This document shows positions 1 through 64,000 of a DNA stretch of 64,000 bases, in pieces. Position 1 is the stretch's first letter, and every line of letters starts with the position of its first letter. The stretch comes from Hyperoplus lanceolatus (Eukaryota > Chordata > Actinopteri > Uranoscopiformes > Ammodytidae). The notes under the pieces are model-generated. The model saw only the letters and a program-made list of their open reading frames with translations. It was not told where the DNA came from and searched no databases. Both the position numbers and the translations under genes were made by a program. Location of the stretch: positions 15,272,501-15,336,500 of the forward strand of contig CM049400.1 of the NCBI GenBank assembly GCA_026929865.2, in the 5' to 3' direction.

Positions 1-1934
1 CCAGAGGTGCGAAACGTGGCCATTGCATCAGCGTCATTCTGGAGGTCAATGAGGCTCTCTTGGATGGCCTCCTCGCTGCTGGCTGCGTCGTGTTGGAGCG
101 GCTCCATCACCCAATCGGGAACGGCCAACTGGTCCAGATCGCTGAAGCTGACCTCCATATCAGCCTTGACGGCCTTCAAGTGGTCCGCGTACACCACCAG
201 ATGGTCATCGGTCAGTTCATCCAACACCTGAATGTAAGTCATTACAGTAAAGCCTAAGTTATTTTATTGATGACAATGGCAGACTAATAATTAAGCAATA
301 TCACATGCTACAAGGCAGCAGGCCGAATGCCGAAAATAATCACAGCTGATATTCAGCACAACCTCCGGTGTTATAGGCTATTGCTTTTATACAACAGTAG
401 GCCTACTACATTTATTTGTTAACAGTAGGCTAATCAGCGACAGCAAAAGATTATGATTTGTTTGTTTATGAAATTATTTTTTTGACCCTGCCAACAAAAA
501 TAGATCCGAGACTGGGATTTAACTGTTGCTAAGCAACAAACACTGGCAGTAATAAGGAACACCTGTAGAGCGGAGTGACACATGTAGGCTAGTTAAACGT
601 TTCGGCCAATCAGATTGTATAAATAATTATTAGCCTACCTTAGCCAACAGTGGGAAGTTGTTGAACTGACGCCTGCTCAAATTGTGTCCATACAGCTCCA
701 GCTTCGCGAGAAGAGTGCGTATGGCGGCCTTTGACTGGATTAGCGTCACACCATTTCGCTGGAGCTTCAGCGACACTGTGTTCATCTTCCCAAAGAAGTC
801 GGAAATATAGAAGATGTCGTGGCGGCAGCCCCATAGCTGGACTTTCAAAGTGTCGTCGGTCTTCTCCAGGAATTCGAGGACAGTGGGGAACAGCTCACAC
901 AGCCTAGCCAAACAGTTCCCCTTGGAGAGCCAGCGCACCTCTGTGTGGAATAGGAGGCGCTGAAAAGACTCGTCGTTCTCTCCACAAAGTTGCCTGAAGA
1001 GCCGGTCATTAAGCGCATGGGATTTTATTTTGTTTATCGCTTTGACCGCTACATTAAGGGACTGATGGAGCGAGTCGGATATGTGCTTTGCCACCAAGTT
1101 GTGACGGTGCAGTACACAGTGCACGGTAAGCACATGTGGCACCTGTTTCTTCAGCAGCGTCGCAAAGCCGCGGTACCTGCCAACCATAGCCGGCGCTCTG
1201 TCCGTGGCACAGGCGATGATGTTCTCCATCGGGATGGCCCTCTCTTGCAGGAACTCGGCCAGGGCGGTGAAGATGCTCTGTCCGCGTGTGTCGGTGTTGA
1301 GATGCTGCCCAAACAAGAAGTCCTCCTTGAGATCCCCCCCAGACATGTACCGAACATAGCCCATTAAGAGGGCATTGTTGTCGGCAGTTGTTGTCTCATC
1401 TAACTGGATGCTGAAGGGACACGCACGCAGGGTGGCACACAGCTGCTGCTCAGTGTCGAGCGACATCTCCCGTATGCGCCGGGCAACAGTATCATTACTG
1501 AGCGGGATGGCTTTGATGACTGGCGCAGCATCCCGTTCCATGACTGTCGATATTGCTTCTTTTATTTCCGGAATTACCAAAGACTCACCCACAGTGAATG
1601 GTAAGCCAGACTTAGCAATTAATAAAGCGATGTTGTAGGACGCCACCAACCCGCTTTCGCTTTGATTGACGTTCCGGGCGAACAGAGAGTTGATGGTGGG
1701 CTGTCTTGAATGTTGATCCCTCAGAGACTTAAAGTAGGATGGATCTTTAGCTGATTTTTCAGGATGTTTTTTCACTAAATGTTCCTGTAGTCGCGAGGGT
1801 TTCATGGCCTCATTAGAGAACACCTGATTGCAGAGCAGGTACATTGGTAAAGTGGTGTTCATCGGTGACGGGATAAATCCATAACTAATGTAATTGGCAT
1901 TGTACTGCCGGCACTTTTTCTTGCTATCCGCCAT
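1..1934 (-). CDS. hAT-family transposase (ZBED5/FAM200-like), 3' end outside the window
   Basis: The gene reads as complement(join(<1..227, 639..1934)). Exon 1 encodes about 432 residues from the ATG at 1934. Its last codon AAG is followed by GTAGGC (donor at 637-638). The acceptor is ...TTACATTCAG just above 227, and exon 2 continues in phase 0 as VLDELTDDHLVVYADHLKAV and on to the edge. Seen: an N-terminal BED-type zinc finger (about 30-57), LDETT with Asp179, ATDRAPAM with Asp245, the VHCVLHRHNL block at 271-280 and EVRW with Trp335. These are hallmarks of hAT transposases of the Buster/ZBED5 kind, which bind element ends and cut and paste DNA in the nucleus. Oddity: the finger is Y-x2-C...H-x4-H. 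Tyr32 stands where a zinc-binding Cys is expected, so DNA binding may be impaired. The reading frame is otherwise intact. It could be an active copy, a recently dead one or a domesticated gene; the clear hAT end at 2592 favours a transposon. Confidence 0.85.
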
Positions 1935-2294
1935 GTTTGTTTATGTTATGTTATTAAAGTTGAATATGTTACAATGAATTGCGTACGTCTTCATTGGTTG
2001 TTGAACTGTTATCCCGCGAACTAGCGCTCATGACGTAGCTGTGCTTTGCTGCTGTCATAGGGCTGCTGTACAGGGCTTCAGTGAGCCCCTCGCGGTGCAC
2101 AGCGTTTAGTATATCGTCCCTCTCCAACATATGAGGGTTGTGTCTTTAACATGGTTCTGCTTGTGCGTTAGTTAACTCCATGCTTTGGCTGATTACTCTG
2201 TGTTTTCTCCACCTCAGAGACAATAGTTAGTTTAATTTTGAATCTCGCTGCGCTAGCATTAGCAATATCAGTAAACGTCATTATACTAGTCTGT

Positions 2295-2366
2295 GATTGG
2301 CTGATTCCTCTGCCGCTAAGGCTTTGATTGGCTGGTTGTTCTGACTCAAAGACCTCTGATTGGCTG
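2295..2366 (-). promoter_or_regulatory. Three phased inverted CCAAT boxes upstream of the hAT transposase
   Basis: GATTGGCTG (CAGCCAATC on the gene strand) occurs at 2295-2303, 2326-2334 and 2358-2366, spaced 31 and 32 bp. They lie about 360-430 bp upstream of the transposase ATG. CCAAT boxes in this orientation bind NF-Y in vertebrates. Regulation of the transposase is inferred from position only. Confidence 0.45.
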
Positions 2367-2592
2367 TCTGCAGAGCCTTCTCTTTTCTAAGGCTGTGACA
2401 CTCAGCAGACCGCAGAACATTGGAGAGAATAGTTAAAAAGAGGTTGAGGGGTTAGAAACATGAAAAGTTAAAATAGGCTGTTTATTTCAGGTAACCTAAA
2501 AAAAGCTCTCGTGTCCCAGCCTGGTCCCAGCGCCCCCCTAGGTTGTACGAACGCTCCCCAGGGGGCGGTACCGCCCCCGTTGAGAAACCCTG

Positions 2593-3010
2593 AGTTAGAG
2601 CATCAACACATTTGCATACAGTAGGCTATTTTATATTTTCTGCAGTAAATGAACGCATGTAAAAACTGCAGGCCAATGCTGTTCACTCTGCGGTAAGTTC
2701 ACAGCTTTGTTCCGTTCATTAACGTATGGATCAATACGTTTACTGATATTATAACGAGTTTCCTCAGTGAGAATTTATCGCTCAGACAACATTGTCAGGT
2801 CCGTGTGATTTCAAAAGGGCAGCGCTCTAAGAGCCAAATTTAAGCTCAAACTCTGGAACAAAAACTGGTTGGAGCAGGTTAGCCCTGCAGCCTCTGTTAC
2901 CACCTCTGTGATCTAACAAGGTAAAAAGAGAGCCACCTTTCGTGATACTGAAAACTCTGGCTTTAGACTCAACAGACCTGGCTCAGTCGTTAATCTCGCC
3001 TCTTAGGACA
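2593..3010 (+). mobile_element. Truncated copy of the 20892-22301 Harbinger-like element
   Basis: From GCATACAGTAGG onward this stretch aligns with about 21855-22290. Shared blocks include TGTTCACTCTGC/GTTCACTCTGC, CAGTGAGAA, GGGCAGCGCTCTAAGAGCC, AGAGAGCCACCTTTCGTG and AGACTCAACAGACC. The hAT element above was inserted into this copy, so its left part is displaced or outside the window. Its right end is degenerate near 3006-3015. Confidence 0.75.
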
Positions 3011-3133
3011 CCACTCTGGTCACAAAGTTTGATTAAAGATAAAGAAATGTTTTCTTTATGCATTTCATATACCAATATATTCAGGATTCCCTGCAATTAC
3101 ACCTTTTAGCATGAACAACATTTCACTACATAT

Positions 3134-4480
3134 CAGAGGTGGGGGTAAGTCACTAATGTGCAAGTCACAAGCAAGTCTCAAATCATAATCTTCAAGTCTC
3201 AAGCAAGTCCAAGTCACTGTGGTGAGAATCAAGCAAGTCAAAAGTCAAGTCATTGCTCAGGTCAAGCAAGTCACAAGTCAAGTCATACAAAAATCATATG
3301 ATCTAACCCAGTTTCTACATTTAAAAGACCTGCATTCCACAGTTCTCTTCTTCATACCGTCATCGACAACATCATCCTTGAACTACAATTGAATTATTCT
3401 TGGTCTGACCGAGGGTTCTTCAACTAAAATTGAAATGGGTCCAGTTGACAAAATTGTCTTACAGCAACGGTCCGAATCTCATAATGTCTGCATCCAATAG
3501 CGACCCCTTATCTATCACATATGATCAACACCGCACATTTCCTTTTCTTTCAACCACATTTAGGCTACTTTCAATTTCCAAGTAGCTTACTTTTAACATT
3601 TTAAAACAAGAAAGGCAAATAGTAACAGATAGGCCTATACTTACACAAAACAATAATGCATTTAAAATAAAACAGGGCAAGGATCTGCGCTGTGGCTTCA
3701 ATATCATATCACCTTTTATTTTATGGCAGGATCACATTTTGATTTATCCCAATTAATTTATTTTTCATACTGGGGGCAAACTGTCATAACGGGCAGTTTG
3801 CTGTGCTGTCGGTGCGGGGGCGGCGGCTGTGAGCTGTCGGAAGGAGCCGGTGAACGTGGAAGGTCGAATTGCATCATATAGGCCTAAGCCAACTTCATAA
3901 CCGCTGTTTTGTCTCACAGAGATGCTCTTTATAAAGCCTACAGTCCATGGAGGTAGGGCGCTTGATAAGGAATCATGCGTTATCAAGGCAGCAGCACTGC
4001 AGGAAACGCTCGTTACTTTCGTATTCTTTTACAATACTTCCCGGGGCCGTTACAACGTGAAAAGGGAAGGGAAGAAGGCGCTACATATTTACTGTGATTG
4101 GGTTATAAGCGTGTGGGAGGCTCACGTGAATTATTCTTGGTCTAGCCCATGGACATATAAAGAAAGGTCTCTCCGCCTCCATGACTGCTGCTCCTGTGTT
4201 GACCTGCTGACGCTGTTTGTCCGCGCAGCGTGCATTGCACTGTAAAATCACCCGATCATGTTTCAAAATAAAACACAATTTCTAACGTAATCTAACTTTT
4301 AAAAGTTCAAGTCATTTCGAGTCATCTGTCTCAAGTCTAAGTCAAGTCTCAAGTCATGAAGACCAAGTCAAAGTCAAGTCGAGTCTTTTATCAGTGTTAG
4401 TCAAGCAAGTCTCAAGTCCTCAAATTTGCGACTCGAGTCTGACTCGAGTCAAGTCATGTGACTTGAGTCCCCCATGTCTG
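3134..4480. mobile_element. Non-autonomous hAT element with AAGTC-repeat ends
   Basis: The ends are CAGAGGTGGGGGTAAGTCAC and GTGACTTGAGTCCCCCATGTCTG, imperfect inverted repeats. An exact 8-bp target duplication, CTACATAT, flanks them (3126-3133 and 4481-4488). Both subterminal zones (about 3160-3290 and 4300-4460) are arrays of short CAAGTC/AAGTCTC repeats, the usual layout for transposase-binding sites. The middle (3300-4290) has no recognisable transposase; short open frames there are not supported. Confidence 0.88.
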
Positions 4481-4488
4481 CTACATAT

Positions 4489-5727
4489 AATGCACGAACA
4501 CAGCTGTCTTGCATCATAATGTGGAAGTTAATAAGTTAATAATGTTAAAGTTTTTCAGACTAGAAACTTTCCAGTATGAAAAGGAACATTTATTAAATGT
4601 CTGTGGGATAAATGATAGGGCTCCTCCAGTGACATCTGTTTTAGTGGTTTACTTATCCTCTTAGTCCTACAAAATAACACAAATCTCCAATTACTATACA
4701 AACTCTTTAACAGCAACCAGGGGTACTTGTTTACGACACCAAAAAACCCAAACTGAACTTAACATTGAGGAGCATACCTTGCCAGAACTGCTTCTCGTAT
4801 GGAAGAATAGCCGCAGGAATCCCCTCCCCCCCACAACTTTCTGATATCAGATTGCAAAGGCTGTGTTTGTGTCCATGTATATTTTCCAACAATTTAAACA
4901 ATAGTGTACCCTTCTGAGACACTTGGTTTTCTATTCTGGTACTTTCTCTTTCCACCTCAATCATTCCTTAACAAAAGGTGAGAGGCTTTTCTAGCAGGAC
5001 ATTGTTCATGCAATACTAAGAACATTTCATTTTATCTAATTACAGTATGCTAATGTTGTATATGTCCCTAATTGCCTTCACCCCACACATCAGTTCACAC
5101 ACTACTTTTTACTAGCTATCACTTGACTGAGCTGTCATATTTATTTAAAGGAATCACTCCTGATTTTAACAATGGAGAAAAACCCCACACTATAAAATTA
5201 TATAGAAAAACATGAAAAACACAATGATAAATGATTGCAGATCTGCATAATTTCACTTGAAAACAGCATTGTACATTTTTATTTTAGTTTTAAATGTTAG
5301 ATCTACAGTGCAAAGTCTCCGAGACACAAATAGGGAAGCGCTTTCCGTCCATGTACATTCATGATATGTACAAGACTAGTGGCACCACACTGCCGTGTAG
5401 GGTAATGCAGACCTACTGGTCGGTCAGTGTGTGTAAACTGCTTTAACCTTGCCGAATAGTCCTCTGGGAACGTAATTTTGATGAGACAGGGTTGCAACGT
5501 GATGTACAGAAATGTAGAGCCCCAAGAGAATCATACTGGCCATCCCCTGACTTCTACTCTAGGACTTACATTGGCATTGTTTTTCATTAGACAATATAGA
5601 CAGCTATTGAATGGCTTTTAAATGTGATACTGATAGCCACAGATTAAAAAGGGATACATTTCTTTGACTTTGGTATTCTTTAACTTTTCATTTATCGCTG
5701 ACAGCAAGTCAAAGTTTTCATAAAGTC
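4489..5727. other. No gene seen
   Basis: AT-rich unique-looking sequence. Open frames are short and match nothing I recognise. No repeat boundary is visible. Confidence 0.5.
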
Positions 5728-5955
5728 CCCTATCTCCAAGAAGTCAAAATCCCTCTGTCTGAATGACTACTGCCCAGGAGCACTCACCTCCATCATTATG
5801 AATTGCTTCAGGTTTTCAGTCATATCATTCCTCAACTTCATCCTCCCTGACTCACTTGACCCTCTTCAGTGTGCATACAGGGCAAACAGGTCCACAGATG
5901 ACACGATTGCCCACACCCTACCAACTGCCGTCTCCCACCTGGACCAGAGGAACAC
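5728..5955 (+). pseudogene. L2/jockey-like LINE reverse transcriptase, 5' part
   Basis: The frame encodes NDYCPGALTSIIMNCF, then DPLQCAYRANRSTDD and LDQRNT. These are the finger/palm blocks of L2-type non-LTR reverse transcriptases, which copy LINE RNA at nicked chromosomal DNA. The frame is cut after RNT by the transposon at 5959 and resumes at 6989. Upstream parts of the LINE are absent, so this is a 5'-truncated dead copy. Confidence 0.75.
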
Positions 5956-5958
5956 TTA

Positions 5959-6985
5959 GGGTGTATTCACAATGGGAAAGTCCGCTAGTTCACTTGCTTT
6001 GGTCCAGACCAAATAGAGTTTAGATTTATTTTTTTGGTGTGGTCCACTTTCACATTGCCCCTTGTATTAAGAAGTAAAACCACATGTGATCTGAGGTCAT
6101 TCATTCATTCATTGGACAGACATTCTGGGGTGGAGAGAAGCAGGAAGCACAAAGTGAAAACTGCAAAATATATGACTGATATGATAGCCTATGGGGTTAA
6201 AAATAATACATAAATAAATAGGCCTACATCTAGCCTATAAATAAAATAAAAAAACATAAAACTATTGTTGTTTCATATGGTTATAATATGAAGGCCTGTG
6301 TCAATGTGTGGCTTGTAACCTACGATGTGAAACATAATATTCACTGTATTTTTACTGCTGGACGCGCGGCTCGCAAGGAATAGGCTCAAGCTGACACACA
6401 GCTGATTTAGCCGTGTGTCAGCTGGGTGTGAGTTCGGCGCGGCTCAGCTCCAAACTGACACGGGGATAGTATTGATGGTCCCGTAATATGGGAAGCAAAA
6501 TAAAAACACGCACTTCATACTTGTATGAGCAGCGTGAACCTGTTGTCACTGTGCGGGAGACGCTCCCCTCTCCTTCATCTGATCGCTGAACACATCAGCA
6601 TGTTTATGCGTCTTTATCAAATGTAATATATTCGCTCGGGGCTCCCGGTCAAACCACAACTAATCTTCCTAACAATGGCGACAACAACACTTTCCCATAA
6701 TGTGAAGCTGACGGCAATTTACTCAAAAATAAAAGGCACAGTGCTTCCTGCAATTGGGTCGGATCGAGTCCGGACAAATTCACACCACAAACGAACTGCA
6801 GCAGAGTGCGTATCGAACCGCATCGAGACCACCTCTTCAGCTGGGACTCGGAGCGCTTGTTTGGTCCACCCCCGAGTGCGATTGCTGTATTCACACATGT
6901 CTGAAAGATGCGCACCGAAGGCGGAAATGCATCTGAGTTCATTTCAACCGAACTAAACACGGCATGTGTGAATACACCCTCACCC
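5959..6985. mobile_element. Harbinger-like non-autonomous element, copy 1
   Basis: It begins GGGTGTATTCAC and ends GTGAATACACCC plus a repeated TCACCC, flanked by TTA on both sides (5956-5958 and 6986-6988). A 3-bp TWA duplication is the habit of PIF/Harbinger elements. Ignoring the insert and one TTA restores the LINE frame exactly. An inverted copy lies at 22642-23662. Subterminal blocks such as TTGGTCCAGACCAAA are shared. No transposase is present; short frames here are non-coding but happen to be conserved between copies. Confidence 0.83.
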
Positions 6986-6988
6986 TTA

Positions 6989-7545
6989 TGCACAAATGCT
7001 GTTCATTGACTACAGTTCAGCATTCAACACCATTGTGCCCTCCAAGCTATAGTCATCAAGCTGAAGAAACCTCAAGCTCAACACCGCCCTCTGTGACTGG
7101 ATCCTGGACTTCATAAAGGGCAGACCTCAGGCAGTACAGAACATTTTGGGGAAAAGTCTGCATGTGTTTGGTGCCACTGTAGTCAGTCAATGCTTATAGT
7201 CGGGTGGTAGAAGTATAGCAGCAAAATAAACAAACAGTTGCCCCAAAGAAGATTTACAAACTGTGTTCTCATTAGCTTGATCACCAATGATGACCCAGCA
7301 TACAGAGATAATTTCAGAACCCTGACATCTGTGTGCCAGGACAATAACATCCATCTTAAAGGTGTGATGAAAACTGCTCAGCACATCACCAGGATGGAGC
7401 TGCCATCAATGGAGAACATGCAGCTGTATAGGAAGAATCCAAAGAGGATTATCAATGACAAACTGTTGCAACAAACTCTCCTGCTTGCTGCCAGGGGCAG
7501 TTTTACACCTCAGGCCGTAGGACTGTTGAACTCTTGTCCGTAGTA
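6989..7545 (+). pseudogene. L2/jockey-like LINE reverse transcriptase, 3' part
   Basis: It continues the frame broken at 5955: YAQMLFIDYSSAFNTIVPSKL, then LNTALCDWILDF and KGRPQAVQ with lesions. After a gap the C-terminal block follows at about 7360-7540 (GVMKTAQHITRMELPS, RIINDK, FTPQAVGLLNS). The catalytic YADD region is missing, apparently by internal deletion around 7140-7200. It is dead. Confidence 0.7.
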
Positions 7546-8296
7546 CACTCCTATTATGTTTACTTCTGTGTATATTACACACATATAATCTATAATATAA
7601 ATACTGACTACACATATCTACATTTACAACACCTGTTCATAACATCATGTCTGTATGTGTTGTGTCTATAGTAGTGGTTACTACTTTAGAAATCCTGTAA
7701 ATAACATAAAATGCAGCAAGAGGATGTGCGTAGAGGTTTAATTAAATTAAATTCTTAACAAAGCACCACCCTTAAAATGGAAATCTAGTTAATTGCTTTA
7801 AATCAGTTTCATAAAATGTGCTTATTAATAATTTAATAAATAACTTTAACCAAATTACCATATTAGGAGCTAGTAGGTCAAATGAGTAAAACTAGTTGTG
7901 CAATTTGTTTATAGTTATTAATTAAATTAGTAATCAGACCTTGAAATGAATTCCATAGCAAATGTTATGAGACAGACCTATGACATCGGCTATGGATTTT
8001 TCAGTTTATGTATAATATAAGTTAAACTATGTTATTTATTTACAAATTCACAGAAGGCAGTGTAGACACTATACTTCCTCTCAATATCATAAGGCATTTT
8101 AGTCCCAACGGTCAGACACACTTAAAGGTATACACAATAAGACCAACGATTGACAATAATGGTTCTAATACAAATATATGAAATGGGATTTGATCATATC
8201 ATAAGTGCCATAAACACATTTCATTGTTGAGATTTCAGTCATACAAAGAGAAACACAGAACCTTTAGTGGGCACTTGTTTCAAATGAAAACCCCTA
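7546..8296. other. No gene seen
   Basis: AT-rich sequence with short homopolymer runs; nothing recognised. Confidence 0.5.
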
Positions 8297-8640
8297 TTGA
8301 TTAGATTAGATTAGATTGATTTTTTATTTATTTTCGAACAATCAACATTATTTAAAAGATAAAACATCCCATTATATCAAAGAACTAAAAAAAGGATCAG
8401 TTCAAGAAGGAGCTTGCACATGCTCAATGCTTGTACATTATTTCCCCTACTTTACAGTATATAGTATATTATACAAAATAAACTACTGACAAAATATAAA
8501 GTACCGTATATCCTGCATTTTTAACTGCAGGTCATACAAAAACCTACATAGAACAATACAACAACATACACATCATAAAACAGCTAACACCAATAGACTT
8601 TGCCTACTTTCCATTTCAATTTGTCTTCCTTCCTGTATAG
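8297..8640 (-). mobile_element. Possible LINE 3' tail
   Basis: On the minus strand, a GTTCGAAAATAAATAAAAA segment runs into an (ATCTA)n-like tail at 8297-8325. This resembles the 3' end of fish LINEs, where a short tandem repeat replaces poly(A). No coding part is visible, so this is tentative. Confidence 0.3.
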
Positions 8641-10140
8641 GGAGGTACCCATGAATGTTGAATTGAGTTAGAGTATTGCTCTTCATGAAATATTGTGTAG
8701 TCAACCACATTTCAGTCGGCCTCGCAAGTCCATGATTTGTAATTGAGACCAAACCAATTCAGGTTTGTCCAAAAAAAATGTTTTTGCAATGATGATGATG
8801 ATTATGTTCAGAGGCGTAACACAGGAGTACCATGTTCCCAACGAAAATGACTACTTGAAATTACACTGTAATTTCCCACATCAGTAGTGCTGATGCATCC
8901 CTTAGGTGAGAATGTTAGTTAATAGCAATGCTTACCGAAGCTCACGACAGGAATTATAGCACAAATTAGGGTAACACTTTATTTTGATAGTAGTAGGAAA
9001 TAATGTTACAGTAACATGGAAAGGCTGAAGGACAATATATTTCAGTACTGTCAACCTCTGGGCACAGCCAGGTCCACTGGGATGATGAGCTAATGCAATC
9101 TCTTTCCTCACTGTCCTCTGACCCTGATCCTCTCCCTATCATACCCAACACTTGTCTTGCCTTCCCTCTGTGTCCTATCCTCACTCACTCCCATCTATTT
9201 ATTTATTTTCTATAGTCACTTTCACCCACTTCTCATCCTCTTCTCCTCTGTAACTCTACAGTACTCTCCCCACCAGCAGATCTGTAGAGTTGCTACCAGG
9301 AAATGAGAAAGGCACTCAATTACTGTGCTCATCAAATCATTAATGTGAAGGCTGTGGTGTGCTCTGTTGGCCAACAGGCAACAGCTCACAGACAGTCTGC
9401 CCAGTAGCACATCTTCTGCTGTATGTCACAACAAGACAGACACGTTTGGCTATGGGTCTCACTGATAACAAAGCCTTGGATGGAAATCATGGCGGACATA
9501 ATGATAAGAGCAATTATTAATGATGGACCTGGCTAGCCCTGTATACACAATGATAGCATGAGTTGGGCTCCTGACAGAAGCAACAGGAACATATCAGATG
9601 AGAGAATGGCCTGGCAAAGAGACTCATTACAATGTAACCTTGGTAACCTGTCCCTTCTGTGAACATAACAGAGCTTTTTAGATTACTTAAACAAACATTG
9701 GGGATTATCTCCTGGTCACCTGTAGTGGTGTGCACAAAGAGCTGCTGCTTTGACGACTTGTATTGCAATTACAATCAAAAAGTGTACTAATAAAATAAGG
9801 TTGATTGATCAACAATAACAGGGGATCAAATGCATGTGTGTAACCTATTTAGAATGGGTCTCTAATAGTAACAAACCACTAGAAAATTATTAAATATGCC
9901 AGGAAATTAATTTTACACATCTGATCGACCACAATTGAGAAGTACATATATTCTTCATTATAGTCCATAACATCTGATAGTAATGGTTACTATAGTTAAT
10001 ATTTTTCAAAGTTAGACCAAGCTAAGCTAAAAATACTGCAGCCGTACAATGAATCCAAACCTACAATCTTAATGTTGTTATAAAAGTATCAAGTTTGCTG
10101 GGTTACTTTGGCTGTTGCAGTTTGTGGAAGAGTTTAATTG
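8641..10140. other. No gene seen
   Basis: Open frames up to 83 codons have no recognisable domains. GGTAACACTTTATTTT at 8971 resembles the start of a common fish repeat related to that at 24.3 kb, but only about 20 bases match. Confidence 0.45.
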
Positions 10141-10588
10141 TATTGTATTTTAACACGGGTCACACGGGAAGGTTGTCACGTTTGTTATATCTCGGAACCA
10201 GAAGGCACTGTCTGTTAAATTTTGGTATGTAGATATCCCCAACTGGGATCAGAGGTCACCTACATAGTCTTCCTTGGAGTTAGTGTTTTCATGTCAAATT
10301 GAAAATATTTAGCTCTTCAGAATTTTCCTTCTAGGCTTTTACACAATGGGTTTATAACAAAACACTTGCTACCCTTAAAAAGTGTGAAGGGTAAACTATA
10401 GTTTAGATTGTTTTTAGCAAGCTAATTAGTTGTCAGATGGTTGTTTGCCGTGATGCTAGCAAAAAATTCCAGTTGGGGTTGGTCGTCACATTTTTCGGGG
10501 GGTTGGTTGTCACATGTTATCCAAAGGGTGCAGCCAGGAAAGGAACCCAATAACAAAATAAAATGTCAAGCTGTGTCCTCACTGACAC

Positions 10589-10962
10589 TAGCCTGGCTCC
10601 GCCCGCCCGCCTACTTCCGGCCAAATTTTATTTTCCCTTCAGTAGTTAGTCTGGGTGTACAGCCCATTTCCCAGTTTTGCCGGAGATTCGATAGCCAGTC
10701 CAATCAGCGAACAGAGCGAGTGGCTGAGAACGATGACGTCGAAGTCGCGCTCCACTTTCAGTTGCCAGAAGCCGGCTCATGACACACGTGACGACCAAAC
10801 GTTATGCGATTGGTTGGCTAATCCAGAGTGGCACTGGGCAGATCCAATAGTTTTAAACTTTAGCAGACACCCGCCTCCATGACTGAACGTTTGCCAATTA
10901 CAGCACTGCCAGACCCTCTGTACAAATGAAATGAAGTAGGATGGTCTGGTAGCACCAGGCTA
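10589..10962. mobile_element. Small TAGCCTGG element with 9-bp target duplication
   Basis: The ends TAGCCTGG and CCAGGCTA are inverted. CACTGACAC flanks both sides (10580-10588 and 10963-10971). A second copy of the family, 44225-46456, has its own exact 9-bp duplication. Shared internal blocks are TTTTCCCTTCAGTAGT, GAACAGAGCGAGTGGCTGAG, GTGGCACTGGGCAGATCC and AATGAAATGAAGTA. It is non-coding. Nine-base duplications suggest a Mutator- or Merlin-type enzyme; this assignment is inference. Confidence 0.85.
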
Positions 10963-11010
10963 CACTGACACCCCAGAGAATGAGAGAATAGAGCAGGAAA
11001 GGCAGCTAGC

Positions 11011-11213
11011 ATGCAAAAGAGAAAAAGGGCAACAAAATCAAAACGACCCAGTGCATCCCAAACTAGACGAGTTGCCAAGGCTACTGCACCCCAGTGCACT
11101 CCACCCCAGCTGGGGAAGAAGAAAAAGAAGAGAAAGGAGTAGGAATCTTCATCAGATGAAGAGGATAGTTTGTGTTTGGTTTGTATGGAAATGTTCTCCA
11201 GCACCCGTTCAGG
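11011..11213 (+). pseudogene. Relic of pogo-like transposase C-terminus
   Basis: One frame from the ATG at 11011 gives MQKRKRATKSKRPSASQTRR, then KKKKKRKE, a TAG stop (11140-11142) and ESSSDEEDSLCLVCMEMFSS. A basic stretch, an acidic serine run and a C-x2-C pair starting CLVC are typical of the C-terminal zinc-finger tail of pogo/DDE_1 transposases in fish. The catalytic region is absent. The family call rests on this tail and on TA flanking. Confidence 0.55.
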
Positions 11214-11758
11214 GTGCTGGAGAACAGGTTGTTTTTATAACAACATTAAGCACCCGTTCACTCAGATAGTGAATGTGTGTATCCTAGTTGAGTAGGCTAT
11301 TATTGTTAGAACCTATTTGTTTTGTTATTTATGTCTTTACATACAGTAGGTTGGTCTTAATATGGATTTCCTTTTTGTTTATTCCTTGCTCATTTTGTGT
11401 TCAGATGCATAAAGTTTTGTAGGCCTATTTTCAACTTGACAATGAAATTAAACTTTCAAATTTAGTTCTGCTTTCTTGCCTTCTTTTTAAGATTTTTCCC
11501 ATTAAGATAACATTGTGACAAACAACCCCATAGTGTGTGACAACCGAACCCTTGATGGGGTTGGTTGTCACAATGTGTTAGAGTGTATTTGATGGTAAAT
11601 TTCTTCTTTATTACAATACGTTAGAAAAAGTGAGGGGTTCACATTTCAAGCCAACACCTTAAGCTTCAATATAATGTAGGAATGACTATTGAAATATGTT
11701 TAGGTGATGAGCAATTCTCACTAGAGTAAAATGTGTGCCTACTTACCCCGGTCTCCCC

Positions 11759-12927
11759 TACTCCCCCAGCTGTCATATAATTTAAATATCTTTATATGGG
11801 GGAAATAATTTTTTTTATGCTCACAAATGTAGTTCTGTTCTCCCCCAATACATACAGGCTTCATTCCCTATAAATGGAGCAACTTTTATATTCCTGATAT
11901 ACAATTTTTATATATTGACTTTTGCCTGAAACAACAAAGCATGCAATCATGTTCTTCCTGAACATATGTTACCCCAGTACGACTGTTATAACATGGAGGT
12001 GACTAATTGATTATGAATGATGTTGCATACAGCGGAGACCCCTGCTGTTTTGTGTGGGTGCACCAAGACCACCCTCAATATTACATGATAACTTATCCAG
12101 TAATGCTGCCAAAATCCAGCTTGGAACCAAGACAAAATGCATCATTATACACTTGCTCCCTCATATAACTAATTACCTCAGACTTGCAATGCTTGTCTGG
12201 GCCCTGTGCCCCAGCCAAGCTTCCTCTATCATTTCTAAAACTTCAACAGATGGTAAGTTTTTCTCCTTCATACTTCTCACACATCGTGGAGGGATCCGTC
12301 TAGCGATTTTAATGAATCACCCACAGTTTATATTTTTAGAATGAGGCAAAAAAATTGCTTAAGTAACTTGTTACATCACCATTCCCTCTTTCATTCTAAA
12401 ACACCTCCTCATCTCAATCTCCCCAAGAGGTGCTCTTACTTCAAATTTTCTCACACCATCCACAGCACCATCCGACTGAAATGAAAAGGCAGGATTACGT
12501 TGACTTACTCTTGGCTGGAGCTTCTGCATGTCCTCTCTACAACTGTCCTTGCCCTGTGCAACTCATGCCCTTGTCTGATGCCCTTCCAAACGGATACATT
12601 TCACATTCATCCTGTTTTCCCTCCAGCCTCTAGGGAGCAACAAACTCTCATCTCTAAGCTGCCTTCATCCCTTCTCAGGACTGCACTTCACATCTTCTGG
12701 GTGTGTTGCAGCTCCATCCTTGCACTAACCTTTAACCACCTGGCTGCAATTCCTCCATATCCTAGCTCTCTGATGACACGTTATTCCCAAAGCAAGGGTT
12801 GTAGGGTCACTACTGACATTCCATGATAGCATGAAAACACATCTCTTCAGGCAGCACTCTTTCCCCAAGCACTTTACTAACTGTAAAAAAAAAATTGGCT
12901 TTTGGATTTCCCTACCAGATTTCATTA

Positions 12928-12930
<3 letters not shown>
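11759..12930. other. No clear gene; possible LINE tail
   Basis: At 12831-12875 the frame MKTHLFRQHSFPKHF resembles the KTHLFR motif at the 3' end of CR1/L2-type fish LINEs on the + strand. The rest shows nothing recognisable. Confidence 0.35.

Positions 12931-12996
<66 letters not shown>
12931..12996. repeat. (CA)n microsatellite
   Basis: An uninterrupted CA tract of about 33 units, immediately downstream of the 3' side of the minus-strand LINE fragment at 13018. Confidence 0.97.
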
Positions 12997-12998
<2 letters not shown>

Positions 12999-13017
12999 CA
13001 CTCTCCCTCTCTCTTTC

Positions 13018-13495
13018 TCTTGGTTGTCCATCGATTTCGATGATGACTTCCACTTTTAACCTTTTTGTAAAACATTTAAATAAACGTCAACATACTTTCT
13101 CACTTACTTACTTGTTCCCTATCCTATCCTATGGCTATCACAGCCTAAAAACAGCAACGCCACCTTCAACAAACCCAGGCTCCGTACATGCAAGCTCCAG
13201 GTATGGTGACAATGCCCATACTACCCATCCCCATTGTTCCACTTTTATCTATGAGATTACATGTGGCTATACAACCCAATCCGAGACCTACATAACCTCT
13301 GACAAGTAGGACGTGTAAATGTGTCAGTATACTGTGTGCTCCACAGGAGCTTTCCTCCTGTCCCTCCTCTGCTGTCTCTTGATTGTCCTGTCCTCCTCCA
13401 GCCTACGGGTCCCCTCCTTACACATCTGCCGCCATGTGGTGCGGTCAGCAGCAGTAACTTCCAGGTCCTTAGGGCTGATGTTACATTTCTTCAAT
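13018..13495 (-). pseudogene. LINE ORF2 C-terminus with degenerate zinc finger
   Basis: On the minus strand: VSLKKCNISPKDLEVTAADR, TTWRQMCKEGTRRLEEDR, then a degenerate block resembling the fish LINE ending CPTC...RIGLxSHxRSH (here with two stops), and finally the 3' sequence GTCATCATCGAAATCGATGG. This combination is the usual end of a large family of fish LINE proteins, with a C2H2-like finger after the reverse transcriptase. The copy is 5'-truncated and dead. (CA)n tracts flank both sides. Confidence 0.6.
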
Positions 13496-13561
13496 GACAC
13501 ACAAACGCGCGCGCGCACACACACGCACGCACGCACGCACACACACACACACACACACACA
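13496..13561. repeat. Compound CA/CG microsatellite
   Basis: Alternating purine-pyrimidine tract with CG-rich and CA-rich parts (ACGCGCGCGCGCACAC, then (ACGC)n, then (AC)n). Such sequence can form left-handed DNA. Confidence 0.95.
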
Positions 13562-14762
13562 TCTTTGTAGGTTAATTAAACATATTATAGTTATCAACCT
13601 CATTCCAATATGTAGAGTGATCCATGTTGAATCTTTTATCTTATTATTAATTCAGTTAAATTTTTTCAAGAAGCATAACATGCACTTACTTATTTCCAAT
13701 TTGGAATGGCTTTCATTTAATTTGGAAATCTGGAGCTAAATAAACTGCTATTAATGGTGCCTGAATGGAAACTGGCATGAGGGAGATGGGAGGCAATGAT
13801 TCCTTCTTTGAAGGAGGGCTTCTAAGAGCCCTTAGCTCCTTTCATGTATAATTGAGTAATAAAGCAGGCGGTCTCAGAAGCAGGTAGTTTTTTTCATTAC
13901 CATCCCCACTGGGCTAATCACTATGCCCATGGGAATGGTTTCCCATATTTAACCAAAAAGTGCAACACGACACTGGCTGTAATGAGGAGGTGCACATTTT
14001 TTTAATTTGGGGGGATTTGATTATGGTACTTAAATAGAGCTGGGTTTTCCTAATTTGAGCTATGTATTAGTCGATATATTTTCTCTGGTATTGAGAAATA
14101 CTGGATACATTTTTTCCTGGAAAAAACCAATAAGACAATTCAAGTATAAAGTGTACAACTTAAGCTAAGTGTACTAAAGAACATGATTACAAGACCGTTA
14201 GCTGATGATGGTGCCTACTGCCAGGGGATGTTATAGAATTTCAAAATTGTACTGACTGGCCAAAGGGGTACTGTTTCATTGATTTAACTCTGTGACTTGT
14301 GGGAACGATGCATCTCACCACTGCATTTTGGTCCAGGTTTGAAATGACCACCTTTCAATGCCTGGATAATCTTGTCTTCACATTCTCTTCAGTAGACATA
14401 TTGTTTGTTGGTACGAAAAACATTCACATGTACATTACTTGACCATGTTGATACACATGTTTCACTGCAGAACAACATTTCAAACTTCACAATACTTTCT
14501 CTGAGGACAGCTCCAAAAGGCTGATTTGTTATGATAGTTGGTCCTAAATGAGGAAATGACTGCTGGGAGCTCAGATAGAGATCCAAACAGAGACAGCAAG
14601 GTGATGAGTAATACATTCATTCATAATGAAAAATAACTGACCTCACTGAAAATAAGTGCATGTCGATGTACTAGTAAAGCTAATGGCACCTTTGTTTACC
14701 TTGTTTACATAGCTGTTTACAGAGCCGAGGCTGTGTTGCTTTTTTTTCAGTGCACATACATA
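13562..14762. other. No gene; unique-looking sequence
   Basis: No repeat or open frame of note. The block 13740-13960 is less AT-rich and non-repetitive (for example TTCCTTCTTTGAAGGAGGGC), the kind of sequence worth checking for conservation. Confidence 0.4.
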
Positions 14763-14787
14763 CAGGTCCTTCTCATATAATTAGCAT

Positions 14788-15180
14788 ATGGTCAGTAAAC
14801 CATTTACCAATGGTCTTCTCCCGAAGGGGAAATTCGCCAAAAAGCGTGCTGTCATTCTGAAATTTGTGAGTAGAAAGCATAAGATAAATCTGCTCAGTCA
14901 AGGCAAGAAGCTTAAAGGTGAACAAATTGGAATGAGTGAAAATTTAACCAAGAGAAAGGCTTATCTGGCCTATCAAGCGAGAGGGTTAAAGAAATGTGGA
15001 CAGATCCAACAAACTTGGACGAGAGATGGAAGAATCTTCATCAAAATGAATGGAGCTACACCTGAGGAAGCCAACATTGTGCAAATCAAAACGGAGGAGG
15101 ATTTGGATCAATTCCGTAGGGACGAGGATCTGATCAACCCAAGCAGCGAGAATGAGCAAAACATCCGCTTGGATAAATGA
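14788..15180 (+). pseudogene. LINE ORF1-like protein fused to a transposase fragment
   Basis: The 130-codon frame starts with MVSKPFTNG, encoded by 27 nt that match the Tc1 transposase gene at 16525-16551. It then continues as a LINE ORF1 C-terminal part: KRAVILKFVSRKHKINLL, SQGKKLKGEQIGMSENLTKR, LKKCGQIQQTWTRDGRIFIK and ATPEEANIVQIKTEEDL. This matches the conserved ORF1p C-terminal domain of several animal LINEs, which binds RNA. The coiled-coil N-terminus is missing, so it is 5'-truncated. Confidence 0.6.
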
Positions 15181-16178
15181 TCATGAAAGTCTGGAGTTAT
15201 TAGCTAATCATTATTATCGGACCCAAATTAAATCATTGACCCAGACAATCACTTCTACACTATCGGAAAAAGAGATTACCATTACCATACTGAGGATTAA
15301 TTGATCAGATGTTTTCAAACAAATTGGAAATTGTCCATATTAATTTTTAATAGCAGAAGTCTCTACACAAACTTTTCACAAATTAAGGAATATCTACAGA
15401 AATTCTCCAACCAGTTCAACATCATTGCAGTGTCAGAAACATGGATTAAAGAAGGCATAAGCATGGACTTTGAACTAAAGGGATTTAAACTGGTTTGTGT
15501 CAAAATATAAGGTCTGAAATCGTAAATACAATGTGCTCTGCATTTGATAACCTAATGGAATGTGTGACTATTGAAATTCAAATGAAAGATAAATGTTAAT
15601 TATCAACTGTACAGAACACCCGATTCAAAGATGGAAGACTTTATAGAATACATGGGAGAATTACTTTCAAAGGCAAATCAAAAGAAGATATTTATCTGTG
15701 GGGATACAAACATTGATTTACTTAAAAAAAAACTCATTCACTGACTGAAGAATTTGTAAATGCACTGCATGTTATGGGACTGCAGCCGAGGTCAGCAGAC
15801 AGACTGACTGTTTTGAATAATTTTGCAGATGTGTTTAGACTACTAGAGAAGAAATGGACAAGGCCATATCACTATCTGTATTGTCACAGGCAGAGAGGAA
15901 AATGGAAAGCATGTCTGTTGTACACTGGCAATGAATAAGGAGACCTAAAATTGTCTGTGTATTGGAATGCATCTTCTTAAAAAAAATAAATAAAAAAAAT
16001 GAACTGTATCAGTAGCTGTGTATCTGAATCTGATGGCAGCGGGGGCGGGACCTGATAAGCCTTTGGCTTCTCCTGCCACCCTTCGGACGATAACACAAAG
16101 TAATATGTATGAATATGCAAAGAGAAAATTGTGTATTTGTCCGGAAGAATAATAAATAAATAAATAAATAAATAAATA
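14790..16178 (+). mobile_element. Internally deleted LINE inserted in the Tc1 element
   Basis: It contains the end of ORF1, an endonuclease fragment, no reverse transcriptase and a 3' region ending in (AAAT)n at 16149-16178. The Tc1 sequence resumes with ATTGTGATAAAG right after the tail. The left junction carries the short copy of transposase sequence described under Findings. Confidence 0.7.
15322..15740 (+). pseudogene. LINE apurinic-type endonuclease fragment
   Basis: Frames here read LSILIFNSRSLYTNFSQIKE, FNIIAVSETWIKEG and, after lesions, YRTPDSKMEDFIEYMGELL and ICGDTNIDLL. These are blocks of the APE endonuclease domain that nicks target DNA for LINE insertion, including the SETW and GDxNIDLL motifs. 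The domain is broken by stops and small deletions, and the sequence passes from its end to the 3' tail with no polymerase domain. Confidence 0.65.
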
Positions 16179-16287
16179 TTGTGATAAAGTTCAATATTTT
16201 CTGTAATGTACTGATAAACATTAGACTTTCATATATGTTAGATTCATTACACACAACTGAAGTAGTTCAAGCCTTTTATTGTTGCAC

Positions 16288-17217
16288 TCAATACTTGGTC
16301 GGGAATCCTTTCGCAGAAATGACTGCTTCAATGCGGCGTGGCATGGAGGCAATCAGCCTGTGGCACTGCTGAGGTGTTATGGAGGCCCAGGATGCTTCGA
16401 TAGCGGCCTTAAGCTCATCCACAGTGTTGGGTCTGGTGTCTAACTTCCTCTTCGCAATATCCCACAGATTCTCTATGGGGTTCAGGTCAGGAGAGTTGGC
16501 AGGCCAATTGAGCACAGTAATACCATGGTCAGTAAACCATTTACCAGTGGTTTTGGCACTGTGAGCAGGTGCCAGGTCTTGTTGAAAAATGAAATCTTCA
16601 TCTCCATAAAGCTTTTCAGCAGATGGAAGCATGAAGTGCTCCAAAATCTCCTGATAGCTAGCTGCATTGACCCTGCCTTTGATAAAACACAGTGGACCAA
16701 CACCAGCAGCTGACATGGCACCCCAGACCATCACTGACTGTGGGTACTTGACACTGGACTTCAGGCATTTTGGCATTTCCTTCTCCCCAGTCTTCCTCCA
16801 GACCTTGATTTCCGAATGACCTTGATTTCCGAATGACATGCAAAATTTGCTCTCATCCGAAAAAAGTACTTTGGACCACTGAGCAACAGTCCAGTGCTGC
16901 TTCTCTGTAGCCCAGGTCAGGCGCTTCTGCCGCTGTTTCTGGTTCAAAAGTGGCTTGACCTGGGGAATGCGGCACCTGTAGCCCATTTCCTGCACACGCC
17001 TGTGCACGGTGGCTCTGGATGTTTCTACTCCAGACTCAGTCCACTGCTTCCGCAGGTCCCCCAAGGTCTGGAATCGGCCCTTCTCCGCAGTCCTCCTCAG
17101 GGTCCGGTCACCTCTTCTGGTTGTGCAGCGTTTTCTGCCACACTTTTTCCTTCCCACAGACTTCCCACTGAGGTGCCTTGATACCGCACTCTGGGAACAG
17201 CCTATTCGCTCAGACAT
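16288..17217 (-). CDS. Tc1 transposase, DD34E, N-terminal frameshift
   Basis: 309 codons from the ATG at 17217. Seen: the end of the first helix-turn-helix (GCSQSAVSRHLSGK), the GRKR DNA-binding motif (27-30), a second helix-turn-helix, and catalytic Asp121 (FSDES), Asp214 (QQDLAPAHSAK) and Glu249 (PDLNPIENLW), with 34 residues between the last two. It catalyses cut-and-paste at TA. The family is usually about 340 residues. The missing start is visible upstream in another frame (LTAVQKAIID at about 17250-17280), so a small indel near 17220-17235 has split the N-terminus. Residues 130-139 contain HSEIK, made by a 17-bp repeat, where relatives carry about two residues. All catalytic residues survive, but a protein from this copy would lack its first helices. 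Probably inactive. Confidence 0.9.
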   Translation of the reverse strand: MSERIGCSQSAVSRHLSGKSVGRKKCGRKRCTTRRGDRTLRRTAEKGRFQTLGDLRKQWTESGVETSRATVHRRVQEMGYRCRIPQVKPLLNQKQRQKRLTWATEKQHWTVAQWSKVLFSDESKFCMSFGNQGHSEIKVWRKTGEKEMPKCLKSSVKYPQSVMVWGAMSAAGVGPLCFIKGRVNAASYQEILEHFMLPSAEKLYGDEDFIFQQDLAPAHSAKTTGKWFTDHGITVLNWPANSPDLNPIENLWDIAKRKLDTRPNTVDELKAAIEASWASITPQQCHRLIASMPRRIEAVISAKGFPTKY

Positions 17218-17607
17218 TTCTTTCTATGTCTTGTGTCTTGTCAATGATGGCCTTCTGGACAGCAGTCAGGTCGGCAGTGATTGCGGTTTTGAGTAATGAA
17301 CCAGGCTGGGAGTTTTTAAAAGCCTCAGGAATCTTTTGCAGGTGTTTAGAGTTAATTAGTTGATTCAGATGATTAGGTTAAGAGCTCCTTTAGAGTACTT
17401 TTTCATGATATGCTAATTTTTTGAGATAGGAATTTGGGGTTTTCATGAGCTATATGCCAAAATCATCAGTATTAAAACAACAAAAGACCTGAAATATTTC
17501 AGTTGGTGTGCAATGAATCTAAAATATATGAAAGTTCAATTATTATCATTACATTATGGAAAATAATCAACTTTATCACAATATGCTAATTATATGAGAA
17601 GGACCTG

Positions 17608-18132
17608 TATAAGTACAGGTAGCGGATCATGAGGAGATATTAATGTATTGTGACAAAAAGCGTTTTTACAACAAGTGTGTTCCAGAAAAATGAATCCACC
17701 TTTGATATCCTGTTAATGTCTTGCTGCGCAGAACTACAGTATTTTATAGCGACACTAATTTATATATTATGCAAAAGTGTTTTCCTTATAATGTATGACT
17801 GAAATAAACCATCCATTCATTAATATTTGTTTAAATATTGGGCCAAATAAAAATTGTGGATCAGATATAGTTTGTGTGATGAACCCACAGAGAATAATCA
17901 CTGAATAATCACTGCTTTCAACTTGTTGATCTGCATATCACAAACTAAAATTAACTTTAAAAGTAGTCCTGATATTGAATTTTGAAGAACTTCATTTTAT
18001 CCTGGGTGTTCATTAAACTGATCACAAGATTTACAATCTGGCAAAACACCTTTAAAGAAAATACAGCATTGTCATCAGTCATTCTAGCTTTTGATGTGCC
18101 TTATAAAGTATTGCACTTACCGTGAAAATCTA
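17608..18132. other. No gene seen
   Basis: AT-rich spacer between two Tc1-type elements; nothing recognised. Confidence 0.5.
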
Positions 18133-18356
18133 CAGTATCTCACAAAAGTGAGTACACCCCTCACATTTCTTCACATTTTTCTTTATATCTTTCCATGGGA
18201 CAACACTGAATAAATGACACTTTAATACAATGTAAAGTAGTCAGTGTACAGCTTGTATAACAGTGTAAATTTACTGTCCCCTCAAAATAACTCGACACAC
18301 AGCCATTAATGTCTAAACTGCTGGCAACAAAAGTGAGTACACCCCTTAGAAAAAAT

Positions 18357-18690
18357 TTACAAATTGGGCCCAAAGTGTAAATATTTTGTGTGGCCACCAT
18401 TATTTTCCAGCACTGCCTTAACCCTCTTGGGCATGTAGTTCACTAGAGCTTCACAGGTTGCAACTGGAACCCTCTTCCACCCATTTATGACAGCATCACA
18501 GAGCTGGTGGATATTAAAGACCTTGCGTTCCTCCACCTTCCATTTGAGGATGCCCCAAAGATGCTCAATAGGGTTTAGGTCTGGAGACATGCTTGGCCAG
18601 GCCATAACCTTTACCCTCAGCTTTTTAGCAAGCCACTGGTCGTCTTGGAGGTGTGTTTGGGGTCGTTATCATGTTGCAATACCACCCTGC
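18357..18690 (-). pseudogene. Tc1 transposase C-terminus, left arm
   Basis: The minus-strand frame gives WPSMSPDLNPIEHLWGILK, then LVNYMPKRVKAVLENNGG and HTKYLHFGPNL. This includes the catalytic Glu of the DD34E triad but neither Asp. It is a partial inverted copy with no start. Confidence 0.85.
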
Positions 18691-18739
18691 GGCCTAGTTT
18701 ACGAAGGTTGAGTGCACATGGTCAGCGTCGTACACAGAG

Positions 18740-19510
18740 GTTGGCTTTGGAAAATAGACGTATGAGTGCTGCCAGCATTGCTGAAGGGCTTGAAGGGGGG
18801 GGGGTCAACCTGTCAGTGCTCAGACCATAGCGCACTCTGCATCATACTGGTCTGCATGGCTGTCATCCCAGAAGGAAGCCTATTCTAAAGATGATGCACA
18901 AGAAACCCCACAAAAAGTTTGCTGAAGACAAACAGACTACGGACATGGATTACTGCAACCATGTCCTGTGGTCTGATGAGACCAAAATACATTTATTTGG
19001 TTCAGATGGTGTTAAGAGTGTGGAGCGGCAACCAGGTGAGGAGTACAAAGACAAGTGTGTCTTGCCTAGAGTCAAGCATAGTGGTTGGAGTGTCATGGTC
19101 TGGGGCTGCATGAGTGCTGCCAGCACTAGGGATCTACAGTTCATTGAATTCTAACATGTACTGTGACATACTGAAGCAGAGCATGATCCCCTCCCTTCAT
19201 AAACTGGGCCGCAGGGCAGTACTGCAACATGATAACGACCCCAAACACCCCTCCGAACGACCACTGGCTTGTTAAAGAAGCTGAGGGTAAAGGTTATGGA
19301 CTGGCCAAGCATGTCTCCAGTCTTAAACCCTATTGAGCATCTTTGGGGCATCCTAAAGCGGGAGATGGAGGAGCGCAAGGACTCTAATATCCACCAGCTC
19401 CTTGATGTCGTCATGAATGGGTAGAAGAGGGTTCCAGTTTCTGAATTTGAATTTCTAGTGAACTACATGCCCAAGAGGGTTAAGGCAGTGCTAGAAAATA
19501 ATGATGGCAA
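18740..19510 (+). pseudogene. Tc1 transposase, middle and C-terminus
   Basis: Reads through the second helix-turn-helix remnant, GLHGCHPRRKPILKMMHKK, VLWSDETKIHLF (first catalytic Asp), VMVWGCMSAAS, then after stops NMITTPNTPPN (the degenerate HDNDPKH block), and SPVLNPIEHLWG, where the Asp of SPDLNP has become Val. It finishes LVNYMPKRVKAVLENNDG. Multiple stops and frameshifts show it is dead. Confidence 0.85.
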
Positions 19511-19770
19511 AACAAAATATTTACACTTTGGGCCCAATTTGGACATTTTTTCTTAGGGGTGTACTCACTTTTGTTGCCAGCAGTTTAGACATTAATGGCT
19601 GTGTATCGAGTTATTTTGAGGGGACAGTAAATTTACACTGTTATACAAGCTGTACACTGACTACTTGACATTGTATCAAAGTGTCATTTATTCAGTGTTG
19701 TCGCATGGAAAGATATAATGAAATATTTGAAGAAATGTTAGGGGTGTACTCACTTTTGTGAGATACTGTA

Positions 19771-20484
19771 TGTCCTTTGTGTCCTCTATTGCATTTGGTT
19801 CATCACATATACACTGCAGGAAGCTAGAGCTGTGTTTTATGTTATAGATGATGACAGAGAGATTTGATTTGAAGCACAGGCCCTCTGATTAGAAGACAGT
19901 TCCAATTAATAAAGAGTATATGAGTTGTATTCAGGTAATGTTGAAATCAACAATGCATCGGTGATTGACTGGCACCCTCTTACATTAATCTTTGCAGCTA
20001 GTCTTTTTTGTGAAATAAAAAAATCATGTGTTAATTCATTCACCTGTATGTATGTTTCCATGTTTATTTGTTCATGATGTCATCACTTGTTTACAATTTA
20101 TAGGCATCTTCCAGAGTGCCTATATGCAGCAGGGCCCTTCACACAGAGCTAATGTGGGAAGAGGTGGTTTCCTCCATGATGAACTGCTTCAGAACTGATC
20201 CCATTATTTCCAGGCCTGTGCCTGGCAGCGGCTGTAAAAGACATAAAGTCTTGGTGCTTAATCCTGTTAGTGCTGCAAACCTGACACTGCTTATTGGCTC
20301 CGTGGTAGTGTATGAACATTCAGGACCTAACTGTTTGCCCTCTAAATATACTGTACGGAATTAAATTATTACAGTCATATTTTATGACCATTGCACTGAT
20401 ATGGCCTGTTTGCTAAAACATTGTTTGAGAAATATGTTTCTGGCACTTGCGTGGTTTGTATACATTAGTGTATAAAACAATCGG
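19771..20484. other. No gene seen
   Basis: Open frames of up to 82 codons lack recognisable motifs. Confidence 0.45.
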
Positions 20485-20548
20485 TAAGTGTTAACAATAA
20501 GGGTACATTAATTAATGATTAGTTAATGCTTAATAAGGGTTAACTATG
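20485..20548 (+). repeat. TAA-rich fish repeat, left fragment
   Basis: AATAAGGGTACATTAATTAA and GCTTAATAAGGGTTAACTA match the reverse complement of 24290-24385. The repeat breaks off at ACTA (20545-20548) and resumes at 22368, so the intervening LINE fragment lies inside it. Confidence 0.65.
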
Positions 20549-20888
20549 CAACGGTAGAGTCTGTCCTCCTCTACGGCAGCGAATGCTGGTCCCTGAAGCC
20601 AACCTTGCAGAAGTCTACACCAGGATGCTGCGTGCAGTACTTAACATCAGCAAGAGTACACATGTTACCAACAGTATCCTGTATGAAGGAATACCAAGGG
20701 TTAGCGAGAAAGTAGCTTCTAGAAGAATGAGACTGGCGAGACACTGCCAAAGATACCAAGAGCTGCCAGCCAGCAAATTGGTACTATGGGAACAAAAATC
20801 ATGGTCATCGTTCTGAAGGACGTCCTACACTAACATACGTGGATGTACTGAAGAAGGATGCAGGAGCGTAAAGTACCAATGAACTGGC
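20549..20888 (+). pseudogene. LINE ORF2 C-terminal fragment, part 1
   Basis: Frames give ESVLLYGSECWSLKPTLQKS, YTRMLRAVLNISKSTHVTNS, ILYEGIPRVSEKVASRRMRL, ARHCQRYQELPASKLVLWE and YVDVLKKDAG. This is the post-polymerase tail of a common fish LINE family. Several frameshifts make it non-functional. It is cut by the element at 20892 and continues at 22305. Confidence 0.7.
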
Positions 20889-20891
20889 CAG

Positions 20892-22301
20892 AGGGGTATA
20901 CTACGAAGCAAACTCAACAGAGCCCGGCTCTCTTTTCTTGATCTGGTTCAACATAACACATACCCTCGCTCAAAGCTAACCGGTATCACGAAGGCAGTTA
21001 TCAACCTCTTATGTTGAACGAGGGTTTCAACTTCAGGCTCTGTGCGCGTCCCCATGAGAGGGGGCGTTTGACCCGTCATTTGACTCTGCTTCAAAATGGA
21101 CTGATCTTGTGCCGCTAACTTTACACAAACGGACTGATTGCGAGCAGCTGAGTAAAACAAAAGTGTGTCGCCAACTTCATTCAAGAGGAAAAGTTTATCA
21201 GTCTGAATTATTACAGCAGAAAACAGAGAGCCGAAAAAAAAACTCTTACTGCAAATAAGGAGAGTGGAATGCTGCCAGTATGGAAATGATTTATTTATCT
21301 TGCCGATCGTTCTCGCAGTGCGTAACGTGACGTTATAAAATAATGAAACGTTGAACTCGGATTTAAACACTATACCATTTAGCCTAATAGCATATAGGCT
21401 ATATAGGCTACTTTGATATATTTATTGCACTACGCCTATAAATCCCACACTTAAGAATGTAATTTAAGTCTGACACTGTCCCCAAATGAATAGCCTATGG
21501 AAAATCACTTTAGTTTTGGGCCACATCATAATGAATATAATTTTGATTTAGACTATCCTTTTATTTGAATCTTACAAATACCAATAGGCCTACATTAAAA
21601 AAACATGTAGGCTATAGTCTTTATTTTTCGGCCAAATATGAATCTACTGTGATAAGCTTAACCTGCGAGTCTGCAACGATGTCCGAACTGTGACAGCTGT
21701 CACCTGTCACGTCCCAACTGTAATCACTACTGATGAAAAGAAAGAAGCCTACAGTGAAATAATGTTGCAACCTGTGATTTTATAGAACGCTTTATTAAGA
21801 TCCAGTGTGTGTAGATCGCCAGGTAAAACCATTTAAGGTGAGAGCATAAAGTGGCGCTGCATACAGTAGGTCTTGGCTATTTAACATTTTCTGCATCAAT
21901 AACTGCATGTGGCAAAAAGCCCCAGCGCGATGTGACAGTTCACTCTGCTGTAAGTCTTATGTCACGGCTTCGTTTCGTTCATTAACTTACTGATCAATAA
22001 GTTTAGCATACTGATTTAACTAGTTTACTCAGTGAGAAGTATCGCTTAGACAATATAGTCAGGTCCGCGCCTCCGCGGGATTTCAAAATGTGTAGTTTCC
22101 TTAAAGGGCAGCGCTCTAAGAGCCGAATTTAAGTTCACACTCTGCAACAAAAACTGGTCTGGGCAGGTTAGCCGTGCACCCTCTGTTTCCACGGTGATCT
22201 AGCCAGGTAGAAAGAGAGCCACCTTTCGTGATACTGAAAACTCTGGCTTGAGACTCAACAGACCTCGCTCAGCCCTTAATCTCGCTTCGTAGTATACCCC
22301 T
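20892..22301. mobile_element. Harbinger-like non-autonomous element (CAG duplication)
   Basis: The ends AGGGGTATACTACGAAGC and GCTTCGTAGTATACCCCT are perfect 18-bp inverted repeats. CAG flanks both sides (20889-20891 and 22302-22304), and the LINE frame resumes across the site. Three-base duplications point to the Harbinger group, some fish members of which use CWG; this is inference. A 140-codon minus-strand frame (20948-21370) has no recognisable domain and overlaps terminal sequence, so I do not call it a gene. A partial copy lies at 2593-3010. Confidence 0.85.
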
Positions 22302-22304
22302 CAG

Positions 22305-22367
22305 ATGTCTGGAGAATCTGGATGACTGAAAGCAAATGATGGAGGGCTCGTCTGAGGACGACCTAGA
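22305..22367 (+). pseudogene. LINE ORF2 C-terminal fragment, part 2
   Basis: Taken across the CAG site, NELA (part 1) continues as RCLENLDD, then a stop, then WRA-type tail remnants. The fragment ends with ACTA (22364-22367), repeating the ACTA at 20545-20548, a 4-bp duplication around the LINE piece. Confidence 0.5.
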
Positions 22368-22402
22368 GAGACTAACCATTCGTTAACTGTTAACTAATGT
22401 GT
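22368..22402 (+). repeat. TAA-rich fish repeat, right fragment
   Basis: ACCATTCGTTAACTGTTAAC and TAATGTGTCTA continue the repeat interrupted at 20548, as shown by its uninterrupted reverse-strand copy near 24290-24330. Confidence 0.6.
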
Positions 22403-22641
22403 CTAACCCTCTGGTAGAAAATTAGACTGAATGAAGACTTTGAACCACATATGATGATTCATGGGATGTACACTAATAAAAGAGGAAGTATCACAAAACA
22501 TTTTTTCAAAAAAACCATTAAGTAAATATAAAAACAATAATAACAAACTACTTTCACACTATGTATATACTCTATGCACTATTTACAAGCTAAGTGGTAG
22601 CTGGGAAGCTTCTGGGTCTTGCTTCTCACAGTGTTCTCTAA

Positions 22642-23662
22642 GGGTGTATTCACACATGCCGTGTTTAGTTCGGTTGAAACGAACTCAGGTGCACTTCTGC
22701 CTTCAGTGCGCATCTTTCAGGCAGGTGTGAATACAGCAATCGCACTCGGGGGCGGACCAAACAAGCGGACCGAGACCCAGCTGAAGAGGTGGTCTCGATG
22801 CGCTTCAAAACGAACTCTGCTGCAGTTCGTTTGTGGTGTGAATTTGGCCGGACTCGATTCGACCCAATTGCAGGAAGCACTGCGCCTTTGATTTCTTTTC
22901 TTTTCTTTTTTAATAAATCGCCATCAGCTTCACATTATGGGAGAGTGTTGTTGTCGCCGTTGTTAGGAAGATTAGTTGTGGGTTTGCGAGCGAAAATATT
23001 ACAGTTGATAATGACGCGTCACATGTTCAGCGATCAGATGGAGAGGGGAGCGAGCGTCTCCCGCACAGTGCCAACAGGTTCACCCTGCGCTTTGCATGAA
23101 GTGTGTGTTTTTATTTTTCTTCCCAACGTGACCGTCAATACTGTCCCTGTGTCAGTTTGGAACTGAACTGCCGAACTGACACCCAGCTGATACACTGCTT
23201 AATCAGCTGAGTGTCAGCTTGAGCCTATTCTTCTCTCGAGCCGCGCGTCCAACAGCAACAATACAGTAGGCTATACATTATGTTTCACATCGTAGGCTAC
23301 AAGCCACATAACGTGGCATTGACTTAGGGCTACATATTATAACCATATGAAACAACAATAATTAAATTTTCTTCTTCTTTATTTATAGGCTAGATGTAGG
23401 CCTTTTTATTATTTTTAACCCCGTATAATATCAATGATATATTTCGCAGTTTTTACTTCGTTCTTCCTGCTTCTCTCCATCCCAGAATGTCTGTCCAATG
23501 AATGAATGACCTCAGATCACGTGTGGTTTTGCTTCGTAATGCTGGTTCAATTGCAAAAGAGGCAATATGAAAGTGGACCACACCAAACAAAAAAAATCTA
23601 AACTCTATTTGGTCTGGACCAAAGCAAGTGAACTAACGGACTTTCCATGTGTGAATACACCC
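22642..23662. mobile_element. Harbinger-like non-autonomous element, copy 2 (inverted)
   Basis: GGGTGTATTCACACATG and CATGTGTGAATACACCC are inverted ends flanked by TAA on both sides (22639-22641, 23663-23665). The element is the reverse-orientation relative of 5959-6985 and similar over its whole length (for example TTGGTCTGGACCAAAGC and CGGTTGAAACGAACTC). Confidence 0.85.
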
Positions 23663-23796
23663 TAAGCCTCTAAGGGACTGACAGTATCACAAGAACATTC
23701 CCTGGAAACAGGAGGACCTCTAGTTTGAGATGATGTTTTCATTTTATTTATCAGCCATATCTTCAGGAAGATATTAATAAAGATATGCACGCACGT

Positions 23797-24385
23797 GATA
23801 AATGGTTCCCACTTTACGATAAGGGTCACAAATAACATTAAGACATGGTTAATTATGCTTAAGTGACGCTTAATCAGCACTAGTATGCTTTTATTCAGTG
23901 TTAATTCATGATAAATGGTTCCCACTTTACAATAAGGGTCACAAAGCCCATTAATAAATGGTTAATTACACTTAAGTAATGCCTATTAAGGTTAATTATA
24001 CTTCATTAATGCCTATTCAGCACTGGTGTGGATTTATTAAGTGTCACTTAATGGATACATTGTTCCCACTATACAATAAGGGTCACAAAGAGCATTAATA
24101 AATGGTTAATTATGCTTAAAATGTTAAGAAAATGACACTTGCTAACAGTTAATTAATGCATATTATTATATTAATCAACTGTTGGTTCATGCTTAATTAA
24201 TGTTTTAACTAAGGTTAGTATAGGATATTTATAAACATTAAATAATGTATTAATTAATACCTTAGTTAACATGAACTCCATTAGTAAATGCTTACTAGAC
24301 ACATTAGTTAACGGTTAACTAATGGCTAGTTAACCCTTATTAAGCATAAACTAACCATTAATTCATGTACCCTTATTATAATGTG
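23797..24385. repeat. TAA-rich repeat with internal tandem units
   Basis: Three units start GATAAATGGTTCCCACTTTA (23797), the same at 23910, and GATACATTGTTCCCACTATA (24054). They are followed by a longer degenerate part that ends in CCTTATTATAATGTGTTACC. The right end matches, in reverse, the fragment at 20485. It is non-coding; the class is unknown to me. Confidence 0.7.
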
Positions 24386-25276
24386 TTACCAAACAATCAT
24401 ATTAATTGTATTATGATAATCAATGAATGAAGCAACATTTACATTTAGGACACATTTGTGAATGTCATGACTAATGTGGAATCAGTTAATGTTCTAGCAT
24501 ATCTATTTCAGTTCTCCTTGATAGAGGGCGGTTGCTGATGACACAGCCAGTCAAGTTACTCTGCAGGTGAAGATGGATTGGCTTGTCAGCCTGGGGGATC
24601 AGAAGTAGCTGTGGTTTGGCAGGTCTTTGTCAGGACAGGGATCAGGGGACCATGCCTAGAGGAGGGACACCAATAGTTTAAGGTGGTTGCAGAGCGGAAC
24701 AAGGACAGTAATATTCACTGTGGTGTAGAGACCACCAGCTATGACTGCTGAAATGGCTATTTATCAGATGTTATTGCTTGAAAGAAAAAGCCGGAGATAG
24801 TACTCACTTTGAAACAGTGTCAAGGTCCTGTAAAGTCAGACTATTGTTGTTACAGTACAAACTTGCTTTGGGATTACAACAAAAAAAAACTACTGGGAAG
24901 ACTTTTATTTATTAATTGAAATAGAATGGAAGTAGAATGTTTGGTTTGAGGCAACAAGGTGATTCTTGAACAAAAGTTTGAAAAGTTGCCTACTCTGATA
25001 CAGAACATCACAACATATCACTTGAAAATAAGTGCCCTTTTACAGAGGATAATGGACCAATCTGCATGGTAATGGATATATTTGGAACGGTAAGTGAGGA
25101 GTTAGGAAAAGCTGAAATGGGCTGTCATGGTTTGGTAATTGTGCTGGGGAAAGCATGCAATTGCTTCACATGGAAAGATGAATATAGCATTCAAGAACAG
25201 GAGTCTCTCAAAGACACTTGGGTGAATTGAGGACGTGAGACCTGAAGTGTTGCATGGAATTTGCCTCATTAACATT
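24386..25276. other. No gene seen
   Basis: Unique-looking, mixed-composition sequence; no frame or repeat recognised. Confidence 0.45.
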
Positions 25277-25775
25277 TAGAGGTGCATCTCATTTCATTAG
25301 AATATCTTGGAAAAGCAAAAAAAAATCTGTAACTTTATTAAAAAAACTGAAAGTTCCAAATAGTCTAGATTCATAAGATACAAAGTGATATATTTCAGGC
25401 ATTATTTTTCTGTAATTTAGAAAATTGCAGTTTACAGCTCATGACGATCAAAAATCCAGCATCTCAAAATATTAGAATATTCCAAATGGTCAATCAAAAA
25501 AAAAAAGTATAATACAAAAATGCTGACTTTTTGAAAAGTATCTTCATTCATCCACTCAAGACTTGGCCGGGGAGCTTATTTTGCATGAATCATTGTATTA
25601 ATGCAGCATGGTATGGAGATGATCAGCCTGCGGCACTGCTGAGGCGTTATGGAAGCCCAGCTTGCTTTGATAGGGGCCTTCAGTCAGCTCGTCTGTATCG
25701 TGGGTCTGGTCTGTTTCATCTTCCTCTTGACATTACTCCATACATTATCTATGGGGTTCAGCTTTTTCTTTCTCC
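25277..25775 (-). mobile_element. Truncated Tc1-like element
   Basis: It starts with a Tc1-type end, GAGGTGCATCTCATTTCATT, then AT-rich subterminal sequence. From about 25555 it contains the C-terminal coding part on the minus strand, colinear with the Tc1 at 16288-16480 (shared ATCAGCCTGYGGCACTGCTGAGG and ATGGGGTTCAG). The rest of the transposase and the other end are missing, and several indels are present. Confidence 0.75.
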
Positions 25776-26461
25776 CTTAAATTGTATGCACAGTTCAGAA
25801 CAGTCTCCCAGTCATTCAGCTTTGCAGTAATTTCCAGATAAAAGTTTGAGTATCCTGCTTGTTTTTATCCAATCAGGAGACAAAGCGCTATTAAGAGGCG
25901 GATCTCTGTGCCTGTCAACGATGACTCGCTGCTTTCCATCGCGGCACTATCTGTCGAAGATGGCTGCTCATTCATGTGGTGGTTACGAAGGGACGAGGGA
26001 GGGGACTGCTATCTGCAGTCAATGACAGGAAGTTAGTTAAAAGGATCATTTCACTTACTTCTCCTTTAACTACTCCCCTATGAATGCTGACAGTACATAC
26101 TGTATAAGCAATGCAATAGACCATACACTGGATACATGTTTGAGTTGTATTTATGATAACATTGGTAACACATTCATGAAGTACAATCAATTATTCAAGT
26201 ACAAATACTCAATTTGAAATGTGGGTTTATTGAAAACATGTATAGCCGTGCTGTTGATGTTATGTACAGTATGTGGTGTGTTCAATCAAGCATAGTGCTT
26301 CATGCTCAATCTGCTATCAATATTTGCACATTTAATCCCCATAATAATGTGTTTAAGAATACATTACTTGTATCTTCACATACGTTGGCAAAGCTTAAAT
26401 AAAAAATGTGTGTTAAATTATAGGCTATCTATAATATATTTCAGCAGTGGAAAGAACTGAG
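25776..26461. other. No gene seen
   Basis: A CpG-containing patch (25880-26010) stands out from AT-rich surroundings, but no family or gene is recognised. Confidence 0.4.
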
Positions 26462-26465
26462 ACAC

Positions 26466-26549
<84 letters not shown>
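26462..26549. repeat. (CA)n microsatellite
   Basis: About 40 nearly uninterrupted CA units. Confidence 0.97.
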
Positions 26550-26551
<2 letters not shown>

Positions 26552-28925
26552 AACCACACTGCCCTATGGACTCATGAAACTAACAGTGACCATGTGTCCT
26601 CCACAACATAATGCATTACGTCTTGCCTTTCAGTCTTTTTCACTCTTTATATACCTGCATTTGACCCTACTTTAGGGGAAATTGTTAACAACAGTGGAAA
26701 GCACTTCTAGACAATGTGGCAGATAAGATTAATTCGCTAGGAAATACTTTTTCCCCTCTGTGACAAAAATTCAGCACTGCTGTTCAGTTGTGCAATAAGT
26801 TTCGAACAACTTCCCCTCAACATTTAAGACAGAGTGACACAAACAAGTAAATAATTTTATCTGGTCAAACCAATATTACCCAGCATATAGTTTGAAACAT
26901 AATTTCCTCTATATCGCTTCCCAATCTTCTAAGATGCCTATAAGCCTTGGTGTTTGACCCAACCTGTTTCCTGCCTGTTAATATTTTTTCTGCCATGTCC
27001 TTAGAGTCCATGCTTTTATCAATGAGTTGCACACTTGTGTTAAACTTACTGTATGCAGGCAAACATTTTGTCATTTAATAGAAAGCTATTTGAAAGCTAT
27101 GAAGTTCAATAGTTGGGGGAGGAGGGGGAGGGGCAGCACTGTAGTGTTGATTGTGATTATAGTTTTAAGTGTGTTGATGTCTGTTTTCACTGATGGGCTG
27201 GACACATTATTATTACCGTGTCATCAGAATGAATTGGTTAGCTGACAGTGACAACTGTGCACTGTGCAGCTCCAAAAAACAAATTGTGTATCATACCAAA
27301 CCTCACAACTAAAAAATAAGCAGACTGACGTTCCTGTTCTTATGTTGGTTTAATGGAATTTACGAGATTTTTTCTGATGATCAAATCCAGTCAAATGGTC
27401 ACACTTCTGTCATTTTTCACCTTTCTTTTGCCAAATTATAATATCAAGATATCAGTTTAACTTTTTTAATAATGTAAGCATCAAGGGTGCCTGTTCAGAA
27501 GTTACATTTTGCTTTTCAAACCAATGCCCATGTCTCGTGTAAATTGGGGCAAAAACTACCAAAGCTTTCAATTAATTATTAATCAATTGCTGACTTGCTA
27601 TCAAATTAAACTAAACATTCATGGTCTTTTAATTAGGCTACATTATGTTCCTGTTGTGTAATAACCTGCTTTATCATGATAGATCCCTAGCTTTTACAAC
27701 AATATACCATACAAGGATAACCTACAAATCCAATGCCAGTCAAGTGCATTATACAAAACATTATCCCGACTGCTTGAACAAACACTATTGATGTAAAGAT
27801 ATTTTAGTTTTTACAGAAGCAGGTTCTTTTTGTGCTTAACAAGCATAATGAACACATCTTAACAAGTCATGCTATTAATGTGGTTACAGTATTCGTTGTT
27901 CGTAAATAAATATATGCAGCACAGTATCTTGTCTGTATTTAAAAAACAATCTTAGCATTATTTAAGCCTGATCCAAACACTTTGATATGACTGTATTCAA
28001 CATAAGTTCAGGGATTTAAATGGTTTTGTGAGTGACTTGTATGTCAATGATGATTTTTCAAATAGAATAATTACTGTTTTCTTGTGAATGAAGGCTCTGC
28101 CAAAAGTTAGTAAGAAAATATCCACTCACATGTCTGATGGGCATTTAGGCAAGATACAGTACACCCACTGCCATTATTCTCAATATTGGTATGTGTTAGA
28201 ATGCACAACTACACTTGACTTTGCTAAATGTTGGCTGGTATATCCTTGACCTCGCAATGTGGAATCATTTGACAGTATTTATGAATTATTATGATATATG
28301 TATTATGATATATTATGGCAGCAATATGAGAACGTTTACTTGCCATTCTAACTGTTTAGACAACCCTGCCTCATATATCCATCAAATGCTATCAAAGTAA
28401 GAAAAAAAGTTTTTCATCAACCTTAGTTGTTGTAATTGTTTGACATTTCATCTAATAAGCTGATTCATGTCAAAGGTTCTAGATGATGTTGTGCGTTTTG
28501 TGCAGAAAGTAGATGTTGCTGGTGCAGAATGCTGTCTATCTGTGTCCTGTGTGCCAGATTTTTCAAGCAAGGAGGCAGGAAAAGTGGAATTGCTCTGACC
28601 TGTCATTCTTTGATTAATGCACTCAGGGTGTAATGCATGTGATCATAAGATGTTCTTGGAAAGTAATCACACACACACAGTTATCGGTTTCAGGGCCAGA
28701 TGCCTTTTCTCATCCCTCTCTGTCTATTCAATAATTACTATTTATTTTGCATTGTAAATAGCACTTACCCTTTATTCCATTTGATAACTACAGTATATTG
28801 CCCCTGCTATTTAAGCTACCTGAAGGAGAGTGGCCATAGCAATCACAGGGAAATCAATGGACTTTAGCATTATAGTGGGAGATATTCTCATGAGATTGTT
28901 AAAATTAGGACATAATATGAAAGGT
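26550..28925. other. No gene seen
   Basis: Over 2.3 kb of AT-rich, apparently unique sequence. Open frames are short (69 codons or fewer) and featureless. Confidence 0.45.
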
Positions 28926-29853
28926 GCATCAGATTAATCACAGGATTCCATGGATTAATCACGATTAATTCTACCATTCGAAATAGGCCCAACAAATTAC
29001 CATTTTTTCTGTATATCGTTATATGAATTGAAAGATAAAGGACAGAAGGTGAATATATACATTTGAATGTAGTTTTTATTCATTGAAAATCCAAATGATG
29101 GTGTAATTACTGCAAATAAATTATAATCAACTAAAACAACCACACCATACTTACATTTGGCTGTCTCTATTCAGCAAATATAGCATAGGCTATAATGGCA
29201 TGTATTGAGTGAATCCATGGTTTTGCATTCCTGAATACAACCTGATTGCAGTTTGTTCGTGTGTCTGTGTGTAGAAAAGTCCCCAAAGTTCATAAATTAG
29301 TGTTTGATATGTTTTACAGTGTGTTAAGATGTGTTTTATTCAGTGTGGATAACTGTCAGTTAGGGCCGTGACGTCAGTCGGCCGGAGAGTCTGTTTAGTA
29401 AGTTTCCTTTCTCTTCTCCCTCGGTCGGATGTGTGAGCGTTGCCACAGTAATCGATCATTCCACATGTGAAACGTGTTTATTTGAGTTTATGTGAATCAC
29501 CCGTGAGTGAGTAAGTAGTCTACATGCAGTCCCGATCGCTGTTATAAATTAGGCTATAGTTTATGCATGTTATTAACGGCCACGATTCGCGGGTCGCAAC
29601 AGCTGTTGTAGCGTCTCCTCACGAGTCACGAGCGGAGTTTAACCTTGTGTTTCTTTTCCTGCGATCTATGCTGCTGTGTCTGTGAAAGAAGGAAAATAAA
29701 GAGCGGATAAACCATACTCCTCCTCTCCTAGTCTCATGCTTATAGTATGACGTTTTTGGCCATAAGTGCTGTTCTGGCCGACACCTCTGAAGTGAAACCT
29801 GTGATACAAGCAGATCAGCGCGGTACCAATACATCCACCAGTTTCCTCCGCTA

Positions 29854-29894
<41 letters not shown>

Positions 29895-30240
29895 TGTGTA
29901 GCCGACGTTGTTGTCACGTACACACACCTCTGAAAACTGCAGACGTTTGTTTCCTCCCGTGAACGGAGCAGAATGTTTCTCCTGTTGCTTCCGAGAGCAA
30001 CTGCCAGCCGCGACACAGACGTGGCCGTTAGCAGCAGTTATAGACTAGCGTGCTGCTATGTTTGGCTGTGCGCAGCTACTGATCCTGGGTCAGCCACAGC
30101 GTAAGAGTGACTGTAGTGTAGAGCGGGTGGGATGCACGGGGCGGATCATTCTGCACATGCGTTAAATGCGTTAAAAAAAAATAACGCATTAATTCCAGAA
30201 ATTAATCACCCTGCGTTAACGCGTTAATTTTGACAGCCCT
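28926..30240. mobile_element. Probable hAT-type repeat with TTAATC-rich ends
   Basis: The right side ends in GCGTTAACGCGTTAATTTTG then ACAGCCCTA; read inward this is TAGGGCTGTCAAAATTAAC, a common fish hAT-type terminus. The left side has the usual partner motif GGATTAATCACGATTAATT, but its outermost bases are not recognisable, so the left limit is approximate. The interior at 29360-30130 is CpG-rich and holds a CRE-like TGACGTCA at about 29369. No transposase is seen. Confidence 0.5.
29856..29899. repeat. (TG)n microsatellite
   Basis: About 18 TG units plus an interrupted tail; antisense frames through it (THTHTH runs) are artefacts. Confidence 0.95.
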
Positions 30241-30257
30241 AATATATATATATATAT
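30241..30257. repeat. Short (AT)n tract
   Basis: AT dinucleotide run immediately after the CCCTA terminus at 30240, possibly the insertion target. Confidence 0.8.
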
Positions 30258-31857
30258 GGAATATTATAAAATCTGGCTCTGGATTGACGGATTATAGCCA
30301 ATTGCAAAAACGGGATTATTGCGAAAGCCTGTCTGTTAATGATATAAAATAAACACCAACAGTCTGCTTCTCTTTGCATTTGCTGCACTGCAACATTAAT
30401 GAAAACTCTATGAAATATTTTCTGTGTTAGTGCAAGCAAGGTGAAAACCCGGCAGGACAAGCTATGATAAGAGAAGATTGAAATGTAATCCCCAAAGTAG
30501 CAGAGTAAAATATTGAAATTAAACATATCTCATTGTTTGGCATGAAATTGGCAGAATCAAGTTGTGAAGGTCTGTTTCAAGCCACACAGCAGAGATGCCT
30601 GAAAAATTGGCCTTTGGAAGCATCTAATACACGGTTTGTACTAATCGGGTTACCCGGTTAAAAATAACCATCCTTTCAGCGTAGGACATGGCTTCCTGGA
30701 CACAGACTAATCAGAATTATAGCAGCAGCGTTGGTACTCCTGTAGAGCTTTTATTACTCTCCACAGACGCGTTACGTTTGGTATCTTTGCCGGCTCAAAT
30801 TGATGTCCTATGACAAAAATGACAAGAAGCTTCCAAAATATATTGGGGCTTTTTTGCTAAAAGGTCTGCTTTTAAATGATTTGTATTTAAATGTTTGCCT
30901 CTCTTTGCCTAATGGGTACAGCATGCTGACTCCCAAATCTTGTATGTCTTTAATGTTGAAGCCAAAAGGCACACTCTCCAATTAAGTGTTATGTTCTTAA
31001 GGCTAGACAATTTGGACAGACAGTGTTCCCGGGCTCTTCTTTCGTGTCCTCTACAAACATGGGAGGGGGGGTTATTGAGCCTACTCTATCTGTCAAATGA
31101 GCAGTGCCAGCCAGGTCACTGAACCTGAACAGCCACTGCCATCGCTGCTATAGACGCTCGCTGTTGTATGCAGGCACCATGCTCTGCTGAAAAAAGCTGC
31201 AGACACAAGCTGTTTTCAAGCCTGGTGAGCTACAGGGATGCCCATCAGTAGCACAAATAAAAAGTTGCGTAGGGGACACACCAGGGACCAGTCGAAATGA
31301 CCCAAGTTATACAGCACCAACATTTTTGGAAAGTTAATGAGCTGATACATTGAAGCACAAAGCATAAAATGACATGCTGAATATTGGCAGCAAGATTCAC
31401 TCAGGTGGTCATGATGGATTTGAATTGAAGGTACCAGTCTGTCACACAGCGAATAATGCTGGGCTTACACTAGAGAGGACTTCTAAAAGACTTTGAAAAG
31501 ACTAAATACTGACACCCTCTCACATCTAAAGACAAGTAAGTCACACCTAAAGACAATTGTCATTAGTTATCTGAGTTTTCAGTCACAGAATGAGATTTTG
31601 AAAAGACAGGGGGGTCTCATATTGCAAGACCACAACAAGATTCCTTTTGAGATAAATATTTTTTGAAATCCTGCTACAGGGGATTAAAGTGATTTCAGTT
31701 CAAATAAAAACTTTTTTAGCAGGTAAAATGGACTGGGTGTTAAGTAAATATAAACTACTTTATGCCCTCATCACGTAGGCTAAATGTCATGCATGATCAC
31801 GTTAAAAACCACAAACGCGATTGTGATTATTTAATAAAAATAAAAAAAACATCTGTA
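30258..31857. other. No gene seen
   Basis: Mixed sequence without recognisable domains or repeat ends. Confidence 0.45.
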
Positions 31858-32257
31858 GGGGAGAGTGGCCTAAATTGTGCCGGTGGGGAAGTTGTGCCAC
31901 CCCTTGTTTCTAGAAAAACGTGGAAGAAATTGAAAATGTGACCACAAATTTAAGAAGAGCCATCCATTTGACTCATCCTGTTCAGAAGGGAGACACAAGG
32001 AATAAGATTAAAGCACATTTAAGCTAAAAAAAAAACGTTTTTTGCCTTTCAAAGTAAAATTTCCATGATCAAGATTTTTTTGATTGTTGTGTCCGAACAA
32101 TTATAGACAAGTTTGAAAACATTTGACACATGTTTTAGTGCTTTAGTATGCTACACTTTGAGTCTATACAGTTAACACGATGTCAGCCCTAAACTGCTGC
32201 ATCATGCCTATTATCCAAAATTCTGGGGTTGGGGTGATTTGTGCCAAAGGGCCTAGG

Positions 32258-32570
32258 TGAGTTACGTAAGTAAGTAAAATGTATTTATAAAAGCACATTT
32301 ATGACAGTTTGGACTGTCAAAAGTGCTGAACATAGTGCATTCAGTAGGTAAACAATGAAGGTAAAATAACAATAACAAAAATAAAAGACATAAAGCCCAT
32401 ACATCCCCAATATAAACAAAGATAGTAGTGCAGAGGTAAGATAGTTAATGGGGAGGAAAAACCAGGGTGTACAGATGGGTTTTGAGCCTTGATTTAAAGG
32501 CAGAAATGGAGGGGGAATCACATTTGTCAGGTGGCAGCCACAAGCACGGAGCAACTAGTATATTTCTGAG
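32258..32570 (-). repeat. LINE 3'-end-like insert, copy in element 1
   Basis: On the minus strand it runs AATCAAGGCTCAAAACCCAT, then CACTTTTGACAGTCC, TAAATGTGCTTTTATAAATA and a CTTA tandem tail. The GTGCTTTATAAATA block with a short tandem tail is typical of L2/CR1-type LINE 3' ends in fish. The same insert sits at the same place in the copy at 39167, so it predates their separation. Confidence 0.45.
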
Positions 32571-32599
32571 AGTTGTGCCAGTGGCATGGCTGTTGTATA

Positions 32600-32745
32600 C
32601 GCTGGTCACCAAAAATAAAGTGATTGTCTACAGTAGCTCAGAAGAGAGTGACATCTCCATTCCACTTAACGACAGATGGCCAGAAAGATGATAATAGTAA
32701 CTTTGTCATTGTGAGCTTTGCAGGCAAAACCACCTAGATCTGCCA
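32600..32745 (+). pseudogene. Relic of transposase C-terminus (DFVIV-type)
   Basis: Frames read KVIVYSSSEESDISIPLND, then after a frameshift NFVIVSFAGKT. The matching copy at 39925-40080 reads SSSGESDISIPLNDTTDESS and DGDFVIV. An acidic serine run followed by DFVIV.FAGK resembles the C-terminus of pogo/DDE_1-type transposases in fish. Nothing of the catalytic domain remains. Confidence 0.45.
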
Positions 32746-33534
32746 GGCCTTGTTTAAGAAAATTCACCTTCAATCTTTGTAAAATATTTACTTTATTTAC
32801 TTTAAATAAACCTTAAATAAGTAATTGTCTTATGGATTTGTCTTGCATTACAGTGTATGAGATATATATCAATGGCACAATTTACCCCATGGTATTCTCT
32901 CTTGTGGCACAACTTACACCACACCGGGGGAAAGTTGTGCCACAAGACAACTTTTTTTTTCCGAAAGCTATATTTCTTAAACAGTTTATTCCAGATCCAA
33001 AGTTTTTATTGCCAGGGATGCACAACATCCTGAAATATATGTACATATTTGAGTTGGAGACATAACTGTCAAGGCCTCACTTTAAAATCACTTTGAGTAA
33101 AAAGTGGCACAACATAGGCTACTCTCCCCTATATGTCCATGGTTGATCCATACCCAAAATCTTCCTGGAAGTTAGTACACATTTGGGAATTTCTCGCATA
33201 TAAAACCATCACATACTCAAATAGAGAGGCAAAATGAGTATGAGTAGGACTTTAGTATGGCTTTCCGAACACAGCCAGTGTCATTTTCCCCAGTTACTCA
33301 GGAGAGAGATTTCTATTGTATTTTCTCAAATTAATTGTTGTGGTGCATTTTCTTCCGTAGCACCCTGGAAGAGATACAACTGTACAGTATGAGGAACAAA
33401 ACAAAAAACAATAATAAAAAATACAAGTAGCAATAATAAAACATTTTTAAAATAATTTAAAAGAAAAAGAGTGTTCTGGACAGCTTTACCTGGGAGTAAA
33501 CCCCGAGAATGAAGCAGAACACTCTGTAGAGATA

Positions 33535-33665
33535 ACATATTCTATCTGGCTATCTTGGGAACTCCCAGAGAGCACTATACAAGGTGTCTGGGGGAGAATC
33601 AAATATGGGATAGATTGCTTAGCCTCTGACCTGGACCCAGATACGAGGCAACAATTTATTTTATA
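33535..33665 (+). pseudogene. Short LINE-related relic
   Basis: CTTGGGAACTCCCAGAGAGC, GGGAGAATC, TTGCTTAGCCTCTGACCTGG and ACCCAGATACGAGGCAAC resemble, in order, a widespread fish repeat that encodes the end of a LINE polyprotein (LGxPxxE...DLLxLLPPRDPDxxRG). The open frame is lost. Confidence 0.4.
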
Positions 33666-33669
33666 TGTT

Positions 33670-35838
33670 TAAACACCTTTGAAATGAAACTACTTTAGTT
33701 AAAGGTTGAGATTATTTTGAACTATGTTATGGATGGATTCATCTACAGTATTACATCATTTACGTTATCACGTTTAAATTCAAGGGTTTTAAGATAGTTT
33801 AAGTTTTAAGTTCACAAAGTCTGAGATGTTTTTCAAAAAATAAACCATCAATCAGTTCATCAGTCTATCAGAACAATAAATAAATCCCATTTAATATCAC
33901 CAAATTTAGGACTACATGCATGTTTTCATAATTTGTTTTTACCACATTGATTTGTGGCACAATACTACAAATCTGTTTTTTTATTGCTATAAAAGTTAAC
34001 TGGATTTTTGATTAAATATTGTGAATGCAACACATGGAGTCTGATGGCTTTTGAAGTGTCACCTTTCATTGTGATGGCAAGGCAACGTACAGTGAAGCAG
34101 AAAACAAAGACTAACTAAATAAATACATTTAAAGGTGCTGTGAAACAAGTCGACACAGGCCGATTGAAGACAATGTGTAGATAATGAATAATGTATAAGT
34201 TGGTTGATGCATAATTGATCAGTTATAATATAATTTCACATAGGCTGTGTTTTGATTTAAGGCAGTGCAGTCTGCAAAATGATAAAACTTGAGCTTAATT
34301 TCACATGATGATCTATAGCGTAACTTGGAGATCTTACTCCTCAAATAAACTTGGCACACTGTATGAATCTCTGTCTTTCATTTAAGCGCTAATGGAAGGA
34401 ATGAGTAAATCAATAATGCAACTAAGTATTTAAAATAATCCAATTCTAGGCACTACTTTGAGCCAGCATCTTCTTTGAGAGGCAGCAAAGCTGGCAACAA
34501 AAGCAGAGGAATATTTTCATTTTATATCAGTGCTTGGCAGAGTCTTACTGAATGTAAAACAAAGAAGCTATGCCTCCTTAAAGTGACTACATAGCAGGGA
34601 CTTTAAACCTTTATAAAATCTACTTCCCATACAAATAGGGAGCAATTAGTTTATAGAGAATGGTGACTGCCATGTCGGCCGGAATTACACAAGAAGCTGA
34701 TTTCACTGTTAATTCAGCGTTATTGATGTCCCAGTAAGTGTGGTCATAACATATGGTAGAATCTCATTTAATTAGAAATAATTCAAATTAGTAAAATTAT
34801 GTTGATGTTGAAAGGCAACATACATGAGTCACATGACTTAATTCCCTCAGATAATCCTGTTTAATTCTTCTTTTTTTAAATACTTTTCTACATTGTTTTT
34901 AAATATTTACCCCTCTTGACGCGAACAAGGCTTAAACACTTTGTTGTTTTAACAGAGATCCTTACTTCATTATCATAATGCATTTATAATTCAAGTAAGT
35001 GTTTTATTAATGCACATATTTGTTTCCGAGGGAGAAAATAGCTCTTGCATTATAATTGTCCTTCTCTGCATGGATGAATAACAAGGCCTTGAGGCCAATG
35101 TCTGGTACCATAAGTAGTTTTTTAGGGGTTGGGGCATGCAAAAAAATTTAAAATTAAAAATAAATAGAGAAAGGTCATGGTTGCCTTGTGTGGCTGTTTA
35201 CACGACACCGCACCCTGTGGCAAGTGGTCAGATCTGAAACTCCCAGGCCAACGCATTATAGATCCCCCCATATTCCCCCCTCCCAAAGATGAATGCACCA
35301 GTGAGTGCTCAACTGATTTCTCCTTTACAACTGTAATCATCACATGCAAAACTGCCCCTCGTGAACAGCTGAGCTTTTTAATGTATATTGCAAGAGGGAT
35401 ATATTATGTGCTAGGAAATTGGGTTTAACAGTGTTCAGGGAACGGCTCACTGCTGTCACACTCTGTCTCCCAAGTATATAAAAGTACAAAATGAGTTAAA
35501 GGCTTTTCATTGAAAGGCTGGTCATGAACAGCATTAAAGAATCAGTAGAATCCATTAAAATAAAGAGCACTACTTAAGACTAAATTAAACTTTCAGCAGA
35601 TCCATGGCTCTTTAAACCACTGTGTGGTTAAGATAACTTTAAAACCTAACCCAAATGGGTACCTTCATCAATACTCCCCTGCAGCACTCTCTTTCACTGT
35701 TGCCCAAACATGCGTGTGTTGACACACACTCTTTAACATATAAACTGACAGATTGTGTTTGCTTAACACATTGTCATTGATGAACACAACAATATTTCAC
35801 ATCAAGATTGTCTAATAAAAATGATCGGTGCTGTGATT
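33670..35838. other. No gene seen
   Basis: AT-rich, low-repeat sequence. The stretch 34450-34760 is moderately complex and non-repetitive, but nothing identifies it. Confidence 0.45.
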
Positions 35839-35846
35839 ATGGGGTC

Positions 35847-36736
35847 CAGAGCCGGCCCAAGCCTTCAGGGGGCCCTAAGCGAAATATGATTAGGGGGCCC
35901 CTCTCCAATGTTAGCGCTGCTGAAACTATAGATCTTTGTAAAATCTCATTCACACACCCAGTGTTTTCCGCTAGTGCCTCCACTGTGCAGCTGTGTGAAA
36001 ATATTAGACAGCCTCGATTCAGACCCTTCTAGGGTGTCCGGGGGTATGCCCCCCAGGAGATTTTTTAAACTTTTTTAAAGTGAAATGCATGAATCTAGTG
36101 CACTTTGAAAGGAAGATTAAGAGGCTAAATCTGAGAAATGTTGTGTGAACAAATAATTTGGAGACTGCACTGGGACAGATGAATTAGAAGCTATTGAAGA
36201 AGGACACATGGATTTTCCATAAAAATATTAATATAAAATAAAATATTATGGAGGGTCTTCTGGGTTGGGCTTGGAGCTCTTGTTCTTTTACGGGACATAT
36301 TTCTCTGTAATATAATGAATGCATTTAAATGCAGTGAGAGGAACGAAGCAGAAGAACTCTGTTGTCCAGCTACTGTATCTTTTTTTCCACAGACGAGGCT
36401 GAAATTGGCTAAACACAGTGCATGGGCAACTGAGGGCAGCCCCATTTCCAATTGTTTTTAAATAAACTATGCTGTGCATAGATGTGAACGTGACATGATC
36501 AGATAATATCGGATTACCTCCCAGATGAACTGATTACATTTTTAGGCTAATAATTATCTAGACCAAACCATTTTATTCCTTTTTTTATGATAACTTACAT
36601 TTGCATAATATGGTGTTAATATCAAACACACACAAAAAAAAAATATCTTTATTTTTACATTTTTTTGAGGGGCCACCCCTGGCGGTCGGGGGCCCTAAGC
36701 GACCACTTAGTTTGCTTATGCCTCGGGCCGGCTCTG
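35847..36736. mobile_element. Non-autonomous hAT element (CAGAGCCGGCCC ends)
   Basis: CAGAGCCGGCCCAAGCC and CCTCGGGCCGGCTCTG form the inverted ends. The exact 8-bp duplication ATGGGGTC flanks them (35839-35846, 36737-36744). Subterminal GGGGGCCCTAAGCGA occurs on both sides in direct orientation. It is non-coding, 890 bp. Confidence 0.92.
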
Positions 36737-36820
36737 ATGGGGTCCACTATGGAATGTATAAGCTGAAACCTTAATGGTGTTCTGCCTGCCAATATTGTTT
36801 AAACCTTTTATTTTATACAT

Positions 36821-36821
<1 letters not shown>

Positions 36822-36884
<63 letters not shown>
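36822..36884. repeat. (ATT)n microsatellite
   Basis: About 20 perfect ATT units. Confidence 0.97.
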
Positions 36885-36886
<2 letters not shown>

Positions 36887-37624
36887 TTTTCTTTTATAAA
36901 TGTGAGCTCCTCAGAGATACAAAGCATTATTGATACATGTCTGATTTCCATGCTTGCAGCATGTCACTATAACACTTCATATCTCCCTGATGATAGATAA
37001 TAACACTTAGCAGGTGAACAGGTTTTATGACAGAAAATGCCCAATAATGCTCTGACAAAAAGAAATATAACAAATTCCACACCACAATAGTAAGACCTGC
37101 TAATTATACTAGATTAACGGTTGACTGTCATAAAACAAATGAAAGAGGTTCAGCAGTGAAGTGGCTGGGCATTAGGTATTAGGAGTGTGACTGTGTTTTG
37201 ACTGAACTGATACAGAGCTAATTATTTAACAGCTCTCCTTTGCCTCCTTCACCTTTAGTCAAGAGTTAAGATAATGGATTTATTGACTGTGTATCAATAA
37301 AAAATGTTATCAAAGAATAAAGATTTGGGCAATGAAAATTGTAATTTGGTTGTTAAGTTTGTGCTTCGGAAAAAAAGTGTTGTAGGCTACTTCACAGGAT
37401 TTAAATGGATCCCACTTTATCTTTGATATCAAACAGAAAGAGTTGAGGCTCTCTTACTTTAGAAACAAATAAGTGGTCCTGTCAACATTCAGAACGTTTA
37501 AACAATTGCTGAGACTCACAGCCAAGCAAATAAACCAGCCATGCAGATATATTTTTTATGTGTGTCTGTGGTGTTTTAGGTGGGTATTTGCCTAACTTTG
37601 TTTGATAACTCTGTGTAAATGTAG
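36885..37624. other. No gene seen
   Basis: AT-rich spacer; nothing recognised. Confidence 0.45.
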
Positions 37625-38746
37625 TATATGGTCCATATACGTATTGATCGTTTGTTTTTAGGATTGAATCCAAAGTGACAGAAAGGAGATTACCACTCGT
37701 ACTTTCGTTTTACCGTTTTCCTGTTGGAATGCAGAAACAAAAATACGAGCCAGATTATCTTTTTTCGCTTATTGCTACAAAACCAAAAAAGAATGACAGA
37801 AACAAGGAAACGGAAGAACGGAGATTTTTGTATCCAATGTGTGTGTGAGATCTTTGATTTTGCTCCTTTGCTCAACACGTTAACTTGGCACATATTTGTG
37901 AACCGAAATCTTTGTGAGAACTATCAGACTGCAGACAGAAGTAAAGAAAATCAAGTACATAGTTCTCGCTAGAAATCTTATAAAAACATCATTACAATGA
38001 TCTATGCTCTTTTTAATTCCCACTGAAAAGGGCATCCATCGCAGCGTTTAAAAGCTCAGAAGGGCTGCTGTTATAGGCTCGTTTTGTGTAACGTGATACG
38101 GGCTGGATGTCCACTAGTTCATTAAGCACGTTCAAATGTTAAGTTTTTCGGCCCATAAATGTTACATTGCCTACGCATCCCCCGCTTGCAGTAGAGTTCA
38201 CTGACAAGGTTTTTCTCTGGTGACTGTGTTGGGTGCCAAGTGTGCCACCGCACAGGGCCTCGCGCCTGGTTTCAATAATATTTTCTTTATTTTAATATAG
38301 GCAACAGAAAAAAATCACACTAGGTAGAGTGTGGCTCCTTTACCAAAAAAGAATAGGCTATGGCAACAGCTCACTGGATAGAGCCATAACACGGGACTGA
38401 GACCCGTCACATACAGCTAGTCAGAACGGCGTAGTGCCCTCTTCCTCTCCAAATATGCCAAGAGCGCACAGATTGGACACTGTTTTGGCTGATAAGCGGG
38501 TAAGAACAACGTGCGTTGCAACGGCGTCAAAAAAGTCACAGGATCATTGCACCGACAAATCGATCAAACCATCACCATCTCTCTTTGCTGAGGCAGGGCT
38601 CATAACAATGCCATTTTCAGGGATAGATATTTCAATTTAAACAGCCCCAGAAAACGGTGAAACGAAAATATGAGTGGTATTCCCCTTTCTGTCACTTTGG
38701 ATTCAATCCGAAAAACAAACGATCAAAACTTACACGGACCATATAT
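37625..38746. mobile_element. Element with ~100-bp inverted repeats
   Basis: 37625-37722 and 38650-38746 are inverted copies at roughly 80-85% by eye; the shared core includes GATCGTTTGTTTTT, GGATTGAATCCAAAGTGACA and GAAAGG. The interior has no recognisable protein. Outside, TGTAAATGTAG (37614-37624) and TGTATGTGTAC (38747-38757) are similar and could be a decayed 9-11 bp target duplication. Superfamily unknown; long inverted repeats are common in Mutator-type elements. Confidence 0.65.
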
Positions 38747-38798
38747 GTATGTGTACACACATTGAGTTGCCTGAATGTATGACTACATGTGTGTGTGC

Positions 38799-38833
38799 AA
38801 CCTGGTCTCACGGCATTTCCGTGAGACCAGGTT
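38799..38833. repeat. Perfect 15-bp stem hairpin
   Basis: AACCTGGTCTCACGG, a 5-nt spacer CATTT, then CCGTGAGACCAGGTT. The arm sequence looks like a transposon end; the whole may be a miniature element collapsed to its two termini. Confidence 0.85.
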
Positions 38834-39166
38834 CGTGTGTGTTTATGAAATTACTAAGGATCTCAGACCAAGAGTCCAGTCAGGCATGATTAGATGATGT
38901 GAAGCTTAGGTCAAGGTTACATTTTTCTAACAGCTGTGGCTGAAATTGCAGTGAAACCCTCCACCAGTCTCTGGCAATATGGACTAGACCGTGAGCTTCC
39001 CCCCTGACATGACCTTGGATTCATGCATTTTTCATGAGGCAGAATGGCAGAGGGAGGCCTCCCCATTCCTGCAATAATTAGTATTGAGCTTAGTAAGGTG
39101 GTATGTTCATTATATCAAAGAAAGGTCTATGTTGAAAACAAAAAAAAAATATATAAAATTTGCATA

Positions 39167-40230
39167 GGGGAAGGTGGGGTGATTTGTGCATTTTGGAAGT
39201 TGCAAAACCCCTTGTTTCTAGAAAACCGTGGAAGAAATTGGAAATGTGACCACATATTTAAGAAGAGCCATCCATTTGACTCATCCTGTAAAGAAGGGAG
39301 ACACAAGGAATAAGATATAAGCACATTTAAGCTCAAAAAACTGTGTTTTGCCTTTCAAAGTAAAATTTCCATGATCAAGGTTTTTTGATTATTGTGTCTG
39401 AACAATTATAGACACGTTTGAAAACATTTGACACATGTTTTAGTGCTTTGGTATGCTACACTTTGAGTCTATATAGTTAGCACAATGTCAACCCTAAATT
39501 GCTGCATCATGCCTATTATCCAAAATTCTGGGGATGGGGTGATTTGTGCGCAAGGGCCTGGGTGAGTTATAAGTAAGTAAGTAAGTAAAATGTATTTATA
39601 AAAGCACATTTATGACAGTTTGCACTGTCCAAAGTGCTGTACATAGTGCATTCAGTAGGTAAACAATGAAGGTAAAATAACAATAACCAAAATAAAAGAC
39701 GTAAAGCCCATATATCCACATAAACACAGATAGTAGTGCAGAGGTAAGTAAGTAGTGCAGAGGTTAATGGGGAGGAAACACCAGGGTGTACATATGGGTT
39801 TTGAGCCTTGATTTAAAGGCAGAAATGTAGGGGGAATCACATTTGTCAGGTGGCAGTTGGTTCCACAAGCACGGAGCAACTAGTGCAAAGTACATTTCTG
39901 AGAGTTGTGCCAGTGGCATGGCTGTATACGCTGGTCACCAAAAGAAAGTGATAGTCTACAGTAGCTCAGGAGAGAGTGACATCTCAATTCCACTTAACGA
40001 CACCACTGATGAGAGTTCAGATGGCCAGAAAGATGATGATGGTGACTTTGTCATTGTGACACAAGACAACTTTTTTTCCGAAAGCTATATTTCTTAAACA
40101 GTTTATTCCAGATCCAAAGTTTTTATTGCCAGGGATGCACAATATCCTGAAATATATGTACATATTTGAGTTGGAGACATAACTGTCATCACTTTGAGTA
40201 AAAAGTTGCACAAATCACCCCACCTTCCCC
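39167..40230 (+). mobile_element. TA-flanked G-rich-ended element (pogo-like?), copy 2
   Basis: GGGGAAGGTGGGGTGATTTG and CAAATCACCCCACCTTCCCC are perfect 20-bp inverted ends with TA on each side (39165-39166, 40231-40232). The interior parallels 31858-33129 for most of its length, including the LINE-tail insert (about 39566-39890), but the repeated phrase is now GATTTGTGC/GTTGCA instead of GTTGTGCC. Confidence 0.78.
39910..40097 (+). pseudogene. Relic of transposase C-terminus, copy 2
   Basis: The frame MAVYAGHQKKVIVYSSSGE continues through SDISIPLNDTTDESSDGQKD to DDDGDFVIV, then runs into terminal sequence. The acidic tail followed by DFVIV matches the relic at 32600 and fits the end of a pogo-like transposase. 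The element body has lost everything else. Confidence 0.45.
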
Positions 40231-42730
40231 TACTTGAATTTCAATATACGGACAATGAACTCAAATCCTTTTATACTTATTTTTAATATTACATATTTTT
40301 ACTTGGTGCTCTGTATGAAAATTAGCAACAATGTATAAGAAAAAGATATGGAGTGGGATGCTGTGGTATGAACAAGACCCTCACACAAGGTCTTTGCAAA
40401 GCAGAAGCTGTCATACAGGGATTAGGGGGATGAGCAGAAAACCGACAATAGGCACCAGCTTATATTCTTTAGAAGACAAGATTTAAATTTTAATCCACTA
40501 TAAATGAAGGTGACAAAACAAAATGCAATCACCACTAGTAGGCCTAAATATCCACACTCTGAAAGCTTATAATAAACATGAAAAAAGACGTACTGAACAA
40601 TTGAGAGGAACTCAAAAACTGGAGACTGAAGAGAGCGGAAGTGAACAACTGGTATACATGCGATTAAACTAGAGGAGAGGGACATAACATGTTTATAAAG
40701 CAAGCACACTTGTTGCTTTGTTTTGCTACAATGGACATTTGCAATGTTTTCAACTCAGACAGGTGTGATAGGCAAATGCAAACATGTTGCCGGAGAACAC
40801 TCGTTACCTGAAAAGAGTGATTATAATGTCCATGATGCCTTTTCATAAAGCATGTCTAGCAAACCTAATAGCCCACACTAGTGCTGTGGGAATCAACATT
40901 CACGTCATGCAAAGCATTGACTCTTCCAGTTATTGGCAAAATAAAATCACGGGAGGACGATAATAAACTAAGCTAAAAACAATTTAATTTTCCACATGGA
41001 AAACATCCCGACACAATCCCCTTTTGATTTTCCTTTTATCCTGCATCTTGTTTTCCTCATCAGCCATAAGCTCAATTGGCATTTTGTTCTGATATGATAA
41101 CCTCATACCACTGCCATCTGCTCACTGGTCTATTAATTTACAGGGAACTGCAACACAACAAATAACCTTTGAATAAGAAAAAGACAAACAAAAAGGAAGG
41201 GGAAAGTCATGGAAGACTCGACATAATTTGAACAAACACAGCAGCAATTCTAGATAATAAAACAAAACTGCATAACAGTGATTTTCCTGACTATTTATTG
41301 TGCTACTTTCAATCTACAGCAGGTTAAATTAGCTTGATATAGATGTACTGTACATATGTATTGCATTTACTCTTTCTTATTGCTTTTATTCTAATCACCA
41401 AAGTAAGGACTTGTTCTCCTGACAAAGTACCTAACTAGAAACAAGCAGTCTGGTGGATTAGAGTAGGCAAGAGACTGTAGGGTCTGTATTGACCTCACAG
41501 GAGGGGGCAGGTGTGACTCATTACTAGTTGAGGCAAAAATGCTCTGGTAGAGCAACGTGGTTGAGCTTTACATTGCAGAGGTTATACTGGAAGGGCTAAT
41601 GGTTTGATTAGTTATTTTGTACCTAAACACTATACCATTCACCTTTTTACCTATACAATGAAACCAGAACTCACTACATCTAGAGAGGAACAGGTTGTCA
41701 AAAGACAAGCAAATAAATAAAAATACAGCCAGAATAGCTGCTTACAAATACAGCATATAGAGTTCATTTCATCAGCATCAGGTGAGTGGCCCCTTTTCAT
41801 CTTTAGACCAGGATCAAAGCAAGCCCATACCATTCTCATTTTACCACGTAACATTATCTGTGTTAACATTAATGAAAAGTGGCTTGTGTGTGGCCCACAA
41901 TGTAAATACAAACCATAGTTTAAAATATAACCCAAAATGTAACAACTGGTCGTAAATCTGTCAAAATACAGACTCCATAATGTGATGACTATTTTCCCAT
42001 AATGTTTCAACTTTTTACATGTTGGTTCACATTATGATGCGAGCAAAATATTTTGGTCTTAATAGTGTAATAATTGTACTACATGATTAGTGAATAAATC
42101 ATTCATGTAATAAAGGGGTAATTGCTTCAATGTAGAGAGTACTATGTAATGCAAGCAATATTCAAATAGCATTTACTGTAATTCAAGGCTCAGGGAGTTC
42201 ATACACAAATGTCTGTGTGCACACGTCTGTGTAGACTGAAACAACACAACATTTTGTGAAATACTACAAACAAAAGGTCACACACAGTCACAGTCACACA
42301 TCAATATCACACAGAAGTTTTAATGAAAACTATTCATAAAGGAATAGTTAAATATTTTAAAGTGTTATCTTGTTGCCTTTATTTAGTTCTTAAATTACAT
42401 AACGTGTAAAAGTATAGAGCGCAACAACTTGGTTAATAAATAAAGTCCCAATAAGCATACGTGAGCGTTTCGTGATGTTGTAAAGTTTATCGTTTGACCT
42501 GCTCCCAGTGTTTGAGCTAAACTAACCTGGATTAGCGATATATGTCTTTTTCTGAATCAAAAATGCACACACAGGTAGGTACAAGAAGGGTTTCTGTTGC
42601 CTTTTCTTGAGCAAGAGAGTGAATCAAAAAGCGAAAATCTTAAAATGTTGAACTATTCGTTTAACAAATATATAGCTTAAATTCATGATTAAAAGAAAAT
42701 ACCTATATTTTCTTAACATTTAACGTTACA
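40231..42730. other. No gene seen
   Basis: 2.5 kb without recognised repeats or domains. The 119-codon minus-strand frame at 41651-42010 has no family features. The stretch 40950-41150 is non-repetitive and of moderate complexity. Confidence 0.45.
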
Positions 42731-43022
42731 TTTTTTTTTTTTTTTCATTTAACTTTTATTTATCCTCGAGAGACCAATTGAGGGGTGACCCTCATTTCCA
42801 ATGACGTCGAGTCAAAGTTACATGCTTCCACAGTCACTACAGAACACTTCAAACATTGAATTACAATAACAAGTATTGAGCTCTTGTGCCACCACTGGCA
42901 TCAGGAGCTGTTTGGGCTTAAATGTCTTGCCCAAGGACACTTCAACATGTGGACAGGAAGAGGAAGGGATTGAACCACCAAACCTCTGATCGTGGAAAAC
43001 CTGATTTACCTACTGAGGAAGG
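42731..43022 (-). mobile_element. tRNA-derived SINE
   Basis: Read on the minus strand: an A-box-like CTCAGTAGGTAAATCAGG (43001-43018 region), a B box GGTTCAATCCC (42965-42975), the conserved body GTCCTTGGGCAAGACATTTA, then AGGATAAATAAAAGTTAAAT and a poly(A) tail (T run at 42731-42743 on +). The RNA polymerase III promoter boxes, about 30 nt apart, and the terminal A tract are SINE hallmarks. Confidence 0.7.
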
Positions 43023-43189
43023 GCAATGGGCAAATGTCTCATCGTATTTAGTCCAATTTAGAATTAAGTATTCAGTCTATTTGGTCTATATATTTGTATT
43101 TCAACTTAGGGTTAAACCAAGTGAAGTGGGCCTGAACATCTCAGGGATATGCATGACTCAAACATCAAAACATACAGTATACAGCGTGT

Positions 43190-43193
<4 letters not shown>

Positions 43194-43250
<57 letters not shown>
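43194..43250. repeat. (AT)n microsatellite
   Basis: About 28 AT units, self-complementary. Confidence 0.97.
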
Positions 43251-43256
<6 letters not shown>

Positions 43257-44681
43257 CAAATAGCTTCTGTTATGACAGCATGACATCAAGACTTTAGAGT
43301 TGACGTGGAAAATACCCCCACTTTCAACTAAAATTTGTTTTCTGACATAAATCAGCTTTAGAGCAAGGACGGGATGGTTTTCTCTATATAGCTGGGCTTA
43401 TCAGGTTCCATTAATGTCACTGTGATTGCTAAAGCACTTACTCATTCCTTGCCTATTTGCTTTGAAATTGTGTACAATTGCTCCAGCCTTGCTTTTGAGA
43501 GTCTCTGTGTGCGAGCATCTGTTTTCAGAAAGATCAGTTGACAAATCAAGTGTGATAGTCACTTTGAATTTTGTCCTGAAATAAAAGGGTACATAGTCTT
43601 TTATAATCTTTTTTCATTTTGAGCGTTCCTATCTTTAATAACTACCACTACCATCAGGGCCGACGGACTGGGGGGGGGGGGGGGGTACATAAGACAGGCT
43701 TGGGGGTCCTAAGGCAGAGGGGGGCCCATAAAAAAATATATATTTGCATTTAACTAGCTCAATATAGGACCTTGGAAGCCCCCCAAACAATGTTATTCAA
43801 AAAAATTAATAATTGACTGGCTCATGATCGGCTCCTGATCTCCATGGTTGGGGGGGGGTATGGAGATCAGGGGCCTATCATTTGCCAGTACATTATTTGT
43901 TATATTTTAGATAAAATTGTTCGGGGCTACGAATATCAGGGGCCTATATTGAGCCATTAAAACAAATAAACAAAGACTTCAAAGAGAGAATGAGCTTTGG
44001 CATAAGGGATTATTAAAAAAAATCCCAAAGCTGACTTGATTTTTTAAACATGTACATTATTTGTTTCTGCTTTTTGGTTATTCTGTGTATCCAAATTACA
44101 AACACTGTTTGTGTGTATGGTTATTAAAAGTCATTAGACCAGGGGTCGGGTTGGTGTAAAAATAACCTGAAAATGATTTGGTCATTCATCAATAGAAATA
44201 TTTTGGTGTTATCTGGCTCAGAGATAGCCTGGCTTCGCCTGCCTACCTACTTCCGCCCAAATTTAATTTTCCCTTCAGTAGTCAGTCTGGGGCTACGGTG
44301 AATTCACGTGTTTGAGCTCAGGAACATTTCCGGCCGTCCAATCAGGGAACAGAGCGAGTGGCTGAGAACGATGACGTTGAAGTCGCGCTCCATTTTCAGT
44401 TGAATGCTGCGACCAAACGTTATGCGATTGATTGGCTGATCCAGAGTGGCACTGGGCAGATCCAATAGTTTTAAAGCTCCCATATTATACACTTTTCGGT
44501 ACTATTATACACCATATTATATGTCTTAGTGGTCCCTAATACGTTTTTCTTTAATTGTTTGCTGAAAAAAACTTTCAGATAATTTATTGTACTGTGCTGA
44601 TGTTCAGCTAATCTCACAATGGCCTATTTTTTAAAAAGAGCTGCAGCTCCCCTCGTAAATATACAATCTTTGAGCTGCCCC

Positions 44682-45849
44682 TGTTACGGGTCCCAGGATT
44701 GGGGTGCCACGTGACAATAAAGATGTCTGTAATATACAGAAAAGGTGAGAAGCAATGAAGACACGGCTGGTTAGTTTGTCATCCAAGTTGCATCTCTATT
44801 CAAATTCACAAATAAAATACAATACATTTCTCCTGAGTTTCTCTTTTGTTCAGTCTTCAACTGTATAAGTGCATTACATCTAGTTCACATACATCCTATT
44901 CTAATTCACATTCACCTGTATAAGTGAGTTAAGGCATCAGTAATAATACAGTGCAAATTACAGCATTTATCTACTGTACTTGAATGCAACATGTAAGTTG
45001 CAATTATTCTAGCTTCACACACACTTAAACATACACAAAGTATCACTCAGAGAAAGCTAAATGTTTTCAATACAAGGTAAACCCAGTTGTGACTCTGGAT
45101 GTAACAGTTACACTCTTATCTTTAAACAGTATGCATTAATATAAACATCATACATTCTTCATAACTTGTAAAACTGTAGCCATGAACCTTTAACATTTAC
45201 TCAAATTCCCCTTTAAGCTGCTGTGTGTGCGGGAGAACACACATCAAAATAACACGGTGCAAAATACACACAATAAACCTTACATCAAGCGGCACGCCTG
45301 CAAGACATTACGTAGGGCGAATAATAAACCCATATTCGGCGGAGCAGGAGGCTACGCGCCTTACAGTATTTTCTCTTAAGTTCGCTAAAAACACTCAAAA
45401 CATGACCCAAGCTTATTCCACAGTTACCCATATAAAGCAAGGCTTAGCTTATTCAAAAGTTATACATATAAAGCAAGGCTTTAGTAGGTTGACAATAAAC
45501 CTTAAATCAAACGGCACGCCTGATAGACATTACACAGGGCGATAATAAACCCATAATCGGCAGAGCCGGAGCTTTCGCGCCTTACGGTCTTTTCTCTCCC
45601 TTTGTTCTCAACGGCAGTATTTTAAAGTCTCTTAAGTTCGCTAAAACACTCAAAAACATGACCCTAACTTCTTCAACAGTTATACATATAAAGCAAGGCT
45701 TTAGAAGGTTGACATTTTATACCAACTACTGACCTGTAATATACAGAAAAGGTGAGAAGCAATGAAGACACGGCTGGTTAGTTTGTCATCCAAGTTGCAT
45801 CTGAGGATGCGGGCGGAGGTGCTCCCCAATGACAACAACCCGTAACGCA
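44682..45849. mobile_element. Possible solo LTR or unclassified insert
   Basis: Begins TGTTACGGGTCCC and ends ACCCGTAACGCA, so an inverted TGTTACGGGT/ACCCGTAACG with TG...CA limits, as in LTRs. It contains an identical 69-bp direct repeat (44727-44795 and 45734-45802) and a 222-bp tandem duplication. No target duplication is visible, so the nature is uncertain. Confidence 0.35.
45271..45713. repeat. Diverged 222-bp tandem duplication
   Basis: Unit 1 (45271-45492) and unit 2 (45493-45713) share CAATAAACCTTA, CGGCACGCCTG, CGCGCCTTAC, TCTCTTAAGTTCGCTAAAA and TATAAAGCAAGGCTTTAG, with scattered differences and one about 30-base insertion in unit 2. Confidence 0.8.
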
Positions 45850-46592
45850 ACTACTATAGTGTCAACAGTTCCACCTGGGTGCTGCTTACATTTTAAGTTC
45901 CTCTCACATTGAATGTGGCGAATAAATTAATGTACTGGTCTCATAAATGTATAACAATATCCTGAAGCCCTTAAAATTCAAGAAAATTACCTTGGGCTAA
46001 TTTAAATAAAATTAACAGTTTTGAGAGTACCACACCCCCTGTCCGGAAGTGAAGCCAGATACGCCTCGCCCTCTGTCTGTCAGGGCCGTGGACCAATAAG
46101 AAATAGGGGTGTGGGCTGCACAGTGGAAGCTTCTGGCTTTCCAGTTTGTGAGGTCAGAAAAGGGGAAAATTCTGACTGGAGTATATTCTGACTGGGGGGG
46201 AGGGGTGGGGGTTTCAGAAAGGGGGAGAGTGAGAACAGGAGAGATTGTTATTTTTTTTATATTTTGGCAGTCTCTAGGCACACTGTGGACCCATGGATAT
46301 GTTAGAACACATTTAAAAAGTGCATTTAGCATAATATGTGACCTTTAAACTTCAACAGATACCCGCCTCCAAGTGAGAGAACGTTTGCCAAATAGAGCAG
46401 TTCCAGACATTCTGTACAAATGAAATGAAGTACGATGGTCTGGTAGCACCAGGCTAGCTCAGAGAGGGACCAGTCACTAATATGTTTTTGACTCTAGACA
46501 AGCATGGCTCTTACACATTTGTTTTGTAATACCACCTCTCAGAGGGCCCATCAGTACTTATTGTACAGCGGCCCAAAATGTGGTGCTACGCC

Positions 46593-48516
46593 CAGGCCCG
46601 GATTAACCCCTTAGGGTGCCCCAGGGTGACTTCACATGAAATGCCCCTGTCCTTGAACTTTACACAAAAATGTTAAAATTTACTATGGCATTAAGGCCAC
46701 AGATTTACAAGAGCGTGTAGCTAAAGACAAGCACAGACTCACCACACATAGACTACTACAGAAACATTTAGATCCAACCAAAAATCTTGACACTGACAGG
46801 AGTCTCATACTAGCCTTGCACTGACGCTCAAATCAGAATGCAACACCCATCACCATGCAACACGTCATGATGAATATAAATATTTCCATAATAAATGAGG
46901 CATACAAAAACAATAATTAGCATGCAGGTTTAACTCTCCTGTATAGATTTATTTAAAAGTGAAGACAACCTAGAGTCACATTACTTTGTAGTGAAGTGAT
47001 ATCTTTATACCATTAAGATTAAATCATAGCCTAATTGGCATTGATCTAAATGGTCTCTGGGAATTGTAGGCTTTGTTAAACGTTAGGCATCAGTATAATA
47101 AAGTTCATCATGTTCATCTCTAAAAAAAGGGATCTTTTATTAGGCCTACATACATTTCATCAACGTTACATTCTTATTACTGAAATTACTGTTTTGAAAT
47201 GTAACCTACTTTAACTTTCTTTAGGCCTATCATATTTGTTATGCAAATGGAGAAATACTAAACCTCCTTTATTTGGATTGAAAAGTATTGTTTTATCACT
47301 TAAAAGTAGACTTATCTCGTAAAATAACAAGAAAGATAAAGATGTGTGGGGAATGGGGATATATCTCGTTTCTTGTTTTGAAAATGTCCCTCGCTTTTGA
47401 AATGTTTACTCCAATTGGTTTCATATTCTGCTTCTAATCGGTTGTAGTATGTGTAGCTCTTCTACGAATATGTTTTCTAATAGGCCTTCAAAATCAAACT
47501 ACAAAACTAACTGCATCCGCAATAAAGACGCTACTTCCGACGGCACATTCAAGTCGAGCCAACTCGGAGCTGTCGGGTTACAGTCAGGCTTTTTTCTCAC
47601 TCCCCCGTCTGCATTTGGCTACTCTCGAGCCACAACTGGGCTCTAAGGAGCCTAGTGTCTCTCTCTTTGCACCTCTCCACACCTTTGTGGCGTCACAACG
47701 GCTTATAAAATCACCACAGCTACATATTAGCAGATAGAAATAATGGACGATACGCCTTACCTTTTATAACTTATTCCTCCATTTCTTGCTGGCAAAAAAA
47801 AACTTCTGACTGAAGGAACAATTTGAATCGCGGCTTTTGTTTACATAAATTTGGCGCCGCTGCCGCCGTGTCATTGTGGACTGGTCCATGATGGGGGAGC
47901 GGGGCACTTTGCTTACACCCAAGTCAAAATAATCATATTTTTTTTCATTAATAATCTTAACAATGGTTCATTTTTTCTCACTCCCCCGTCTGCATTTGGC
48001 TACTCTCGAGCCACAACTGGGCTCTAAGGAGCCTAGTGTCTCTCTCTTTGCACCTCTCCACACCTTTGTGGCGTCACAACGGCTTATAAAATCACCACAG
48101 CTACATATTAGCAGATAGAAATAATGGACGATACGCCTTACCTTTTATAACTTATTCCTCCATTTCTTGCTGGCAAAAAAAAACTTCTGACTGAAGGAAC
48201 AATTTGAATCGCGGCTTTTGTTTACATAAATTTGGCGCCGCTGCCGCCGTGTCATTGTGGACTGGTCCATGATGGGGGAGCGGGGCACTTTGCTTACACC
48301 CAAGTCAAAATAATCATATTTTTTTTTCATTAATAATCTTAACAATGGTTCATTTTGTACATGGTTGTGTCTCTTCCAGTATATGGCCGATTAAAATATG
48401 AAAAAGAAATTTAGGGTTTAATCATTGTCCTGATCATTTGGTGCCCCCCTAATGGCTATATATGGCTGGTGCCCCAGGGCACTCGCCGGATCCTTTATAT
48501 GGATAATCCGGCCTTG
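46593..48516. mobile_element. hAT element (CAGGCCCGGATTA ends)
   Basis: CAGGCCCGGATTAA and GATAATCCGGCCTTG are imperfect inverted ends. The exact 8-bp duplication GCTACGCC flanks them (46585-46592, 48517-48524). Conserved subterminal text GGTGCCCCAGGG occurs near both ends in inverse. No transposase frame is seen. Its 3' half contains a 381-bp near-perfect tandem duplication. Confidence 0.88.
47591..48353. repeat. 381-bp tandem duplication, almost identical units
   Basis: Units 47591-47971 and 47972-48353 each run from TTTTTCTCACTCCCCCGTC to AACAATGGTTCATTTT. I found only a one-base length difference in a T run. Each unit carries GGCGCCGCTGCCGCCG and CCACACCTTTGTGGCGTC. Its freshness implies a recent event or an assembly artefact. 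Confidence 0.95.
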
Positions 48517-48536
48517 GCTACGCCCCTGACTATCAT

Positions 48537-49884
48537 ACAGTATTTTCCACCTTGCTTAATTATGGTTAAATACAAAACCATTGACCTATCTGAAAGAATT
48601 TCCACATTTCAGTATTTCAGTATAAATCACCTATATTTAATGTTTGCAATAATTTGTTTAAGTGTGTCATTGTAGATGTGTTAAGTCACCGAAAAGGCTA
48701 ATATTCAAGATGTTTAGGCATTCCACAATTTCTTCTCACAGAACACATGAAGTGATTGAAGTGCATTCATTTTTATCATGACACTTGAAAGGCATTGATC
48801 TGACAATGGGGGTGACCAACAAATGGAGGGGAGCTGTGATGAATGGTACATCACACCTTGGCTAGTAAAGTAAAGCAAACTAAATGACATCCAACCCTTT
48901 CACAGTATGGCGTATAGTCCTGGATACCACAGAGGGAAAAGACGATGAGAAAGAGTACACCATTATTAGTAAGTACTGAGACAGAAGTAGGAGAGGGAAG
49001 GTTAATTCCTGTTCAACCCAGCCTGAAGACAGCACACATTACACGGGTGCTCTCTGCGCACATGGGAGACAAATTGGATTCAATGTCCCATATTTCAACA
49101 GGTCACTTGACTTGGCTTTTCACTTGCTATATAAATCACCTGCGGCCACTGGGAGAGAAAGGGAGGGCTGAACAGTCACTTATTCTGGTACGAGCGATTG
49201 TAGTATACAACACAAGTATGCCTAAACCTGTTTTCTGTATCTCTGAGATTAGGTTTTCAGCGCAAAGAATCTGGCCTTTGACTCACTCATTTACTAGAAA
49301 ACTCTTATTCATTGGGTCCATGTGAGTAGTCCTGTCTGCCCTTTAACAATCTATTTTATTTTTTTCTTTATTTTCTGCAACTCAGTATCACTCATGGAGT
49401 TTTTGTTTTCATAATTTTGTATTTGGTGACATGACAAGATAAGAAAATAAATAAATAAAGGTTAGAATTGTGCATTTGGAAAGGGGGGGTAGATTGTTGT
49501 GTATGACTCCTGTGTGTGTAAAGGTGTGTGTAGATTTGAGCGCAAACCTCTGCAGATATATTATATAATTTACTTATAATGCTTTCATTACAATCACTAT
49601 GTTGCAACCTTTATAGCACGTCACACATAACTCTATAACCAAGACTTGAACTTATCATACAGTTTTAGTGTAGAGTTGCTTTCTCAACAGCAGATAATAT
49701 GTCGATATGTCCAATTTTCTCTAGCGAAGATGTGATTCAGCAGGGTTGATGCTGATACCTTGGCCCTAAAGCTGTGGCTGATGGTCCATTATAAAAAGAC
49801 GGGCTCCCTGAGGAATCTCCATAACATAACCAAGCAACTTCACCACATGCCTGGGGGTCTATTCTTCTTCTTCTGAGAGAGAGA
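48537..49884. other. No supported gene
   Basis: A 126-codon + frame (48945-49325) contains no recognised domain or start context. The rest is AT-rich. Confidence 0.45.
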
Positions 49885-50348
49885 GAAACAAACAGGATTC
49901 TTCCCCCAGAGAAGAGGCGTTCGGCAGGGTTGCAATCTAAGTCCGACTTTATTTAATATATATATATTAATGAACTGGCTGTTGAGTTCGATCAATGTGC
50001 TGCTCCTGGCCTCTCCCTCCTAGATAGAGAGGTGAAGTCCTTGTTTTACGCTGATGACCTTGTTCTACTGTCTCCTACTGAACAAGGACTACAGCAACAG
50101 TTAGACGTAGTAGAACAGTACTGTCAGAACTGGGCCCTGGCAGTAAACATGAAGAAAACCAACATCATGATCTTTCAAAAACGCCCCAAGTGTCATGAGA
50201 ACAAACATCAATTTACCATTAATAATCATGTAATTGAACACAGTATGAGTTATACCTACCTTGGTATAACCATAACAGCATCAGGGAGTTTCAACATGGC
50301 AGTGAATGCACTAAAAGAAAAAGTTCGAAGAGCTCTATTTGCAATTAA

Positions 50349-51734
50349 GGCGAGACACCCCAGGTGAATAGGGATTTTTTTTAACTTATAGATATCATCA
50401 TGAAACTTTGCCAGTTGATTACTGACACTAACACAATTAGTTTTTGTATTACATGTTTTTCTTTAATATTTTATTAAATATGCAAATATGGCAATACTTA
50501 GCCAATTATGCGTAAATTTGTGTCATTTTTTGAGAAAACAATCGATGATGATGAGATGTTGGATAAAGCCAGAGTTAAAATCTCTATTTTATTTTAAGCA
50601 CATATTAGTTTCTAAAGTTTTTACACAACAGATTTTGTTCATTTAATAAATCAAAAAATACTATGTACATGTCTTATAAATGCATTTTAGGCATGTTTTT
50701 AGGAGGAAAATGTATCATAAATCAGACAATTAACAATATATTAACAAATCCTTGTGTAAAAACCTTTAAAATAGTGCTATGAATGATTATAGAAAGTTTG
50801 GTTGATGTCAGTGGTCTAGAAGTTGAGATATCTTTCTCAGAGTATTGGAAAAAGCTCATTTTGAGAAAACGGCCGTTAAAGATAAAAACGTGAATTCTGC
50901 TGATGATCACTGATTATAGCTAGAGTAATTTATTGAATTAGGCCCTACACCCCTCAATGCCATATAGGCCTACCACTGCTTAACATATATAAACCATAGC
51001 ATAGTAACATTTACATCCACTTGCTAATTTAAACGTGATTAATTCATTATTAGCCACTGTCTGTCAACCTGCTCCGGAGTCGGCACAGACGCTCTCTCTC
51101 CCCACCATCTCCCCTCTGATCCTCTGACAGTCTGTGTCTCTCTGACGTGATCGGCGTGATTTACATGTCTTTAACACTTCTCCCCTTCAAATGGCGATCA
51201 TGTACTATCCGTAGCCAATTGATTAAGTATTTGTTTTGTGTTGGTTTGGCATATTTTCGACGTTTTTCCTATTTTATTTTGTGATTTTCGAGCTACCCGC
51301 GGCTAGCATCACGTGATGCCTTTTAGCGAATCACATCGTCAGAAATGTGCATTAGCCAATGAGGTCGCGTTCCTAGCATTGAATCCCTCCTCACACTTTC
51401 ACGATTGGTTACTGATACAAAGGAAATGACCATATTTGGATCCGATAACGTTGCACTTGAGATTCAGAGCGTTCCAACAGTACCATGGTTATTATGATTC
51501 ATACAGCGGTCGCGGTGCTGTATGTTACGTTAGAATGCTCACTTTTGACAAATTTAGGAGCAAAATACAGACGCAAGCAGTCAAAGTTTAGTAAAATAAA
51601 CATCTAAAACGTATATTTTGGACCTTTTATCCATACTAGTATGAAAGAAGACATGTTATGGAAGCTAAATAGACACAAATCTCAAAATTGACCAGTGCTT
51701 CAAAAAACTATGTTTTTGCCTGCCGTGTCTCGCC
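50349..51734. mobile_element. TTAA-flanked element (Kolobok-like), non-autonomous
   Basis: GGCGAGACACCCCAGG and CCTGCCGTGTCTCGCC are inverted ends with two mismatches. TTAA flanks both sides (50345-50348, 51735-51738). Removing it and one TTAA rejoins the LINE codons Ala-Ile-Lys-Arg. It has no recognisable transposase. The TTAA target and GGCGAGACAC ends fit Kolobok-type repeats I associate with fish genomes. Confidence 0.85.
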
Positions 51735-52010
51735 TTAAGAGAAAAATTTATAATTTCCAAATTCCAATAAAAATCTGGCTTAAAATATTTGATAGTGTCA
51801 TCCAGCCCATTGTGCTGTACGGTAGTGAAGAATGGGGTCCACTCAGTCATCAGAGCTGTACCTGTTGGGACAAACATCCAACAGAATCTCTACTTGCAGA
51901 ATTCTGCAGATACATTTTACATGTACACGGAAACACACCAACAAATGCATGTAGAGCAGAATTAGGCGGATTCCCACTTATAATTAACATTCAAAAAATT
52001 TAATTTAAAA

Positions 52011-52457
52011 ATGCATAAAATCTCAAATGATAATTCATCAAAATGTCCTAGATGTAAAAAGGAAGAGGGAACTTTTTTGCACCTGTTTTGGGAATGTCAT
52101 TTTTTGAATGACTTTTGGAATTGTATTCATAATTTTACGAAATCTGTTTTGAAATTGGAATTTAATTTAAACCCCTGTTTTTATTTATTAAATGAGTCCC
52201 TAGACTTTCACTTAGATAGAAAAAAATCCAGAATACTGATACTTATAACATATTGTGCAAAGAAATGTATTCTATTTTTTTGGAAAAATGAGTCTCCGCC
52301 AACCTTTAAGTTGTTTTTGGAACAAATGTCCACTTTTTTACCATTAGAGAAATTAACCCTGGAAAAATGCGATCGCAGCCATATCTTTCACGAATTTTGG
52401 ATTCCATTAATCAGTGGCTTAGAGGAATTTTCTATAGTAGGTTGTCAACAACGATAA
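52011..52457 (+). pseudogene. L1-like ORF2 C-terminal domain
   Basis: 148 open codons with KCPRCKKEEGTFLHLFWECH, the Cys/His knuckle near the C-terminus of vertebrate L1 ORF2 proteins (CxxC...HxFWxC), followed by a hydrophobic tail (FHEFWIPLISGLEE). The frame is open to its natural stop, so this piece is young, but endonuclease and polymerase are missing. Confidence 0.75.
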
Positions 52458-52489
52458 GAAAATGATGTTGTAATTTCTAAAGATTTTTT

Positions 52490-52492
<3 letters not shown>

Positions 52493-52552
<60 letters not shown>
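52493..52552. repeat. (ATT)n microsatellite
   Basis: About 20 units within the L1 3' region. The poly-leucine frame across it is an artefact. Confidence 0.95.
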
Positions 52553-53421
52553 TTCCTTTATTATTAGTATAGGAGTGTTTTTCTTGCTTTTGTTGTTTTT
52601 TGATTGTGTGTTGTATATGTGCCTGCATGGCCTATGTAATGTTGATGCAAGGAAGGGTTACATGAACATTATGTGATAAGTGTATTCATCAATGTATACC
52701 CATCCCAAATAAAAAGATGTTAGAAAAAAAAAATTAACATTCAAAAGAGAAAGCTCAACTTTTTTAACCACCTGAAATCCAGCCCTAGAGACACCCTCCA
52801 CTCCAAAGCCCTCCAAACCCAAGAGCTGAGCCCAGAAAAGAGTCCCCTATGTCAGTTAGTACTGAGGCTAACTGCCCCCTCTCAGACACACTCTGACCAG
52901 CCTCACAACAACACTGCTCTCCAAACAGTAATCAGAGTAAAGCAAATTATAGCACAATGTAAAGAAACCTATATCTGGAGTGCGGACCATGGGGAAGAAA
53001 CAACTAAAAGCCAAAGTAGATTGGAATGTTATCACGCCCTTAAAATAAATTATGAATTAGCAGAATATCTCTCTACTGTCAGAGATAGAAAGCAGAGACA
53101 GATCCTAACCAAGTACAGGCTCAGTGACCACAAACTGGCAATTGAAACAGGAAGACACAAAAAATCTTGGCAACCAAAAGAAAACAGAAAATGTGGTCAC
53201 TGTTCGACAGGTGAGATTGAGACAGAGATGCACTTTCTCCTACAATGTACATTAAATGACATAAGACAATTGTATTTGAACAAGTTCAGCTCTTTAGTAC
53301 CAGATTTCAAAGAGCTTTCAAAGAGATTTTAAAAATACTCCTCGGAGAAGGAGACCGGGCACATGTTGCTGCCCAGTATATATTAACATGCCACAACCTG
53401 AGGGACAGTGAATTATTGAGG

Positions 53422-53422
<1 letters not shown>

Positions 53423-53474
<52 letters not shown>
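53423..53474. repeat. (CA)n microsatellite
   Basis: About 26 CA units at the end of the LINE coding region, just after RDSELLRN. Confidence 0.96.
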
Positions 53475-53476
<2 letters not shown>

Positions 53477-53630
53477 ACTCAAGTAATATAATGTTCATAA
53501 TGTATATACTTTTCATAATGTATATAATTGTCATATGTGTTTTGTCTGATTTATTGGACTTATTGTATCTTACTGATACTTTGCAACATTGTTTTTCTAT
53601 TTTAAACTTTCATGCCAATAAAGCCAATTT

Positions 53631-53679
53631 GAATTGAATTGAATTGCATTGAATTGAATTGAATTGAATTGAAATGAAT

Positions 53680-53710
<31 letters not shown>
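53631..53710. repeat. (GAATT)n LINE tail and (GA)n run
   Basis: GCCAATAAAGCCAATTTGAA leads into about 11 GAATT units (53631-53686) and then (GA)n to 53710. The pentamer array follows an AATAAA signal and is best read as the 3' tail of the LINE. Confidence 0.85.
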
Positions 53711-53949
53711 CAATTCTGAGCCGATGCAATGATGTCAGCTTATTTCTTTGCCTTCCTATTATATGTGGTATCTGCTTCACCTTTGTGTAAAACATGAAAA
53801 AAGTGGCTCCGCTGGAGGAGTCTTCCTTTAATTTTCAATATTGATTTTTTTTAAACATGAAGCTCTTACTGGTGATACCAGAAGTAAGGACAAATGGCCA
53901 ATGGCAGATTAATAAAGCATAAGACCTTTAAATGCTCCTTACATACATA

Positions 53950-55831
53950 GGGGAGAACGGGGGAATCTGAGGTATCGGGTAATGTGAGCCACCCCCTGTA
54001 TCTAGGCAACGGAAAACATTTGTGGTCATGTGAGATATATGTTTTCAAGCCCCTCTAATTTCCCCATGGCCCTGAAAGAGAGGACCTCATGGTGCTGTGG
54101 TAAGCATGTTTTTTTCACCAAAATAGGTATTTTGTATGTAAAAGTAAATTTTCTTGCTGTCAACTTAATCAACTGTTGTGCCAAAGCAAATGTATTCACG
54201 TAGAAACACTTATATCATACATGTTGATGAACTACCAACATGTAAAAACCATGTGATGATATTAGCTAAAGATTAGCCTGAAATGCTAAGAGAGGTAGTT
54301 TTTTCTCAAATTGTGGTGGTGGGGGAAAGTGAGCCAAATGCTGTGGGGGAAAGTGAGGCACTGTCTCACTTTCCCCCACCATGAGGTACAAGTTAAGTTT
54401 AGTCTTAAACATATTTTAAAGAGGACCTATTATGCTACTTTTCTGGTCTTAATTTCTTGTTTTACACTGCTATAGAGCAACCTGACACTAATCACATCAC
54501 AAAAAACTATGTAGATTTTCGGGAAGCTCTTTCTCTTATTTTGGCGATCCAGCACATCCTGTCAACACTTGAGTGTGTGTGCTTCGGCTCCCTCCGCCTG
54601 TGCTTCGGCCATCTCCGCTCCCCCCCCCCCTCCCTGCAAACCCCACTCCGTTGTGATTGGTTACCTTCCTTCCGGAACACTTTCAGTGGCGGGAAGCGCG
54701 AGCATGGACCTATAAGGGCGCGAGGCAGACGCGAACAGGGAAGTGACAGCATTACCATACATGGAAACATCGCGTGGAGACGTCACAAAGTTTTATGGAT
54801 AAAATTATGAAAGGGTAGACCGCTTTGAAGACGTGACTTTGACTGGCTAGAATAGTGTTTAGTGCTCTGCACAGACACCCCAGAGGTAGAGGGAATATGT
54901 GAAATGATTAAGTCATTATTTGATAATTTAGTATGGTTAAGCATGACTATGAATCATCATAACAACGTTTATAGGTCATAAAAGTCAAAAAGCATCATAG
55001 GTCCTCTTTAATGTAATATTACATAAAATATGTTTTATTTTAATGTCATACACATTGTAAAAAAGCCATCATGCCAAGGAAACCTTGGGGTAACGACCTG
55101 GGGCAACCACACAGCACCTTCTCATCTTTCCCTGTAACCTTCAGGGCTGGAATGTAGAGTAGGCCTAGTTGTAGAGTATGACAGGCTGATGTTATAATCC
55201 AGTTGGGATTCTTCTCCTGTGTTCTGAGTCCCACTCTGTTCTCGCTGGTTCTGATTTTCCTATGCTTTGACCCCCAGACACAAGCTGGCTCTAAGGGTCC
55301 TGTGCTCTGACCCCCAGACTGTGTTCTAATCTAAATGGTTCTATCTTTCATTTGAATCTTATTAAAACCTTTGAATTATACTATGTTGTATTTGATTTTG
55401 TTCAGAGTTACTTTTAAGTGTTTAGAAAATTTGCTTTGCTTAATTGACCAAACCCCATCATTCTTTTACTAGTCCGACATTAGTTCTGGAATGTGTGGCT
55501 AGCTTTCAGGATTCTAACATTCTATGTTATGGTAGATTCAGAGTGGAAAAAGTAAGTGGATCAGTTTACCCCTAGCTGGTTCACTTTACCCCCTTGATTT
55601 TTCTGGTCTGTCTCAGTTCACCCCACAGCTGGGGTAAAGTGAGCCACATGACACCTTTTTTTAAAACAATCATATTTTCACTGCCCTTTGTCTTGAAAAA
55701 ATTCTGCTAATGCCCATTTCTAGGAAACATCCTGAATTAATGGGAAATGTGTACATTTGAGTGATAAATCATTTTAGCTCGCTTAGAGGGGAGCAAATGT
55801 AAAAAGTGGCTCCGATTACCCCGTTCTCCCC
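53950..55831. mobile_element. TA-flanked G-rich-ended element, AGTGAGCC type
   Basis: GGGGAGAACGGGGG and CCCCGTTCTCCCC are inverted ends; the left is preceded by TA and the right followed by CA (a mutated TA). Inside, GTGAGCC or its complement recurs with adjacent G runs at about 53986, 54329, 54350, 54365, 55583, 55636 and 55805. No coding relic is recognised. A TTAA element sits inside. Confidence 0.7.
54420..55007. mobile_element. TTAA-flanked miniature element
   Basis: AGAGGACCTATTATGCTAC and GCATCATAGGTCCTCT are inverted ends, with TTAA at 54416-54419 and 55008-55011. Non-coding, 588 bp. Its ends resemble those of 44475-46344, so they are probably the same family. Confidence 0.88.
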
Positions 55832-55939
55832 CACTATAGAAAAATAATGTCTTCATACTCTGGACATTAATATCATTATTTTACACTAAATGAAAGAAGG
55901 CATCTGTAAAAGCAGATTCACATAAAAGTCTTGTTCATT

Positions 55940-57130
55940 GCACACTATTGTTATCCTACAGCTTTCAAATGATTACCATTTTTCCACAGTTGTTTGGCAG
56001 TCTATAACTTCAACATATTTCAACCTTCAAACTTCATTCAAATATCAAAATATTCAGCTATTCAAGGACATGCTTGCTCCCCTTCAACATTTTCCCCAAC
56101 AAATCATAATTTCATTTTTGTCAATGTTTTATGAAAAATATTCAAATCCCTTCTTCTTATACTTATTCCTAAAAATGTCATGCAACATTCAAAATGTTCA
56201 GCTCTTTCAGGACTTAAATGAACATCATTCTGATTTTTTTTTGACGGTCAACATTTTTTGAGATAATTAAACTTTTATGAATTTTAATATTTCATGCAAA
56301 ATTATGATTGCTCGTACTTCATTGTAGAAACTTAATTCCATGTTCATCCTGCTCAGGAGAACATTTTCACAATTAAGTATTTTATCATAAAATGCATACC
56401 GTCAGAGATATTAAAGGTTTGATTAAACAAAAAATCTCTCGATAGAAATGAATAAGGAAAGAGTCAAACGCTTCTTCTCAGTCATACTTCATCCTAGAAA
56501 CTTCATTCAAGCTACAAAATGTTCACCTATCTTCCTTCTTTAAAATTAAAATTTTTAAACAAATGCATTGTTTTCAAATGAGTCAGCCTTGTTTGAAGGC
56601 ATGTTAAATCATTTTCTTGAGATTATATACAGTAAGTGGATGGAATGGAAGCTTCCTGGCTTAGAGTGGAGCATCAATTGATAGTGAGGATTTGTGGTTG
56701 GAGAAAAACAAAACACACTTTTAAGATTGCTCTTCATGTTGAACTTCATTCAACAAACAAAATGTTCAGCTCCTTCAGGACTTTATTATATGGTAGGGTG
56801 TTTGACCCTCAGCCACAGGGTCGCTGTTTCGATTCCCCGTTCCCCCGAATATTTTAGATGCACACGGATTTTCTTCAAACTTTGCACAAATGTTGATTCT
56901 GACTCAAAGATGAACTGATTATATTTTGGGGGTCATGTTCCAAGGTCATAATTCATTCATCATTTGAGCTATGAAGTACATTCAAGATTCAAACTATTCC
57001 ACATGTTTCATACATTGTATTATTCAACCATTCATTCAGAAATATTCATCCTTCGTACTTCATCAACAGCAGTGAAGCATCAGCTTCTTCAGCATCAGCT
57101 TCAGCAGCATCAGCATCAGCATTCACACCG
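55940..57130. repeat. Degenerate repeat array around AAAATGTTCAGCT
   Basis: The block CAAAATRTTCAGCTNTTYAAGGAC recurs at about 56043, 56188, 56756 and, weaker, 56515, usually after CTTCATTCAA. Unit spacing is irregular (about 145 to 330 bp). A CAGCATCAGCTT mini-array closes the region (57076-57123). Confidence 0.5.
56786..56850 (+). mobile_element. tRNA-like segment (SINE head?)
   Basis: TGGTAGGGTGTTTGACC resembles an A box. GACCCT-CAGCCAC-AGGGTC forms a 6-bp stem with a 7-nt loop, like an anticodon arm. GTTTCGATTCCCC resembles a B box. The acceptor and T stems do not pair, so it is not a functional tRNA. Confidence 0.4.
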
Positions 57131-57170
57131 CAATTTCTTCAGGAATTGCATTTCTAGTTGTAATTAAACT

Positions 57171-60100
57171 CTCCAGTAACATATTTAGTGTATCAGATAG
57201 TATAGTATATGAATTAATGAAACCATAGTATGAACATATTTTGAGTAAAAAAAAACTACCAATTGCAGTCTCATGAACACAAGGTGAATAGCACGTTGAC
57301 CACAGGGATATTAATCAGTGAAAAAGCATGTAATGGCTTTTTAGGAATTCATCAAGAGGCATGGACAAGAGATAAACGTTTCCGTTTCAAGAAACAGACA
57401 ATGAACTCAGCCAGGCAAAGTGGTGTACCTGATTAAAGCAATAGGAACTCCCCTGTCTCTAATGTATATCTGGAAACTTGTTTCCAAAGAGAGAAACAAA
57501 GGATTTAGGGATATTTGTAATAAAAGCCTTTATATTATGTTTTATAACTGACCATTTACAATTGTTGGTTGTACTTTTGTCGCTTCATAGACCTATGTTC
57601 GCTCTAGTGATTCTGTTAAAAAGTTAGTGTTACATTTACCAAAAACAAGTGTATATATATTAAATTAACACCGACAGTTTTGTATGTAACATGTTGTTGT
57701 CTTTTCTTTTTGGGAAATCCTTTGTTTTCTTGAAGAGGAGAGTGAACTATGGGAGAACAAATCAAGACTAAGGTTGATGATTCATAGAGTCTTATTACAG
57801 TGTAAATATGACAAACATAAAATGTACATATTCCAACACAAATACTTATTTGGGAACCTATTACTAGGTTGAAGGGAAGGAGTAAAGCATGTGGTAGAAT
57901 AAAGATAACGCAAAACACGCTTTGATTACTTACCTTGTGCAGTACACTTAGGACTAATTGGAATAGGTATGTTTGTCTGTGAACAGAGAATGAAGGAAGA
58001 TGTTAGTTGACATGTGTGAAGTATAACTAATATCATCTTGTAGCAGTGAGTGTACCCTATGACCTCATTATGAAAACTTCACAACCGTGATACATAGTCA
58101 ATAACGTTAGGCTCCATTAAACCATGTTAATACATGTACATTTCCACTAGTCAAGCCATCCTGTACTTAGCAGTGTGCTATGCTTTGCCCAGTTCATGAT
58201 GATACCAGTTGAAATTGATGTCCTTCAATGTCATAAACGGCAGACATGCTGAGCCAGACTGGGAAAAGTATTGGTTACGGTGCTGAAAATGTCCCTCTCT
58301 GTGCAGATTCAGTGCTGCCATTATGGAATTACTAAATGACTAAACGCGCTATAGAACTGTGTTTGGATGTTAGGTGCAGGAAAGAATTATGGAAGAAGAG
58401 CAAGAACAGTAGGATGCTCTGGCTTCATCTGCCGGTCAGTGGCCACAGGTCACAAGTCACTGGAAGCGATGGGGAAGAGGTGGGACAGTCACAGTGATGT
58501 CTTTCATTACAAAATAAAAGTCACACAATAAACAATGCAGTGTGATTGGTCTGTACACCTAAATATAAACTGCACTGTAATTTTGTTTTAAACTACTAAC
58601 TTTCTTTCTTCATTTTTTTAAATCTTATTCGCTGGGGTGCACACACTAAGCATTTTATTCATACCCCATTCACATATACTTCACAAGTGGTAATGATCAC
58701 TGACTCTGTTGCAATTATTAAATTGTGTAATGTATCGTCTTGTCTGTTAGGGGATCATTGTATTCTCACATTCTCACAAGCACTGCAGAGCCATCAACCT
58801 ACCAACCATTCGTGCAAGGAAGAGCTAAAAGCAAAACAAAAACAAAAAACTCCAGTGCACCAACAGCCAGCATAAGCAGTACCTGGTGCATATTCAGTGG
58901 AGCAGACAGAGAAAAACAAAGGTCATCATGTAGAATCTCTTGAATATTGTTGTTGTATCTTACTTTCAAATAGTACAATAAAACACAAATGTTTTACATT
59001 ATGTTGCAAGTTCAGTTTCATAACAAAACCATGAAACGAAAAAAACTAGCTAACCTAAATTCCCTTTGTATTGCTATTACTAACTCATCAAATTTCAGTA
59101 TTTAAGCACTGAAAACCTGTTGTTGATTTGACTGGGAACAATGGAATAACAATTTACTGCATGCAATGTACATGTTTTGCGGCATGTGAATCAAGGTTAA
59201 CCATCCATGTAAAATCCATCCATTACCTATATGTCAGAGTAACAAAGAGACAAATTAATCTATGAATGTTTTTAATTCCCTTTATGATCTAGGATACAAT
59301 GTAAGTTATTCAAATAAACCACAAAATAAGATTGAAAGAAACATCTGAAAAATAAACATTTTACACAATTTAAATTACTATTGTCTCTCACTGGACAATT
59401 AGATTTAGCGTCAACACTTTCAAAACCTGCAAGTCTGTAACAGCAAGCAGAACACTCTGCATCAGCCATCTTTTTTTAAATTTCTTGGTCTATACGTATA
59501 TCCATCAGATATGACGGAATGTGGCCAGTCAACCTGTTAACAACCTGCTCATGTTTACCCAGGCCAAGATATGTTTCATGGTGTTTTATTTGAGCAGACT
59601 CTGCAGGTTCATAGGATATCTGTACTGCAGATACTGCTACCGCCTCATTACAGCCAGGGCTCCAGCTAGTGTGAAATTCCCCTGAGGAGGGAGGCACCGA
59701 AGCAGAGGCCCAAAGAAGCCCAATATATTATAGGATGAATAAAGACCCTGTAGCTCTGGGATCATCACGCAACAAGATATTTAATGCCCTCTTTAAAACA
59801 AGAAAAAATATGAGGCTTTTGAAATCAATCCATTTTTTGTGTGTGTATTTGGTTGTCTTATCTGCTATTCACCTCTCAATAGTTTTGTAATGCAAATAGC
59901 AAAGCATATTTAAAAGGTTTCAGAGTATACCAAAATAAGTTTTGTGTTCAACGCCAACTAGTGTTTTTTTACTATGTAAAAATAGAGGTAACTAACAGCC
60001 ATCGGCACAATTAAATGAAGCACATAATTGTCACCTGCGGGCGTGTGCTTTAACTGCCAACACTGTGATAGCCTGGTCGGTTCACAGTGACACTGTTACT

Positions 60101-60204
60101 AACACATCAACAACAGACCCAGTTTTAAAGAGACTTGTCAGTAAAGCTGTACTTAAAAAGCGTGTTTCACCTCTGTAGACCTGTGTTTTACCCAATAGTA
60201 TCCA
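57171..60204. other. No gene seen
   Basis: About 3 kb of AT-rich sequence. Open frames are 100 codons or fewer and featureless. Confidence 0.45.
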
Positions 60205-60210
60205 GCTGCA

Positions 60211-60768
60211 TCCCCGGAGAACAATACTGAGGCTGGGCATAAGTACTGTGGCTGGGCGGAAGAAAATGAAAATACATTTTGAACGTTATTTAGACAAATT
60301 ATATTGTTTTGGCGATTAAGTTCAGGCATCACAGCTGGGTGGTTAGGGTAAGGACAAGGGGATAGGGAGAGGTTAGAATATATATAGATAGAACATTAGA
60401 TTATGTTCAGGCATCACAGCTGGGTGGTTAGGGTTATGGGAAGGGGACAGGGAGAGGTTAGAATATAGATAGCACATTTTATTAGCCACGTCGCTAGCTC
60501 CACCGGCTAACGGAACACCGCAGCGGCCATCTTGAGAAGGTCACGTCAAACAATAAAAAAGACCACAGACCGATAGGCTACTGATTTGTGTTATTTATAT
60601 TGTTTTGAGGATTAGGTTCAGGCATCACAGCTGGGTGGTTAGGGTTAGGGCAAGTGAGTGACGTAGCAGCAGACATGTTATGGAAGCTAAATAGTCAAAA
60701 ATCACGTCTGTCACATCACTTCCGACCAGCCACAGTACTTCCGCCCAGCCTCAGTATTGTTCTCCAGG
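60211..60768. mobile_element. Small element with internal 85-bp repeats
   Basis: GGAGAACAATACTGAGGCTG near 60216 and its inverse CAGCCTCAGTATTGTTCTCC near 60746 form the ends. GCTGCA flanks both sides (60205-60210, 60769-60774), a possible 6-bp duplication. Inside, TTCAGGCATCACAGCTGGGT with GGTTAGGGT recurs at 60321, 60406 and 60617. Class unknown. Confidence 0.6.
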
Positions 60769-60774
60769 GCTGCA

Positions 60775-63700
60775 GCTAGACTCTACTCGTTTTACCAACA
60801 GTGCATGTCACACAGCCTATAAAGAATCGCAAAAAACTTTTAGCTGGGTGCCATTAAACAGGTTTCAGTCCAAAGCAGCTTTTAGTGTCCCACTGTGCAG
60901 TTCTCACATAATTAAAGACAAAATGTTCTGAACCCCCTGGGGTGGTTGTATCCTATTTAAAAGTCATGTTGACAGGGCATACATGTTAACAAGTGCTATT
61001 TGTTTCTCAGTGGGAAACTCTAGGATGGTGTTTCATCATCATCTTGAATCTCTTCCAAAGAGAACAGGTTTAAAAAGGATGCCCTTACAGAATTCCCATT
61101 TCAGGTTTTCATACTGAAACGAGGTGATTATAGTTATCTAAAACATATACTTAAGAGTGGTCGGGGGCTGACATACAAAGTCAGTTTCAAATGAAACATT
61201 AGTTAAAACACGTTTGTATCTTCTCTTCTTGCATCAGCAGCAAAATAAAAACTATATCACTCCAACTAGACATAAAAATGTATATTATTGCTAAATGGTT
61301 TCCAGGAGGTCAGAACATTCAGGGCTTTACAGCATACTGTGAGAAACCCGAATGTCTCAAAGTTGTGTTAAAATTATGGTCACTGTCTGAGGCTTATGTC
61401 TGTAATAATCCTCTATGACTCTAGGATATCTACTATTTATTTTTACAACAGGTTGTAACATATTCAATTTGGTATCCTCAAATATAGAGTGGGAACTCAC
61501 ACACCATTGCTTTGCTTGAAAACAACGGCTTGTAGAACCAACTGGCCCTTAGAGCTAGACAAATGTGCCCTTAGGCTGACCTATGGCTGACTGGACTTGA
61601 GGGCTACCAAGGGCTACCAGAGACCTATATGTCAAAGACAGTCATGGGTCATGGGTGCTGTCACTGTGTGGCACAAGGGGCGGCCTCCTCTTCATCTCAA
61701 CATTTTTCTTTTTTGTTTTTTTTAATCTGTCTCAACTCAAATCTTTTGTGGTGTCAGTAGTTCAGACCAAAAGGAAAATACTGGGATGAAACATAAGATG
61801 TGAAACAATTGAATCTTATTGTCGGATACAAACTTAAATTGAGGTTGAAATAGCCTCATGTGATTTGGCATGTGGAGAGAGAACAGGATGCCTGGTTCAA
61901 AACCATATGGGAAGAAATGCCACCGTCAACTGTGACCTGTCTCATTTTTTTGTGTTTGACAAATTTGGTACGAGAGCAAAGCATGAGCCTGATCAAAGTC
62001 TATATTCATTCATTCTCGTGCTGAGACGTTGACAGGGCCACAGATGATGCATGTTGTGTTTGGATATGCTAATTTCTTTGGTGAGTAGGTGCGAGTTTCG
62101 ATGAAGATCTGCATCTTCTCCAAGAAGGCCCATAATGTGCACATTCCATATTTATCTTATGTTGCCAGAACTGCTGTCACATTCAAAAAATTACTTCACA
62201 AATAAATATGAACAAATCATTTGTGATAAGGGTGATAAGGGTACGTCATTTGGGTTACCTCTGTTGATTGACCCCGGAAGGGCATACGGTTTTTGACCGC
62301 TCGAAGCTCAATTGTCAATGTTGTTGTTATCACTGAGGAACCTAACGAATGTATTCCGTATTCACATGTGCAATAACTGGTGTCATGGTGAGCAGAATAA
62401 ACGGGTTGCAAACCGGAGACGATCGCTTGGTTCAGTCATTGCTACACAGCTACATGATAGGCTACATTGAGAGAAACATCACAGCGCGTCAGCCAAGTCA
62501 CCCGGGAGTCAATCCACACGGAGCACACACATTGGATGTGGCTCCTATAACTATAATAAAAATCTGTCAATGTACTGCAAATGTTGATGTTATTTGTATT
62601 TAAGGTACAGTCATTTCATTTGGACTAATTTGCACTTCATACATACTGTAATCGTGTAGACTAAATGTAATACTTTACACTTCAGGGTAAATGCGGCTCA
62701 TTTTATCATCAAATGTTCCACTTTATGGCAGAAGCTAGTAACTCTGCACAGTATGTCGCACAAACCTTTGCCAAAAGTGCCACATTGAAATTCCAGCCAC
62801 ACTGAGGGCACAGACACAACTTTATCATCAGGCCATGGGAGACAAATCCTCCTTTCTCTGGTAAACGTTGGAGGAGAGTTTTGGCTCTTTTGAACTCAGA
62901 GGAAGGGCTGAGGAATGCTTCGAATGATCAGATCAGAAAGATCAGAGGGTCACAAACTGGATTAGTGAAAGAAAAACAATAAAGAGTCTTTCCCACAGAC
63001 CTCAATACTGACTTAACCTTTACCCTAATCTTAATCAGACTGCTCTGTTGATGATTAATTGATTAATTTCACGGGAACAACAGTGATAGATTTATTCTGA
63101 CCACCAAGAGAGCTCGTATGTCTAGGGATGATCGCTGTCTGATTTTTTTCAGTTCAGGTCTTTTATTGTTTTGATAACGAGATGCAATTATTGCTCAGGG
63201 TGACCTTCTTCAGCTTTCCTCCAACCAGACATTTTCTAACCTTTTCACTATCAGAGCCTAAACAACGTTTTTCATTTATTTATTTTTTAATATTTTTCAA
63301 ATCTCATAATAATTCATATGTGAGGTTCTGAGAAACATTGAGGAATAAATTGTTGCAAATGGTCACAGAAATGCCTTCTGTATTTTGTCTTTACAAGGAT
63401 GAACCACATTGCAATGGAATTAATGTATCATGCTCATAAGATTAATCGAAAAACAATGTATTTCTGATCTTATTCATATCCTCTCCCTTGGATCTCCCCT
63501 CTGCACCACTTTGATCTAAGCAATTATCTGAATGATGACTGTGTGGTCAAAGAAAACTGCCAGGGCAATCTGTTGTACTGTTTAATTGGTAATAATGTTA
63601 CACTGAGACAGCAGTTGTACTATTGTCTATCTTATTTATGGAGTAAAATAAAAGTTTAATTATGTTTTTTCTCACATTTTCGGTTTAATTTAAGATACTT

Positions 63701-64000
63701 AATAATAGCTTTTGGGGTTTTCTTCTGTGCTGTAGTTTTTATGATAACACTTCATGTTCAAATAGTACGTCTATGCATCCTTCGCACAGAAAATCATCAA
63801 ACATTTATACATCCTGTGTGGAATTCCAGTTTTTAGTAACGTTTCACTTACTAACAGTTACTCCACGACTTTGGAGACTATGTGGCATATTTCACCATCA
63901 TGGACAGATGCTGTTTTCTGCTGCTGACTTACTGCCTGTGGGTGTGGAGGCAGGAAAGAGAGAGGAGCTTGTTTCATCAAAAGCAACACTTAATTATCTC
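60775..64000. other. No gene seen
   Basis: Mostly AT-rich. A CpG-containing patch at 62260-62540 holds an 84-codon + frame (62349-62603) with no recognised domain. Nothing else is supported. Confidence 0.4.

Follow-up and report, generated by a model that had tools for sequence, protein, structure and literature searches.

Predicted arrays of transposase-binding sites with family-specific words in TA-target DNA transposons of Hyperoplus lanceolatus

Four TA-target elements and their genomic relatives

The window analysed here is a stretch of 64,000 nt on the forward strand of contig CM049400.1 (15,272,501-15,336,500) in the Hyperoplus lanceolatus assembly GCA_026929865.2, and contains four mobile elements, some with remnants of coding sequence (Table 1). 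All four had been proposed in a first-pass annotation and were recovered, although element 4 ends at 55832 rather than 55831, and element 1 lies outside the range (31858..55831) originally given for the group. TA had been described as flanking every element; it borders elements 2 and 3 on either side, element 4 on the left and element 1 on the right, and the right flank of element 4 is CA. The common G-rich end plan held only in part: in the window element 1 lacks GGGGAR at its left end (17/20 other copies have it when up to two mismatches are allowed), and the tips of element 2 read GGGGAGAGTGGCC, with GGCC where a second GGGG had been claimed, this being the usual form of family 2.

Table 1. 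Elements, repeated words and coding remnants in the window
Element	Feature	Word	Positions	Strand	Remark
1	Element (family 1)		about 10153-11758	+	left end decayed, right end TA-flanked
1	Second left-tip site	TTGTCAC	10173..10179	+	
1	Inner left site	TCGTCAC	10483..10489	+	after GGGGTTGG
1	Inner left site	TTGTCAC	10507..10513	+	
1	Coding-tail remnant		10984..11139	+	basic stretch, then stop in this copy
1	Inner right site	TTGTCAC	11515..11521	-	
1	Inner right site	TTGTCAC	11537..11543	-	head to head with 11565..11571
1	Inner right site	TTGTCAC	11565..11571	+	
1	Right tip	TAGGCAC	11735..11741	-	
2	Element (family 2)		31858..33129	+	TA-flanked
2	Left tip, first site	TTGTGCC	31875..31881	+	
2	Left tip, second site	TTGTGCC	31892..31898	+	
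2	Inner left site	TTGTGCC	32239..32245	+	GGGGTGATTTGTGCC
2	Inner right site	TTGTGCC	32874..32880	-	
2	Inner right site	TTGTGCC	32906..32912	-	
2	Inner right site	TTGTGCC	32935..32941	+	head to head with 32906..32912
2	Right tip	TTGTGCC	33106..33112	-	
3	Element		39167..40230	+	TA-flanked; inner right sites absent here
3	Left tip	TTTGTGC	39183..39189	+	
3	Inner left site	TTTGTGC	39543..39549	+	
3	Acidic remnant		39945..40058	+	possible coding tail
3	Right tip	TTTGTGC	40208..40214	-	
4	Element (family 4)		53950..55832	+	left TA, right CA
4	Second left-tip site	GTGAGCC	53984..53990	+	
4	Inner left site	GTGAGCC	54329..54335	+	
4	Inner left site	GTGAGGC	54353..54359	+	GTGAGCC in 4/5 fetched copies
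4	Inner left inverted site	GTGAGAC	54363..54369	-	
4	Inner right site	CTGATCC	55558..55564	-	
4	Inner right site	GTGAACC	55578..55584	-	
4	Inner right site	CTGAGAC	55610..55616	-	
4	Inner right site	GTGAGCC	55639..55645	+	head to head with 55610..55616
4	Right tip	CGGAGCC	55808..55814	-	

Genome-wide, one common end plan fits 5,361 right ends by pattern search, with none in the control. TA stands on both sides of all 18 family-1 copies with both ends and of 26 of the 28 such family-2 copies – the search pattern having leaned towards TA in both families – and also of 5/5 family-4 copies. TA as the target is further supported by a paralogous empty site, found by comparing element 4 with its relative at L041. 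The left and right consensus ends are alike over about 13-26 bp and form short terminal inverted repeats, beyond which the two arms differ. The elements belong to one large group of non-autonomous, TA-target DNA transposons in the H. lanceolatus genome, and presumably moved by cut-and-paste. The end pattern had no matches in viral_contigs, and a literature text search for the repeated phrases yielded, among the matches listed, only a chance-like taggggaga.

Each element had also been described as repeating a phrase of its own, and the main phrases are strongly enriched relative to 300 dinucleotide shuffles per element: GGTTGTCAC occurs four times in element 1 (mean 0.02), GTTGTGCC five times and TTGTGCC eight times in element 2 (means 0.04 and 0.27), GATTTGTGC three times in element 3 (mean 0.03), and GTGAGCC three times in element 4 (mean 0.21). 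Any one element's phrase occurs at most once in each other element. The refuting outcome named in the first-pass annotation, phrases no commoner than in shuffled sequence, does not apply to these main phrases. GTTGCA, a further phrase named for element 3, is not enriched (2 vs a mean of 1.07). Nor is the exact phrase at both ends of every element, since the right tip is TAGGCAC in element 1 and GGAGCC in element 4, the latter reading TGAGCC in 5/5 fetched copies. Phrases are not invariably next to G runs either: TTGTGCC at 32573 in element 2 has none before it, lies outside the array, and recurs in element 3 at 39905. As first proposed, elements 2 and 3 are closely homologous, with interior blocks 90-99% alike, and have different end words.

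Site geometry and family words

A typical site has a G run shared by the families, followed after about four bases by a family word of about seven bases (TTGTCAC, TTGTGCC or xTGAGCC). The word, in most cases adjoining a G run, is located at nearly constant distances in three families: 18, 34/35 and 376-379 from the left end and, counted from the right, 18/19, 193-195 (in inverted orientation) and 216/217, with a second inner left site at 400/403 in two of them. Two tandem sites occupy the left tip and a single site the right tip, and an inner right cluster that begins at about 193 includes a head-to-head pair. Between families, 11 inner sites match to within 3 bp, where 200,000 random placements gave a maximum of 7, in a test in which sites were picked by eye and common descent was ignored. 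Copies within a family are not independent.

The words are dense within the elements, with the family-1 word at 3.98/kb inside 18 copies vs 0.13/kb in their flanks (family-2 word 0), and the family-2 word at 4.82/kb inside 28 copies vs 0.17/kb in the flanks (family-1 word 0.06). Word variants recur at several sites within one element, and changes between related elements are coordinated. The last base of the word is concordant between left and right ends in 28/29 family-2 type copies, and the family-4 relative has GTGAGAC in place of GTGAGCC at left site 2, at the inverted inner right site and at the right tip (family form TGAGCC), with GTGAGAG or GTGAGAC at its inner left sites. The change of word is incomplete: in family 1 the right tip is TAGGCAC and the remaining words are TTGTCAC, in family 2 the inner left site is TTTGTGCC, and family 4 retains an inverted GTGAGAC inside. 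The inner right sites CTGAGAC and CTGATCC are common to both family-4 types. In the L041 relative the inner right sites are six bases off and the inner left sites lie at 512 and 536, probably because of an insertion.

An element-3 type right end is paired with 10/11 exact element-3 left ends, and 7/10 of these paired copies are 1,128 bp long vs 1,068 in the window, both forms with TA. Absence of the inner right sites was therefore dropped as a mark of the successful form of element 3.

Coding remnants and related transposon systems

In other copies the tail seen in element 1 runs on into a finger rich in cysteine, with a C4HC3 pattern discerned by eye in L094, and it may resemble fish pogo-type proteins. 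The acidic tail of element 3 has identical 38-residue copies at no fewer than 150 places. Pfam searches of element frames and tail fragments gave nothing above the curated cut-off, the tail matched RING and PHD proteins in the PDB, though weakly (E 0.1 at best), and tail relatives were not confirmed in viral_contigs or genome_contigs. Searches of this genome revealed no autonomous copy of the group, and genome searches using partial copy lists no full-length transposase tied to TA-GGGGAR ends. There are 23 DDE_1 matches in the genome, none of them (judged by eye) less than 10 kb from copies in the partial lists; a weak match at C1:1429561 is 4 kb from a right end, on its outer side. The C10 DDE_1 copy, read in part, is of another family and was rejected as the partner transposase, and a 1,851-aa open frame is a run of N. 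Upstream of three family-1 copies lacking a left end we found no transposase frame of family-1 copies; the L050 left end is 10 kb off, among other elements.

Hermes has 8 bp target sites and piggyBat has TTAA; our elements differ from both in superfamily, tips and target. The BED domains of the Hermes (hAT) transposase bind its subterminal repeats, and do so in different ways at the two ends (PMC10368747), and the subterminal sequences of piggyBat inhibit activity (PMC11707139). ISL2EU, which has an AT target duplication (PMC4482050) and is characterized by a YqaJ exonuclease gene, was rejected because the target here is TA.

Parallels are also offered by three other systems. Plant CACTA transposons have subterminal repeats in both orientations that, in En/Spm, are needed in cis and bound by a TNPA-like element protein; the motifs vary between families of one species while sharing a portion, and a parallel change of the binding protein has been proposed (PMC2613891). 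Our elements likewise have subterminal motifs in both orientations that are family-specific with a partly shared portion, but differ in having few sites at near-fixed positions shared between families rather than many clustered repeats, and in their animal host; tips of TA-GGGGAR instead of CACTA, and a TA rather than three-base target, exclude membership. In Sleeping Beauty (Tc1/mariner) each end has outer and inner sites, set within inverted repeats about 220 bp long, and the binding of a single transposase to them orders synapsis (PMC7827188). The TA target and the outer and inner sites are similar here, whereas the arms differ beyond the tips, so that this IR/DR arrangement is lacking, and inner sites are at about 376 on the left and 194 on the right, some of them inverted. 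Members of the pogo superfamily, such as Passer of fish, are common in fish and have a TA target duplication and terminal repeats mostly up to 40 bp; autonomous ones encode a DDE_1 transposase with CENP-B_N, HTH_Tnp_Tc5, HTH_psq or BrkDBD DNA-binding motifs (PMC9976928, PMC7386202). The short repeats and TA duplication, the latter shared with other groups too, resemble those here, and a DNA-binding domain made of two motifs would be well matched to two-part sites, but the sections consulted describe no inner site array (PMC9976928, PMC7386202).

A putative binding array and its alternatives

We think it probable, judging from site arrangement, that these elements carry an array of transposase-binding sites in which the word has been rewritten largely together, family by family. 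The phrases, which the first-pass annotation had regarded as binding sites, are predicted to be such because they recur at nearly the same positions and orientations beside a G run in three families, and because variants of the word reappear at several sites within a single element. Its suggestion that terminal specificity drifts from family to family is supported by a gradation of words across 59 of the 5,361 right ends, those read letter by letter. Most likely the array would be bound by the transposase, or by a DNA-binding partner from an autonomous element, which would join the ends in synapsis, with a conserved part of the protein reading the G run and a changing part reading the word. 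Each end would then comprise a share in the array of two-part sites and a short tip, TA-GGGGAR, which is shared at the ends and, as part of the same reading, is probably where cleavage occurs. The word would co-change with the transposase: as specificity changes, it would be rewritten at most sites of those copies still mobile, and each rewritten master would multiply into a family with its own word.

Gene conversion or template switching within an element, for example during gap repair after excision, could also make its sites alike, and this might either supply the change for a co-evolving protein or act with no protein change at all; taken jointly we consider these unlikely, though not negligibly so. 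The tip word of element 3, GGGGTGATTTGTGC, is the inner left site in 19 of the 25 fetched family-2 copies in which that site is readable, and is common to both element-3 tips; an exact pattern for an element-3 tip joined to the second family-2 site matched no copy. The shared stretches, however, are of about 14 bases, so that convergence under selection would be indistinguishable from conversion, and sites within one element are incompletely homogenised. Descent without function, in which the array derives from one ancestor, few indels survive, the word is the chance word of a master and inner sites are unread, is a little-favoured account. Spacers of families 2 and 4 can be aligned (scores of 5.5 on both sides vs shuffled maxima of -13.5 and -2.0), and families do amplify from masters, as 1,454 exact element-3 left ends in the genome attest, so that one chance variant can fill a family. 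Yet within ends that are otherwise conserved the words vary most, while being alike at several sites per element, and the geometry is kept in family 1 even though its spacers align with those of other families no better than shuffles.

G-run motifs are common sites for host factors, and the inner sites lie hundreds of bases inside, as might be expected if the repeats were regulatory, serving a host factor or an element promoter. We regard this as very improbable, because a host factor should not need a different word for each family within one genome and the same word is found at the cleavage tips of most families. An origin of the inner clusters as scars left by related elements inserted into one another is scarcely credible, and was rejected. 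Nesting does occur – a family-1 copy is inserted in the family-4 relative at L041 – but that copy retains both tips, flanked by TA left and right, whereas the inner clusters occupy the same places in three families with no GGGGAR tip or TA seen so far.

If the sites are indeed a transposase-binding array, they might tentatively be viewed as a rewritable address code, a nearly fixed array of two-part sites in which a shared G-run half holds the machinery in position and another half is rewritten across the array, the inner sites perhaps being a template that overwrites the tips, given that the inner site of family-2 elements is present at both tips of element 3; rewriting of the word half would let each new family escape the old enzyme. 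Such a system would bear on how a transposase and its dispersed sites change specificity with function kept throughout. Because there are thousands of copies, with words a base or two apart and near-constant geometry, such switching could be traced stepwise and tested by binding and mobility assays, and the group would reveal how non-autonomous families remain bound to a single partner or break away from it. A precedent for the general idea in plant CACTA elements makes it less surprising.

Shared plan and family-specific words

The first-pass annotation described four elements in the window (E1-E4) as sharing one plan, with TA-flanked, G-rich ends and a short word repeated at both ends and internally beside G runs, and all four fit it. 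In a Pfam profile search, no frame examined within these elements hit a transposase family. Smaller elements seem, from their sequence, to be nested in E1 (about 10589-10962) and in E4 (about 54416-55011). The block at 10589-10962 is a repeat that starts with TAGCCTGGCT and finishes with CCAGGCTA, with related blocks at 44225-44475 and 46374-46456.

Phrases were counted on both strands of each element and compared with 300 dinucleotide-preserving shuffles. GGTTGTCAC occurs four times in E1 (shuffle mean 0.02, maximum 2), GTTGTGCC five times in E2 (0.04, 2), TTGTGCC eight times in E2 (0.27, 3), GATTTGTGC three times in E3 (0.03, 1) and GTGAGCC three times in E4 (0.21, 2). The proposal that the phrases are commoner than in shuffled sequence holds for these words but fails for GTTGCA in E3, which is not enriched (two copies; mean 1.07, maximum 5). 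Each element's phrase is found 0 or 1 times in the other elements.

Searches of the 806.7-Mb assembly, of which the window is part and whose repeats appear to be of bony-fish type, gave 3,013 candidates for the E2 family, 2,604 for the E1 family and 1,571 for the E4 family; 40 of each were scored and 33, 24 and 5 copies were fetched, these being among the best-scoring copies and biased to recent ones. Both ends were found in 28 of the 33 E2 copies, with TA on both sides in 26 of the 28, and in 18 of the 24 E1 copies, with TA on both sides in all 18, counts that lean towards TA because the end-finding pattern itself held TA (mismatches allowed). All five E4-family copies have TA on both sides. 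TTGTCAC reaches 3.98 per kb in the 18 E1 copies (0.13 in the flanks) and 0.06 per kb in the 28 E2 copies, and TTGTGCC reaches 4.82 per kb in the E2 copies (0.17 in the flanks) and is absent from the E1 copies.

The TA target is further supported by locus L041, where a family-1 copy is nested, at TA, within a relative of the E4 family. With the nested copy and one TA taken out, the site reads GAGAATTATG, and its unfilled counterpart in E4 reads GAGATATATG. Family 1 moved after this copy of the family-4 relative was in place.

Geometry of the site arrays

Site positions were taken from consensus ends of E1 (19 left, 23 right) and E2 (32 left, 29 right), from E3 and E4 as they stand in the window, and from the L041 relative, using words picked by eye. 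At most sites a G run is followed by about four bases and then the word.

Element coordinates in the window and word sites in each arm (first word base, counted from the first G)
Element	Coordinates	Left sites	Right sites
E1	about 10153-11758	18, 34, 376, 400	18, 194 inverted, 216, 238
E2	31858-33129	18, 35, 379	18, 193 inverted, 216, 248
E3	39167-40230	17, 33 (GTTGCA), 377	17 only, plus an inverted GTTGCA
E4	53950-55832	18, 34, 379, 403; 421 inverted	19, 195 inverted, 217, 248, 269
L041 relative		18, 34, 512, 536	17, 201 inverted, 223, 255; 151 = chance match

In a position test of E1, E2 and E4, which left out the L041 relative and used a null that ignores descent, 11 inner-site matches were observed on the same strand within 3 bp, against a maximum of 7 in 200,000 random placements. 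In the L041 relative the inner right cluster is shifted by six bases, and another insertion is apparently present in the left arm. On both sides the spacers of E2 and E4 align better than every one of 100 shuffles, scoring 5.5 each time (shuffled maxima -13.5 and -2.0). For E1-E2, the left score is at the edge of the shuffles (-16.0; maximum -15.5) and the right score is inside their range (-13.5; maximum -2.0), and E1-E4 scores are inside it on both sides (-27.0, maximum -16.5; -6.5, maximum -5.0). E2 and E4 are therefore recognisable relatives, and E1 has the common geometry with little alignable spacer.

In the three families, taken over the window and the fetched copies, the first word of the right arm lies 175-176 bp from the inner word, and the second word of the left arm lies 342-345 bp from its inner word, a right-to-left ratio of about one to two; that looping or nucleosome wrapping lies behind this spacing is a guess.

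Word change and a possible binding array

The word changed at several sites between E4 and the L041 relative: GTGAGCC versus GTGAGAC at left site 2 and at the inverted inner right site, GTGAGCC versus GTGAGAG at the first inner left site, GTGAGGC (GTGAGCC in four of five fetched copies) versus GTGAGAC at the second, GGAGCC (TGAGCC in five of five) versus GTGAGAC at the right tip, and CTGAGG versus GTGAAA at left site 1. Counting against coordinated change, an inverted internal GTGAGAC is kept in E4 and the five fetched copies, and the inner right sites CTGAGAC and CTGATCC are common to E4 and the L041 relative. Of 35 E2-type rows, five had no anchor, which left 30, and in one of these the left word was unreadable; in the other 29, which represent few lineages rather than independent events, a left C or T pairs with a right C (19/20) and a left G or A with a right A (9/9).

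A right-end pattern with eight free bases matched 5,361 places genome-wide (control 0). The first 59, all on C1, comprise E1-type words (21: GTAGGCAC 17, GTTGGCAC 2, GTCGGCAC 1, GTAAGCAC 1), TTTGTGCA (12), E2-type words (4: GTTGTGCC 2, ATTGTGCC 1, GTTGTGCA 1), E4-type words (13: TCTGAGCC 12, TTTGAGCC 1), GAGAC words (7: TGTGAGAC 5, AGTGAGAC 1, TCTGAGAC 1) and one each of GATGTGCC and GTTGAGCC. Within these 59 a GGCC block accompanies the E2 type only, and GGGGAAGGT accompanies TTTGTGCA only. TTGTGCC, TTGAGCC, CTGAGCC, CTGAGAC and GTGAGAC are one-base neighbours, in keeping with stepwise drift; E1 words lie further away.

The 43-base left end of E3 has 1,454 exact copies genome-wide (control 0). 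An exact pattern joining the E3 tip to the E2 second site occurs nowhere in the genome, and a sister form, in which the E2 tip is combined with the same spacer, occurs 654 times. An E3-type right end was paired with 10 of the 11 exact left ends listed for the first 4.5 Mb of C1, in copies of 1,084 to 1,138 bp, and no matching right end was found for the eleventh. Seven of the ten are 1,128 bp with TA, 60 longer than the window copy; in C1:299462-300589, the sole copy with coordinates compared, the extra 60 bp lie right of the possible coding tail, near the expected position of the head-to-head pair (inner right sites in opposed orientation). Of 25 fetched E2-family copies whose inner left site is readable, 19 carry the E3 tip word GGGGTGATTTGTGC there, as do E2 and E3 themselves.

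The best-supported model is that the array is a set of putative binding sites, each with one shared half and one changing half, to which the transposase or a partner protein would bind. Gene conversion among sites could supply coordinated word change. Such an array would work similarly to the subterminal repeats of CACTA elements, for which within-species motif divergence and parallel protein change have already been proposed (PMC2613891), and to Sleeping Beauty with its inner and outer sites (PMC7827188). Membership of CACTA and of ISL2EU was considered for E1-E4 and rejected in both cases. Literature searches, including a text search for phrase-like strings, yielded no recognised description of these elements, which may be catalogued in Repbase or in subscription papers.

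Coding remnants and neighbouring repeats

Family-1 copies keep a coding tail in the order basic, acidic, cysteine-histidine finger, presumably similar to the tails of fish pogo-type transposases. By eye, none of the 23 DDE_1 matches in the genome lies within 10 kb of any family copy in the listed subset. A weak DDE_1 match at C1:1429561 is 4 kb from one right end, on its outer side, and no such ends were seen in 1.6 kb read at one DDE_1 place.

Within the window, a 311-aa open frame at 16288-17223 (- strand) matches HTH_Tnp_Tc3_2 and DDE_3 and is flanked by inverted repeats (16176-16254 and 17506-17584), which makes this a Tc1-like element whose transposase frame is uninterrupted. A second Tc1-like arrangement lies at 18131-19770; its 496-nt inverted arms are 92% complementary, and pieces of Tc1-like frame are visible by eye. 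A sequence of about 1 kb is present in two copies of opposite orientation (5955-6980 and 22641-23666), with blocks 86-93% alike. At 47590-48270 a 300-bp block has an exact second copy 381 bp apart, and each copy is followed by GGGGGAGCGGGGCACTTTGC, which is G-rich like the E1-E4 tips, without TA or word.
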